Source of the DNA: Gordius sp. MW1
Taxonomy: Eukaryota; Nematomorpha; Gordioida; Gordea; Gordiidae
Assembly (NCBI GenBank): GCA_964036665.1
Contig: OZ038533.1
Coordinates: forward strand, 19,588,575 to 19,652,574
Reading direction: 5' to 3'
DNA: 64,000 nucleotides
Both the position numbers and the translations under genes were made by a program. The notes below the pieces were generated by a model, which searched no databases, had not been told where the DNA came from, and was given only the letters and a program-made list of their open reading frames with translations. Below, piece after piece: positions 1-64,000 of this stretch. The stretch's first letter is position 1. Every line of letters starts with the position of its first letter.

Positions 1-3000
1 ATAATAACTTCTCTAAATTGAAGAAATTGATTAACATGAAAATTCCAAATTTTGATAAGATTTTTTTAAAGCTCGGGAATTTTACCGCCCTTTTCGATGC
101 GAATGAAGAAACCATGCAGAAAAAGACTATGACCTCATTTTTAAATGAATACTATGGGCAAAGCGCCGCTCTCGTCTTATTACATATGGAAAGTTCAAAA
201 TTGTGAAATTGAGCAAAGTATTAAAAGTGTAAGGATACCTGATCGGTGGATGGTAAGTTATAACAATATATAAGGAAGAAGATGTTCAGGGACGCGAAGG
301 GTTGACAAAATGTCATTGAAGCAAGACCTAGGATAATCTTTATATACGAGCGACAAGTGGATTGATGCCTGACAAGTCAACATCAGATGCCATCATGGGC
401 GTAGCCAGAATTGGATTTAGAAGAGCGAGAGAGGGGCAAAAATATAATTTTAGTAATTTTAGACATAATTATATTAAATTTAGAAGATTATTTGGGTTTA
501 GAGGGGGGCATCCGCCCGTCCCTGTCACCTCCTGGCTACGCCCATGGATGCCATACAAAGTATAATGTCACTAAAGTAAATAGAAATGCCTCCTCACTTC
601 TGGGTGCAATGTGTTCCGTTATTTAGGAAATATTTTCTTCAAGTTGCTAAGCGGTTGCTAAAAGTCTGTCCCACAATTGTTTATTTTAGGCGTAGTTAAT
701 TTTAATCTAGGACATGTATAAAAGCGTAAAAATCAATGTATGGAAATCTAATCAGAAAGTTTAAATGTAGGCGAGTGTCAGGGATTCGGCACGAAGTTCG
801 ATATTCGTTATAACAATGATGGATTGAATAACTAAAGACCTAAGATGCGAATCAGCATGGGCAATGTACTTTATAAATGATATAGTGTTAAACCTAAGTT
901 CCAGTTCAGATTGCAATCGCATGATAAAGTATGAATAAATCGGATTGAAACCCTCGCCTTACAATCTTTCGTTATAAAATTTGGTACATATGGATGGAAT
1001 TGATAACTGATGTTTAAACAGAAAGAAGAAATTAAAATATCTAAAGGTACAATGTGAGAAGATTAAGGCAATCAACGCATATTTGCTAAATTAGGAATCT
1101 AGTGGTGTGATGTGTGTTAAACACATATCTCCCAAAATTAATGACGTTATCTGCCAACGGTGTTATACGGATGGAAGACATAGACAATCAAAGCAAAAAA
1201 AGGGCAGAGAGTGGCTACAATTAAAATGATTATTAAGCTGGATCTTGGGAATGCGCAAGTGGGACGGGAAATCAAGAGACATGAAATAGTAACAGGCGGT
1301 GTTTATACAGATAAAGTTGGTTGTAAAAAGGATCGAATGATAATATTCTGAGAGGGGGAGAATGCCTCGTAACATGAAGGTCCAAATTAAATGTAAGCAA
1401 AGGTGATGAAGACTAGGACTAGGAGAAAATTATTGGTGTAAATGCAGTAATACATGGAGAAATTGTATAAGGAGTTGATTACCAAGTGTGACTAACATCG
1501 ATTTAATTAATGTATAAGGTACAGGATAAAAGAACTTAAAAAAATAAATCATCTAAGAAGGCAAATTTTGTTAACAAATTAGAAACGTGCGTATTTTATA
1601 TTTCCATTTTGCAAACCCAATAATACTTAACCTAACAATTGTAACATTAATCAATGGCTATACTTAATAGTTTTTGGCATCTATCTACTTTTATTAATTT
1701 TTATTTTGAGAGTGTCATTATATTAGGTAACAAGAAGTGATATAGAGCTATTGATGCTTAATGTACATTACGTAATTTGTATTTTTCATAATGTCTGCTC
1801 TTTTTATTACCAGCTCTTTCGTTCACGTTTCTCATAACCAGCTCAAAAGGTGAATATTACTACATTCCTACCTTTTCTTTCTTCATCCGAATCTTTACCA
1901 TCTTAGTCAATTGGCACTTCTATTATGCCACGCACGTTGGTAAAAGTACAAAAAACAACAGCAATAACATGGACTAATTCAAAGAACACATTTGTTTTTA
2001 TTTATATACCTATATGATAAACCTATACCTCACATCTGATTACAACCATCTACTTAAATAAATAAATATATAAACAAAGCACATAAGTCACCAAAGTATG
2101 TCTTTAAAAAGCATATAATTGCTTCAATGATGTTAATTATTATATTTATGATACAAATATCGGTTTAATAATAATATAATGATCATTTTTAAAGCAGTGA
2201 ACGTTTGGTAGGAATAAAAATTGTAAATCTGTTGATTCCTTTATTTTTTGTATTATCACGTTTTCCAATAAGAAACCTGCTAAATTACTCTATTAAGATA
2301 AAGTTCATGCTTAGATGAGATTGAATGATTAGGGACTATTAAAAAGCCATTATAACACGAAAATCATTACAATTCTAATTTCATTTATGCGTGTCAAATT
2401 AAGATATGTATTAAAATTTAGCACTTCTTAATTTAAAATCCTATAAAACCACTACCCACCCTACATATTATGCCATGATAACATGAATGCAGAAGAGTTC
2501 TTTACTATTCAATATTTTAAGTGATAATTATTTAGGTGCAAGATTTGAATATGGAATTTTTACCTTAGATTTCATTTTTGATTATGGTACTGGATGTCTA
2601 TACCAGAGGTCGGATGTGTTAAAAATTTCTGCCCGAACCCCGTCCGGTCGGGTGTAATAACTAAGCTGCCAGCCCGCGTCCGCCCGTACCCTTTTAAGTG
2701 TCCGCCAGCCATGCTTAAATTATTAAAGTTGCCCGAAATGCCCGGCCCAAAATGGTTATATTATGTAAAAAAATTAATTTTGTTCTCCAATTTTTTTGGA
2801 TAAGTACTAAATACTAAGATTAACAAATATGATACAGACATATGAAAAAGTGACAAAGTAATATACGAAAGCAGAATATGACATTATTTAAGAATATCAT
2901 TTAACCTGAATTGCCGAAATCTTGTTATGGTGCCCGCCCGAAAATCCATCCAGGCCCTGCGTTTTTGGTCTCCGGCCAATACACCTTTTTATCTTTTGAT

Positions 3001-4010
3001 AGCTTGTGCATATTATTAGCCATAAGTACACTATAATTAATTTTTTAATCGCAAATAATTAATAAAATAGGTGGTAGAGAGTATACTACAATATTTTAAT
3101 ATAATAAGTTGTAGGGATGGTTTAATTAATTGCGCCGGTCAATACACTGAAACTCGTCGCATATTAATTGATTCATCTTTGGGTCAAATTTTGTGTTAAT
3201 CCACGTTCTCACATATTTCAGTTAAATTTTAAATTTTTATCACCATAAAATAAACGTTTATCTTCTACTTCATATAATTGGTGACCCAGGTTAATAACGC
3301 ATCATCTGATAGATATTTTAAAGCACCTATTGTTTTCATTTATAAAAATTTAAATCGAGAAAAGTAAATTAATACAAATACCTTAACAATTTTATTTATG
3401 TCCCAGTAGTAACCATCCTTGGTAATTTAGAACCCGAGGATGCCCAATTCTTTAAATAAATATTACAATTTATTTCCGCAATTACACACGACCATAACAT
3501 CTTTGTCAGGGGCGAATAATAGTTTTTCCGCGGAGAGAGGGTGGCGTATTGCATAGTAATTAATAACAGAATTAACACTTGACCGATATGGTATCAAAAA
3601 TTGATGTCCTTTTCTCTTTTATGGCGAGACATGTACACTTGGTTTATGTTGAATAGTTGCAGTTTTATATATAAGGAGAAGTCTGCCATGTGCATCATGC
3701 AACTACGACCCATCAAAACAATCTAAAATTAAACCGCCTAGGAGCGATCATAGCGATTTAACCGGTCAGTGTGTCCTGAGCAGTATCTAATTAAAATTCT
3801 TCGTCTATTTTATATCCAAAGTAAATTAGATAAATTGATCTTCGCTTTTTTAATGCATCGGGGTGTAGGCTAGCTATCTGATTTATTTTCTATTAGCAAT
3901 TGACTCCTATGTACGTTAGATTTGATTTTCTAATATCGTAAGACGACCAAATAAGTCATCGCCCAAATTCCTTAAGGTACCTAATTGCGTATACACTTAA
4001 ACATACGGCG
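1..4010. other. Gene-poor left flank of ZNF622
   Basis: AT-rich DNA with no reading frame I can link to a family. The open frames (60-71 codons) lack splice context and family motifs. It contains one complete copy of the GGGCGTAGCCAG element (394-546) and a stretch at about 2600-2960 with the GC-rich 'gcccg/cccgg' words that recur at 17935 and 21598, so probably a decayed relative of that element. The rest shows nothing I can name. Confidence 0.6.
394..546. mobile_element. GGGCGTAGCCAG-family MITE copy 1
   Basis: About 150 bp bounded by inverted ends 'catgggcgtagccag' and 'ctggctacgcccatg'. Inside are an AT-rich core and an inner GC-rich block (ggggcaaa ... gcatccgcccgtccc). Three other copies lie at 13236, 13950 and 17029. 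There is no coding capacity, so this is a non-autonomous terminal-inverted-repeat element. Confidence 0.75.
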
Positions 4011-7000
4011 ATGATAAACTCGAGTTGTTTAACTTGTAGAGCTTCCTTCGAAAATCCTGCATTACAGAGAGATCATTATAAATCGGAATGGCATAGATAC
4101 AATCTTAAGAGAAAGATACTTAATTTATTTCCAATTGATTATGAGATATTTTTGAGTAAATCAAAATTATCTGGCCAAGTAAATTTTTAGTAAATTGAGT
4201 ACATAATTAATAAATAGATAATAGATGAAACGGAATCATTATATTGCAAGGCTTGCAATAAAGGTTTTCTATCAAGAAACTCTTATGACACTCATGTTAA
4301 ATCAAAGAAACACTTAAATTCTGTCCAGATTAATGGTAAGAATTCAATTGAGATGGTTGCCAATCATGTTAATAAACATTTGGAAAAATTAAACATTGAG
4401 TCACATGAGGCTGGTAGAAAATTGGAAAGATTAAATACTGAGGCCCATATTAATGGTAAGTCATATCTTATTAATTTAAATTGTTCTCTAATATCTAAAT
4501 ATTAACAAATTTGTATGTAATTTAATGTGTGTTACGGGGCCACAATATATGATTTTAAATGTATTTTACCATGGCTGCTAAAATTAGTTAAGAGTTTGAT
4601 CTAAAAAAATTTTCTTAGCTCGCATACTTTATCTCTTGATTCATTATTAGTTGAAACAGAGAGTATAGCATCAGAAAAATCATGGTCAACGTTATCATCA
4701 AGCCAAGATCACATTGAGGATTTAGATAGTTCCTTACCTGAACATATAAATAAAAATCAGCACCTAAATTGTCTGTTTTGTACTTGTTTGAGTGATACAA
4801 CTTCTGAAAATTTGTTTCATATGCAAGATCATCATGGATTTTTTATCCCATATGAATCCAAAGTGGTTGATATCGATGGCTATCTAAATTATTTAGGTAA
4901 ATCTAAAATTCTTCCTTAGTTTTTATGTATTTGTGAATATTAAACTTTTTATTTTTATTAATTATTACTTGAGTATGTCTTATTTTTATATTAACTCATA
5001 CATTGCCTAGGCTTTGTTAATAAATATTTTAAATATATATTAATTACTTTTAATTATCATTATTATTAATTTTAATGATTATATTTCTTTCAGCCTATAA
5101 GCTAAACTTTTGCAACATTTGTTTATGGTGTAATCGAAACTTTACCGACACCCTGTCCTGTCAAAAGCATATCACAGACAAAGGACATTTCAAGTTGCAA
5201 TTTGAACGAGATGACAGTGACCACGTTTTAGAATATCTGCAATTTTATTGCAGGAAAAAGTATGTATATGATTTTCAGTTTTTAATCCTACTATAAAATA
5301 TGTAAATGTTTCTTAAAATAATTCCTTTATTTTGGTAGCTTTATAGAAGGTTAATGTCCAAAGACTTTTATATTGTAACCAAAATTGGTTTGATAATTTT
5401 TAATTAGATAATATTTTTCTTGCCAACTTTTAAATTTGTTTTATTGTATGCAAATCTAGGTGATGTTTAAAATTATCCATTTTCATAAATATTTAATATT
5501 TTGAATTTATTATTTCAAGCCTCAAAGATATTACTAACAATCCTGCAAAATTAAGTAAAGCCCTGGATAGGATATTTGTTCCCATTATACATATCACAAC
5601 AGATGATAAAGACTTATTCAAACCTAGCATTAATGGCGTCAGCAGCGAGACATATGAAATGGCTTTGCCAAATGGTATTTAGAATGTAGAAATTCTCACT
5701 TACATTAACTTTTGTTGGCTTTTTAAACCTTAGTTTGCAGCAATGTGGAGAAATCAAAAGGATTTTGACTTTTGTCCATACTATTATTTTTTCCAAAGAT
5801 TTTGATTCCCTTTATGTAACATTTTTTGTAGGCTATATTAAGGTAATTAATGAAAAGTTAGTATAAGTAATCTTATTAAAATTTCTTATATCCAAAATTA
5901 TTGTCCCTTTTCATATGTTAAATCCATATGGTCTTTATGAAGGACCAGTGATAATGAATTTTAAGATTAAATATTTATAAAGTCATTAGCCTTTTGTATC
6001 AATTACCATCAAAACATAGACTTAGCTAAATAATCTACATCTCTTTAATAGGAGACAGGCCAATTTAGTTTAGGATTAAATAGTATTATAAAATTAGAAC
6101 TTTCTATTAAATTAAATTATACATATATTACCTAGTAATCAAATTAAATGAAAGAGAAAGTAGGGCGGCCATTTTGAAATGATCATAAATTGCTTAAAAG
6201 GGTATTTTATTACTTCGGCGTCAAAATGACCCTTTAAAAATGGTTTTTTATTTAGCCATCTTATAATATTAGTATATCTATAATAGAAATATTTATGCTA
6301 TGAATTAACACCCCAACCCCCTCCCCCTATATTCCCTACCAATTACAATCAAAATACCAAGTGATTTTTTTCCAAAAATTTAATTGCTATGCAATTTATG
6401 GGCTCGTTTTTTTTATTTTAATTTCGAAACAGGTTCGTAAAATAGCTATAAAAATATTATTTAAATAAAATAGTCAGGATTATCGAATAGGCTTTAAAAA
6501 TGCCTTTTCATCTTTATTTCTTTTTGGGGGCGTACGATTTTTATGACCCTTTAACGCGAATTTCAAGTGATGTCAAATTCTTTTAATAAAATTTTGAATA
6601 TAAATCATAATAAAAATTATGAGGATGAAAAAATAGTAGTTAGTTTGCTTAATTTTCCAAATAAATGTCACTAATTATCTCCCGAGAAATTATATTTATT
6701 AAAAATTACCTTTAACCACAACCGGGAGAACTTATACCTTATCTATAATTGAAATGTCTGATGCGACATCAAAACATATTGCTTTAAGTAAAAATACACT
6801 TTAAATGGTGTTAAATTAATTTAAAGAGGCGTTTGGAGACATGCCCTCCGTCATACTTTTTCATAAATACTTATTATTAAATATCAAACAAGAATCAATC
6901 AATATTTACTTGTAATTACAACTGTTGAAGTAAATTATTAAAGTTACAAAGCTGTTTATATTTCAAAAAGAATTAAATATGTAACCTACTCGGAGAAAAA

Positions 7001-8879
7001 CTCGTTATTTTAAGTGTAATTGATAGGGAATTGGGGGGGGGGGGTTGGGGTGTAAATTCATAGCATAAATATTTGTATTATAGATATACTAATATTATGA
7101 GATGGCTAAATGAGCAATAAAACCATTTTTAGAGGGTTTAGGGGCCAAATAAGTAAACTACCCTTTAGAGCAATTTATAAACATTTCAAGATGGCCGCCC
7201 TACTTTCTCTTCTATTTAATTTGATTACTAGGTAGTATAAAACATTTGTCTCAAATTTGAAACCGTTTGAGAGGTTTCAACAGTAATCATGCGGTGCCAT
7301 TTCGGCCATTATGAGATGACCAATCGTTAAAAAAAATTTTTTAATTTTTTTTATGGAGATAGGTCTTATTTATTATTACAACAAGATCTATGATTTAGGA
7401 ACCAATAACTTATAAGTTTTATGGAATAAAGCATCACGAACCGATTTTTTAAAAGGCCGATTTTTGACCTTTGAGCCCTCACAATTCGAAAAGTAGTGGC
7501 CGAGATGAGCTAAAATTTTAGGAGACTAATAATTTTAATAGTTTTAACATTTCCACCAATTATAAAAATTTGAGGGGGTCGGCCGAAAACGTGGCGACTG
7601 CTTCTTCATAACCAAGATATTTTTAATTTCTATATTAAATTTAAACTAAATCTGCATCATTTGTTCAGACATTGTCATATTGTGCTTTAAACCAAGCTTA
7701 TATACCCCTTGGAATTGCAACAGTTATTCCCATGCTTAGCTATTATATAAAGGAGTGTTGTAAAACTGTTGGTTTTGTTAGGTCGACGTCAATTCTGGTC
7801 TGTTTTTCACATTTCGACTCTGCCTAGCGGTCGACTAAGAAAAACAGACCAAAATACTTTTGATCTCATTATCTCCGAATTCGTAACATTTTAGCCAAAA
7901 TGAATTTACTAAAATTTAATTTAAATCATGAAAGAATTTTTGTTTTTTTTCGTCAGGCTTCGTAATCTCAAGTGTGTCACAAGCACAACCTATCTAGTAG
8001 TATTGTAAGAACGCTGGGTTTTGTTTGGTCGACCTTTGTTTCAAGTCGATTACATAAACAAACCAAAGATTTTTTGGTCTTACAATTTTCACTTTTTTCA
8101 TTTTTTAGGTAACATTTTGGGCCACAGATCTCTAAACGTCTATTACAAGCAAAAGCTATCATCGTACGGGAAAGGGGGCAGTTCGAAGAAATCCCTGAAA
8201 ATTCAAAGATTGTTTGCTTCAGCACATCTCTCACATCTCGTTGCCACGCAATACGGCAAAAAATTAACCAGTAAATTTGGGCCATACATATATTCAACTT
8301 TGTTTTTTTCGTGCTAGATAAGTGATGGATTTCGTAGTTATAAACACAGAGAGTTTTGGCATCTAGCGTTGTAATAACGGCTGAGTTTTGTTTGGTCGAC
8401 GTTTGGTTTTAGTCGACTAAACATAATCAGACCGGTTTGACCAAAAATCTTGGTCTGTTATTGGGTCTAAAACAGACAAAACTTAGTTGTCGTAAACATA
8501 AATAGACCATAGGTTTGATTAAAAAACCCTGGGCTGTTAAAAAGCCTTTGGTCAGTTTATGCGACTAAGTGGTCGACTAAAAGCAAAGGTCGACCAGGCA
8601 AGACCCAGCCGTTTTTACAACACTAATGACAGCTTTGAAATTAGAAAATAAAGTTAGAATATTCCCAAAACTCTGGATATTTAATAAAATAAATCTAACC
8701 CCTAACTTAGCATGTTGTTTTATGTGTATAATATTTTCTGCTTGTGTGTATTAGAGCGTGATATAAAAAGAGATAGGATGAACTTTATACGTCCATACAA
8801 GGCATATCAGAGACGCCAATTAAAGATTATGGAACAGGCAAATAATCAAGCTCATTTTAGGCAACAAGTCGACTTCTAG
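4011..8879 (+). CDS. ZNF622: ZNF622/REI1-type zinc-finger 60S ribosome assembly factor
   Basis: Exons by splice signals and homology: 4011-4155, 4225-4455, 4651-4896, 5094-5259, 5520-5674, 8109-8270, 8755-8879 (1,230 nt, 409 aa). The first finger is C6-x2-C9...H22-x5-H28 followed by HRYNLKRK, the hallmark of the REI1/ZNF622 family. The second is C56-x2-C59...H72-x5-H78. The third (CLFCTC...HMQDHHGFFIP) lies in exon 3 and the fourth (ICLWCN) in exon 4. Exon 6 gives GHRSLNVYYKQKL and exon 7 ends HFRQQVDF, both matching the family C-terminus. Family members act in the cytoplasm in late 60S maturation and recycling of export factors. ATG 4011 is chosen because the finger starts five residues later. 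The exon 1/2 junction is the least certain; the choice given keeps phase. Intron 5 (2.4 kb) is packed with repeats. A poly(A) signal AATAAA lies at 8960-8965. Confidence 0.9.
6131..7232. mobile_element. 1.1-kb foldback element in ZNF622 intron 5
   Basis: The ends are long inverted repeats of about 190 bp. The left end starts 'cctagtaatcaaattaaatg' and the right end finishes with its complement 'ttgattactagg'. Both arms carry the 'gggcggccatttt' / 'aagatggccgccc' block and an outer AT-rich part. The arms differ at scattered positions and the middle has no long frame. A run of 13 G lies near 7034. It is a non-autonomous palindromic element that accounts for nearly half of the intron. Confidence 0.75.
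7754..8625. mobile_element. Cluster of three AGTGTTGTAA foldback MITEs in ZNF622 intron 5 and intron 6
   Basis: Copies at about 7754-7862 (truncated), 7999-8085 (truncated, ending just before exon 6) and 8365-8625 (both ends present, enlarged). All carry the family words 'gggttttgtttggtcgac', 'ggtctgttttt' and 'cagccgtttttacaacact'. Each copy can fold on itself. They flank exon 6 on both sides, the first two upstream of it and the third downstream. Confidence 0.75.
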
Positions 8880-9636
8880 AGCCCATTTATTTCTAAAATA
8901 TGTAGATTTATTGTTGATTTTGCGTTAAAAAATTAAAGTTGTTTTTTAGTTATTTTATTAATAAAGAATAGGTATAGCTGGGATGTTTGTTTATAAAGTA
9001 AATGTATGTTCTTGTTATAGATGTTTATATATTCATCGCCAGTAGTAGTGTCTTATTAGGATGTAAAAATTATTATTACTAAATAACATAACATTCAATA
9101 CCTTTAGTATGGTATACGTTTAGATAGACTATGGAGATTGTTCATTTGGTTTTAAGTAAGTGTTTTAATTAGATAAATATTTCGAAATATTTTTAATAGT
9201 GTACATAAATAAGGAATTTTGTTATGGCTTATGTGGTTAAACTCTTCTATATTGGCTAATTAATCATAAAATATTTGTTCTGGCGTTACAAAAAGAATTC
9301 AAAAAAACAACAGGAAATTCATTCAATTCTTAACTATTATGCGCCTACTCTTATTGAAAACTATTTGAATTATAGAAATAAAAAACAAGAGCCCTCCAAT
9401 TAATCTAGTCTATACAGTTAAAATAACTCTAATTTTTCCTTATTTTGAGAATTTACTTCTGATTTTTTTTATAAAAGGCCTTTACATGGAAATTTAAGCT
9501 ATTAAAACTGCACGAAACGACATTGGTTTAGTTATAATAGTATACTAAAAATTTCTAGAACAAATTTTTAATCAGCACTCTTAAATAACGTAAACATTCT
9601 AGCTTAATTAGTTAGAATTTGTGAAATAGTATATCC
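8880..9636. other. ZNF622 3' region and intergenic DNA
   Basis: AT-rich DNA after the ZNF622 stop. AATAAA at 8960-8965 is the probable cleavage signal. I see no gene or repeat in the rest. Confidence 0.5.
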
Positions 9637-9939
9637 ATGAACTTTATTTATCTATCCTTTTGGGTGATTTTAGTTTCGATTAAAAATTATAAATTCGCCA
9701 ATATTTCACGATGTGTCGATATGTTCGGACATGGAATAGCTGTGGGTGAGCAATATTATCCTGACATTTTGAACCCCTGCCATATTTGCACCTGTAAAAA
9801 ATTTGGTGACAATAAATTATGTCACATTCCGGACTGTTTACCGGATCCTCAGCAATGTATTAATAATCGTAAGGGAAGATTTGCTCTGGTTTGCTGTACT
9901 CTACTGTGTCCCAAAAAGAGGAGAAAATATATTACTTAG
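9637..9939 (+). CDS. Small secreted protein with a single VWC domain
   Basis: Intact 100-aa single-exon frame. Residues 1-20 are hydrophobic and look like a signal peptide. The mature part has ten cysteines in the order C, CxxCxC, C, C, C, CC, C with the usual 'G...YYPD...NPCHIC' context. This is the von Willebrand factor type C signature found in BMP-binding and other extracellular proteins. It ends with a basic KKRRK tail. The length fits one VWC domain and nothing else. An upstream exon cannot be excluded, but ATG 9637 gives a good signal peptide. AATAAA lies at 10020-10025. The partner and pathway are unknown; extracellular action is inferred from the family. Confidence 0.8.
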   Translation: MNFIYLSFWVILVSIKNYKFANISRCVDMFGHGIAVGEQYYPDILNPCHICTCKKFGDNKLCHIPDCLPDPQQCINNRKGRFALVCCTLLCPKKRRKYIT

Positions 9940-11739
9940 CAGAAAGCCTTGCTATTCATTTGCACATCGATTATGCTAGTTTTTTCTATGTATTTAACAT
10001 TGTATGAAAATTTTATAACAATAAATTTGTACAAATGTGTATTATGAGCAAAATTACTTATTTTTACATACTACTACGATAGGTGAATTTTGTGATTTTT
10101 GTATTATAATATTTTTAAAAGTCACACTTATATAAGATTTTAGTGGAAAAAGAGACAATTTTATCAATGTGCAAAATCTTTATTAAATGGTATACAAAAA
10201 ATTACATTCACGACTAAAAAAATAAAAATATAAAAAAAATTGCAGGATTTAAAAAATACGAAAATGTGTTTTTATATGTCTTTAAATTGTATTCTATTAA
10301 ATTAATGATCAAATAGATTTAATGTTAAGCCGAAAAATGTAAAATTACGTTTTTAGATCAATCTCGTATAGTATAAAATGAACACTACAATTGTTTCGGG
10401 GAATAATTCATTTTAAACTGCAGAATTTGCTTTTAAACTATGATGTCAAATATTATAAAATCCAAAATTTAATTATTTTTGCACAAATATTATAAATGTT
10501 AGTAATTATATTATTAATATATACATACGATAGATAGTTTAATTTAAATGCCCTTTTTGACGGTCATATAAAATATATTTACGCAAGGTTAATACACCTG
10601 TCCCATAATAAGCAATGTATATGCTTAAAATTTTTGGCCCGCCTCTTATATTATATTTAATATGCGAAAGGCTTAGCTTACACTCCTTTTTGTCATATCA
10701 TCAATTTCAATGTCAGAATACGCTCATCTATTCACCTAAAAGCTTTGGTATTTTACATAGCTTTCCTTAAATAATTTCAGACTTTTTTCCAAAAAGGTAA
10801 GTATTTTAATTATTTCAAAAAATTATTAATTTTTTATTTGGTTTTGTTATTAAATTTTATATAAAGTGTAATATGTTAAAAGCAAAGTGTATTTTATTAT
10901 AAAAAAATTTTATTTGTATATTTTTTGGTTTGTTTGGAATTATATGATTTTCTTTAAAACACTTCAATTAATTTGTAATTTTGTTATATATTTAATCAAA
11001 AGTTTATATATTAAAATATTACTAAAATGTTTTATCATATCATGAATTTAGTTTTTACTTATTAATCTTCCTATTAAAATAATGAGAAAATTTAAAATAA
11101 AATAATTAGAAAAAATTATTTTTTTAACGTCCCCTAATATTCTTTTATTATTTTTTATGCAAAATATATTAAAGTCTTGTAACCAAAGCTTTTATTCAAA
11201 ATAACAGTCATTTTCCTGTAATATAGATTTAGAAAAAAAATTGATTTAATACTTGCGATCCAATACATATAAAAATTTGCAGTTTTTAAAAATAATATGA
11301 GATTTAATGTATAAATAATATTAAAACACATGCCAAAACATTTCCCAATTTAATAGTAATGCCTGCATTTTAAAACTTTAAATAAATTTCATAAAAACGT
11401 TTAAATAGTGTTAAATATGTAAATCATAATTTCCTAGGCATTATCACGGTCATGCCTCCTTAATGACATTTTAATTAAATTATACATACTTAAATAAGTT
11501 AACACTTTTGGAACTTGATATATAAAAATCAGTGTTGTAAAAGACGTGGGTTTTGTTTAGTCGACCTATGGTTTTAGTCGACTAAACGTAAACAGCAGAG
11601 CTAAGGTTTTTTGGTCTGTTTATGTTTGGTCAACCGCTAGGCTTAGTCAAAATTTTCTAAACAGACCCGAAAACGAAACCCAGGGCTTTTCACAACACTA
11701 ATTGAAATTAATGTGTCAACACGTTTACATAGCTATGCA
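9940..11739. other. Intergenic region with probable 5' UTR exon of the SLC7 gene
   Basis: Mostly AT-rich and featureless. A good donor (AAAAAG|GTAAGT) sits at 10796/10797, and an acceptor (TTACATAG|) at 11732/11733 lies seven bases before the SLC7 start codon. I infer a non-coding first exon near 10600-10796 and a 5' UTR intron. A foldback MITE (11531-11700) lies inside that intron. Confidence 0.4.
11531..11700. mobile_element. AGTGTTGTAA foldback MITE
   Basis: Starts 'agtgttgtaaaagacgtggg' and ends with 'cccagggcttttcacaacact', an imperfect complement. The interior carries 'ttagtcgac' and 'ttggtctgttta' words and pairs with itself over most of its length. It lies immediately upstream of the SLC7 first coding exon. 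Confidence 0.8.
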
Positions 11740-14700
11740 ATGACCCTCCAACAAATCACTAAACCAGAAGATTCGAGCAAAAATGAAATTAACAATGAAG
11801 ACAAGGGAGTAAAGTTGCGCAAAAATTTAGGTCTTATAGATGGCATAGCTATTATAGTGGGTTCGTTAATAGGCTCAGGAATTTTTATTACACCAACGGC
11901 TGCCCTCATATATAGTAATAGCGTTGGTGCTTCCCTTCTAGTTTGGCTCCTCTCCGGGGTTTTTTCCCTTTTGGGAGCGCTCAGTTTTGCCGAGTTGGGA
12001 ACTACCATAACTAAGAATGGAGGCGAATACGTATATATTTTAGAGGCTTTCGGCCAATTGCCCGCTTTCCTATATGCGTGGACAAATGTCCTCATAGTTA
12101 GGCCAGTTATAGTGGCCATAGTTATTCTGAGTTTTGGCTACTATCTATCTCAACCTCTGATATCTACGCCATCTAGCGGACAAATAAATAACGAAGAATA
12201 CCTCTATTACATAATACGCCTGATAGCACTCCTAGGATTGGGTATTGAATGTCACAAAAATCACATATATTATTACACAATCTATGTTTTTCATCATTTT
12301 TTTAAATTTTTTTAAGGCAAAATAAAATGTTTTTAACAAAATTAAATTGTATTAGGGCTATATGAATTTACATTTTGCATAGGTTATACAATGTCCCGTC
12401 ATTATAGAAAATTTTCCAGACAAATAAAATTTAATATTTGCCTTATCGTTTTTAATAAAAGTGTGATTTTTCGTTAATTTGTTAATTTCTTGATAAATAA
12501 GGTTTCATTTAAAGTAATAAAATTGCCCATTCCAAGAAATATTTTAATTTTATATCAAGGCAGTGTTGTAAAAACGGCTGAGTTTTGTTAGGTCGACCAT
12601 TGGTTTTAGTCAAATAAACATAAACACATCAAAGATTTTTTGGTCTATTTTTCTTAGTCGACCACTGGCTTAGTCGAAATCTAAAAAACAGACCACAGTC
12701 GACCGTTAGTTAAAATCCAGCCGTTATTACAAATATTATGAAGGAATGAATGGCACGCTAAGGTTGGATGCATTTCGTTTCTGGGAGTGTGCTGCTGTTT
12801 TAAAATTTGACATCATCAATTGTTAGTAGTTCAAATAATCTATTTTTTTAAGTGAAAAAGAATTTTTACGATTGGAATAAGTTTATTTAAAATTCTTGGA
12901 TTATTTTTTTAACTTTATTTAAAAAACCTATATAATACAATTAAAACCTTCTCATCTTTACAAAAATCTTTTACAACTATTTAACATTTGTAACTACATC
13001 AAGCAGAAAATCACCATGGAAATTATAAAATCTAATACAATCTCAATCCATGGCTCGATGCCAGCTTATCATTTATATATATTTTAGCAACATACGTAAT
13101 TATTTAGAAATAAACTTCTATCGTTCAAAAAAAAAATCAAGAGTTATTCAAATTGAATAAAACATATTTTAAAGCTTTTAAACAAATTTTGTAGATTTTT
13201 TTATATTACACATAAAACAATTAAATATTAATTAATGAGCGTAGTTAGCATTGGGATTAGAAAGGGTAATGATAATTTAGGGAGGGGCAAAATAATCATT
13301 TTTGGAAATTTTAGCCATAATTTTAATAAATTTTAACAAATTTTTGGATTTATAGGGTGGCAGCTGCCCCTCCTTCCCCCCCCCCCTGCTACGCCCATGC
13401 ATTGATTCAAATTTGGAAAATATACTTAAATATTTTGCAGGTATATTGCTTCTTATCAATTGCTTGAGTGTCAAATTGGCCATGCGAATTCAAATATTTC
13501 TCACAATTTCGAAATTGTCAGCTCTAGCTATTATAATTGTCATCGGAATTTATCAAATGGCACGAGGTTCAATTTTTTTTACAAATTCCAATCAATCATT
13601 TTAAAAACTTTTATTTTTTTAAATAAAAAAAAAGTAATTTAGTAGTAATATTTACAAATTTTCAAATGTAACGGATATTTGTTTATAGGAAAAACTCACA
13701 ATTTTAAGGAACCGTTTAAAAATACGCGAAATATACGACATTTATCATTGGCATTTTATTCTGGCTTGTTTTCTTATGGTGGATGGTAAAAGAATTTTTT
13801 TTTTATTAAATTAAAATATTTCGCCTTATAATAATTAAATTTTTTAGGAGCTCCTTAAATAGCGTTACAGGAGAAATGAAAAATCCATATAGGTAATAAG
13901 TTTTTACATACAGAAATATTAAATTTTCGAATTAATCCATTTCTAGGGCCATGGGCTTAGCCAGAATTGGAATTAGAGGGGGAGGGGCAATATTATAATT
14001 TTTTTAAATTTTAGCCATAATTACATAAAATTTTAAAGAAATTTTTGATTTAGAGGGAGCAGCCGCCCCTCCCTGCCACCCCCTGGCTACGCCCATGCCT
14101 AGGGCTGATTTCTAAGATCACATTTACATGTCATTTTATAATAATCAACGCTTTTTTCAAAGTGAAAATAAGCAAAGGCTATACCAAACAAATTTATAGA
14201 ATTTGGAATATTTACGGTTCATATAAAATTTTAATTTTCAATAAACATAAACTTCTCTCCCCCCATACCCATTTTATATAAAATCTTTTAATTGTCAACG
14301 AAACTGTTAATTTCGAATATTTATTATTTTGCGTTTTATTTATAAACATACATTTTTTGTGATTTTATTAATGTTTTCTACTTGAAATTAGTGTTGTAAA
14401 AAGGGCTGATTTCTGTTTGGTCAACCTAACTGACCAAAGATTTTTTGGTCTGTTTTTCTTAGTCGACCCCTTGGTTTAGTCGAAATTAGAAAAAGAGACT
14501 AGTAAGGTCGACCAAACAAAACCCAGCCCTTTTTACAACACTACTTTTAACTTTTATTCATAGAGACCTACCATTGTCAATCATAATTGGTTTGCCCATG
14601 GTCATAATAATTTACATTTTGGCCAATATCGCCTATTTATCTATCCTAACACCTGAAGAAATTAAAGCCTCGTCAGCTGTAGCTTTTGTAAGATATTTGC

Positions 14701-16766
14701 AATCATTATGCAAAAAATCCAATTATTTTCTAAAAATTATGAATTTTGTAAAATATTATTTTTTGCATTTTATAATTTATTGAAATGTTTAAAATATAAA
14801 TGAAATATTTTAGGATTTTGCGGCTAGAATAAATTTTTATTTAGCCATAGCAATGCCAGTTTTTGTTGCTCTTTCTGCATTTGGAAGTGCCAATGCACTT
14901 CTATTCACAAGCGGAAGGTTAATATACATTATACATTGTATCAAATTTCAGTTGAAAAAAAAACATAAAAAAAAACAAATAACTCATATAGGAGTTATTG
15001 TTGTAAAAACGGCTGGGTTTTGTTTGGTCGACCTTACTAGTCTCTTTTTCAAATTTCGACTAAACTTAGGGGTCGACTAAGAAAAACAGACCAAAAAAAC
15101 CTATGGTCTGTTTATGTTTAGTCGACTAAATCGAAGGTCGACCAAACAAAACCCAGCCATTGTGACAACACTAATTGAAATATTTATTTTATTTTATGAA
15201 GAATAGTATATCAAATTTATATAAATTTTTAAAAAAATGTTTGTTTATTTTTTCCCAGAATTTTTTTGATGGGTGCCAGAAATAATCATTTGCCTACATT
15301 GTTCGCAATGATACATTTAAATCGACTAACTCCAATGCCTTCACTCCTAATTCAAGTTTGCATTCTAAAATAAATTTCCAAAATATTTTTAAAATCCATT
15401 TTAAATTAATTAAATATTTTTGGCAACATTAACAAAATTAAAATTTATTATTAATTTTATGATAAAATAATTTATTCATTTATTTATTTATTACAGGGAT
15501 TGATAGCTTTGCCATATCTAGCCACTCGTGATATATTTGTGCTTATTAATTTCATGAGCTTTATAAGTTATTTTTTCACAACTATGTGTGTGTTTGCCGT
15601 AGTATATCTTAGGTGGAAATTTCCCGAATGGAGAAGGCCCATTAAAGTTTTGCTTTAATTTTTTTAAACTTTTTAATAAATAAAGTTTTTTTTTCAAATT
15701 TATTAAACCATTTTTTTAATTTATTAGATTTGGATTTTGGTGCATTTAATCTTTTTGATGACTTCCTGTTTTATTCTGGTAACTTCTCTCATCACAGATT
15801 ATAAAGACATAGGAATGGGATTTCTTATTCTAATATTAGGTGATTTAAAATTTAATTAATTAAATTATATTTTTTACAATATTTAATTAAAACAAATTCA
15901 TGAAATTTAAAAACGCAATTAAATCATGTATATTGTTTTTGCTAGGTATACCAGTTTATTATGGATGCGTCTATAAATCTTATGTTCCGCAATACGTTCA
16001 AAAGATTTTTAGTAATAATTCAAAGCTTAAAATGCTTAATTTTTATTGTGTGATAAAAATCAGATGTTTAAAACAATTTTAATTGCAAATTTTTAGTTTT
16101 GTATATGTACTATAGACATAGACTACTCATGTCATATGTTTCATATGATAAAATCTGAACCATAAAATCCATCATTTTGAATTTGACAATCTCCCATGTC
16201 TTTCTGCAGTGTCCCGGTCCCCCATTGTTCATACAAAAAAAGTGAATTTACCTTTTCATTAGATAATATATAAAAATAATAAATGATTCTCCAATAAAAT
16301 GCAGATGGTACTAAATTGCTTAAACACACATCATCCATCACCTTATTTTTATTTGTTTTTAACGATATATTTTTAAACGATGTTTTCAATGTTTAACTAC
16401 TTTAATATTTTGGTTTTAAAAACACTTTATTTAATCTAAATCATTATTATCTATATGTTCTTTCCTTATTTGTGTACATTTCAAAATGGCGGAAAAAAGG
16501 CACATTTATTTAAAATATTGATGAGCAGTCTATCTAGTCTATGACTATATATGGATATTTGTCAACTCGTCTAATTTATAAACTATATTACTTTCTTTTA
16601 TTCATTAAATACAGATAAATCAACGATCCTTTTGCAATGCCTTTTATACCTCACTTTACCAGAAGACGAAGATACTGCTTTGGAAATTATTGAGTGGAAA
16701 TCTTCTGATTATAAGGACGAAAAGAGCGCACCAAATGTTCATAATATAATTAAAACAAAATTATAA
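11740..16766 (+). CDS. SLC7 family (LAT-type) amino-acid exchanger
   Basis: Exons 11740-12241, 13441-13566, 13689-13785, 13848-13892, 14564-14687, 14814-14917, 15259-15355, 15497-15646, 15728-15839, 15946-16011, 16615-16766 (1,575 nt, 524 aa, typical for the family). The TM1 motif GSLIGSGIFITP is the substrate-binding unwound helix of LAT/y+LAT proteins. Other family words are AFYSGLFSYGGW (TM6), GEMKNPYR, FGSANALLFTSGR (TM8), LRWKFPEWRRPIK and GFLILILGIPVYY (TM12). Such light chains exchange amino acids at the plasma membrane, usually bound to SLC3. The loop between TM3 and TM4 has no cysteine, although light chains normally carry one there. Introns hold foldback MITEs (12562, 14390, 14993), two GGGCGTAGCCAG elements and a CATAGACTGCTC element. 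AATAAA is at 16826-16831. LAT versus b0,+AT is not resolved. Confidence 0.9.
12562..12736. mobile_element. AGTGTTGTAA foldback MITE in SLC7 intron 1
   Basis: Starts 'agtgttgtaaaaacggctga' and ends 'ccagccgttattacaaatat'. It contains the paired 'ggtcgacc', 'ttttggtct' and 'cttagtcgacc' blocks of the family. It is somewhat diverged at its right end. Confidence 0.75.
13236..13399. mobile_element. GGGCGTAGCCAG-family MITE copy 2 (SLC7 intron 1)
   Basis: The left end 'gagcgtagttag' is diverged and the right end 'ctgctacgcccatg' is well kept. The inner 'ggaggggcaaaat' and 'cagctgcccctcc' blocks and the AT-rich core match the other copies. It ends about 40 bp before exon 2. Confidence 0.7.
13950..14096. 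mobile_element. GGGCGTAGCCAG-family MITE copy 3 (SLC7 intron 4)
   Basis: Ends are 'catgggcttagccag' and 'ctggctacgcccatg'. The inner arms are 'gggggaggggcaa' and 'cagccgcccctccc'. It is the most complete copy in the window and has no coding capacity. Confidence 0.8.
14390..14543. mobile_element. AGTGTTGTAA foldback MITE in SLC7 intron 4
   Basis: Starts 'agtgttgtaaaaagggctga' and ends 'cccagccctttttacaacact'; the two ends are complementary. It finishes 20 bp before the start of exon 5 (14564), so the hairpin lies close to the acceptor and branch-point region. Confidence 0.8.
14993..15173. mobile_element. AGTGTTGTAA foldback MITE in SLC7 intron 6
   Basis: Starts 'agttattgttgtaaaaacgg' and ends 'cccagccattgtgacaacact'. 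Internal blocks 'tttggtcgacc', 'aagaaaaacagacc' and 'ggtctgtttatg' are in inverted arrangement. It lies inside an intron between two conserved transporter exons. Confidence 0.8.
16117..16543. mobile_element. CATAGACTGCTCATG-family MITE in SLC7 intron 10
   Basis: Starts 'catagactactcatgtcata' and ends 'gatgagcagtctatctagtc'. The interior has 'ccataaaatccatcattttg', 'ctgcagtgt', 'aaaatgcagatggta' and 'catttcaaaatggcgg', shared with copies at 49238 and 58867. It is about 430 bp with no coding frame and fills most of the intron. Confidence 0.75.
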
Positions 16767-19083
16767 CGCCGTTTCTAATTATATAAACCACACATTTTTG
16801 TGTTATAGGAATGTCTAATTTCCCTAATAAAATAAATTTCTGATATTTATTAGGCAAATACCCATCAAAATGTGATTAATATTTGAAAAAAATAATAAAC
16901 AATTTGCCATAATATAATTTTTATTATTTTGCCTTAGTGTAAATTAAGTAAGAAACGGAAATTGAAGTTTTAATATAACTTCTAGGGCAAATATTTCAAA
17001 AATGTCTATTAAAGATTTAAATCAGATTCATGGGCGTAGCCAGGGGGTCGCATGGAGGGGCGACTGCCCCTTTCTAAAGCCAGAAAATTCTTTAAAATTT
17101 ATTAAAACTGTGGCTAAATTTCAAAAAATTACTATTTGCCCCTCCCTTTAACAGTATTGCCCCCCTCTAAGACCATGATCAGAGTTTAATAATCTCACCT
17201 AACAATTGAAATTAATTTAAATAAACTATTATTGATTAATAAATCCAAGCTGTAGTTTTATTAAACTAATCCATTGCTAGACTATATATGAAATATAGAC
17301 GAATTAATAAAATTATTCTTAGGAAAACGAAAAAAACAACTTTTTAAGGAATTTAATGGTTTTGAGCAATGCAATCTCATTGGAAGGTTTTATAAAAATG
17401 TAGAAATTAATGCTTGACCAAAGTCAAAAATCATCCCTATAAGTATTTGCAGTGAACATACAAAATATTATTAATACACTTACCTTTTTATCATATAATA
17501 TATAATGCACCACTTTTCATTGTAACAAGTAATTTTTTGGATAATTAGTTATTTTTCTTGTATAAAAAATCGTGGTACCATCACTCACTAGTGAAGCAAA
17601 ATTTGAAAAAAATACAAAATTTTAAGTTTGAACTTGAGACGCGATGCTGACAGCAAGTTCTTCAAATTCTTTTATAACCTTTATATAATACAATTAGTTA
17701 TGCCTTTTTTATTTTGGTGATATGCATTTAGAATATTAACTTTAAATTATTATGATACTATTTAACAATAGATAATGTAAAACACAATTTAAGGAAATGT
17801 AAAATTTGTCATCTCAAAAAAATTTTACTGTTAAATTTTTGCACCCTTTATCAAATTGATTATATTTGTTCTCATAATTGGTGGCATCAATCAGTTTGTT
17901 AAAGCTGATACTTCAATTTTTTAATTAAATTATACATATACACCATATTTTCTGGGCCGGGTCGGTTAGGGTTGAAAAATTTTAATACGCTTTCGAGTCG
18001 GGTTCGGGCTAAAAAAGTGACAGTGGAGGTCTCTAGAGGTACTAGCTCGATCATAATCACAAATTCGAAGCATTGGAGTAGGGAGGGGGTGGTATTCGGG
18101 TTAGAACCTCTCACATGATTTTATTATATAATTTTTATATTGTATATTTAATAGAAATAAATATTTGTTGGAATTTTACTTTTAGTATTTTACTATCTTT
18201 ACGCTATTGTCACTTTAAACTTTTAGGAAAGAAAATTTTATACAAAAAAATAGTTATAAAAAAATTCCTCGAAAATTTTATAACCCCGCTTGAGTAAATC
18301 CTAGTTACGACTATGGATCCAAAGGGCTAAATATTTATTCATTGTATAGCGTTACTGAATCAAAGACATGGTATTCATATAGCTAAATACAATTTTAAAT
18401 CGTTTGCGAAATCTTGGCCAATTTTGGAAGATCTTTACTAGTTTATTTAACGCATTTTGTCTTTAATATTTCATGTATTTAAATTATAATACTGTCAACG
18501 GAATAAATAAACCTTAAACAAAAATAAGTACAAAAATAAACGAAATTTGGCTGAGATGCCATGGACAATTAATAAAAAGAAATGTGATGGGGATAATGTA
18601 AATAGAAAACTTTTGGATATCGAGAAACGAGATAAAAACAGTATTCTAGTGTGGATAATAATTATGAATATAGCATGTTAAAATATTATGCAACATATTG
18701 GTTCTAATAAGCTAATGCATTAAACTGAAATAATATTAGAGTAAATTTTATTTGATACTTTAAACTTAAGGCATTAATGTCTAACCTTATACATGTTATA
18801 ATAAAAGTTATTCTAAAAACCAAAAAGTCAATTTTGTAAATTTATACCAAATGATTTTGTTTATCAAATATATAAACTATAGTCTTAAACAAATTTATTT
18901 GAAAATTCATTAAAATTATAATAACTATTTATATTGGCACATATACTAAATTCAAAAGCCACCTTTTTATATTAAGTAAAAACGAATTTATTAATAAATA
19001 ATATCAAGGCATTGCACTAATAATGAGTGGATGGATGTGTGGAATGTGAGTAAATGTTGGGTAAAATGTCAACGTTTCTCTAT
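16767..19083. other. Intergenic DNA between SLC7 and PDE6D
   Basis: AT-rich. It contains a GGGCGTAGCCAG element (17029-17176), a GC-rich fragment at 17935-18035 ending 'ggaggtctcta' that matches the terminus of the element at 21598-22447, and the PDE6D poly(A) signal (TTTATT on +, 18987-18992). I see no gene in the rest. Confidence 0.55.
17029..17176. mobile_element. GGGCGTAGCCAG-family MITE copy 4
   Basis: Starts 'catgggcgtagccagggggt', with inner 'ggaggggcgactgcccc', an AT-rich core and 'tttgcccctccc'. Relative to copies 1-3 the inner GC-rich blocks are arranged differently, so it may be inverted or rearranged at one end. Confidence 0.65.
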
Positions 19084-19937
<854 letters not shown>

Positions 19938-20684
19938 AAACAGTACTTGCATTGAGCAGCTGATGAATTTTTTTAAGATGCAATCTTGTTAACTTGTCGT
20001 AAATAATGCTACACTTAACTACCTGCAATGAGTATAAAACATTCTAATAATTTAGGTTAAAACAGAAAGCAATAGGAGTACACAGACTTTGAATTAAATC
20101 AAATTAAAAATTTAAGAAGGCCATGTTAGGCAACAAAAAAAGAAAGATAACATATGACCACAGATGGTGGAACTTAGTCAGGGGCAAACGATGAGGTGAG
20201 GACTAAGGCTAAACAATAAATGCTGACCAATGAAAAAAATGGCACATTTGTTACTTTTGTTCCGTTTCTATGATATTTCAAATACCATGAAGAATCGTAA
20301 TTGAATTAATTTTATATAAATAGCCAACGGTGTTTTAAAGCTTTAATTTAGCATTACCTTAAAATAATTAACATCTTTGCTTAATATATAAACAACACCA
20401 TACTCTTACAAACAACTATCTCTTTTATTTTCCCTCACTTTATTATTTACGCTAAATAGTTATATCCCCTCCCAAAAACTAAAATAACATACGTATTTAA
20501 CTAGGCTATATCAAAAGTCACTAACCTAAGCTGGTTATTACAACGCGATTTAAAGTCTTACAAATGAATAAACAATACCGAGTAAAATGTTGGGTGCTAG
20601 TGAAGGGCAAAAAGTACAAAGAAAGAATACATTTCAATAATTTTGGGAAGAGTTAATGTCATATAGACTATCATACTGCTCTTG
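19938..20684. other. Region upstream of PDE6D
   Basis: AT-rich. It should hold the PDE6D promoter on the minus strand, but I see no clear TATA or initiator signal. No repeat family from this window was recognised here. Confidence 0.4.
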
Positions 20685-21164
20685 CTATAAAAAAATATTA
20701 AGCGATCGCAAGTTGAGTTCTTGCAGTTTCACGTCTCGATCTCGTCTAGGATGGATTGTGTGATTCTCGCTTTGACTTAGAAAATATTCAATCTCCCTTT
20801 GAAAACATCGATTCCGCTCATGATACTTGAATTATAGTGTTAAATAATTATCATAAAAAATAAATATCAAATTATATTTAAATAAAATTTTTACATGTTT
20901 AAATTAGGCCAAAACATTACATAAGAGCGAAAATGGTTAAAATAATAATTTAACCATCCTTTGGTTAGGTTAGCTGGTATCAAATTGGGGTCATGATGAC
21001 CCCAAGCATCACATGATATCTTGGTTGTATTTGTACAAAAATTAAATTTTGTCCGCTTAATATTTTAACTTTTAGAGTAAATTACTATTTTTACTTGTTA
21101 TATGATTAAGTGGTTGTACCTTTAAATTCATAACTAGCAGTCCGGTCAAGCGTTGCTTTAACAT
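20685..21164 (-). CDS. Possible small two-exon gene, unidentified
   Basis: The segment 20825-20685 reads YHERNRCFQREIEYFLSQSE and continues for 46 codons to a stop. Its mixed charged/aromatic composition is unlike the AT-rich noise around it, and it follows an AAG acceptor. A candidate first exon 21164-21120 starts with ATG (MLKQRLTGLLVMNLK) and ends AAG|GTACAA in matching phase, giving a 61-aa product. I recognise no family. It could instead be the last exon of a gene whose other exons were displaced by the repeat at 21598-22447, or a gene fragment. Low confidence. Confidence 0.3.
20985..21005. repeat. Perfect 10-bp palindrome with one-base spacer
   Basis: Arms 'ttggggtcat' and 'atgaccccaa' around a single G. 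It resembles a dimeric transcription-factor site (GGTCA half-sites in everted arrangement) but may be chance. It lies in the intron of the possible gene at 20685-21164. Confidence 0.4.
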
Positions 21165-21597
21165 AGTCAATTAGAAATCAGCACGGATCGATGAAACCCG
21201 GCCAACACCAGCCCAAAATTATCTTTTTTCGGCCAGTCGATTTAACCATGAAATTGCTCGGCACCAGGCCCACTTTGTTTCAAAAATATGTATACTAAAA
21301 ACAGTGTATTTAAAAATAAAAGACTTTAACTTTATTGGGGCGTTAATTTGGTTCTTCTCTCTATTATGAGGCGACTTACCTTACTAAGTTAGTAATTTAT
21401 AAAGAATTATAATAATTTAAAATCCTATGCCAAATTTTATTTTTCTTAAAGTACTATAAGCACTTCTTAGTTTTTATATTCGTAATTTGAAGGTGAGCAT
21501 AATAAATATAGCCCCAAGCCCGGCCCGCACTTTATAAAAATTCCTATTTTAGCAGCTCGCTGGGTGTGGGGTCTCATGCAGACCTATAGTCCTCAAG

Positions 21598-22447
21598 TAG
21601 AGACCTCCACGGGCGGCACGAGGCCCGGCCCGGCCAGGGTCCGGGCCTTAAATTTTGAGGCTTTAAAATTCCGGGCCGGGCCGGGCCTAATTCATAAATT
21701 TTAGGCCCGGCCCGGAATAATTTAGAAGTAAATAATTTAGAATAGTAGCCTAAGTAGTCTTTTGTTCTGTTTAACAATAATTACAAAAAATTAATTAATT
21801 ACAAGTTGGTGATTCATTCATTTGCGCCTTTTCTAATAAACAATTGAGTATGGAATAAAAAATCTACTTCTAATATCTGAAAATATTCAGAAAGAAATTT
21901 ATAAAGTAAAGGAAATTGACACATACATAAAGTTAAAAATCAACGAAAAAATAGAAATATTTTAATGGTGGAAAGTACAACTCTGGGAAATATTCGATTC
22001 GAGATTCGATTCTAATTCGATTCAAAATTTCGAATCCTAATCCCTAGGTCTAAATTTCGAATCGAATATTTACCTGGTGAGATTCGAAAATCCGAATCGA
22101 ATCTTTAAAAAGGGATTCGAAAAATTATTTAAACTTGATAGTTATTGACGAAAATAATTAAACTGTTTTCATCTCTCCGCAAATTAGTTATTTTCCCCGA
22201 TCACTAAATTTAAATTTTGTAAGCATACACAAATTATAAAAATAGTATTTTACATAGAATATGGGATTCAACTTCAAAAAAAAATTCCAAAATTTTTGCT
22301 AACATTTTACGTTAACTATTATTTAATATATTCCTGCAATTCGGGCCCGGGCCTTATTTTTAAAGATGCTAATATTCAGGCCCGGGCTTGATTATTTTCC
22401 TATTTTAAATTCCGGGCCGGGCCTTAAATCGATTTTGCAGGTCTCTA
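21598..22447. mobile_element. 850-bp GC-rich TIR element with ATTCGA-rich core
   Basis: Inverted ends are 'tagagacctccac' and 'tgcaggtctcta'. The outer parts are runs of 'ggcccgg' and 'gggccgg' words, strikingly GC-rich against the surrounding DNA. Inside is an AT-rich core with a cluster (about 21985-22110) of 'attcgaatcg'-type words that pair with one another. No coding frame. It looks like a hAT-type non-autonomous element built from simple self-complementary words; that assignment is inference from the end sequence. Related fragments are at 2600-2960, 17935-18035 and 56600-56690. Confidence 0.6.
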
Positions 22448-23542
22448 TCCTCAATCGAGAAAAAATTAGTAAGTGATACTAGGATTTTTACAATAAAATA
22501 GGGATCATATGTAAGAGACTTTATGATAAAAATTATAATGCCATATGATGTGAATAAATATGATTGGTATTTAACGTAATGATAATAGAAGAGCGAGCGT
22601 TGTCTTTATATACAAAAATGGTGATGGTTTTTAAATTATGACTATTTATTCGTCACAGACTTAAATAATGGCAAAAACTGAAAAACTTTCAGGGCAATGA
22701 ATAATACTGTACGATAAAATAATTAGGGAAATTATGATCTGGTCAACTTTGGTGGCAATCGGTAGGGAATTTTTTGATATCTTAGTGGCCAGTGAAAATT
22801 GAATTACATTTGTCTATATATAGATTTAAAACGACAAAATTCTTTAAATATGATTATTCATATAACACAAAAATGGTAAGATCTTGAACATACATGTATA
22901 AAATGTAGCCAAAGAACTTAAAAACAAACAGTTGTGATAACTTAAGAAATTCTGACCCTTAATTTTTTCATGCAAAAGTTGAATTGTTCTGAATAAATTT
23001 TTTTCGAATTTTTTTTAACAATTCATTTAATTTGATAATTTTAAGTACTAAATTTTTTGGGCAGATACACCATAAAAAATTATTATTATTAAAAATGTTA
23101 AAAAAAATTAGATAAAAATTAACATATTTAGTGTAAATAACATTTTATGCACACATTTCTTTTATCTCACATTCATTTTATTTATGCCCTTTGTATTAAA
23201 ATTTATAAGCTACATTAATGATAATTATTTTGATCTAGTATTTAGTTTGACTTCATCTTCCAGTGTCACGTCTACTTTTGTGAAGAAAATAATCAAGTAT
23301 CACTTGATAAAATGTAATAATTAATAAACAATCCTCAGATGAAGAACTCAGAGGATATTTCAGTAAATTAAGCAAATAACACTGTGAATTAGCACTACAA
23401 AAAATATACAGGCTAAAATCTAAGATTAAACTTTAAGAGATAAGAGATGGCAACTAAAAACAAAATTGATCAAATAAACTTTATTAAATAAAAATATACA
23501 CCAGAAACAACTTTTATAATAAATAAATAAGCTTAAATATAA
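22448..23542. other. Intergenic DNA downstream of XBP1
   Basis: AT-rich with no recognised repeat. A candidate XBP1 poly(A) signal (TTTATT on +) is at 23480-23485. Confidence 0.5.
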
Positions 23543-24766
23543 TCAAACGAGTAACTCTTGCAAAAAATCAATATTTAAGTTATTATCATTGATATAATCA
23601 GACTCAATGTGTTCTAAAAATATCTGATAATTTTCTTCAAATATTGATTCAATGCTTTGATTGGATTTATAATCATCATGGAAAAACAAATGATTGGTAT
23701 TGGAATTAGCATTGTGTGTTGCACAGTATAAGTGGTCTTGTAATTGTTTAGGTAAGGGTACAACACACTTTAGCTCGTGGTCCTAAAAATAAAATTAATA
23801 ATTAAATTATATCTGTACCTCAAAGGCCAGTAAAAGCTCATGCCTTTTATTTGTAGGAATATAAGGAGAATTAAAGGAAGTGTCTGAATATTCATCAAAG
23901 CCTGGTGAATCATTTTCATTTTTAATACCAATATTTCGGTTGATATAAATGGGATTAGTGATTGATGGGTTTGCAATGTTTTTGAGGCATGTGCTCCTGA
24001 TGACACTAGGCACATCATGATCATTAACATTGTCATAAAATAAAATGGATTCTTTCTCAAAATTTTGCTGTAGGTGTGTAATTTTGTCTTTCTCCTTTGC
24101 ATCAAATTTTCCCTCGGCAGGGGACAATTATCAGAAATCACTGCAGGATTTTTGAAGGATTGATGCAAATGGGTACTAGAATTATATTTATCTACAGCCA
24201 TTTCCTCCTGTGATACATTATTTTCACATGAAATAACATTATCCATTTGATACTCAATTTTTATAGGTGAATGGGGAGGAGATGGAAGGGAGCGATGTAT
24301 TAGCTCATTATAACTTATTTTAGTGTTTTCAGAATTAACTTCAATCTCCAAACCAGGTTGCATATCTGAACAAATAAGGAGATCAGATTCGGACAATATA
24401 TTATCATCCTATAAATTATATAATTTTATATTAATAAATTACCATACAACTATGTGATAATTGGCTTAACCTTTTTTGCAATTTTACGGTGGATAAAATT
24501 TGGTATAGTTTGTAATTCTCCTCAGCTAATGATTTTTTCTAACGGAATATACTTTATAAAGTAAAAGAACATACCTCATTTTCAAGAGCTAGCACCTTAT
24601 TCTCTAGATCCTTGATAAAATTTTTCTTCCTATCCCTAGCAATTTGTGCAGAAATTCTATTATTCATTTTCCTTAAGAAATTAGCGGTATCATAATTAAT
24701 ATACCTTCTCATTAGCTTTTCTTCGTAGGTTAAGCCACGACTGACCATTCTTTTTCTATTATCCAT
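23543..24766 (-). CDS. XBP1: XBP1 unfolded-protein-response bZIP factor
   Basis: Exons 24766-24705, 24671-24575, 24538-24443, 24408-23819, 23782-23543. Introns are only 33, 36, 34 and 36 nt. The first intron keeps frame and hides in an apparent open frame; removing it gives EEKLMRRKMNNRISAQIARD, the XBP1 basic region. Heptad leucines follow at residues 43, 50, 57 and 64, with V71. Exon 4 holds a further 26-nt non-GT-AG intron at 24115-24140. With it removed the protein is 352 aa (XBP1s) with an acidic C-terminal activation region ending NIDFLQELLV. With it retained the frame ends after 285 aa (XBP1u). XBP1s activates ER chaperone and lipid genes in the nucleus after IRE1 cuts the mRNA at the ER membrane. 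The zipper and splice-site geometry leave little doubt about identity. Confidence 0.93.
24115..24140 (-). promoter_or_regulatory. XBP1: IRE1-dependent 26-nt unconventional intron of XBP1
   Basis: On the minus strand two hairpins with 7-nt loops lie side by side. The 5' one has stem AAAUC/GAUUU and loop CUGCAGU. The 3' one has stem UCCC/GGGA and loop CUGCCGA. Both loops fit CNGCNGN, and cutting after the second G of each (24141|24140 and 24115|24114) releases exactly 26 nt, the length known for animal XBP1. Joining changes frame from ...NPAVISDN to ...NPAEGKFDAKEK. There is no GT-AG here, so the spliceosome is not expected to act on it. Confidence 0.93.
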
Positions 24767-26267
24767 TTACAATTAAATGTATATATATTTATGATAAGGA
24801 ATTGAATTTATATAAGCCTTGACGATGTTAAGCATACGTGTAAAAAATGTGTCAAACAAGACAATATTTCGCGTTAGAGAAATAATAGTTTTTATAAAAA
24901 ATAAAACATCAATTACGTGAAATCAGGGTTTCTTTCAGAAAAAATGCTCCTAGGGGGGGAGGTATTTTCAACTTCCGGGGGGGGGGGGGGGGTAAAAAAT
25001 TTTTAATTGCTAAACCATTTTGTATAATATTTACTGATTTTTATTAGTGATATAAGTGATATTTAAATAGATACATACACGCATAATCATTAAATAAATA
25101 CATGTAATATTTTACGGGCAAGTGTTCTTTTAAGAAAGTATGTTGTAAAGAGAACAGACAGAGCATAAAGCCCCACCTAAGGCTTCATCAAAAATTAGCC
25201 ATTTGCATTTAGATGTCCATGAAATCATAAATTTATATGATGGTTAAAGTTTTAAATTTTTTCCATGTTTTTCACTTTCAGAGACTAAGAAATTAGTAGA
25301 GCTACCAATACACTCATATTTATCGATATATATTAATAAAATAAAAACAACTTGCATAATTTTATTTACCAGCATTGTTATCATAAGAAAAAGAAGAGAC
25401 AGTTTTCCCCACTCCAGCAAAATTACAATTTTTATCTTGACCTAAAACATGAAAAAATATATAATACTTCTACATTAAAACCAAAATCTTTCTTGCCTCT
25501 TTCAGAGTTCATGTGAATGTCACTGCTGGAAGCAGAATAATATCTGCCTTTAACTTATCTATATTTAAAATATCTAATGCTTAAAAATGATTACCATAAT
25601 TTCCCATAGTAAGGGATAAAACAAGAGTTTTTTTAATTCAGTCCCATTTTACCTATTACAAACAAACATATTCATGTCTTATTTTATATAAACACAAATA
25701 CCCAAAAATAATTAAAATTATTCCAAATTAAATCATATTTACCATCTTTTTATTAGGTTTTTTCTTTTTACTAAAGTAGTGTAAGAGAGTACTTTTATAT
25801 TTACCAGACATCTGCAATTCAAAATAAGCATATTATATCAATAAAAAACAAACAATAAAATCTATTCTTTATAATAATTCTTTTTAAATTTATAAGTAAG
25901 ATAGTGATTTAATAATTCTAAAAGCATATATTTATGTTTATTTACCTATTGATATTTTATAATTAAAGATAATTTGTAACTTTCAAGATTGTAAATTAGG
26001 GTTCACAGATGTTAAAAAATGATGTCTATGAATGATTTCGACCTGATTTGTAAAAAAATTTAATTTCGCCAATTTTATATTTTTTTTATTGACAAATTAA
26101 AATATTTTATTGAATTTCAATTTTAGCCTTTTAATATAATTTATGACTTCATGATGAAACTTGAGTTCATGCTTCCTTCAATAAAAACTCTCCGGGGGGG
26201 GGGGTATTTGAAATTGCTAGGGGGAGGGGTACCCCCCCCCCCCCCCCCCTCCGGGCTCCCCCCTGAA
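24767..26267. other. XBP1 upstream region with homopolymer G/C tracts
   Basis: AT-rich DNA between XBP1 and the retroelement array. Long G runs occur at about 24977-24992 and 26195-26206. A run of 19 C occurs around 26231-26249, ending directly at the left edge of the array. A weak coding-like block on the minus strand (25300-25811) is listed separately. The XBP1 promoter should lie in the first few hundred bases; no clear ERSE-type element was found. Confidence 0.5.
25290..25811 (-). CDS. Possible small or decayed gene, unidentified
   Basis: ATG at 25811 opens MSGKYKSTLLHYFSKKKKPN, followed by a GTAAAT donor at 25742. Further along the minus strand, a block framed by TTTTAG| and CTG|GTAAAT (about 25441-25372) reads CNFAGVGKTVSSFSYDNNA. 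A third block (about 25325-25265) reads CIGSSTNFLVSESEKHGKN. The middle exon phases do not join cleanly, so this may be a pseudogene or a mistaken reading. The STLLHYF start resembles N-termini of some transposase-derived zinc-finger proteins, but that is only a resemblance. Confidence 0.2.
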
Positions 26268-26319
26268 TTTTGCGTTTTGCTTTACGTGCCGTAACGCCCA
26301 TACCCATAATTTTTACCCT

Positions 26320-27156
26320 ATGGCCTACCATCTACGTTCTATAACTACCACCTCTGTCGCCACGACAGCCCCCACTTTTACAACGTCCAACCCTACCCTA
26401 GAACCCCCCTTCAGTGAGGTGCGAGACGACGAAGAAGACTCCCACCTTGACTCCACGGGGGCATCCAATTTCTTGGACGCCACCAAGGACGACCCGGGCA
26501 CGCCACTAGCATCCAATACAGTGGAATGGATTGCGAAAGAGCTAAAGTCAATAAGGAATGATGTAATATCCTTACGACGAGCAAAAGAGCAAGAATCGCG
26601 GAGCAAAAGTACCAGTAATGCTCCGACATGGGCCCCCCCATACATTCCCCCCTTGTTACAACCACCAATCTTTAACCCACCACGTCAATTACCGACAATA
26701 TCAACTCAATACAGCCCAAACACTTTTACCCTTACTCATGATGAGTTGAACGCAATCATCACTAGAGAGGTGGAAAAGAAAGTCTCGGGAATCGAACAGA
26801 CAGGCACTGACCTACTTAAACAAAGACTTAAAGGCCTCAAGGAAGCCGACGAGAAAAACAAAACCATCCCATTGTACCAAAAACACGAGATAGATTTCCT
26901 CCTGGAATTAGGAGAGGTATGGGATGATCAAACCAAAGCCACGGATGTGTTCTCCGAAAGAATAAAAACAATAGCCATGGCAACATACTACGGATGGCAG
27001 GTGGTGACTGGTAAAACCAAGGATTGGGCAGTAAAAAATGGATTCGGACAAATGGGGGAGCAAATTAATTCTTTTCGTCCGAATTATCAACAGCCTATGC
27101 CAAGGAAGGCGCCTTTCAACAGAAAGAAAGGGGCGCCTGAGGCTAGGAAGGACTGA
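26320..27156 (+). CDS. Array unit 1 ORF1, Gag/core-like protein
   Basis: 278 aa. Residues 1-60 are Thr/Ser-rich then acidic. Residues 68-96 (VEWIAKELKSIRNDVISLRR and beyond) are predicted coiled coil. Residues 102-124 are Pro-rich. Residues 135-240 look alpha-helical, and 253-278 form a basic, Pro-rich tail (RPNYQQPMPRKAPFNRKKG). There is no zinc knuckle. The position before the polymerase and the basic tail suggest a nucleocapsid-type role; this is inference, since I recognise no family. ATG 26320 is preferred over a TTG 57 bases upstream seen in later units. The last 119 nt overlap ORF2 in the +1 frame. Confidence 0.75.
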   Translation: MAYHLRSITTTSVATTAPTFTTSNPTLEPPFSEVRDDEEDSHLDSTGASNFLDATKDDPGTPLASNTVEWIAKELKSIRNDVISLRRAKEQESRSKSTSNAPTWAPPYIPPLLQPPIFNPPRQLPTISTQYSPNTFTLTHDELNAIITREVEKKVSGIEQTGTDLLKQRLKGLKEADEKNKTIPLYQKHEIDFLLELGEVWDDQTKATDVFSERIKTIAMATYYGWQVVTGKTKDWAVKNGFGQMGEQINSFRPNYQQPMPRKAPFNRKKGAPEARKD

Positions 27157-29014
27157 GCGACGTATCGTGCGGACGGCGGCGGCGACCCTCGGCAGCGGTG
27201 ATAACCCGCCGAGCATCAATGGGGGACGGACCGCTCCAACATGGCTAAATAACTATATTCAATTAGCCCGGAGCATCGCTATCAACTCTGTCTCCCTTGA
27301 TGATGGACCGGATGAAGGGACCCCTCCACTGGATCACCCTTCTACGTCGCCGCCTGAGCACGCTGAGGTGCCGGAATTCCTCAATGGCCCCCTTCATGAT
27401 ATCGGATTAGATAGCGAGCCGATCCCCACCATTAACGAGCCCTCTAATATCCCCAACTTCCCCGCTTTCTGGGACATCAGTGATGGTAATCGAATCCCCT
27501 TCTCATCACCCCTGGATTTAGCTGCAACATTATTACGGCCCCATCACTCCCAATCCCTTTTCACATTCAATGTCGCTACCAAAGGGTTTAAACCCAAAAT
27601 AAGTAGGCGAGCCCTCGCCAATAACAATTGGCAATACCTTGTCCCCAGGTATGTTAGGCCAATTCCTCGCGTCCACAGGAACCTGGTGGCACAGGTTACC
27701 AACTCACATATCGTTAGACGCAATACCAACACAATCCCATCCCCTATGTACTTTATACCCAAAAGCGATGGGTCCCCACGTATGATCGCGGATCTTTCAA
27801 TTATCTCCAAAAACTTTGTATCATACCCCTTTTCACTTCGATCTATCCCCTTGATTGCAAAACCTTTAGCAGAAGCCAATTACGCTTGCAAGATAGATAT
27901 GAAAAGTGCGTTCTTTGCCATACAACTTGACCCATCAATTTCACACCTGTTCGGCTTTAAGTCCGGAAGACACAAATACTCATACAAAGTCCTCCCAATG
28001 GGGGCGTCCTTTTCACCTTACGTGTTACAACAGATTATGCTAGACTTATGCGAGAAGTCAGTAACGACTTGCCGATATAACGTATACCTTGATGATATAT
28101 TAATTTACGGCACCACAGTGGAAGAAGTACGCAGTAACACCAAATCCTTCCTGAGATTAGCACGGAAATGGAATCTTTCGATCAATGTAATGAAATCTGA
28201 AACCACACCCCAGCGAATGCTCAACTACCTCGGGATTTACATTAACCTGATTCAGCATCAATTATCGATCAATGCAAAGTTCTTAAGAAAAATCGATGCG
28301 GCTATCATGATCATCTCACATTTCATCACAACAAACAAAAAACCACACCCGATAGTAGCGCAAACATGCCTAGGAATACTTACACATTACACTTACATGG
28401 TGACTGGATGGACTAAGTTCTTTTCCCCAGCATACAACATCTGTCTCGGGGCAACAAATATACCATTCAATACAAGACTCCTGGTACAAAAAATGGTAAC
28501 TCTCAAGACCTTAATGAACCACCCGTTACCAATGGTGACCACTTATGACAGTGATGCGTACGGTGACGCATCCACCAGCCACATTGGCATATACTTTATG
28601 GCTGAATTCATGTCAGTAACAATCGCTGACGCTTTGGCAATGTTTAAATGTCAAAACTACATACCAACAATCAACTTGTTAGAATTACTCGCTATACCTA
28701 TAGCGTACCTCAGGGTATTAGTAGAATATCCCAATATGACGCCTACAATTTACACCGATTCAAAAACCGCCTTTTATATTTTCAAAAAAGGGTCGGCACA
28801 CGCACCACACCTGGAAGGTGCGTTTACCAAAATAGCACTATGTATAGGTATACATCACGTACTAAAAATAAAAAATGGGCTGAAATGGGTGCCCACAGAT
28901 CAAAACATGGCCGACCTACCATCACGAGAATTCTTCAATGATGAATACATGGTCGACCTAATAACACAGAAATGCACACCCGAAGTTATCGTCCCCGACG
29001 AATCCTACCAATAA
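27038..29014 (+). CDS. Array unit 1 ORF2, reverse transcriptase-RNase H
   Basis: 658 aa. Residues 1-200 are an unassigned N-terminal part. RT motifs: PKSDGSPRMIADLS (241-254), motif A IDMKSAFF with D287, motif B LPMGASFSP (319-327), motif C YLDD (350-353), motif E YLGI (397-400). RNase H: D510 (GDAS), E549 (NLLEL), D574 (YTDSK) and D626 (MADLPSR). All catalytic acidic residues expected for both activities are visible. No protease or integrase follows. ATG 27038 is in a favourable context (A at -3, G at +4) inside ORF1, so expression by re-initiation, leaky scanning or +1 frameshift are all possible. The stop overlaps AATAAA, a likely poly(A) signal. Confidence 0.88.
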   Translation: MDSDKWGSKLILFVRIINSLCQGRRLSTERKGRLRLGRTERRIVRTAAATLGSGDNPPSINGGRTAPTWLNNYIQLARSIAINSVSLDDGPDEGTPPLDHPSTSPPEHAEVPEFLNGPLHDIGLDSEPIPTINEPSNIPNFPAFWDISDGNRIPFSSPLDLAATLLRPHHSQSLFTFNVATKGFKPKISRRALANNNWQYLVPRYVRPIPRVHRNLVAQVTNSHIVRRNTNTIPSPMYFIPKSDGSPRMIADLSIISKNFVSYPFSLRSIPLIAKPLAEANYACKIDMKSAFFAIQLDPSISHLFGFKSGRHKYSYKVLPMGASFSPYVLQQIMLDLCEKSVTTCRYNVYLDDILIYGTTVEEVRSNTKSFLRLARKWNLSINVMKSETTPQRMLNYLGIYINLIQHQLSINAKFLRKIDAAIMIISHFITTNKKPHPIVAQTCLGILTHYTYMVTGWTKFFSPAYNICLGATNIPFNTRLLVQKMVTLKTLMNHPLPMVTTYDSDAYGDASTSHIGIYFMAEFMSVTIADALAMFKCQNYIPTINLLELLAIPIAYLRVLVEYPNMTPTIYTDSKTAFYIFKKGSAHAPHLEGAFTKIALCIGIHHVLKIKNGLKWVPTDQNMADLPSREFFNDEYMVDLITQKCTPEVIVPDESYQ

Positions 29015-29176
29015 ATGAAAATTACACTTAGAACTACAACCGATTTGCTAAAGCTTAAAGACCGTAACTTAGTCTAAGAATCTTACTATAATTCAAGACT
29101 AGTAATTTACTAATTATTCTTGTCTTTTGCGTTTTGCTTTACGTGCCGTAACGCCCATACCCATAATTTTTACCCT
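29015..29176 (+). promoter_or_regulatory. Inter-unit non-coding region (repeated in every unit)
   Basis: The only non-coding DNA of the element, about 160 bp. The preceding stop codon lies in CAATAAATG, giving a poly(A) signal. Further on are 'cttactataattc' (TATA-like) and then the unit start. If transcription starts here and ends at the next AATAAA, the RNA would span one unit. Equivalent regions are at 31872-32033, 34729-34890 and 37586-37747, and in inverted orientation at 41238-41393. The promoter role is inferred from position and AT-rich motif only. Confidence 0.45.
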
Positions 29177-30013
29177 ATGGCCTACCATCTACGTTCTATA
29201 ACTACCACCTCTGTCGCCACGACAGCCCCCACTTTTACAACGTCCAACCCTACCCTAGAACCCCCCTTCAGTGAGGTGCGAGACGACGAAGAAGACTCCC
29301 ACCTTGACTCCACGGGGGCATCCAATTTCTTGGACGCCACCAAGGACGACCCGGGCACGCCACTAGCATCCAATACAGTGGAATGGATTGCGAAAGAGCT
29401 AAAGTCAATAAGGAATGATGTAATATCCTTACGACGAGCAAAAGAGCAAGAATCGCGGAGCAAAAGTACCAGTAATGCTCCGACATGGGCCCCCCCATAC
29501 ATTCCCCCCTTGTTACAACCACCAATCTTTAACCCACCACGTCAATTACCGACAATATCAACTCAATACAGCCCAAACACTTTTACCCTTACTCATGATG
29601 AGTTGAACGCAATCATCACTAGAGAGGTGGAAAAGAAAGTCTCGGGAATCGAACAGACAGGCACTGACCTACTTAAACAAAGACTTAAAGGCCTCAAGGA
29701 AGCCGACGAGAAAAACAAAACCATCCCATTGTACCAAAAACACGAGATAGATTTCCTCCTGGAATTAGGAGAGGTATGGGATGATCAAACCAAAGCCACG
29801 GATGTGTTCTCCGAAAGAATAAAAACAATAGCCATGGCAACATACTACGGATGGCAGGTGGTGACTGGTAAAACCAAGGATTGGGCAGTAAAAAATGGAT
29901 TCGGACAAATGGGGGAGCAAATTAATTCTTTTCGTCCGAATTATCAACAGCCTATGCCAAGGAAGGCGCCTTTCAACAGAAAGAAAGGGGCGCCTGAGGC
30001 TAGGAAGGACTGA
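29177..30013 (+). CDS. Array unit 2 ORF1, Gag/core-like protein
   Basis: Identical in translation to ORF1 of unit 1 (278 aa, E213). In this and later units the frame is also open upstream to a TTG at 29120. That adds MSFAFCFTCRNAHTHNFYP only if a non-AUG start is used, which I consider unlikely. Confidence 0.75.
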   Translation: MAYHLRSITTTSVATTAPTFTTSNPTLEPPFSEVRDDEEDSHLDSTGASNFLDATKDDPGTPLASNTVEWIAKELKSIRNDVISLRRAKEQESRSKSTSNAPTWAPPYIPPLLQPPIFNPPRQLPTISTQYSPNTFTLTHDELNAIITREVEKKVSGIEQTGTDLLKQRLKGLKEADEKNKTIPLYQKHEIDFLLELGEVWDDQTKATDVFSERIKTIAMATYYGWQVVTGKTKDWAVKNGFGQMGEQINSFRPNYQQPMPRKAPFNRKKGAPEARKD

Positions 30014-31871
30014 GCGACGTATCGTGCGGACGGCGGCGGCGACCCTCGGCAGCGGTGATAACCCGCCGAGCATCAATGGGGGACGGACCGCTCCAACATG
30101 GCTAAATAACTATATTCAATTAGCCCGGAGCATCGCTATCAACTCTGTCTCCCTTGATGATGGACCGGATGAAGGGACCCCTCCACTGGATCACCCTTCT
30201 ACGTCGCCGCCTGAGCACGCTGAGGTGCCGGAATTCCTCAATGGCCCCCTTCATGATATCGGATTAGATAGCGAGCCGATCCCCACCATTAACGAGCCCT
30301 CTAATATCCCCAACTTCCCCGCTTTCTGGGACATCAGTGATGGTAATCGAATCCCCTTCTCATCACCCCTGGATTTAGCTGCAACATTATTACGGCCCCA
30401 TCACTCCCAATCCCTTTTCACATTCAATGTCGCTACCAAAGGGTTTAAACCCAAAATAAGTAGGCGAGCCCTCGCCAATAACAATTGGCAATACCTTGTC
30501 CCCAGGTATGTTAGGCCAATTCCTCGCGTCCACAGGAACCTGGTGGCACAGGTTACCAACTCACATATCGTTAGACGCAATACCAACACAATCCCATCCC
30601 CTATGTACTTTATACCCAAAAGCGATGGGTCCCCACGTATGATCGCGGATCTTTCAATTATCTCCAAAAACTTTGTATCATACCCCTTTTCACTTCGATC
30701 TATCCCCTTGATTGCAAAACCTTTAGCAGAAGCCAATTACGCTTGCAAGATAGATATGAAAAGTGCGTTCTTTGCCATACAACTTGACCCATCAATTTCA
30801 CACCTGTTCGGCTTTAAGTCCGGAAGACACAAATACTCATACAAAGTCCTCCCAATGGGGGCGTCCTTTTCACCTTACGTGTTACAACAGATTATGCTAG
30901 ACTTATGCGAGAAGTCAGTAACGACTTGCCGATATAACGTATACCTTGATGATATATTAATTTACGGCACCACAGTGGAAGAAGTACGCAGTAACACCAA
31001 ATCCTTCCTGAGATTAGCACGGAAATGGAATCTTTCGATCAATGTAATGAAATCTGAAACCACACCCCAGCGAATGCTCAACTACCTCGGGATTTACATT
31101 AACCTGATTCAGCATCAATTATCGATCAATGCAAAGTTCTTAAGAAAAATCGATGCGGCTATCATGATCATCTCACATTTCATCACAACAAACAAAAAAC
31201 CACACCCGATAGTAGCGCAAACATGCCTAGGAATACTTACACATTACACTTACATGGTGACTGGATGGACTAAGTTCTTTTCCCCAGCATACAACATCTG
31301 TCTCGGGGCAACAAATATACCATTCAATACAAGACTCATGGTACAAAAAATGGTAACTCTCAAGACCTTAATGAACCACCCGTTACCAATGGTGACCACT
31401 TATGACAGTGATGCGTACGGTGACGCATCCACCAGCCACATTGGCATATACTTTATGGCTGAATTCATGTCAGTAACAATCGCTGACGCTTTGGCAATGT
31501 TTAAATGTCAAAACTACATACCAACAATCAACTTGTTAGAATTACTCGCTATACCTATAGCGTACCTCAGGGTATTAGTAGAATATCCCAATATGACGCC
31601 TACAATTTACACCGATTCAAAAACCGCCTTTTATATTTTCAAAAAAGGGTCGGCACACGCACCACACCTGGAAGGTGCGTTTACCAAAATAGCACTATGT
31701 ATAGGTATACATCACGTACTAAAAATAAAAAATGGGCTGAAATGGGTGCCCACAGATCAAAACATGGCCGACCTACCATCACGAGAATTCTTCAATGATG
31801 AATACATGGTCGACCTAATAACACAGAAATGCACACCCGAAGTTATCGTCCCCGACGAATCCTACCAATAA
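29895..31871 (+). CDS. Array unit 2 ORF2, reverse transcriptase-RNase H
   Basis: 658 aa, intact, with all RT and RNase H catalytic residues as in unit 1. One replacement, L481M, results from a C-to-A change at 31338 between the RT and RNase H domains, and is unlikely to affect function. Confidence 0.85.
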   Translation: MDSDKWGSKLILFVRIINSLCQGRRLSTERKGRLRLGRTERRIVRTAAATLGSGDNPPSINGGRTAPTWLNNYIQLARSIAINSVSLDDGPDEGTPPLDHPSTSPPEHAEVPEFLNGPLHDIGLDSEPIPTINEPSNIPNFPAFWDISDGNRIPFSSPLDLAATLLRPHHSQSLFTFNVATKGFKPKISRRALANNNWQYLVPRYVRPIPRVHRNLVAQVTNSHIVRRNTNTIPSPMYFIPKSDGSPRMIADLSIISKNFVSYPFSLRSIPLIAKPLAEANYACKIDMKSAFFAIQLDPSISHLFGFKSGRHKYSYKVLPMGASFSPYVLQQIMLDLCEKSVTTCRYNVYLDDILIYGTTVEEVRSNTKSFLRLARKWNLSINVMKSETTPQRMLNYLGIYINLIQHQLSINAKFLRKIDAAIMIISHFITTNKKPHPIVAQTCLGILTHYTYMVTGWTKFFSPAYNICLGATNIPFNTRLMVQKMVTLKTLMNHPLPMVTTYDSDAYGDASTSHIGIYFMAEFMSVTIADALAMFKCQNYIPTINLLELLAIPIAYLRVLVEYPNMTPTIYTDSKTAFYIFKKGSAHAPHLEGAFTKIALCIGIHHVLKIKNGLKWVPTDQNMADLPSREFFNDEYMVDLITQKCTPEVIVPDESYQ

Positions 31872-32033
31872 ATGAAAATTACACTTAGAACTACAACCGA
31901 TTTGCTAAAGCTTAAAGACCGTAACTTAGTCTAAGAATCTTACTATAATTCAAGACTAGTAATTTACTAATTATTCTTGTCTTTTGCGTTTTGCTTTACG
32001 TGCCGTAACGCCCATACCCATAATTTTTACCCT

Positions 32034-32870
32034 ATGGCCTACCATCTACGTTCTATAACTACCACCTCTGTCGCCACGACAGCCCCCACTTTTACAACGT
32101 CCAACCCTACCCTAGAACCCCCCTTCAGTGAGGTGCGAGACGACGAAGAAGACTCCCACCTTGACTCCACGGGGGCATCCAATTTCTTGGACGCCACCAA
32201 GGACGACCCGGGCACGCCACTAGCATCCAATACAGTGGAATGGATTGCGAAAGAGCTAAAGTCAATAAGGAATGATGTAATATCCTTACGACGAGCAAAA
32301 GAGCAAGAATCGCGGAGCAAAAGTACCAGTAATGCTCCGACATGGGCCCCCCCATACATTCCCCCCTTGTTACAACCACCAATCTTTAACCCACCACGTC
32401 AATTACCGACAATATCAACTCAATACAGCCCAAACACTTTTACCCTTACTCATGATGAGTTGAACGCAATCATCACTAGAGAGGTGGAAAAGAAAGTCTC
32501 GGGAATCGAACAGACAGGCACTGACCTACTTAAACAAAGACTTAAAGGCCTCAAGGAAGCCGACGAGAAAAACAAAACCATCCCATTGTACCAAAAACAC
32601 GAGATAGATTTCCTCCTGGAATTAGGAGAGGTATGGGATGATCAAACCAAAGCCACGGATGTGTTCTCCGAAAGAATAAAAACAATAGCCATGGCAACAT
32701 ACTACGGATGGCAGGTGGTGACTGGTAAAACCAAGGATTGGGCAGTAAAAAATGGATTCGGACAAATGGGGGAGCAAATTAATTCTTTTCGTCCGAATTA
32801 TCAACAGCCTATGCCAAGGAAGGCGCCTTTCAACAGAAAGAAAGGGGCGCCTGAGGCTAGGAAGGACTGA
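32034..32870 (+). CDS. Array unit 3 ORF1, Gag/core-like protein
   Basis: 278 aa, same translation as units 1 and 2 (E213 form). It overlaps ORF2 of the same unit by 119 nt. Confidence 0.75.
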   Translation: MAYHLRSITTTSVATTAPTFTTSNPTLEPPFSEVRDDEEDSHLDSTGASNFLDATKDDPGTPLASNTVEWIAKELKSIRNDVISLRRAKEQESRSKSTSNAPTWAPPYIPPLLQPPIFNPPRQLPTISTQYSPNTFTLTHDELNAIITREVEKKVSGIEQTGTDLLKQRLKGLKEADEKNKTIPLYQKHEIDFLLELGEVWDDQTKATDVFSERIKTIAMATYYGWQVVTGKTKDWAVKNGFGQMGEQINSFRPNYQQPMPRKAPFNRKKGAPEARKD

Positions 32871-34728
32871 GCGACGTATCGTGCGGACGGCGGCGGCGAC
32901 CCTCGGCAGCGGTGATAACCCGCCGAGCATCAATGGGGGACGGACCGCTCCAACATGGCTAAATAACTATATTCAATTAGCCCGGAGCATCGCTATCAAC
33001 TCTGTCTCCCTTGATGATGGACCGGATGAAGGGACCCCTCCACTGGATCACCCTTCTACGTCGCCGCCTGAGCACGCTGAGGTGCCGGAATTCCTCAATG
33101 GCCCCCTTCATGATATCGGATTAGATAGCGAGCCGATCCCCACCATTAACGAGCCCTCTAATATCCCCAACTTCCCCGCTTTCTGGGACATCAGTGATGG
33201 TAATCGAATCCCCTTCTCATCACCCCTGGATTTAGCTGCAACATTATTACGGCCCCATCACTCCCAATCCCTTTTCACATTCAATGTCGCTACCAAAGGG
33301 TTTAAACCCAAAATAAGTAGGCGAGCCCTCGCCAATAACAATTGGCAATACCTTGTCCCCAGGTATGTTAGGCCAATTCCTCGCGTCCACAGGAACCTGG
33401 TGGCACAGGTTACCAACTCACATATCGTTAGACGCAATACCAACACAATCCCATCCCCTATGTACTTTATACCCAAAAGCGATGGGTCCCCACGTATGAT
33501 CGCGGATCTTTCAATTATCTCCAAAAACTTTGTATCATACCCCTTTTCACTTCGATCTATCCCCTTGATTGCAAAACCTTTAGCAGAAGCCAATTACGCT
33601 TGCAAGATAGATATGAAAAGTGCGTTCTTTGCCATACAACTTGACCCATCAATTTCACACCTGTTCGGCTTTAAGTCCGGAAGACACAAATACTCATACA
33701 AAGTCCTCCCAATGGGGGCGTCCTTTTCACCTTACGTGTTACAACAGATTATGCTAGACTTATGCGAGAAGTCAGTAACGACTTGCCGATATAACGTATA
33801 CCTTGATGATATATTAATTTACGGCACCACAGTGGAAGAAGTACGCAGTAACACCAAATCCTTCCTGAGATTAGCACGGAAATGGAATCTTTCGATCAAT
33901 GTAATGAAATCTGAAACCACACCCCAGCGAATGCTCAACTACCTCGGGATTTACATTAACCTGATTCAGCATCAATTATCGATCAATGCAAAGTTCTTAA
34001 GAAAAATCGATGCGGCTATCATGATCATCTCACATTTCATCACAACAAACAAAAAACCACACCCGATAGTAGCGCAAACATGCCTAGGAATACTTACACA
34101 TTACACTTACATGGTGACTGGATGGACTAAGTTCTTTTCCCCAGCATACAACATCTGTCTCGGGGCAACAAATATACCATTCAATACAAGACTCCTGGTA
34201 CAAAAAATGGTAACTCTCAAGACCTTAATGAACCACCCGTTACCAATGGTGACCACTTATGACAGTGATGCGTACGGTGACGCATCCACCAGCCACATTG
34301 GCATATACTTTATGGCTGAATTCATGTCAGTAACAATCGCTGACGCTTTGGCAATGTTTAAATGTCAAAACTACATACCAACAATCAACTTGTTAGAATT
34401 ACTCGCTATACCTATAGCGTACCTCAGGGTATTAGTAGAATATCCCAATATGACGCCTACAATTTACACCGATTCAAAAACCGCCTTTTATATTTTCAAA
34501 AAAGGGTCGGCACACGCACCACACCTGGAAGGTGCGTTTACCAAAATAGCACTATGTATAGGTATACATCACGTACTAAAAATAAAAAATGGGCTGAAAT
34601 GGGTGCCCACAGATCAAAACATGGCCGACCTACCATCACGAGAATTCTTCAATGATGAATACATGGTCGACCTAATAACACAGAAATGCACACCCGAAGT
34701 TATCGTCCCCGACGAATCCTACCAATAA
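32752..34728 (+). CDS. Array unit 3 ORF2, reverse transcriptase-RNase H
   Basis: 658 aa, intact, and same translation as unit 1 (L481). YLDD and the four RNase H acidic residues are kept. Confidence 0.85.
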   Translation: MDSDKWGSKLILFVRIINSLCQGRRLSTERKGRLRLGRTERRIVRTAAATLGSGDNPPSINGGRTAPTWLNNYIQLARSIAINSVSLDDGPDEGTPPLDHPSTSPPEHAEVPEFLNGPLHDIGLDSEPIPTINEPSNIPNFPAFWDISDGNRIPFSSPLDLAATLLRPHHSQSLFTFNVATKGFKPKISRRALANNNWQYLVPRYVRPIPRVHRNLVAQVTNSHIVRRNTNTIPSPMYFIPKSDGSPRMIADLSIISKNFVSYPFSLRSIPLIAKPLAEANYACKIDMKSAFFAIQLDPSISHLFGFKSGRHKYSYKVLPMGASFSPYVLQQIMLDLCEKSVTTCRYNVYLDDILIYGTTVEEVRSNTKSFLRLARKWNLSINVMKSETTPQRMLNYLGIYINLIQHQLSINAKFLRKIDAAIMIISHFITTNKKPHPIVAQTCLGILTHYTYMVTGWTKFFSPAYNICLGATNIPFNTRLLVQKMVTLKTLMNHPLPMVTTYDSDAYGDASTSHIGIYFMAEFMSVTIADALAMFKCQNYIPTINLLELLAIPIAYLRVLVEYPNMTPTIYTDSKTAFYIFKKGSAHAPHLEGAFTKIALCIGIHHVLKIKNGLKWVPTDQNMADLPSREFFNDEYMVDLITQKCTPEVIVPDESYQ

Positions 34729-34890
34729 ATGAAAATTACACTTAGAACTACAACCGATTTGCTAAAGCTTAAAGACCGTAACTTAGTCTAAGAATCTTAC
34801 TATAATTCAAGACTAGTAATTTACTAATTATTCTTGTCTTTTGCGTTTTGCTTTACGTGCCGTAACGCCCATACCCATAATTTTTACCCT

Positions 34891-35727
34891 ATGGCCTACC
34901 ATCTACGTTCTATAACTACCACCTCTGTCGCCACGACAGCCCCCACTTTTACAACGTCCAACCCTACCCTAGAACCCCCCTTCAGTGAGGTGCGAGACGA
35001 CGAAGAAGACTCCCACCTTGACTCCACGGGGGCATCCAATTTCTTGGACGCCACCAAGGACGACCCGGGCACGCCACTAGCATCCAATACAGTGGAATGG
35101 ATTGCGAAAGAGCTAAAGTCAATAAGGAATGATGTAATATCCTTACGACGAGCAAAAGAGCAAGAATCGCGGAGCAAAAGTACCAGTAATGCTCCGACAT
35201 GGGCCCCCCCATACATTCCCCCCTTGTTACAACCACCAATCTTTAACCCACCACGTCAATTACCGACAATATCAACTCAATACAGCCCAAACACTTTTAC
35301 CCTTACTCATGATGAGTTGAACGCAATCATCACTAGAGAGGTGGAAAAGAAAGTCTCGGGAATCGAACAGACAGGCACTGACCTACTTAAACAAAGACTT
35401 AAAGGCCTCAAGGAAGCCGACGAGAAAAACAAAACCATCCCATTGTACCAAAAACACGAGATAGATTTCCTCCTGGAATTAGGAGAGGTATGGGATGATC
35501 AAACCAAAGCCACGGATGTGTTCTCCAAAAGAATAAAAACAATAGCCATGGCAACATACTACGGATGGCAGGTGGTGACTGGTAAAACCAAGGATTGGGC
35601 AGTAAAAAATGGATTCGGACAAATGGGGGAGCAAATTAATTCTTTTCGTCCGAATTATCAACAGCCTATGCCAAGGAAGGCGCCTTTCAACAGAAAGAAA
35701 GGGGCGCCTGAGGCTAGGAAGGACTGA
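34891..35727 (+). CDS. Array unit 4 ORF1, Gag/core-like protein (E213K)
   Basis: 278 aa. It differs from units 1-3 by G-to-A at 35527, changing FSERIK to FSKRIK. The same change is in unit 5, so these two neighbours share ancestry or were copied from one template. Confidence 0.75.
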   Translation: MAYHLRSITTTSVATTAPTFTTSNPTLEPPFSEVRDDEEDSHLDSTGASNFLDATKDDPGTPLASNTVEWIAKELKSIRNDVISLRRAKEQESRSKSTSNAPTWAPPYIPPLLQPPIFNPPRQLPTISTQYSPNTFTLTHDELNAIITREVEKKVSGIEQTGTDLLKQRLKGLKEADEKNKTIPLYQKHEIDFLLELGEVWDDQTKATDVFSKRIKTIAMATYYGWQVVTGKTKDWAVKNGFGQMGEQINSFRPNYQQPMPRKAPFNRKKGAPEARKD

Positions 35728-37585
35728 GCGACGTATCGTGCGGACGGCGGCGGCGACCCTCGGCAGCGGTGATAACCCGCCGAGCATCAATGGGGGACGG
35801 ACCGCTCCAACATGGCTAAATAACTATATTCAATTAGCCCGGAGCATCGCTATCAACTCTGTCTCCCTTGATGATGGACCGGATGAAGGGACCCCTCCAC
35901 TGGATCACCCTTCTACGTCGCCGCCTGAGCACGCTGAGGTGCCGGAATTCCTCAATGGCCCCCTTCATGATATCGGATTAGATAGCGAGCCGATCCCCAC
36001 CATTAACGAGCCCTCTAATATCCCCAACTTCCCCGCTTTCTGGGACATCAGTGATGGTAATCGAATCCCCTTCTCATCACCCCTGGATTTAGCTGCAACA
36101 TTATTACGGCCCCATCACTCCCAATCCCTTTTCACATTCAATGTCGCTACCAAAGGGTTTAAACCCAAAATAAGTAGGCGAGCCCTCGCCAATAACAATT
36201 GGCAATACCTTGTCCCCAGGTATGTTAGGCCAATTCCTCGCGTCCACAGGAACCTGGTGGCACAGGTTACCAACTCACATATCGTTAGACGCAATACCAA
36301 CACAATCCCATCCCCTATGTACTTTATACCCAAAAGCGATGGGTCCCCACGTATGATCGCGGATCTTTCAATTATCTCCAAAAACTTTGTATCATACCCC
36401 TTTTCACTTCGATCTATCCCCTTGATTGCAAAACCTTTAGCAGAAGCCAATTACGCTTGCAAGATAGATATGAAAAGTGCGTTCTTTGCCATACAACTTG
36501 ACCCATCAATTTCACACCTGTTCGGCTTTAAGTCCGGAAGACACAAATACTCATACAAAGTCCTCCCAATGGGGGCGTCCTTTTCACCTTACGTGTTACA
36601 ACAGATTATGCTAGACTTATGCGAGAAGTCAGTAACGACTTGCCGATATAACGTATACCTTGATGATATATTAATTTACGGCACCACAGTGGAAGAAGTA
36701 CGCAGTAACACCAAATCCTTCCTGAGATTAGCACGGAAATGGAATCTTTCGATCAATGTAATGAAATCTGAAACCACACCCCAGCGAATGCTCAACTACC
36801 TCGGGATTTACATTAACCTGATTCAGCATCAATTATCGATCAATGCAAAGTTCTTAAGAAAAATCGATGCGGCTATCATGATCATCTCACATTTCATCAC
36901 AACAAACAAAAAACCACACCCGATAGTAGCGCAAACATGCCTAGGAATACTTACACATTACACTTACATGGTGACTGGATGGACTAAGTTCTTTTCCCCA
37001 GCATACAACATCTGTCTCGGGGCAACAAATATACCATTCAATACAAGACTCCTGGTACAAAAAATGGTAACTCTCAAGACCTTAATGAACCACCCGTTAC
37101 CAATGGTGACCACTTATGACAGTGATGCGTACGGTGACGCATCCACCAGCCACATTGGCATATACTTTATGGCTGAATTCATGTCAGTAACAATCGCTGA
37201 CGCTTTGGCAATGTTTAAATGTCAAAACTACATACCAACAATCAACTTGTTAGAATTACTCGCTATACCTATAGCGTACCTCAGGGTATTAGTAGAATAT
37301 CCCAATATGACGCCTACAATTTACACCGATTCAAAAACCGCCTTTTATATTTTCAAAAAAGGGTCGGCACACGCACCACACCTGGAAGGTGCGTTTACCA
37401 AAATAGCACTATGTATAGGTATACATCACGTACTAAAAATAAAAAATGGGCTGAAATGGGTGCCCACAGATCAAAACATGGCCGACCTACCATCACGAGA
37501 ATTCTTCAATGATGAATACATGGTCGACCTAATAACACAGAAATGCACACCCGAAGTTATCGTCCCCGACGAATCCTACCAATAA
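35609..37585 (+). CDS. Array unit 4 ORF2, reverse transcriptase-RNase H
   Basis: 658 aa, intact, same translation as unit 1. The last complete ORF2 on the plus strand. Confidence 0.85.
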   Translation: MDSDKWGSKLILFVRIINSLCQGRRLSTERKGRLRLGRTERRIVRTAAATLGSGDNPPSINGGRTAPTWLNNYIQLARSIAINSVSLDDGPDEGTPPLDHPSTSPPEHAEVPEFLNGPLHDIGLDSEPIPTINEPSNIPNFPAFWDISDGNRIPFSSPLDLAATLLRPHHSQSLFTFNVATKGFKPKISRRALANNNWQYLVPRYVRPIPRVHRNLVAQVTNSHIVRRNTNTIPSPMYFIPKSDGSPRMIADLSIISKNFVSYPFSLRSIPLIAKPLAEANYACKIDMKSAFFAIQLDPSISHLFGFKSGRHKYSYKVLPMGASFSPYVLQQIMLDLCEKSVTTCRYNVYLDDILIYGTTVEEVRSNTKSFLRLARKWNLSINVMKSETTPQRMLNYLGIYINLIQHQLSINAKFLRKIDAAIMIISHFITTNKKPHPIVAQTCLGILTHYTYMVTGWTKFFSPAYNICLGATNIPFNTRLLVQKMVTLKTLMNHPLPMVTTYDSDAYGDASTSHIGIYFMAEFMSVTIADALAMFKCQNYIPTINLLELLAIPIAYLRVLVEYPNMTPTIYTDSKTAFYIFKKGSAHAPHLEGAFTKIALCIGIHHVLKIKNGLKWVPTDQNMADLPSREFFNDEYMVDLITQKCTPEVIVPDESYQ

Positions 37586-37747
37586 ATGAAAATTACACTT
37601 AGAACTACAACCGATTTGCTAAAGCTTAAAGACCGTAACTTAGTCTAAGAATCTTACTATAATTCAAGACTAGTAATTTACTAATTATTCTTGTCTTTTG
37701 CGTTTTGCTTTACGTGCCGTAACGCCCATACCCATAATTTTTACCCT

Positions 37748-38584
37748 ATGGCCTACCATCTACGTTCTATAACTACCACCTCTGTCGCCACGACAGCCCC
37801 CACTTTTACAACGTCCAACCCTACCCTAGAACCCCCCTTCAGTGAGGTGCGAGACGACGAAGAAGACTCCCACCTTGACTCCACGGGGGCATCCAATTTC
37901 TTGGACGCCACCAAGGACGACCCGGGCACGCCACTAGCATCCAATACAGTGGAATGGATTGCGAAAGAGCTAAAGTCAATAAGGAATGATGTAATATCCT
38001 TACGACGAGCAAAAGAGCAAGAATCGCGGAGCAAAAGTACCAGTAATGCTCCGACATGGGCCCCCCCATACATTCCCCCCTTGTTACAACCACCAATCTT
38101 TAACCCACCACGTCAATTACCGACAATATCAACTCAATACAGCCCAAACACTTTTACCCTTACTCATGATGAGTTGAACGCAATCATCACTAGAGAGGTG
38201 GAAAAGAAAGTCTCGGGAATCGAACAGACAGGCACTGACCTACTTAAACAAAGACTTAAAGGCCTCAAGGAAGCCGACGAGAAAAACAAAACCATCCCAT
38301 TGTACCAAAAACACGAGATAGATTTCCTCCTGGAATTAGGAGAGGTATGGGATGATCAAACCAAAGCCACGGATGTGTTCTCCAAAAGAATAAAAACAAT
38401 AGCCATGGCAACATACTACGGATGGCAGGTGGTGACTGGTAAAACCAAGGATTGGGCAGTAAAAAATGGATTCGGACAAATGGGGGAGCAAATTAATTCT
38501 TTTCGTCCGAATTATCAACAGCCTATGCCAAGGAAGGCGCCTTTCAACAGAAAGAAAGGGGCGCCTGAGGCTAGGAAGGACTGA
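37748..38584 (+). CDS. Array unit 5 ORF1, Gag/core-like protein (E213K)
   Basis: 278 aa, intact, carrying the E213K change (38384) of unit 4. Its partner ORF2 is broken 187 bp after this stop, so the unit as a whole is defective. Confidence 0.75.
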   Translation: MAYHLRSITTTSVATTAPTFTTSNPTLEPPFSEVRDDEEDSHLDSTGASNFLDATKDDPGTPLASNTVEWIAKELKSIRNDVISLRRAKEQESRSKSTSNAPTWAPPYIPPLLQPPIFNPPRQLPTISTQYSPNTFTLTHDELNAIITREVEKKVSGIEQTGTDLLKQRLKGLKEADEKNKTIPLYQKHEIDFLLELGEVWDDQTKATDVFSKRIKTIAMATYYGWQVVTGKTKDWAVKNGFGQMGEQINSFRPNYQQPMPRKAPFNRKKGAPEARKD

Positions 38585-38771
38585 GCGACGTATCGTGCGG
38601 ACGGCGGCGGCGACCCTCGGCAGCGGTGATAACCCGCCGAGCATCAATGGGGGACGGACCGCTCCAACATGGCTAAATAACTATATTCAATTAGCCCGGA
38701 GCATCGCTATCAACTCTGTCTCCCTTGATGATGGACCGGATGAAGGGACCCCTCCACTGGATCACCCTTCT
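38466..38771 (+). pseudogene. Array unit 5 ORF2, truncated at inverted junction
   Basis: Only the first 102 codons of ORF2 remain (to ...PPLDHPS). At 38771/38772 the sequence jumps to the opposite strand of another unit, and the frame runs into a stop at 38804. All RT and RNase H motifs are lost. Confidence 0.85.
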
Positions 38772-40423
38772 AGTAATTCTAACAAGTTGATTGTTGGTAT
38801 GTAGTTTTGACATTTAAACATTGCCAAAGCGTCAGCGATTGTTACTGACATGAATTCAGCCATAAAGTATATGCCAATGTGGCTGGTGGATGCGTCACCG
38901 TACGCATCACTGTCATAAGTGGTCACCATTGGTAACGGGTGGTTCATTAAGGTCTTGAGAGTTACCATTTTTTGTACCAGGAGTCTTGTATTGAATGGTA
39001 TATTTGTTGCCCCGAGACAGATGTTGTATGCTGGGGAAAAGAACTTAGTCCATCCAGTCACCATGTAAGTGTAATGTGTAAGTATTCCTAGGCATGTTTG
39101 CGCTACTATCGGGTGTGGTTTTTTGTTTGTTGTGATGAAATGTGAGATGATCATGATAGCCGCATCGATTTTTCTTAAGAACTTTGCATTGATCGATAAT
39201 TGATGCTGAATCAGGTTAATGTAAATCCCGAGGTAGTTGAGCATTCGCTGGGGTGTGGTTTCAGATTTCATTACATTGATCGAAAGATTCCATTTCCGTG
39301 CTAATCTCAGGAAGGATTTGGTGTTACTGCGTACTTCTTCCACTGTGGTGCCGTAAATTAATATATCATCAAGGTATACGTTATATCGGCAAGTCGTTAC
39401 TGACTTCTCGCATAAGTCTAGCATAATCTGTTGTAACACGTAAGGTGAAAAGGACGCCCCCATTGGGAGGACTTTGTATGAGTATTTGTGTCTTCCGGAC
39501 TTAAAGCCGAACAGGTGTGAAATTGATGGGTCAAGTTGTATGGCAAAGAACGCACTTTTCATATCTATCTTGCAAGCGTAATTGGCTTCTGCTAAAGGTT
39601 TTGCAATCAAGGGGATAGATCGAAGTGAAAAGGGGTATGATACAAAGTTTTTGGAGATAATTGAAAGATCCGCGATCATACGTGGGGACCCATCGCTTTT
39701 GGGTATAAAGTACATAGGGGATGGGATTGTGTTGGTATTGCGTCTAACGATATGTGAGTTGGTAACCTGTGCCACCAGGTTCCTGTGGACGCGAGGAATT
39801 GGCCTAACATACCTGGGGACAAGGTATTGCCAATTGTTATTGGCGAGGGCTCGCCTACTTATTTTGGGTTTAAACCCTTTGGTAGCGACATTGAATGTGA
39901 AAAGGGATTGGGAGTGATGGGGCCGTAATAATGTTGCAGCTAAATCCAGGGGTGATGAGAAGGGGATTCGATTACCATCACTGATGTCCCAGAAAGCGGG
40001 GAAGTTGGGGATATTAGAGGGCTCGTTAATGGTGGGGATCGGCTCGCTATCTAATCCGATATCATGAAGGGGGCCATTGAGGAATTCCGGCACCTCAGCG
40101 TGCTCAGGCGGCGACGTAGAAGGGTGATCCAGTGGAGGGGTCCCTTCATCCGGTCCATCATCAAGGGAGACAGAGTTGATAGCGATGCTCCGGGCTAATT
40201 GAATATAGTTATTTAGCCATGTTGGAGCGGTCCGTCCCCCATTGATGCTCGGCGGGTTATCACCGCTGCCGAGGGTCGCCGCCGCCGTCCGCACGATACG
40301 TCGCTCAGTCCTTCCTAGCCTCAGGCGCCCCTTTCTTTCTGTTGAAAGGCGCCTTCCTTGGCATAGGCTGTTGATAATTCGGACGAAAAGAATTAATTTG
40401 CTCCCCCATTTGTCCGAATCCAT
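38772..40423 (-). pseudogene. Array unit 6 ORF2, 3'-truncated (minus strand)
   Basis: Starts at the normal ATG (40423) and keeps all RT motifs including YLDD and the first two RNase H acidic residues (D510, E549). It is cut at NLLELL by the inverted junction, ending two chance codons later in neighbouring DNA. D574 and D626 are missing, so RNase H should be inactive. Confidence 0.85.
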
Positions 40424-41108
40424 TTTTTACTGCCCAATCCTTGGTTTTACCAGTCACCACCTGCCATCCGTAGTATGTTGCCATGGCTATTGTTTTTATT
40501 CTTTCGGAGAACACATCCGTGGCTTTGGTTTGATCATCCCATACCTCTCCTAATTCCAGGAGGAAATCTATCTCGTGTTTTTGGTACAATGGGATGGTTT
40601 TGTTTTTCTCGTCGGCTTCCTTGAGGCCTTTAAGTCTTTGTTTAAGTAGGTCAGTGCCTGTCTGTTCGATTCCCGAGACTTTCTTTTCCACCTCTCTAGT
40701 GATGATTGCGTTCAACTCATCATGAGTAAGGGTAAAAGTGTTTGGGCTGTATTGAGTTGATATTGTCGGTAATTGACGTGGTGGGTTAAAGATTGGTGGT
40801 TGTAACAAGGGGGGAATGTATGGGGGGGCCCATGTCGGAGCATTACTGGTACTTTTGCTCCGCGATTCTTGCTCTTTTGCTCGTCGTAAGGATATTACAT
40901 CATTCCTTATTGACTTTAGCTCTTTCGCAATCCATTCCACTGTATTGGATGCTAGTGGCGTGCCCGGGTCGTCCTTGGTGGCGTCCAAGAAATTGGATGC
41001 CCCCGTGGAGTCAAGGTGGGAGTCTTCTTCGTCGTCTCGCACCTCACTGAAGGGGGGTTCTAGGGTAGGGTTGGACGTTGTAAAAGTGGGGGCTGTCGTG
41101 GCGACAGA
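40305..41108 (-). pseudogene. Array unit 6 ORF1, 5'-replaced (minus strand)
   Basis: Matches ORF1 of the other units from its C-terminus (40305) back to the codons for about residue 13 (41108). There the first ~39 nt, including the ATG, are replaced by 129 nt of unrelated DNA (41109-41237). The longest ATG-initiated remainder begins at 41042 with MRDDEED, in place of the usual valine codon by alternative initiation, so a full protein is not expected. Confidence 0.8.
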
Positions 41109-41237
41109 ACCTCTTATGGAGGTTCTCCCTGGGGATGGTTACGCAAACGTTTCGCCATCTCCACTTTATTTTATTTTAGAACATTACACACTTATTTAAA
41201 TATGCATTATGGGTAATAATATATGCGGCAATAAATG
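41109..41237. other. 129-nt foreign segment replacing ORF1 start of unit 6
   Basis: Absent from every other unit. It contains a perfect 8-bp hairpin (agaacctc-ttatg-gaggttct) at its edge and is otherwise AT-rich like host DNA. It interrupts the element between 'gcgacaga' and 'aaaattatggg', replacing about 39 nt. It looks like filler DNA from end joining or a small insertion with deletion. Confidence 0.7.
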
Positions 41238-41393
41238 AAAATTATGGGTATGGGCGTTACGGCACGTAAAGCAAAACGCAAAAGACAAGAATAATTAGTA
41301 AATTACTAGTCTTGAATTATAGTAAGATTCTTAGACTAAGTTACGGTCTTTAAGCTTTAGCAAATCGGTTGTAGTTCTAAGTGTAATTTTCAT

Positions 41394-43370
41394 TTATTGG
41401 TAGGATTCGTCGGGGACGATAACTTCGGGTGTGCATTTCTGTGTTATTAGGTCGACCATGTATTCATCATTGAAGAATTCTCGTGATGGTAGGTCGGCCA
41501 TGTTTTGATCTGTGGGCACCCATTTCAGCCCATTTTTTATTTTTAGTACGTGATGTATACCTATACATAGTGCTATTTTGGTAAACGCACCTTCCAGGTG
41601 TGGTGCGTGTGCCGACCCTTTTTTGAAAATATAAAAGGCGGTTTTTGAATCGGTGTAAATTGTAGGCGTCATATTGGGATATTCTACTAATACCCTGAGG
41701 TACGCTATAGGTATAGCGAGTAATTCTAACAAGTTGATTGTTGGTATGTAGTTTTGACATTTAAACATTGCCAAAGCGTCAGCGATTGTTACTGACATGA
41801 ATTCAGCCATAAAGTATATGCCAATGTGGCTGGTGGATGCGTCACCGTACGCATCACTGTCATAAGTGGTCACCATTGGTAACGGGTGGTTCATTAAGGT
41901 CTTGAGAGTTACCATTTTTTGTACCAGGAGTCTTGTATTGAATGGTATATTTGTTGCCCCGAGACAGATGTTGTATGCTGGGGAAAAGAACTTAGTCCAT
42001 CCAGTCACCATGTAAGTGTAATGTGTAAGTATTCCTAGGCATGTTTGCGCTACTATCGGGTGTGGTTTTTTGTTTGTTGTGATGAAATGTGAGATGATCA
42101 TGATAGCCGCATCGATTTTTCTTAAGAACTTTGCATTGATCGATAATTGATGCTGAATCAGGTTAATGTAAATCCCGAGGTAGTTGAGCATTCGCTGGGG
42201 TGTGGTTTCAGATTTCATTACATTGATCGAAAGATTCCATTTCCGTGCTAATCTCAGGAAGGATTTGGTGTTACTGCGTACTTCTTCCACTGTGGTGCCG
42301 TAAATTAATATATCATCAAGGTATACGTTATATCGGCAAGTCGTTACTGACTTCTCGCATAAGTCTAGCATAATCTGTTGTAACACGTAAGGTGAAAAGG
42401 ACGCCCCCATTGGGAGGACTTTGTATGAGTATTTGTGTCTTCCGGACTTAAAGCCGAACAGGTGTGAAATTGATGGGTCAAGTTGTATTGCAAAGAACGC
42501 ACTTTTCATATCTATCTTGCAAGCGTAATTGGCTTCTGCTAAAGGTTTTGCAATCAAGGGGATAGATCGAAGTGAAAAGGGGTATGATACAAAGTTTTTG
42601 GAGATAATTGAAAGATCCGCGATCATACGTGGGGACCCATCGCTTTTGGGTATAAAGTACATAGGGGATGGGATTGTGTTGGTATTGCGTCTAACGATAT
42701 GTGAGTTGGTAACCTGTGCCACCAGGTTCCTGTGGACGCGAGGAATTGGCCTAACATACCTGGGGACAAGGTATTGCCAATTGTTATTGGCGAGGGCTCG
42801 CCTACTTATTTTGGGTTTAAACCCTTTGGTAGCGACATTGAATGTGAAAAGGGATTGGGAGTGATGGGGCCGTAATAATGTTGCAGCTAAATCCAGGGGT
42901 GATGAGAAGGGGATTCGATTACCATCACTGATGTCCCAGAAAGCGGGGAAGTTGGGGATATTAGAGGGCTCGTTAATGGTGGGGATCGGCTCGCTATCTA
43001 ATCCGATATCATGAAGGGGGCCATTGAGGAATTCCGGCACCTCAGCGTGCTCAGGCGGCGACGTAGAAGGGTGATCCAGTGGAGGGGTCCCTTCATCCGG
43101 TCCATCATCAAGGGAGACAGAGTTGATAGCGATGCTCCGGGCTAATTGAATATAGTTATTTAGCCATGTTGGAGCGGTCCGTCCCCCATTGATGCTCGGC
43201 GGGTTATCACCGCTGCCGAGGGTCGCCGCCGCCGTCCGCACGATACGTCGCTCAGTCCTTCCTAGCCTCAGGCGCCCCTTTCTTTCTGTTGAAAGGCGCC
43301 TTCCTTGGCATAGGCTGTTGATAATTCGGACGAAAAGAATTAATTTGCTCCCCCATTTGTCCGAATCCAT
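41394..43370 (-). CDS. Array unit 7 ORF2, reverse transcriptase-RNase H (minus strand)
   Basis: 658 aa, intact, same translation as unit 1. One silent change was seen (42489, Ala codon in motif A region). It is the only complete ORF2 on the minus strand. Confidence 0.85.
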   Translation of the reverse strand: MDSDKWGSKLILFVRIINSLCQGRRLSTERKGRLRLGRTERRIVRTAAATLGSGDNPPSINGGRTAPTWLNNYIQLARSIAINSVSLDDGPDEGTPPLDHPSTSPPEHAEVPEFLNGPLHDIGLDSEPIPTINEPSNIPNFPAFWDISDGNRIPFSSPLDLAATLLRPHHSQSLFTFNVATKGFKPKISRRALANNNWQYLVPRYVRPIPRVHRNLVAQVTNSHIVRRNTNTIPSPMYFIPKSDGSPRMIADLSIISKNFVSYPFSLRSIPLIAKPLAEANYACKIDMKSAFFAIQLDPSISHLFGFKSGRHKYSYKVLPMGASFSPYVLQQIMLDLCEKSVTTCRYNVYLDDILIYGTTVEEVRSNTKSFLRLARKWNLSINVMKSETTPQRMLNYLGIYINLIQHQLSINAKFLRKIDAAIMIISHFITTNKKPHPIVAQTCLGILTHYTYMVTGWTKFFSPAYNICLGATNIPFNTRLLVQKMVTLKTLMNHPLPMVTTYDSDAYGDASTSHIGIYFMAEFMSVTIADALAMFKCQNYIPTINLLELLAIPIAYLRVLVEYPNMTPTIYTDSKTAFYIFKKGSAHAPHLEGAFTKIALCIGIHHVLKIKNGLKWVPTDQNMADLPSREFFNDEYMVDLITQKCTPEVIVPDESYQ

Positions 43371-44088
43371 TTTTTACTGCCCAATCCTTGGTTTTACCAG
43401 TCACCACCTGCCATCCGTAGTATGTTGCCATGGCTATTGTTTTTATTCTTTCGGAGAACACATCCGTGGCTTTGGTTTGATCATCCCATACCTCTCCTAA
43501 TTCCAGGAGGAAATCTATCTCGTGTTTTTGGTACAATGGGATGGTTTTGTTTTTCTCGTCGGCTTCCTTGAGGCCTTTAAGTCTTTGTTTAAGTAGGTCA
43601 GTGCCTGTCTGTTCGATTCCCGAGACTTTCTTTTCCACCTCTCTAGTGATGATTGCGTTCAACTCATCATGAGTAAGGGTAAAAGTGTTTGGGCTGTATT
43701 GAGTTGATATTGTCGGTAATTGACGTGGTGGGTTAAAGATTGGTGGTTGTAACAAGGGGGGAATGTATGGGGGGGCCCATGTCGGAGCATTACTGGTACT
43801 TTTGCTCCGCGATTCTTGCTCTTTTGCTCGTCGTAAGGATATTACATCATTCCTTATTGACTTTAGCTCTTTCGCAATCCATTCCACTGTATTGGATGCT
43901 AGTGGCGTGCCCGGGTCGTCCTTGGTGGCGTCCAAGAAATTGGATGCCCCCGTGGAGTCAAGGTGGGAGTCTTCTTCGTCGTCTCGCACCTCACTGAAGG
44001 GGGGTTCTAGGGTAGGGTTGGACGTTGTAAAAGTGGGGGCTGTCGTGGCGACAGAGGTGGTAGTTATAGAACGTAGATGGTAGGCCAT
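43252..44088 (-). CDS. Array unit 7 ORF1, Gag/core-like protein (minus strand)
   Basis: 278 aa, intact, E213 form, starting at ATG 44088. Upstream of it 128 bp of the unit's own leader and the previous unit's spacer remain before the array ends at 44216. Confidence 0.75.
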   Translation of the reverse strand: MAYHLRSITTTSVATTAPTFTTSNPTLEPPFSEVRDDEEDSHLDSTGASNFLDATKDDPGTPLASNTVEWIAKELKSIRNDVISLRRAKEQESRSKSTSNAPTWAPPYIPPLLQPPIFNPPRQLPTISTQYSPNTFTLTHDELNAIITREVEKKVSGIEQTGTDLLKQRLKGLKEADEKNKTIPLYQKHEIDFLLELGEVWDDQTKATDVFSERIKTIAMATYYGWQVVTGKTKDWAVKNGFGQMGEQINSFRPNYQQPMPRKAPFNRKKGAPEARKD

Positions 44089-44216
44089 AGGGTAAAAATT
44101 ATGGGTATGGGCGTTACGGCACGTAAAGCAAAACGCAAAAGACAAGAATAATTAGTAAATTACTAGTCTTGAATTATAGTAAGATTCTTAGACTAAGTTA
44201 CGGTCTTTAAGCTTTA

Positions 44217-44915
44217 TTCCTTGTATATTCAAATTATAATGAAAGGTGTGAATAGTGATATCCAAATAATAAAGGTGCGCCAGTATTCTAATTAGGGAAT
44301 ACCATATTATCCCCCTCCTATTTGCATGGAGTGCTTAAAATAAAAAATAAAATTTGGTAAATTTGTGGTTGTATGGAGTTAGTGTTTGCGCGTGTAGTAA
44401 GGCATCTAGATTTCATCCTTTCAACAATATGTAGGTTTCTTCCCTCACAGCATTGGGAAATGTGTTGATCGAGATTGTTGAGGTTGCTTGTTGTCGCGAT
44501 CATTACATGGCCAATGTCATTGTGATGGAGTAGTGCCCAATCTATCCAAGGAGATAACCTGCTGATATTACAAGAGTGTTCGGGGGAGGGGAGGAATAAA
44601 AAAAGGCTTCTCAAATGCAGGAAGGTGTTCTGGGGGAGGAATAAAAAGATTCGGCTCCCCCGAAACGCGGGGTCACCAATGTAGGGGTTTAGGTCGTCTT
44701 TATTACTAAATATTGAGTAAGTTTTATTATAATCAAAAGTTAGAAGTGGTGTATTATCGTTAAGCATTAGTTTATATACAATTTTGTATATAGGTTGTTA
44801 AAAGGTATTCAAATATCAACTTCAATGTCTCTTGTATATTCAAATTATAATGAAAGGTGTGAATATGATATCCAAATAATAAAGGTGCGCCATTATTCTA
44901 ATTAGGGAATACTAT
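44217..44915. repeat. Direct repeat pair flanking a 500-bp segment at the right edge of the array
   Basis: About 85 bp at 44221-44310 ('ttgtatattcaaattataat' onward) recurs at 44832-44915 with few differences. The first copy begins exactly at the end of the retroelement array, so the array inserted in or next to it. Between them is a 149-codon minus-strand frame (44318-44767) with no recognisable domain. The pair could be the ends of a small element or a simple duplication. Confidence 0.6.
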
Positions 44916-45036
44916 AGTACGATTTTAAACATAATTTCGCCATAAGATATTTTTACTAATAAAGCTTAGGCTCATATATATTATTGTTTTGCAAAATCTT
45001 AATAAATTAAAATGCTCCTGTCAACCCTAAGAAAAT

Positions 45037-45476
45037 GTTGTTAATGCACGCTTCTTCCCCTCCCCCTTTCTCTCTCTGTAGGATGCCACGTTTTAGCGCC
45101 ATCTGCGTTAGCAAGCGAGCATTAATGGGATCTTCGTACTGTGACCCCGTCGATATATATTGTTCTCAATCAATCGCGTTTGAAGATTACAATCGATATT
45201 ATTTTATAGTTTCCAGATATGAAAAACTTTTTGCTCGTTCTTATATTATTCTGGTTTCATTATCCGCCCGATTCGATGGGTGATTCTTATTATATAATAA
45301 AGTAAGTTGATAATAATTTTTTGTTTTTTATTATTGTTGTGGATGCACGCTTCTTCCCCTCCCCCCTCCTTCTCTTTCTGTAAGATGCCGCGTGCTAGCG
45401 CCATCTGCGCTAGCATTAATGGGATCTTTGTACTGTGACCGCCTCGATATCTGTTGTTCCTATTAATCGCGTTTGT
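45037..45476. repeat. Diverged 145-bp direct repeat, two copies
   Basis: Copies at about 45037-45182 and 45337-45476. Each starts 'gttgt..atgcacgcttctt', then has a pyrimidine tract, 'gatgcc.cg', 'agcgccatctgcg' and 'taatgggatctt.gtactgtgacc'. They differ by substitutions and small indels. No coding frame is kept in both. Confidence 0.65.
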
Positions 45477-47784
45477 ATATTGATCAACCATCATCGCAGT
45501 ATTTTTTCTAGTTCGCGGATATGTAAAATTTTAGCGCATCACTTATTTATTATGGAACCTTACGCGATTTAATATGCGGTTTTATAATTTTTATAATACA
45601 TTTAATAAAATAAGTATCGATGATTATGTAGTTTTTTATTAGAAAACAATATGAAATGTAATGTAAATGGCATATAAAATGCATAATGTGATTTGTAGCT
45701 TGAGAGATTCAGAGTTGAATTTTAAGGGCAGACTCATGATTGAATCTATTATGGTTCATTTAAATAGTGAACATGCTCAAAGACGATGTAATTGTTGTGA
45801 AATTTAAAGATGTTATAGTAATACTAACTACTTTATTAGAACTCATTTTTGTATATTTAGATTATATAAATGCTCAGGTCATAAATTATAATAAATATAT
45901 TAAATAATTATTTACGAGCCCTAAGGACATATCCTATTTTATTGAACAAGATAAAATTCCTATATCTTAAATTTTACGCGATGTAGATTAATTAAACTTA
46001 GGTGTAAAATAGAAATATAAAGTAAATTCACTATAGATGTGATTTAGATGGCCAATAAAGTAATCTATAAAACCGAGAATAGATTTTATATTTTTGACAT
46101 TTTAAATCTAAAATCTAATCTCGGTTTATCCGTATCCCTATTTATATTAATCAAGATTAGAAGTTTGATTTACTAAAAACGCCATAAAATCATGAATCTA
46201 AATTACCAACGTAAATTTATAGAATGACTTAATTTCGGCTTTTTCTATTTATCGGAAATAATTTGAATTTTAAACTAAGTAAATGTGTATATTTTTTTTA
46301 AACAAAATTTGCTGTTTTTATAGCCTCCGAAAATGCATGTGTTAAGATACGTGTAGATTTTTTTATTTTAACCTTTTATAATGTATTTATATTAAAAATA
46401 TCAAAAACAACAGTAACTTTTTTTGCCTTGCAAAATAAGGGCCAAAAATTTACTAAGTTTGGATAACTTTATTATTTTTAGAGTTTTTTCTAGTCAACAT
46501 TAATATGTTTATAGCTCTAATCTGATTTTATGATTATATTAATAAAACCATACATTTAAATTTTTTGTATACGAAAGAATTTTTTAGGAAAAAATTATTA
46601 TGGATAATCTATAATTACTTGATAAAAAAACCAAAATCATATATTGACTTAAGCTTAAAAGTTAAAATACTATGCGTGGCAAATTTGTAAAATTATAAAA
46701 AACAATTTATTAACTAATACAGGCAAGAAAAATAAATAGCAATCAGGGTCAGACAAAGTAGAAAACGGTCATCATAAATTTGCAGTGAATTGTTTAGCCT
46801 GTTTCGCAATTATCTGTTGTAAAATAACAACCTAGACTAGTTGCTAAAAGAAATTTATATATAAAGGTATTAGTCTGGCACAAAATCAATAATCCAATTT
46901 GGGCTCGGGCTAAAAAATTAAAGCCAACCAGCGGTCATTAGCTAATATACATTTTCGAAAGCAAATAGGTCTTTTTGTGGTGTTCACCCTCTTGTGCGTA
47001 TTCAATATTTTACCCACACTACATATAGTTAGTTATACGCTAAGACTTTTATTACTCATCTTTATCGATTTTAATTACCCTGCGTTATCGATTTTTTTAT
47101 CGCATCGCATATGAAAGATCATTATGAGTTAGCAATGATTATTATATTGCATCATATATTGTAATTCCTTTTTTTGTGTAGTAAAAAATAACTAAAGGGG
47201 AAAAATGTAACATTTATAAAAAACAAGAAATTTCGCGAATACATTTTGTCGCGGACATATAAATAAATAAACTCAATAAATTCTATTATTATTATTCGAA
47301 GTGGAGAATTTAATACTTTTACAGAAACTTAGGTCCCCACACCCATTATAAAGCCGTATAATATCCAAAGCAATTATTAGAAATTTAAAAGGTGGACGGG
47401 ACAACCAAAAACAAGTCCATAAATTGCATAACAATTAATACAACCAAGTTAAAGCTAATTAAGCTTTAAAAACCATCATGACCACATAACCGTCTGTTAG
47501 CATTTTTAACTGACCAAAGGGGGAATAATATAGTGGATAGATAAGATAAATCAAGAATGGCTAGAACAATAAATATAATCTTTACTAAATCGCAAAAAAC
47601 TTTCATTAAAAGATATAAACTTTTATATTTGAAGTGTTGAACTAAACATTATTATCGTCTATTCTAATGTCCCACCAATACAAGTGTTAAATAATGCGCG
47701 AGGAATTTATATTTATAGACAATTGATACATTTTTCCTTTAATAAATGTTATAAAATATCATGAACGCATATATGAAGTTATTT
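45477..47784. other. Intergenic DNA upstream of the array and downstream of SMC2
   Basis: AT-rich with no recognised gene. It holds a hairpin at 46067-46128 (arms of about 20 bp containing 'aaccgagaatagatttta' and its near-complement) and a right-end fragment of the TTGCTATGCAATTTATGGGC family at about 47398-47445. Confidence 0.5.
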
Positions 47785-50700
47785 TCATTTTGGAGGTTGT
47801 CTGGTGTAACGGGATACTGTAGATTTACCTTCGACTAAGGCAGTTTTAAACAAAACATTGGCGTTTTGAAACATTCCATCTTTCAGAGATACCACGATGA
47901 ACTTGATGATAAATATAATATGTTGCCAAATTAAACAAAAAAAAAATTCTACACTTTAAGATATGAAGGAGATGGGGGCATAAAGGGAATGTAAAATCAA
48001 GACTGCAATATATTTCAAGTGAGAAATTTAAAGATAAATATATTATTAGAGAGAAATCTTTTATTGCACGATATTAAATGAATATTTTTCTCAATAGAGC
48101 CCACATAAATAAACAAAGCCTCGTCATCAAAATGCTTGAAAATAACACACTAAAGAACGTTTTTCAATAATTTTGGCCAGACTCTAACTATATTGATTAG
48201 TGGGGTGTAAAAGATATAAAAATCGTAGACATGCATGATTAGTTGTTAAAACCTGGGAAGTTTTAAAATGCTGACTCAACATAATCCCTATGTTTTGGGT
48301 GTGAGATGCGTCCAATGCGGCATCTATTTCGTCTAATATGTAGATGGGAGCCGGTTTAAATAGCAGGAGGGACAGTATTAATGCCAGGGCGATTAATGAT
48401 CTAACAAAATCAAAATTATTGACATAAAATAAAAGTACGCGGGGATAAAATTACCTTTGTCCACCACTCAATTCACCCAGCGATTCCTTCCATACATTAT
48501 TGAAGCTCACTTTGATTTCCAAGCCTTGCATAATGGTTTGCCCTTCAGGTGCAACTATTTTAGACGCTGCACCGGGGAGCAATGTCGAAAATATTGAGCC
48601 AAAATCCTGCATATTAATCACAAATATTTCAAATAAATATATTTCTTAATATTCCATTATTTCTTTTTTTAGCTATACCAAATATTTATTCTTAAAAATT
48701 AAAACTGATTTGTTAAATATTTTATAATTACATTAATTATTATTTAATGAAAATTACATTAAGAGAAAAAGCATAGAATTGCTAAATTAAAAAGATATTA
48801 TCAAGTAAATTTTATTAAATCCCCTGACATACAGAAGACAAAGATATATTACTTATATAAAATTCCTTTCATTCTAAACGAATTAGGTATTAAAATGAAA
48901 TATATAACAATGAATCATCTTTTATTTAAGATATTATACGCGTTCAGACCACATAAATTGAAATTTTACCAAAATCTATAAAATACCTTACACAGAACAT
49001 TATGAGAATTTAATTATTTTATTTCCAAAATACTGGGTTTTTAAATTGATCATACCTTATTGACTTGTTCGTGAGCCTTATGTAAGGTAGTACTCTTTTT
49101 TTCATCCAGCTGTTTGATAACTTCTTCAATTTTTCTCTTATCTGCCAGCAAAGTCACTTTCTTATTAATCAATTCTTTGTACTAAAACATAAAGAATAAA
49201 ACATTAAAAGCTAAATTTACATTATATTTATAGAATACATAGACTGCCCGTGCATGCCATTTGTTTCATATGGTAAATTGTGTACCATAAAACCACCATT
49301 TTGAATTTAACTACCCCCCCATGTCTTTAGTGTACCCCATCGTAAATACAGAAAAAGTGAATTTACCTTCCTCCTCATTAGTTAATAAATAGAAAAGAAT
49401 GTTAATAAATGATTATTTAATAAAATGCAGATGGCACTAACTATCTTTGACATCACATCATCACAGTATTTTTATTTGTATGAATTTTGTAAATGATATA
49501 TATCTTAAAATGATGTTTTTAACGTTTAACTACTTCAATACCTTTTTATTACGTTTTAAAAACACTTTAATTAACCAAAATTCCTATAATCTATACGTCC
49601 TCCCCTTATTTGTGCACATTTTAAAATGGCGGAAACCACGAAAAAAAAATCTATGGAGTATATTTCAAACCCTTTCTTCAACATGTTCCAACATAACAAG
49701 GGCTTTGCTATTAACGACTCGCGATAATCTTTGTTTTTCTTCGCGCATCTCTTTCAACTTGTTTTCCATGGTGCCCATATCCAATTTCGAGAATTCGTAT
49801 ATCGTGTTTGGTTTACCAAAGTACAAGCATTCTTCCTTGATCCATTTATGTTCTCTCGCCAACTGCGCTAACTAAGTTAATAATACAAATTATCTCATTG
49901 TAAACACAATATTAATTGCTATGCAATTTATGGGCTCATTTTTGGTTCCGTCCTGTCCTGTTTAGTTCAACTCGTAATTTTTCAATAACTTCCTTAGAAA
50001 CTTATACGGGTTTTTAATGGCTGTGGATTTATGCTTCTTTAAAAACTTTTATTTTGCTTTCGCACATAGATTAGCTAATGACAGCTGATTTGCTTTAGTT
50101 TTTTCGACCTAGCCGGAGTTCAAATTCCATTACTGCATTTTTGTGCCCAACTAATTATTATCTTTATTTATAAATTCATATCGGCACTTGCCTAAGTTGG
50201 GTCTTTAAAACGGATAATTGTGATACCAGCTAAATAATTCCTTCCAAATTAATAATGACCGTTGCTTACTTCTACTTTATCTGACCCCGGCCAGAGGCCA
50301 AAATTATACATTTTTTCTGCTTATTTTCTTTAATCTTACCTTTTGAAGTTCGTCCTACATTTAAATTTCTGACCCCTGCCCGAGGGCAAACTACTATTTG
50401 CTTAATATTTAATAATTATTGGTTCAAAATGTTAAATCAAATAGATTCAAAGTAACACTGCTATTCTAATAACATTTAAAGAAATTTTTAAAAATGATTT
50501 TACATGCATCCATTCTAAAAAATTATAAAATCACTTACACCTTAAAACATTGCTTAAATATCCAAAAAGGTCATAACATTGGCAATACTTATTAGCTTTT
50601 TGAGTGTTGTAAAACGGCTGGATTCTGTTTGATCGCCCTTTGGTTTTTGGTCTGTTTTTCTTAGTCTAGAGTCAAAATTTGAAAAACAAACCAGCAAAAC

Positions 50701-53700
50701 CCAGCCGTTTTTACAACACTACAATGATGACAGTTGTTGAGCCTTATAATCCTAAGTCATCACAATTATGGCTAAATTTTCAAAATATTATAGCTCTACC
50801 TCCCGCCTCTTATTGTATTTTAGTTGCATACATTCCCAAAGATCTCATAATTTCAAAGTAAAACTGGCAAAAATTTGAGTTATGGATACCAATGGCTTAG
50901 GCTACAGGTCACACTAACAAAGATACAACAATATTTTTGTGGGAAAATAAAAAGTACTTTATCTTCGCAATGCTGAATGTTGTTTCGAATGGTGTGCAAG
51001 GTTTGATTAAGTTTTTGAAGCTGTAATTGACTCTCATTCTTTAGGTTTAACAAGGATTTTTTCTGATTTTGCTTAGCCGTTATCTCCCTACTATCGACCC
51101 TCATAGCCTCTTTATGCGCTTTCAATTCTTCGCTGATCTTTTCCGTTTTCAACTATTACAAATAAAAAAAGAGGAATTGTTTAGTATATCTTAAATATAT
51201 GAAATTATTGAAAAAGAATAAGATATTGTGATGATATGGAGATATTAAAGTAATTTAGATATATATAGCTATTTGTGGAGTTTTGAAAATAAAGAATATA
51301 CGATACAATATGATAATAGTAATATGTATTGATAATATAATTTATTAATTGCTAATTTATTAGCCGAGGGGGGGGGCGTAAAAAAGATAACAAAGTACGC
51401 TAAATTATACAAAAATTATATAAATATTCATATGATTTTTTACAGACTCGGTTTGGTTTACAGTACTAAACCAATATTTTATAGCAATAATACAATCTGT
51501 AGATAACAATATATATAAATAAAAATTATATAATATAATACGTTTTTCATTAACTCCCACATATATATGACAAACTAATAAAATACCAGCAATAAACCAA
51601 TTGTGGGCAAATTTATAATTAATTAAAGTAAGAATCGAGTGAAAATCAAATAACTTTCCAGATTATATAAATATTCTTATTCCAGGTAAATTCATTGCAA
51701 AATTTGGGTTTTAAAATCCCCTCTTTTATATGTTACTTTGGAAGTCTCCAGGTCAGCTGTGAATCTATGCACGTATTCTTCACTTTTCAAAGCTTGGGCC
51801 ACCATGCCTTCCTTTTGCAGCCTAAGTGCAACTAGGTTACGTCTCATCTCCTCCAAATCAAGGCTCAATTTGTCGGAGTTCTATTAAAATAAATTAAAAC
51901 TTCATTTTTAAGGAAAAGCCAACAAAACAACAATTTTTTTTTTTTAAGTTAAAAATCTTTATTAGGTAAAATCTATATATCTAAAAAACAATTTTTTCAT
52001 TACACAATAAAATTAAAATATCGGCCGCGTTTTTTTATTGAAAAATTTGGCAAAAAATCGACAAATTACTGACAAAAATCACTAAATTATAAAAAGGTGC
52101 AAAGTCAAATGCAAGAATGGCGAAAACATATACATGGTAAGCGAAGGAAGGAGAGGGAAAGGGCGATCTCTTTCAAAAGCTTTGATTGATCACCCTTTTC
52201 TCTCCTACTAGTGTGCGGGAGGGAGTCAAGATGTTCAAAGTCAAAGAAAAACGCCCTAATTTATCAATGTTAAAGACTTATAAAACCAATTTAATGTATA
52301 ATCCGTAGACTTATAGACTACAGGAGAATAAATTAATTTAGATATCAGTAAGTTAGTATTATTAATATGTGATTGACGAAAATCGGCCGAGGTGGTATGG
52401 GCATATACTAAGAAGAGAGACCAATGAAATGTAAGTCTCGAAAAGTACTGGACATGGAGGGACAGAGGACAACCTCGTGTAACGTGGAAAGGGCGAGTGG
52501 ACAAAGTTACGAAAACTAAAAAAATTAATCAATACATGGCCCCCTTACCCGATCAAGATGAAAGAAACCCATCAAAACAAACCACACGACTGTGTGGCCA
52601 AATACTTGATAGAGAATAGAAAAGGCGAGATACCTTAAAATTAATCAAAAAATAAAATATTTTATATCTATTTGGTATTTCTTAGCAAAGCTTTATTTCT
52701 CACATCCTCCGTATTTTATTTTAGGATTTATTTAGTAAATGAAAAAAACATTATAAGTAATAATAATAAACATATGGCAAAATAATAGGTAAAAGTTAAA
52801 TTATCAACTTTGTAAATATTGACATATTACATAATACAAAAACACTGGCTATGAATAATGGTCATTATTATACAAAATCCAGATTTAAATACCTGCCGTT
52901 GGTTTTTAAATATCACATTTTAAGATTAGAAAGACATTTTTCTAAAAAACATGGAAGAAATCTAACTTCTCAGAAATAGACCACACTTTTCGAAGAGTAA
53001 GTAGCAGTCTTAAACAACCCACCCCAACCAAAATTTTTATGTCGGGATAGGACTTTAAGACTATGTCATGCAATTATTTTGTCATTTTTGATATGTGACA
53101 TCCCGTAATCAAATCAATATTTCTGATAGAAAATTTTGCGCGAGGTTGAAGGTGCAAAAATGCCCATTTTAACCTTTTTTGATACTATATTGCCACGGCA
53201 TTTTTAATTTATACTGAAAAATATTAATTAATTACTGTAAAGTTTCATCTATATGTCCATTATTTAGGTATTTTTGTTTCACCTCTATATTTAAATTTAT
53301 TTGCGTACGTGAACCCCTTCACCTTATCAAAAATCGTCCACTATGGTTGGAAAACGGAATACATTAGAGTAAATACTACACACGCGATGTTTACTCTCCT
53401 TCTCTTCCACCCCCGCCCCCATATCTAGCCAAACATTATAGTAAAGCTGCCTTTTACAAATTTATTTGAGGTTTAAATTTATCGTAAAAATGGACTTTGC
53501 AGCAGTTATATATACAATTATCCTTTAAAAAATTTATTTTTTTAATATTACCAATTTCATATTTTTTAGCTTTTCCTCTACTGTATCGTATTTAGCTTTG
53601 ATTTTCTCAACTTCAACTTTAGCAGCGAGAGTTTGAGCATCTTGATAACTTTCCGCATTTTTCATTTTACCTTCTAAATCTTTTATTTCTCCACGAACTC

Positions 53701-56700
53701 TTTTAATACGTTCTTCTACATTTTTCATTTTTTCTCGTTCCTCACCTATTTGGAAATAAATATTTAATCACTTTCACACACATAAACAATTTTCAAATAT
53801 TATAGTAAAAAAATAGATAAATAATACAACTTTTCGAGTAATTAAAACTGCTTCTGTACCGATTAGCTTTTTGGTATTTTCAATGTCTTGTTGAGCTTGA
53901 TGATAGGGATTATTTTTAATTTTAAAATCGAGCAGGTCAGCTTCGTGAGTTTTAAGTTCCAATAAACGAATGATTTCTTGCAACCTATATACCACAAAAT
54001 AAAACAAATTCTTCATATTTACACTATAAATAGCACATATGGGAAATTTTCAGGGAAAATTGGTATTTATATCGTTAAGTCTAAGAATTTGTCTTAATAT
54101 CGGATTTTGCTGCGCAACAAAAATTGTCGTACGGGTTATAATATAGCCGTTTCTTAACTTCGAATTCACAGCAGATTTACATTTCAGACGCATAACATAA
54201 CAGCGATTTTGTGAGATGCAAGATTTTTCCTAAGCTTAAATGTTATATGTTTTTAAATTTTTAGGTATCAGCATGGTTTAGATTAATCTCAAGAGGTGAA
54301 ATAAACAAAAAAACGTCTTTAACGATCAAAAAACAAAATATTATTAATTACAACCGAGTTTGACCCATGAAATTGAATCGGATATTTAAACAAAGATAAG
54401 TTCGCGCGTTTAAAACTGAATCTTATATTAAGACAAGCCCTAATAGAAATTTATAACAGTGCTACTAGTGATAGTAGCACGTATGGGAAATTTCCCGACA
54501 CGCCCTACATAGGGTTCACTTATTATTTCCCATATTTTCCCTCGGGGAAATTTCCCCAAACTTAGCATTGAGGAAAATATGTATTTAACCTCGCTCTTTG
54601 TTGCTTAATTCTTTCCAGCTGCGGTTCGATAGAAGTTCTTTGATTTATGACATCTTTAAGCCTTTCTTTCACAGCTAATATTTCTAGGCATTTATTCAAG
54701 GGCGAAAACGCGGATGGATTGTGATAACCTACGAACAAAAATAATTTATAGTTTTCATCTAAAGGGTTATACACGCTTCTAGTGTTGTAAAAACGGCTGG
54801 GTTTTGTTTGGTCTACCTTTGGTTTTAGTAGCCTGTTTTTCTCAATCGACTTCTAGGCTTGGTCGAAATTGGAAAAACTGACCAAAGTCGACCCTCCTTA
54901 GTCATAGTTAAACCAAAGATCGACCAAACAAAACCCAGCCGTTTTTACAACATTACAGGTTCAACGAAAAATTAACCAGGAAACTGTTGGAAGATTTTGG
55001 TAGAGTTTTCGCGGTAAACAAATATATTTTTATTTTTCCCCCTGTACGCCAAGTTTTTGAATTATTTGATGGCAAAGTTGATGAAAACAGCGATTTTGGG
55101 ACGTTTTTTAAACGTCCATAACTTGCAAATTAATCGGTAAAATTTTAATTTAATAAAATTGATTTGCAAATAAAGGGGAGACGAATTCATTAAAAATCTA
55201 TTTTATCCTAGCATAATTAATTTTTGAGTGGTATTCAAAATTAATTTATCCCTATTTTTATCAGTCAATAAAAGTGGTTTGCAATATAAATAATTTAAAA
55301 TACAAAATAACATATTTGAACTCTAAATATCGTAACTCATGATACTATTTTATATTAACCAATTATTTCAGAAATACAAATTAACAAATTCTGAAATAAT
55401 TACAGAACTTCCCCAAAATTGCTAATTATTTAAACGATCACTTAAAGTTATTGCAAAATGCTAAAAAACATAGACCGTGTATAACTAATAATTTTCATTA
55501 TTGCCCATTACTTTTGTAAAACGAAAACCAAATTTAGAAGAAATAAATTCATATTGAGACCTCCAGATATAGTTCCGGAGGGTTCAAAAATATCTCCCTC
55601 CAGCGTAACGCAACGCTGTTGTATGTCGGGGTGAAATGTAACTTTTTTAGCCGTCTCCATATCTTCGCACAAGAAAGTGTTCCCAAAAACAAATTCCATA
55701 GCAGGTCGAACGTTTTCATTAAATTTAACCACTTCCAAAGCTGGCCTTATCTTATTCCTACGTCCACCCTATCAAAACCAAAATAATCTTTTTTTTTTAA
55801 ATGAATGCAGAAATTAGGGTGTTTTTTGTGATAATCTTTAATTGAAAATATTATTTAAAATATATTATAATGAAATTTGAACTAGAATGATCTTTAAAGA
55901 TCCCAAAGAGAAGGCTATTTAAAGTTATATCAATGAGGTCGACTAAGAAAAACCCAATTTCAAATTTCGACTAAGCCTAGAAGTCGATTAAGAAACAGAC
56001 CACATGTTAGGTTCTAACACCAAGGGGCGACCAAATAAATTAATTACAATCTCCACGGCCAATTTGACGATTTGTGGTCTAAAGCCTTTCGCCGATATTT
56101 TGTTGAGGGGAATAAAAGTTGTGCGCCTTTTCAAATTCCCTTTTTGCAGCAACGTTTTTCCCACTTGTTCGTTATCCACTATCACGAAATGCATCTAAAA
56201 AGCCAACATTAAATGACACATTACACAATAAATAAATCAAAAAATTAAATATGTAATTTCTTTCAGACTCTGGATATCTGCAAAAAAAATGATATTACTT
56301 AAATACGAACATTAACATTTTAGCATTTACATATGTGTCGTATATGTGAATACCTGAAAGAAGAATAGTAATTTAGTATAAATAAGAGAGCCAGGGGTAG
56401 GGACAAACTATGATAAAAGTTAAAATAATAAAAACATATGGTTTCTACCAACTCGGCTTTGGCTTACAATATTAAAATATATGAATAAAGCAAAAATATA
56501 ATTTGTAGAAAATGATATATAAATAAAATTTACACGAAATTAAAGTATTCTTCTTCCACGTATACACATATAAGACATTATGTAGATGTCCATGTTGATT
56601 GAAATGTCTTTGGGTCGAGTTCGGGTAGTAAAATTTCAAAATGCTTACGGGTAGGGTCCCGGTTGAAAATAGTGATTTTGCAGTTGTCTAATGTTAGGGT

Positions 56701-59700
56701 TAGTAATAAAAGGCAAAAGCTATCTAACAACCAAGCAGTCAATCAAATCCATATAAAGCTAACGGTGGAATTTATTTTGTCAATATTAGATTTAGCCAAG
56801 GCAGCTGCAGTTAAGTTTTAGAAAAAATTTTTAGCTTCTTTGGCCCCACTACTTTTCGAGTCAAAGATCAAAAATCAGCTATTTACGACATCGGGTCATG
56901 ACGCTAGATTCGATAATTTTTTTTTCGAGATTATTCACCACCTAATCATAAAATCTTGTGATTGGATAACTTTTTTTAGTGTCGATTGGTCATCTGATAA
57001 CGGCCGAAATGGTCAAAATGTCACCGTTGACTAGTCCCAAACAATGTAAATGAGATGGGACTCTGCCTACCTTGCCCCCAGCCGTAACTTCCAAGGCTTT
57101 CACGTATTTTTCATCGAGTAAGCCAGTTATGGCAGATATGACGGGCCCTTTTATTTTGCTAGCGTCGGGTGCACAAAAGGGCGAGGCCGGGTAGGAGGGG
57201 GTCAGGGGTGGGGCAAACGCCCCTTCCTCACCCCACCCAAATCTGAGCGAGGGGCAAGCATCCTCTAGGGTGCAAAGTTCATTTTGAATCAACCTAACGT
57301 TCCTCTCGATAGATTCCCCCTGGGCTAATACCATTTCATCCTCCGGTTTAACTCCACCACTCAAAGAAGATGCTTCTGCCTAAAATAAAAAAACCATTAT
57401 AATTTCGAAAAATATATCAAATATATAAAAATTTATAACGTGATCATTGCCAAAACAAGCTAAACATTAATGTAAGTTAATATATAAAAGCAATGCATAT
57501 CGTCAAAGTTTGTGTATAAATTTTCCAACTCATGTACGACTACATAAAAGATTAATGATATTTGTATTTCCACCATGATTTATAGCAAAATAAGCCTAAG
57601 AACTTCTTAACCATTTTAATAAAATATAAAATGCAATAGATATTAAAAAAACCATATATAAGTAATAATGAAAGAACTAATAACTAGATCACATAATTTT
57701 AATTTTTTTTAAATATCATCATACTAATATAAAAAAACTTAGCTAATGAAAACAAAAAATTCCAGATTTAAGTATCTTTAGCGTTAGTTTTTACACTTCA
57801 TACATTTAAGTATAAACATAAGCAATTTAATTATTTTTTAAAAAAAAAATAATAAGTTTTACTTGCAGAGATGTGATAGTTTTTTGAAGCGATTGTAAGT
57901 TAGCTAGGTTAGTTTTGTATTCCATATCGGGCCCCATACTTTTTCCAGCCATTTTATCACCCGATTTTCTATTTGCCTTCCCCTTCTCCTGATTATTCCC
58001 CAAAATTCCCTGAGCATGAGTTAAGGTCATTTCTATTTGTTCTTTTTCCGTTTCAAGCTCAGACAACGCCGTTTGACAATCTAACACAATTACAAAAAAA
58101 AATCAATTTATGGGCTCGTTTTTGGTTGTCCTTCCGTCCTGTCTTGTCCTACTCGTAATTTTTAAATAGATATCGTGGAAATTTATGCGGGTTTATAATG
58201 GCTGTGGGCACTTATGCTTCTGTAAAAGACTTTCAATTTTCTTTCGAAAATACACTTCCTAATGACAGCTGATTGGCTTTACTTTTTTCGACCTTGCCCG
58301 AGCCAAATTCCATCATTGTTTTGGTGCCCGACCGATTACATTCATTGTTAAGCAATTTAAGGACTCGTTTTTAGTTCTCCGTCCATCCTGTCCAACTTGT
58401 AAATTTTCTAATAATTATCAATTTGTTTTTTATCCAATTTTTTCAAAGTACCCTTTATTTCTAAAACAATTGAAACCTTAAAACTGCCTAGCTCCCTGCA
58501 AATAAAATTGGGGGAAAAAACGAAAATTAAAATATAATAAATGGATTTTATTTTGTGCAAACTTATAAGTTGTTGAGTAAGAGATGCGGATATTCCATCT
58601 TCACCAGTAACGCACAAACCCGTACTACAAGCTTGTAGCTTTTGCTGAGCTGCCTTGTATGAAGTTTGAATGTGTGCAAATTCATATTCAAGTTTTTCCA
58701 TTGGGCCCCCCATATCTTTCCCACTACGAGTTTTAGTTTCTATTAATCCTTCTTCCTGCACAAAAAATTAATTTTATATTAAAATTAAAAAATAAACATA
58801 GATTTGTAATGGACATTTGACCAAAGGATTAACAATTTGTTAAAAATATATCAAACCCTTATTTGACATAGACTGCTCATGTCATATGGTAAAATGTGTA
58901 CCATTAGATATCCACCATTTTGTTTAACTATCTCCCATGCCTTTCTGCAGTGTACCCCATTGTTAAAACAGAAAAAGTGAATTTACCATCCTCATTAGTT
59001 TATAAATAAAAAAATATTAATGAATGATTATTTAATAAAATGCAGATGGCACTATATTGTTTCACAGTATTTTTATTTTTTACATTTATGAATATTGATT
59101 GATATAAATAATAACTCGGGCCTTCGGCCCTCGTTGGAAGGGGGAGAAGGGAAGGGAAGAGGGGAAGGGAAGGGGGGACGACTCATCTGTACTTCGTATA
59201 AATGTATCATATTTGCTATGCAATTTATGGGCGAGAAAGGTGGGAAGGGGCGAGAATGCCTATAGGGGGGTATTAAATGCCTAATGATTAATTAATTATT
59301 TATACAAATTTTCCATTATAGGCAAAATGTAATATAGGCAAAATGTAATATAGGCAAGGGTTAGGGTTAGATTTAGTGTTTGCATCTAGTTGCGTATTAC
59401 ATTAGTTTTTAGTGATTATGGGTCTAACAAACATTATATTATAAAACATCACAATGTTAAGAATTTGCAGAATTGTTGGGAGAAATTTTTTGTTGAATTT
59501 GAACAATTTTTATTTAAAAAAATCGAAAATTTGGCCAATGGTCATTTTTTCTCCATTGGTCAGTACCAACAGATACTCTATAAGTCAATGATAGCCAAAA
59601 AAATGGAAAAAAAATTTTGATGCTCACTTTGGCCAATGGTTATTTTTTTCCATTGGTCAGCAGCCAGCACACGGTAAAAGTGGATATAAATTCATAAGAG

Positions 59701-62700
59701 TAAAAAAAACGAAAAAAAAATTTTCGAATCACATTTTGGCCAATGGTCATTTTTTTCCATTGGTCAGCAGCCAGGACACGGTAAAAGTGGATATAAATTC
59801 ATAATAGTCAAAAAAAAAGAAAAAAAAATTTCCAATCATATTTTGGCCAATGGTCATTTTATTCCATTGGTCAGCAGCCAGCGGACGGCCAAAAAGTCAT
59901 AATAGCAATGGTAGGAACAGGAACAATCATAATAGTCAAAAAAAAATGAAAAAAATAATTTCGATTCACATTTTGGCCAATGGTCATTTTTTCCATCGGT
60001 GAGGAGCCAGCGGACGGCCAAAAAGTCATAATAGCAATGGTAGTAACAGGAACAATCATAATAGTAAAAAAAACGAAAAAATAAACTCGGATTCACATTT
60101 TGGCCAATGGTCATTTTTTTCAGTGGTCAGCAGCTAACGGACGGCCAAAAAGTCTTATTATCAATGATAGTAACAAGAACAATCATAAGAGTCAAAAAAA
60201 ACTCCGGGATTCTAACCCAAAAACTAGTTAAATTGCATAGCAATTAAAAGTAAACAACTTTTATTTATGTTTATTATATAACATTGGCCAGCAGCCAGCG
60301 GACGGCCAAAAAGTCATAATAGCAATGGTAGAAACAGGAACAATCATAATAGTCAAAAAAAACGAAAAAAATAATTTCGATTCACATTTTGGCCAATGGT
60401 CATTTTTTTCATTGGTCAGCAGCCAGCGGACGGCCAAAAATTCTTATTATCAATGATAGTAACAAGAACAATCATAAGAGTCAAAAAAAACTCCGGGATT
60501 CTAACCCCAAAACTAGTTAAATTGCATAGCAATTAAAAAGTAAGCAACTTTTATTTATGTTTATTATATAACTAGTTAAATTGCATAGCATTAAAAGTAA
60601 ACAACTTTTATCTATGTTTATTATATAATAGATAATTTAACAAATCTTATATATAACACACCGAGGGAGATAGAGATGAGGGTTGGGGCACCTCTTATGC
60701 ATTAATTTAAAAAATAACACAGCGAGGGAGATAGAGATGAGGGGTGGGGCACCTCTTTCTCATGCATTAATTTAAAAAATCGATAACCTAATATACCCAA
60801 TGCAAATAGATAGGGAGGGTAACGGACAACGGACGGACAACCAAAAAACGAGCCCATAAATTGCATAGCAATTAATAAAATGCTGTTTTTAATGTTCCAT
60901 CCGTTACATATTATTGTACAGACACTTTAATTAACAAAATTACTATAATCTATATGTCCTTTCCTTATTTGTGCACATTTCAAAATGGTGGGTAAATGGT
61001 ACACTTATTTAAAGTTGATGAGCAGTCTATCTAGTCTTTGATAATTTAAGACGTATAAATATTTGAACCTTAATAGAAATTACAATTTTTCAACAAGGAA
61101 ATATTTTTAATATAATAAAATTGGGCATCAAGACATAAATTTTATTTCATCTAAAATTTTACTTCTGCAATAGCACTTTCGACTTCTTGTATCTTTCGTT
61201 GCTCAGTTTGTAGATTTTCAATGGCATTAATAAGGATTGTATTAGTTTTGCTTTCTTCCCTCTGAGCCTCAGACAGGGCTTTTTCTATTTTTTCCTCTTT
61301 AAACCCTTTTTCCTATAAACAAAATTAAATTTCATTTAAATTGTTTATGCATATTTTTGATTTGGTGATTCCTAAAGATCATTTTTATAAAATGATTATG
61401 TGCATTGTGCCAATAAGTCACCTCATTCACATTTAGTTTGCAGCAAATACATTCATAAATATATGTGAATTCTACAAATTCAAGAAAAATTTGTTACCGG
61501 TTTATAATTAATATTGCAAAGATGCACTAAATAAAGCTAAAAATTGAACTATATCATTATTTTGAAAACGCAGTAGTAGTGCTGTGAAAGTGGCTTGGTT
61601 TTGTTTGGGCGACCTTTGGCTTTAGTCAACAAAACAAAAACAGACAAACAATTTTGTGGTCTATTTTTCTTAGTCGACCTGTAGGCTTAGTCAAAATTTG
61701 AAAAACAGACAAGAGTCGGTCGTTAGTCTTAGTTGAACCAAACAAAACCCACCCATCTTTCCAACACTATGTAGTTGCATGATAAGTGTGTAAAATTCAT
61801 AATATATCAATTCAAAATTTTCAGCCTGATTTGTAGATTTGTTTAAAATTATTATTTATTGTAATAAATATATTAATTTTTTTGGAACTCAAACAATTGA
61901 CTAACCTTGCCTAATTTAGCCTCTAACTCTCGTATTTGACCATCAACTATGCCAATAGCTTCATCTTTCTCCTTGATGATATCTGTGTCTTCTTGGATTT
62001 TGTTAGTAAATTCTTCCTGTCTTTGATTTAAATTACTAATTGTCCCCTATGGAATTTAGAGATTTTTATATAATTTATGGTACAATTAAGATTTTATTAT
62101 ATAGCAGATTTAAATTAAATATAATATCCAAATAGTTAAGATTATTTTATACATTATTTTTTTGTTTAGATATCTAAAAAGCAGATTAAGATTAATTTTT
62201 CCCAAATTTATTTGTAGTAAAGATGTTTAATATCATACAGAGCTATCCCAATATAGGTAGGCTGTGAAAATTTTGCCAAAATGTTCCAAATCTTGCGTAA
62301 CTTTTTGATAGTCTAAAAAGGATGATTTATCTTTGTTCAGCTTTTCTAGTAAAGGCATAATTTCATCTTTAATAACCTTAAAATTTATTTGTATTATTAT
62401 AATTATTTATATAAGTTTAGAGCAATTAATATTACTTTATGGATCTCTTCAAGTTTTGCATCTTTTTTCTCAATAACTTTAAGGGCAGCATTGCGCTTTG
62501 AGTCATACAATTTTGTACCGACAGTTTCTTCAATCAACGATAAAATCTGGATAACATTATTAAATATGATTACAATCCATTCGATAAAATTGAATTTGTT
62601 TAAATTTCTGAGGGAAATGTGTTTTACTTCTGGAGGCTTCATATTTAAAACTTTAGTAATCCTTCCTTGCATTATTAGAAAATGAGGATTATTGACATTT

Positions 62701-63178
62701 AAATTCACGGATCTAAATAGATCATTAACTCTTGCATTAGTGGCATTATAACCATTAATGAGATACTTATGTTTACCACCTGCTATAATCTATTAAAATT
62801 TATATAATTTATAAAAATTTGTCTACTTGTCTTGTGATTATAATTTCATCAGAATTTTCATAACCAATTGGGCTTTGACTTTTGCAGATATTATCAAAAA
62901 TGACACAAACAGTAGCTTTAGTTATTCCAGATTGCGCATTTTTGTATATTAGCTCCTGGAGACTATTTACCCTCACCTAGAAGATTAAATCAACAACTCT
63001 AAACCTATACTTGAGATAAATTAGTAATTCCTAATACAAAACATATTGAATCTAAAATGTTTGATTTTCCGCTACCATTTAAGCCAGTTATTGCATTAAA
63101 TTGGGGATCAAAGTTTTTGATTTCAGTTCTTTGTGCATAGGACTTAAAACCATCAACTATTATATCTTTAATATGCAT
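47785..63178 (-). CDS. SMC2: SMC2, condensin ATPase subunit
   Basis: 22 exons: 63178-63011, 62976-62827, 62789-62628, 62546-62436, 62376-62239, 62046-61906, 61312-61163, 58755-58563, 58080-57863, 57379-57071, 56194-56048, 55768-55561, 54728-54590, 53984-53831, 53740-53552, 51880-51737, 51152-50958, 49871-49671, 49181-49056, 48606-48455, 48400-48253, 47901-47785 (3,660 nt, 1,219 aa). The N-terminus [20 protein letters not shown] and Walker A GLNGSGKS (32-39) are SMC2-like. Exon 3 has [20 protein letters not shown]. The hinge spans exons 10-12 ([50 protein letters not shown]), flanked by coiled coil. The signature LSGGQ is at 1127-1131 and Walker B IYILDE at 1151-1156. With SMC4 it forms the condensin core that compacts mitotic chromosomes. 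The exon 15 acceptor and a GC-rich 22-residue stretch in exon 10 are the uncertain points. Long introns are all repeat-filled. Confidence 0.95.
49238..49655. mobile_element. CATAGACTGCTCATG-family MITE in SMC2 intron 18
   Basis: Starts 'catagactgcccgtgcatgc' and shares 'accataaaaccaccattttg', 'aaaatgcagatggcacta' and 'cacattttaaaatggcgg' with copies at 16117 and 58867. The right inverted end is worn. It makes up nearly the whole intron between exons 18 and 19, which suggests a short ancestral intron enlarged by insertion. Confidence 0.7.
49912..50420. mobile_element. TTGCTATGCAATTTATGGGC-family element (SMC2 intron 17)
   Basis: Left end 'attgctatgcaatttatggg' followed by 'ttttggttccgtcctgtcc', then sequence shared with the copy at 58100 ('gacagctgattt', 'tttttcgacct'). 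The right end is not clear. Non-coding. Confidence 0.55.
50603..50721. mobile_element. AGTGTTGTAA foldback MITE in SMC2 intron 17
   Basis: A short (119 bp) copy. It starts 'agtgttgtaaaacggctgga' and ends 'cccagccgtttttacaacact'; the middle is deleted relative to longer copies. Confidence 0.8.
52370..52620 (+). pseudogene. Fragment of a non-LTR retrotransposon 3' ORF (SMC2 intron 15)
   Basis: Plus strand reads [16 protein letters not shown], then after a frame change [11 protein letters not shown], then [23 protein letters not shown] and GRPR.TW are the well-known C-terminal words of animal RTE/CR1-type polymerase ORFs. It is broken by stops and frameshifts and is in antisense orientation to SMC2. 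Confidence 0.7.
54781..54955. mobile_element. AGTGTTGTAA foldback MITE in SMC2 intron 12
   Basis: Starts 'agtgttgtaaaaacggctgg' and ends 'cccagccgtttttacaacat'. The near-perfect ends and paired interior make it a good reference copy. It lies 53 bp upstream (in gene direction) of exon 13. Confidence 0.85.
55934..56040. mobile_element. Truncated AGTGTTGTAA foldback MITE in SMC2 intron 11
   Basis: Only inner family words remain ('ggtcgactaagaaaaac', 'tttcgactaagcctagaagtcg', 'gcgaccaaataaa'). It lies directly beside the donor of exon 11 (56048). Confidence 0.6.
58100..58400. mobile_element. TTGCTATGCAATTTATGGGC-family fragments in SMC2 intron 8
   Basis: Two partial left ends, 'caatttatgggctcgttttt' at 58106 and 'gcaatttaaggactcgtttt' at 58352, each followed by the 'ggttgtcc..ccgtcctgtc' type sequence. 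The first continues with the 'gacagctgattggctttact' block found at 50080. They enlarge the intron to about 480 nt. Confidence 0.55.
58867..61040. mobile_element. Composite nested element filling SMC2 intron 7
   Basis: The outer element is of the CATAGACTGCTCATG family: left end at 58867 and right end 'gatgagcagtctatctagtc' finishing near 61040. Nested within it is a TTGCTATGCAATTTATGGGC element (about 59211-60876; right end 'acggacaaccaaaaaacgag' then 'cccataaattgcatagcaat'). That in turn contains a satellite (59530-60450). Insertion order can be read from the nesting. Confidence 0.7.
59530..60450. repeat. ~105-130-bp tandem repeat with CCAATGG/CCATTGG hairpins
   Basis: About seven imperfect copies beginning near 59532, 59632, 59737, 59843, 59968, 60098 and 60390. 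Each has 'ttggccaatggtcatttttt' then 'ccattggtcagcagccagcg' and usually 'gacggccaaaaagtc', 'ataatagcaatggtag' and 'aacaggaacaatcataa'. The CCAATGG and CCATTGG parts are complementary. Downstream, a 60-bp AT-rich block with 'aaattgcatagcaatt' recurs three times (60230-60630), and a 'gagggagatagagatgaggg' block occurs twice (60660-60780). Confidence 0.75.
61578..61769. mobile_element. AGTGTTGTAA foldback MITE in SMC2 intron 6
   Basis: Starts 'agtgctgtgaaagtggcttg' and ends 'cccacccatctttccaacact'. More diverged than the 54781 copy but with the same internal order of 'gtcgacc' and 'ggtct' blocks. Confidence 0.75.
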
Positions 63179-63455
63179 AAATTAATTTATGATAGCGCCT
63201 TTTTTTAAATTTCTATGTATGTATGTATTTTTTGCCCCGAAGACGCCCAAGAGCTTAGTAAGTGCAATTTAAGGTTGAGCCCCTTCTTACGCCAAATGGC
63301 GCATAAGGCCACGTTATTGCTAACGTGTGATTTTATTCCTGTAACAAATGTAAGTGTTATGAAGTGTAAATATGCATGATAATAAGTTAATGTACCTTAG
63401 GTGTGAGTTATGGTTGATACCTAAACATTAGATTATGGGTAGAAATAAGGCCGTA
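63179..63455 (-). other. Probable 3' end of a non-LTR retrotransposon, next to SMC2 start
   Basis: No frame. It follows the RT fragment's stop on the minus strand and carries 'gaagacgcccaagag' and 'cgccaaatggcgcataag' (a small palindrome). I infer it to be the element's 3' UTR. The SMC2 promoter must lie within or beyond it, since the SMC2 ATG is at 63178. Confidence 0.4.
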
Positions 63456-64000
63456 TTAGTGGAGGCGAGAAATATGGGTTTCCGAGAAATTTTTCCATGG
63501 TTTTCTATCATGCATAATAGCTTGTAACGAGGTCCAATCTTTACCGAGGGTTTGCATGTCGCGGAATACTTTGTATAGCCAACTATTATTGCACGTGCGA
63601 CCCCTTATTAGAGGAGGACGCCAAAACAGGGAAGATAAACAATAATTAATTCCTTTCCTTCTTACCTGATGGGCTAAGAAGCCCCATTTTCTGGTTGAAA
63701 TTATATTCTTTATAGGAGGAATTTTGCATCGAACCCACAAGTTTTCGTTTGATATTATGTTAGGGTAGAAAATTCTACAAACTATCCGCAGCATTTTATT
63801 CACGTTGACTTGAAATTTTCTTAGGGTAGGTGCTTTTAAAGACCAGGATTCAAAACCGTATAACATAACTGGTAGGATCATTACTTTGAAAATCCTGAGT
63901 CGTGTAGGGAGCGTCAAGTGGCGGGATCTCCATATGGCGGAACAAGAGTGAAATTTTACAAGGGTGCGTTGTAATTTTGACTCCACATCTGCTCCGCCAT
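63456..64000 (-). CDS. Non-LTR retrotransposon polymerase, C-terminal part (runs off window)
   Basis: Open from the window edge (GGADVESKLQRTLVKF...) to a stop at 63456, at least 181 aa. TRLRIFKVMILPVMLYGFES and the following KMLRIVCRIFYPNIISNENLW are the conserved region after the RT palm in RTE/CR1-like elements; the catalytic domain would lie beyond the window. No frameshift is seen in the visible part, so the copy may be fairly young. It is oriented like SMC2 and directly upstream of it. Confidence 0.75.
   Translation of the reverse strand, partial: GGADVESKLQRTLVKFHSCSAIWRSRHLTLPTRLRIFKVMILPVMLYGFESWSLKAPTLRKFQVNVNKMLRIVCRIFYPNIISNENLWVRCKIPPIKNIISTRKWGFLAHQVRRKGINYCLSSLFWRPPLIRGRTCNNSWLYKVFRDMQTLGKDWTSLQAIMHDRKPWKNFSETHISRLH

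What the first reader, a model, noticed from the sequence alone, without database searches (positions are those of the whole stretch)
26268..44216. Integrase-less, LTR-less 2,857-bp retroelement in a near-identical tandem array
Each unit encodes only a Gag/core-like ORF1 and an RT-RNase H ORF2 with all catalytic residues, plus ~160 bp of spacer. No protein for integration is present. The exact head-to-tail period without LTRs suggests a circular or concatemeric DNA form of ~2.9 kb captured by the chromosome. Size, overlapping genes and lack of integrase recall pararetroviruses; the RT/RNase H arrangement also fits DIRS-like elements that have lost or use in trans a recombinase. I cannot assign it to a known family, and it may be a new one.
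Basis: partly seen in the sequence, partly recalled or inferred. Interest (0 to 1): 0.9.

Follow-up and report, generated by a model that had tools for sequence, protein, structure and literature searches.

The report
Integrase-free Gag-Pol retroelement arrays, horsehair-worm-like

Summary
The array is real: units of 2857 bp, 99.9-100% identical, about 4.4 on + (26268-38772), then 1.9 inverted on - (44216-38772). It is not LTR-less: the spacer holds a 122-bp repeat A. The complete element is A-ORF1-ORF2-A-B, about 3108 bp at 44216-41109; B ends in hairpins. The genome has at least 147 RT copies in many diverged lineages. In all 24 copies that passed my length limits (10 places) ORF2 is in the +1 frame; 9 of 9 representatives share a TTT-C slip site. 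RVT_1 was the only Pfam domain found; a genome search found no tyrosine recombinase. A repeats 98.6-100% identical within copies, varied breakpoints and one target with filler and no duplication suggest RT-made DNA captured by end joining. The only close relatives found among 5.8 billion proteins are three from Gordionus, a horsehair worm. RNase H looks DIRS-type; the RT is deep and unresolved. The nearest published kind by description is HEART, related to hepatitis-B-like viruses; I could not compare it.

The parts
26268..38772 (+). head-to-tail part of the array: about 4.4 units of 2857 bp; first unit begins inside A (unit position 111), last ends inside ORF2 (position 1187)
38772..44216 (-). 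inverted part: one element 44216-41109 (A to B), then a copy cut at both ends (positions 196-2532)
29049..29170 (+). repeat A (122 bp, LTR-like; TATA-like box by eye), further copies 31906-32027, 34763-34884, 37620-37741 (+), 44216-44095 and 41359-41238 (-), partial 26268-26313
   Evidence: positions computed; sequence; same kind of repeat in single copies
26320..27156 (+). ORF1, Gag/core-like by position, 278 aa, basic C-terminus; repeated in the units
   Evidence: no homolog found
27038..29014 (+). ORF2, 658 aa, RT and RNase H, +1 frame relative to ORF1
27038..27156 (+). ORF1/ORF2 overlap (119 nt) with the proposed +1 frameshift site TCT_TTT_CGT
   Evidence: related motif in PMC6315843
27740..28480 (+). 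RT domain (RVT_1, E 4.9e-25)
28481..29011 (+). RNase H domain
41109..41237 (-). B: 3' terminal stretch with two hairpins (second one about 6 nt shorter than in L009)
38772..38772 (.). tail-to-tail inversion junction, 1 nt shared

Best explanation
A family of compact retroelements of about 3.0-3.15 kb (A-gag-pol-A-B). Transcription starts inside A (promoter in A) and runs through the second A to the B hairpins; Gag-Pol is made by +1 frameshifting; RT-RNase H copies the RNA, presumably inside Gag particles. The two A copies let the nascent strand jump from the RNA's 5' end to the second A, which restores the 5' half of A and, when repeated on further templates, makes [A-body]n chains with a single A between units and B only at the end. 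No integration enzyme is known: the linear or concatemeric DNA is joined into breaks by host repair. Shown: anatomy, +1 overlap, A identity within copies, breakpoints, no enzyme domain found. Inferred: promoter use, frameshifting, template jumping, host repair.
For: A nearly identical within a copy: 100% in L019 (125 bp), L020 (120), L030 (131), L027 (55), 99.2% L029 (133), 98.6% L031 (141), while L019 and L020 differ from each other by 2.4% in A. +1 overlap in 24 of 24 copies from 10 places that met the length and overlap limits (array copies are not independent; copies with a broken or short ORF were not counted); in six loci (L009, L010, L011, L018, L019, L020) the first Met of an ORF2 comes 241-246 codons in, about at the RT start, so fusion by frameshift is the simplest route. 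TTT-C in zero frame 25-29 codons before the ORF1 stop in 9 of 9 representatives (no shuffled control made). B hairpins: fold z -7.1, -6.9, -3.8 for three sequences; helix of hairpin I paired in 34 of 35 cells, 3 of 5 pairs changed on both sides (51 of 500 shuffles also reach 3 pairs, 0 of 500 reach the covariation score); motif 57 times in the genome, 0 in the reversed control (many of the 57 lie in short satellite arrays). 5' ends: 12 of 17 rows show the full A (L031 too); window 26268, L017 and L027 start 46, 52 and 55 nt before the end of A, L028 about 33. L017 sits in a host repeat with 71 bp of unrelated sequence on one side, rearranged sequence on the other, no duplication seen. 14 tandem, 9 tail-to-tail, 8 head-to-head neighbour pairs among 147 merged copies. 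PF00589 0 matches, 14 of 14 control genomes positive.
Against: Only one insertion (L017) could be compared with an unoccupied form of its target, by eye. L030 has TAG on both sides of the element, which could be a 3-bp duplication or chance. How B survives while the 2857-bp period lacks it is inferred. No RNA data. Capture at chromosome ends is not supported: L027 abuts a CCCTAA array, but at C7 positions 1, 6000 and 12000 the sequence is not telomeric, so as assembled that array is internal; of 6 telomeric left ends none directly abuts an element in the 0.3-2.5 kb read beyond the border, C2 has a 3' fragment about 1.6 kb in. Tail-to-tail pairs with (nearly) identical halves (L011, L022) need a further step. 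A recombinase too distant for PF00589 is not excluded; the PF05869 search had a positive control in 1 of 14 genomes only.
Confidence: 0.55

Rival explanations
1. Endogenised DNA of an exogenous pararetrovirus-like agent (Blubervirales neighbourhood): many circulating strains captured one by one in the germ line as concatemers, no retrotransposon life cycle.
For: 2.7-3.1 kb with core-like and P-like overlapping genes matches the published size of nackednaviruses (2.7-3.1 kb, PMC11551314). In 38 of 42 RT places sampled the nearest relative elsewhere in the sample is below 95% (42 of 147, so a nearer one may be unsampled), while window units are 99.9-100%. dN/dS about 0.02-0.03 in the 3 of 10 pairs where dS was not saturated. 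In BFVD two long hepatitis B P rows give TM 0.60 and 0.61 by query length, named caulimovirid and retrovirus rows among the 50 listed 0.31-0.51.
Against: No TP or hepadnaviral RNase H Pfam match; Y-L-D-D, not the YMDD of PMC11551314; no relative in viral contigs in two scans. Other hepadnaviral rows have TM 0.36-0.51, and its E-values favour caulimovirids at least as much; rmsd values are large. B hairpins and A pairs look like an integrated retroelement. Four RT places have a partner at 97.8-99.3% elsewhere.
Confidence: 0.26
2. A DIRS/VIPER-type element that lost its tyrosine recombinase and uses one in trans.
For: RNase H profile matches DIRS-like RNase H (hhalign 97.4%, E 1.3e-11; 5 sequences) against 38.7% for Ty3-like (7 sequences); family plus DIRS-like P0045 not rejected.
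Against: PF00589 0 matches in the genome with 14 of 14 prokaryotic controls positive; PF05869 0 matches (weak control); no B copy before the second A seen, so no split direct repeats (by eye, 6 copies). The DIRS RT query to the genome did not complete.
Confidence: 0.08
3. A defective LTR element mobilised by Ty3-type integrase in trans.
For: 150 rve matches scored in the genome out of 2427 candidates. L030 has a possible 3-bp TAG duplication.
Against: No duplication of 4 bp or more by eye at 6 of 6 copies nor at L017; A does not start TG and end CA in these 6; B lies outside the second A; diverse lineages keep the same gene set under selection.
Confidence: 0.06
4. Assembly artefact or plain satellite amplification.
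For: Near-identical tandem units are hard to assemble; a 476-bp derivative array exists; C7 begins with more than 12 kb of non-telomeric sequence before a CCCTAA array, which could be an assembly fault there.
Against: Single copies with flanks exist (L019, L020, L030, L031); arrays of different subfamilies at several places; single-base differences between window units; 12 of 16 ends of C1-C8 are telomeric (C2 and C7 starts and the C6 end).
Confidence: 0.05

Closest known systems
HEART elements of insects (Gong and Han 2018; paper not held, known here only through PMC12440569 and PMC11551314)
   Same: Described there as endogenous retroelements related to hepadnaviruses and nackednaviruses, with unresolved mobilisation.
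   Different: Not comparable here: no sequence and no full text seen. Host group differs (insects; here probably a nematomorph).
DIRS / VIPER / TATE (PMC6681497 passages)
   Same: RNase H profile like DIRS; that paper reports TATE in tandem clusters in telomeric repeats and VIPER-like RNase H grouping with hepadnavirus.
   Different: No tyrosine recombinase, split direct repeats or methyltransferase found.
Nackednaviruses and Pliego virus, Blubervirales (PMC11551314 passages and first part of the text; PMC5604429 passages)
   Same: About 3 kb, core-like and P-like ORFs, no integrase.
   Different: No TP or PF00336 match, +1 slip site, chromosomal A-body-A-B form with hairpins, Y-L-D-D.
Ty3 and other LTR retrotransposons
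   Same: Gag-Pol-like +1 overlap (Ty3 comparison recalled), RT fold, A behaves like a short LTR.
   Different: No protease or integrase domain found, extra B after the second A, RT outside the Ty3-like+CaMV+foamy branch in the best tree.
Troyka (PMC12440569 abstract, section 12, passages)
   Same: LTR-type RT in animals, short LTRs possible.
   Different: Troyka encodes integrase and makes 3-bp duplications; not compared by sequence.
Penelope-like elements
   Same: Tandem and inverted copies (recalled; PMC3846280 abstract start seen in a listing for telomere-associated, endonuclease-deficient forms).
   Different: LTR-type RT with RNase H here; no GIY-YIG domain in the Pfam scans.

Membership tests
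LTR retrotransposon (Ty3/Metaviridae) | integrase (rve) | tested here: not met
   Pfam on pieces and on 15 aligned RT-RNase H members: only RVT_1 significant
LTR retrotransposon (Ty3/Metaviridae) | constant target-site duplication | tested here: inconclusive
   none of 4 bp or more by eye at 7 insertions; L030 has TAG on both sides; one target comparison only
LTR retrotransposon (Ty3/Metaviridae) | RT inside the Ty3 clade | tested here: inconclusive
   outside at 99/98, but AU does not reject, p 0.099
DIRS order | tyrosine recombinase | tested here: not met
   0 matches genome-wide; no such domain in pieces scanned
DIRS order | split direct or inverted terminal repeats | tested here: not met
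   A...A-B found, no B copy before the second A in 6 copies (by eye)
DIRS order | DIRS-type RNase H | tested here: met
   hhalign 97.4% against 38.7% for Ty3-like
Blubervirales (hepadna/nackedna) | terminal protein domain | tested here: not met
   no Pfam match in 2 of 2 N-terminal pieces
Blubervirales (hepadna/nackedna) | hepadnaviral RNase H PF00336 | tested here: not met
   not among the matches of 15 members; the genome search rang in no control, so it shows nothing
Blubervirales (hepadna/nackedna) | small circular DNA genome | not testable with these tools
   needs extrachromosomal DNA
Blubervirales (hepadna/nackedna) | RT phylogeny | not tested
   no hepadnaviral sequence was at hand; structure ranking inconclusive
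Caulimoviridae | RT clade | tested here: inconclusive
   family+CaMV p-AU 0.061
HEART | RT relation and structure | not tested
   paper not held, no sequence

The most novel reading that the evidence does not exclude
A deep, so far undescribed lineage of animal retroelements between DIRS/VIPER and the hepatitis-B-like viruses: Gag-Pol by +1 frameshift, DNA made by jumping between two A repeats, no integration enzyme at all, and long persistence by letting host repair take up its DNA.
Probability: 0.35. Interest if true: 0.9.

Novelty: new variant of a known kind. Interest (0 to 1): 0.72.

Why it matters
It offers a multi-lineage example of an apparently autonomous retroelement without a recognisable integrase, recombinase or endonuclease, with discrete ends and conserved 3' RNA structures. 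That makes the question of how such elements enter chromosomes, and how integrating retroelements and non-integrating viruses such as hepadnaviruses are related, testable largely by sequencing.

Tried and rejected
ORF1 homolog search: none at E 0.01. ORF1 structure from one sequence: pLDDT 43.7, not used. Rfam: nothing at gathering score in the window, weak matches below the families' cut-offs in L019 and L009. Viral contigs: none. Each place being its own lineage as proof of a virus: weakened by four RT places with a 97.8-99.3% partner. Split direct repeats: looked for, not seen. A circle as the only source of arrays: not needed, because joins of elements that keep B exist too (L014, L009/L010). 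Host naming by COX1: the PF00115 search did not complete.
Full report
What is there. The window is G000:C7:19588575-19652574 of a 212-Mb genome in 12 contigs, probably but not certainly a nematomorph: the basis is only that the close RT relatives found among 5.8 billion proteins are three Gordionus proteins (E 3.7e-157 to 2.2e-189 with profile A1, which contains them; E 5.7e-62 to 1.3e-82 with the window piece alone; next best 9.1e-26 and 6.2e-13; taxonomy). That search reaches only proteins sharing short exact words and within a length range. The array 26268-44216 repeats at exactly 2857 bp. Units on + cover 26268-38772, then the order inverts; the - part is one element 44216-41109 and one piece of positions 196-2532. 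The two sides meet tail to tail at 38772.

Anatomy. The spacer contains repeat A (122 bp). The complete element adds B after the second A. The same plan, A of 120-141 bp at a distance of 2780-3008 bp, was read in L019, L020, L029, L030 and L031, and with a 55-bp A in L027. No such repeat was found by the same comparison in L012 and L032, and only 44-47 bp pieces in L016 and L017. In L009, L010, L030 and the flank of L011, A carries CACGTG followed by TATATAA, so I infer a promoter there. After the second A the 6 copies continue with CG, the window and L014 with CA, L022 with CT; then come an AT-rich stretch, AATAAA-like letters and one or two hairpins. Hairpin I holds GGYGAAACNNTTGCGTAACC; this exact motif occurs 57 times in the genome, reversed control 0, many in short satellite arrays. 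Among 7 distinct sequences 34 of 35 cells of its 5-bp stem pair and 3 pairs show changes on both sides. L019, L020, L022, L027 and L029 have other hairpins in this place (folded only for L019; the others by eye), so the motif is not universal.

Coding. ORF1 is Gag- or core-like by position, predicted helical without confidence, with a basic, in some subfamilies RG-rich end; no homolog was found and the label is an inference. RVT_1 matches 15 of 15 members, and all RT and RNase H catalytic residues are present. ORF2 is in the +1 frame in 24 of 24 copies that met the limits (10 places; L009-L011 and L022-L023 are one place each), overlap 119-194 nt. The zero frame reads TCT TTT CGT in the window and TCC TTT CGT in L009 (second element) and L018, and TTT C in all 9 representatives; no shuffled control was made for this. 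UCC_UUU_CGU is a published +1 frameshift site (passages and a reference title in PMC6315843).

Relationship. Tree of 32 RT segments: the family is one clade (100/99) on a long stem of 2.4 changes per column, outside the Ty3-like + foamy + CaMV branch (99/98). The DIRS-like rows do not form one group, and several rows have long branches. AU tests do not reject family with CaMV (0.061), with both viral rows (0.146) or with Ty3-like (0.099), so the RT position is open. The labels DIRS-like and Ty3-like are mine, from domain content and recalled motifs. RNase H aligns far better with DIRS-like (97.4%) than with Ty3-like (38.7%) RNase H (14, 5 and 7 sequences). A model of RT-RNase H (pLDDT 81.8) finds an unnamed 634-aa viral protein first (E 3e-20, TM 0.60 by query length); two long hepatitis B P rows have TM 0.60 and 0.61, other hepadnaviral rows 0.36-0.51, named caulimovirid and retrovirus rows 0.31-0.51; E-values do not separate them. 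PDB best hits are MMLV, CaMV and Ty3 RT.

Genome-wide. One search reports 153 matches and lists 150; merged they give 147 copies, 52 of which have a neighbour within 4 kb: 14 tandem, 9 tail-to-tail, 8 head-to-head pairs, about 0.48 pairs expected. These are lower bounds. RT DNA of 42 places (a selection; some were chosen because their scores were alike, and two come from one array): nearest other place at least 98% in 2, 95-98 in 2, 90-95 in 10, 80-90 in 21, below 80 or none in 7. dN/dS is 0.02, 0.02 and 0.03 in 3 pairs; dS was saturated in 7 of 10. So many lineages are intact, strongly selected and, in this sample, mostly low-copy. Broken copies also exist: several rows have stops.

Ends and integration. 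In one search, 12 of 17 rows begin at the full A, the window's first unit, L027 and L028 begin inside it, L018 + has a snap-back, and the L031 row is uninformative (full A). The window, L017 and L027 start 46, 52 and 55 nt before the end of A; I read this as near the RNA start, though in the window and L027 it lies about 40 and 49 nt after the TATA-like box, further than usual. L017 lies in a host repeat whose unoccupied form is in L009 and the window (60540-60760): 71 bp of unrelated sequence on one side, rearranged sequence on the other, no duplication, read by eye. In the 6 copies no duplication of 4 bp or more was seen; L030 has TAG on both sides. L027 lies between a CCCTAA array and a satellite, but that array is not at the contig end: C7 positions 1, 6000 and 12000 are not telomeric, 18000 is. 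Of the 6 telomeric left ends (C1, C2, C3, C5, C6, C8) none directly abuts an element in the 0.3-2.5 kb read. No tyrosine recombinase and no Dam-type methyltransferase (weak control) match; integrases of other elements abound, the nearest listed one 9.1 kb from an RT hit, compared by eye.

Mechanism. I favour RT-made DNA captured by host end joining, with chains made by jumping from the RNA 5' end to the second A of another template. This predicts single A between units and B only at the end, as on the + part of the window (no B) and the first - element (B at its end). Joins of elements that keep B also occur (L014, period about 3.15 kb, L009/L010), so more than one kind of joining is needed. 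Recombination through A or a circle could make the 2857-bp period as well.

Known and new. Listings of searches for a description showed no paper on this family; the library lacks most subscription papers. Papers: PMC6681497, PMC4157794, PMC5604429, PMC7955980 and PMC6315843 passages; PMC12440569 abstract, section 12, passages and reference list; PMC11551314 passages and the first of two parts of its main section. HEART is the nearest published kind by description; its paper is not held. I therefore call this a new variant of a known kind and leave open a separate lineage.

Noticed in passing
G000:C8:8838000-8864000 (L009-L011): Chimeric array in which two subfamilies of about 41% RT identity lie side by side as A-to-B elements, with one head-to-head pair between them.
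   Followed up: partly
G000:C1:22967534-22977472 (L038 part): Tandem array of about 476-bp units with A, B and hairpins and matches to an RT fragment and the end of ORF2: a satellite derived from the element; a shorter run at C4:20350128-20352023.
   Followed up: partly
window 59087-60881: Host repeat with internal tandem units; parts of it lie in L009, L015, L017, L018, L024, L026 and L032 and at C7:6000.
   Followed up: partly
L027 (G000:C7:23500-31000) and C7:1-18060: An element sits exactly between a CCCTAA array and a satellite; more than 12 kb of non-telomeric sequence precedes that array at the contig start, so it is an internal telomeric block or an assembly fault.
   Followed up: partly
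L018 about 1870-1930: 5' end of the + copy carries an inverted copy of the first about 45 nt of A (snap-back).
   Followed up: no
window 26190-26265: Left flank is a run of G and C tracts directly before the array.
   Followed up: no
window 55508-55768 and 11647-12315: Flanking host genes: an SMC-protein hinge exon and an amino acid permease exon.
   Followed up: partly
P0001-P0003: Three Gordionus 'uncharacterized proteins' in NCBI are members of this retroelement family.
   Followed up: yes
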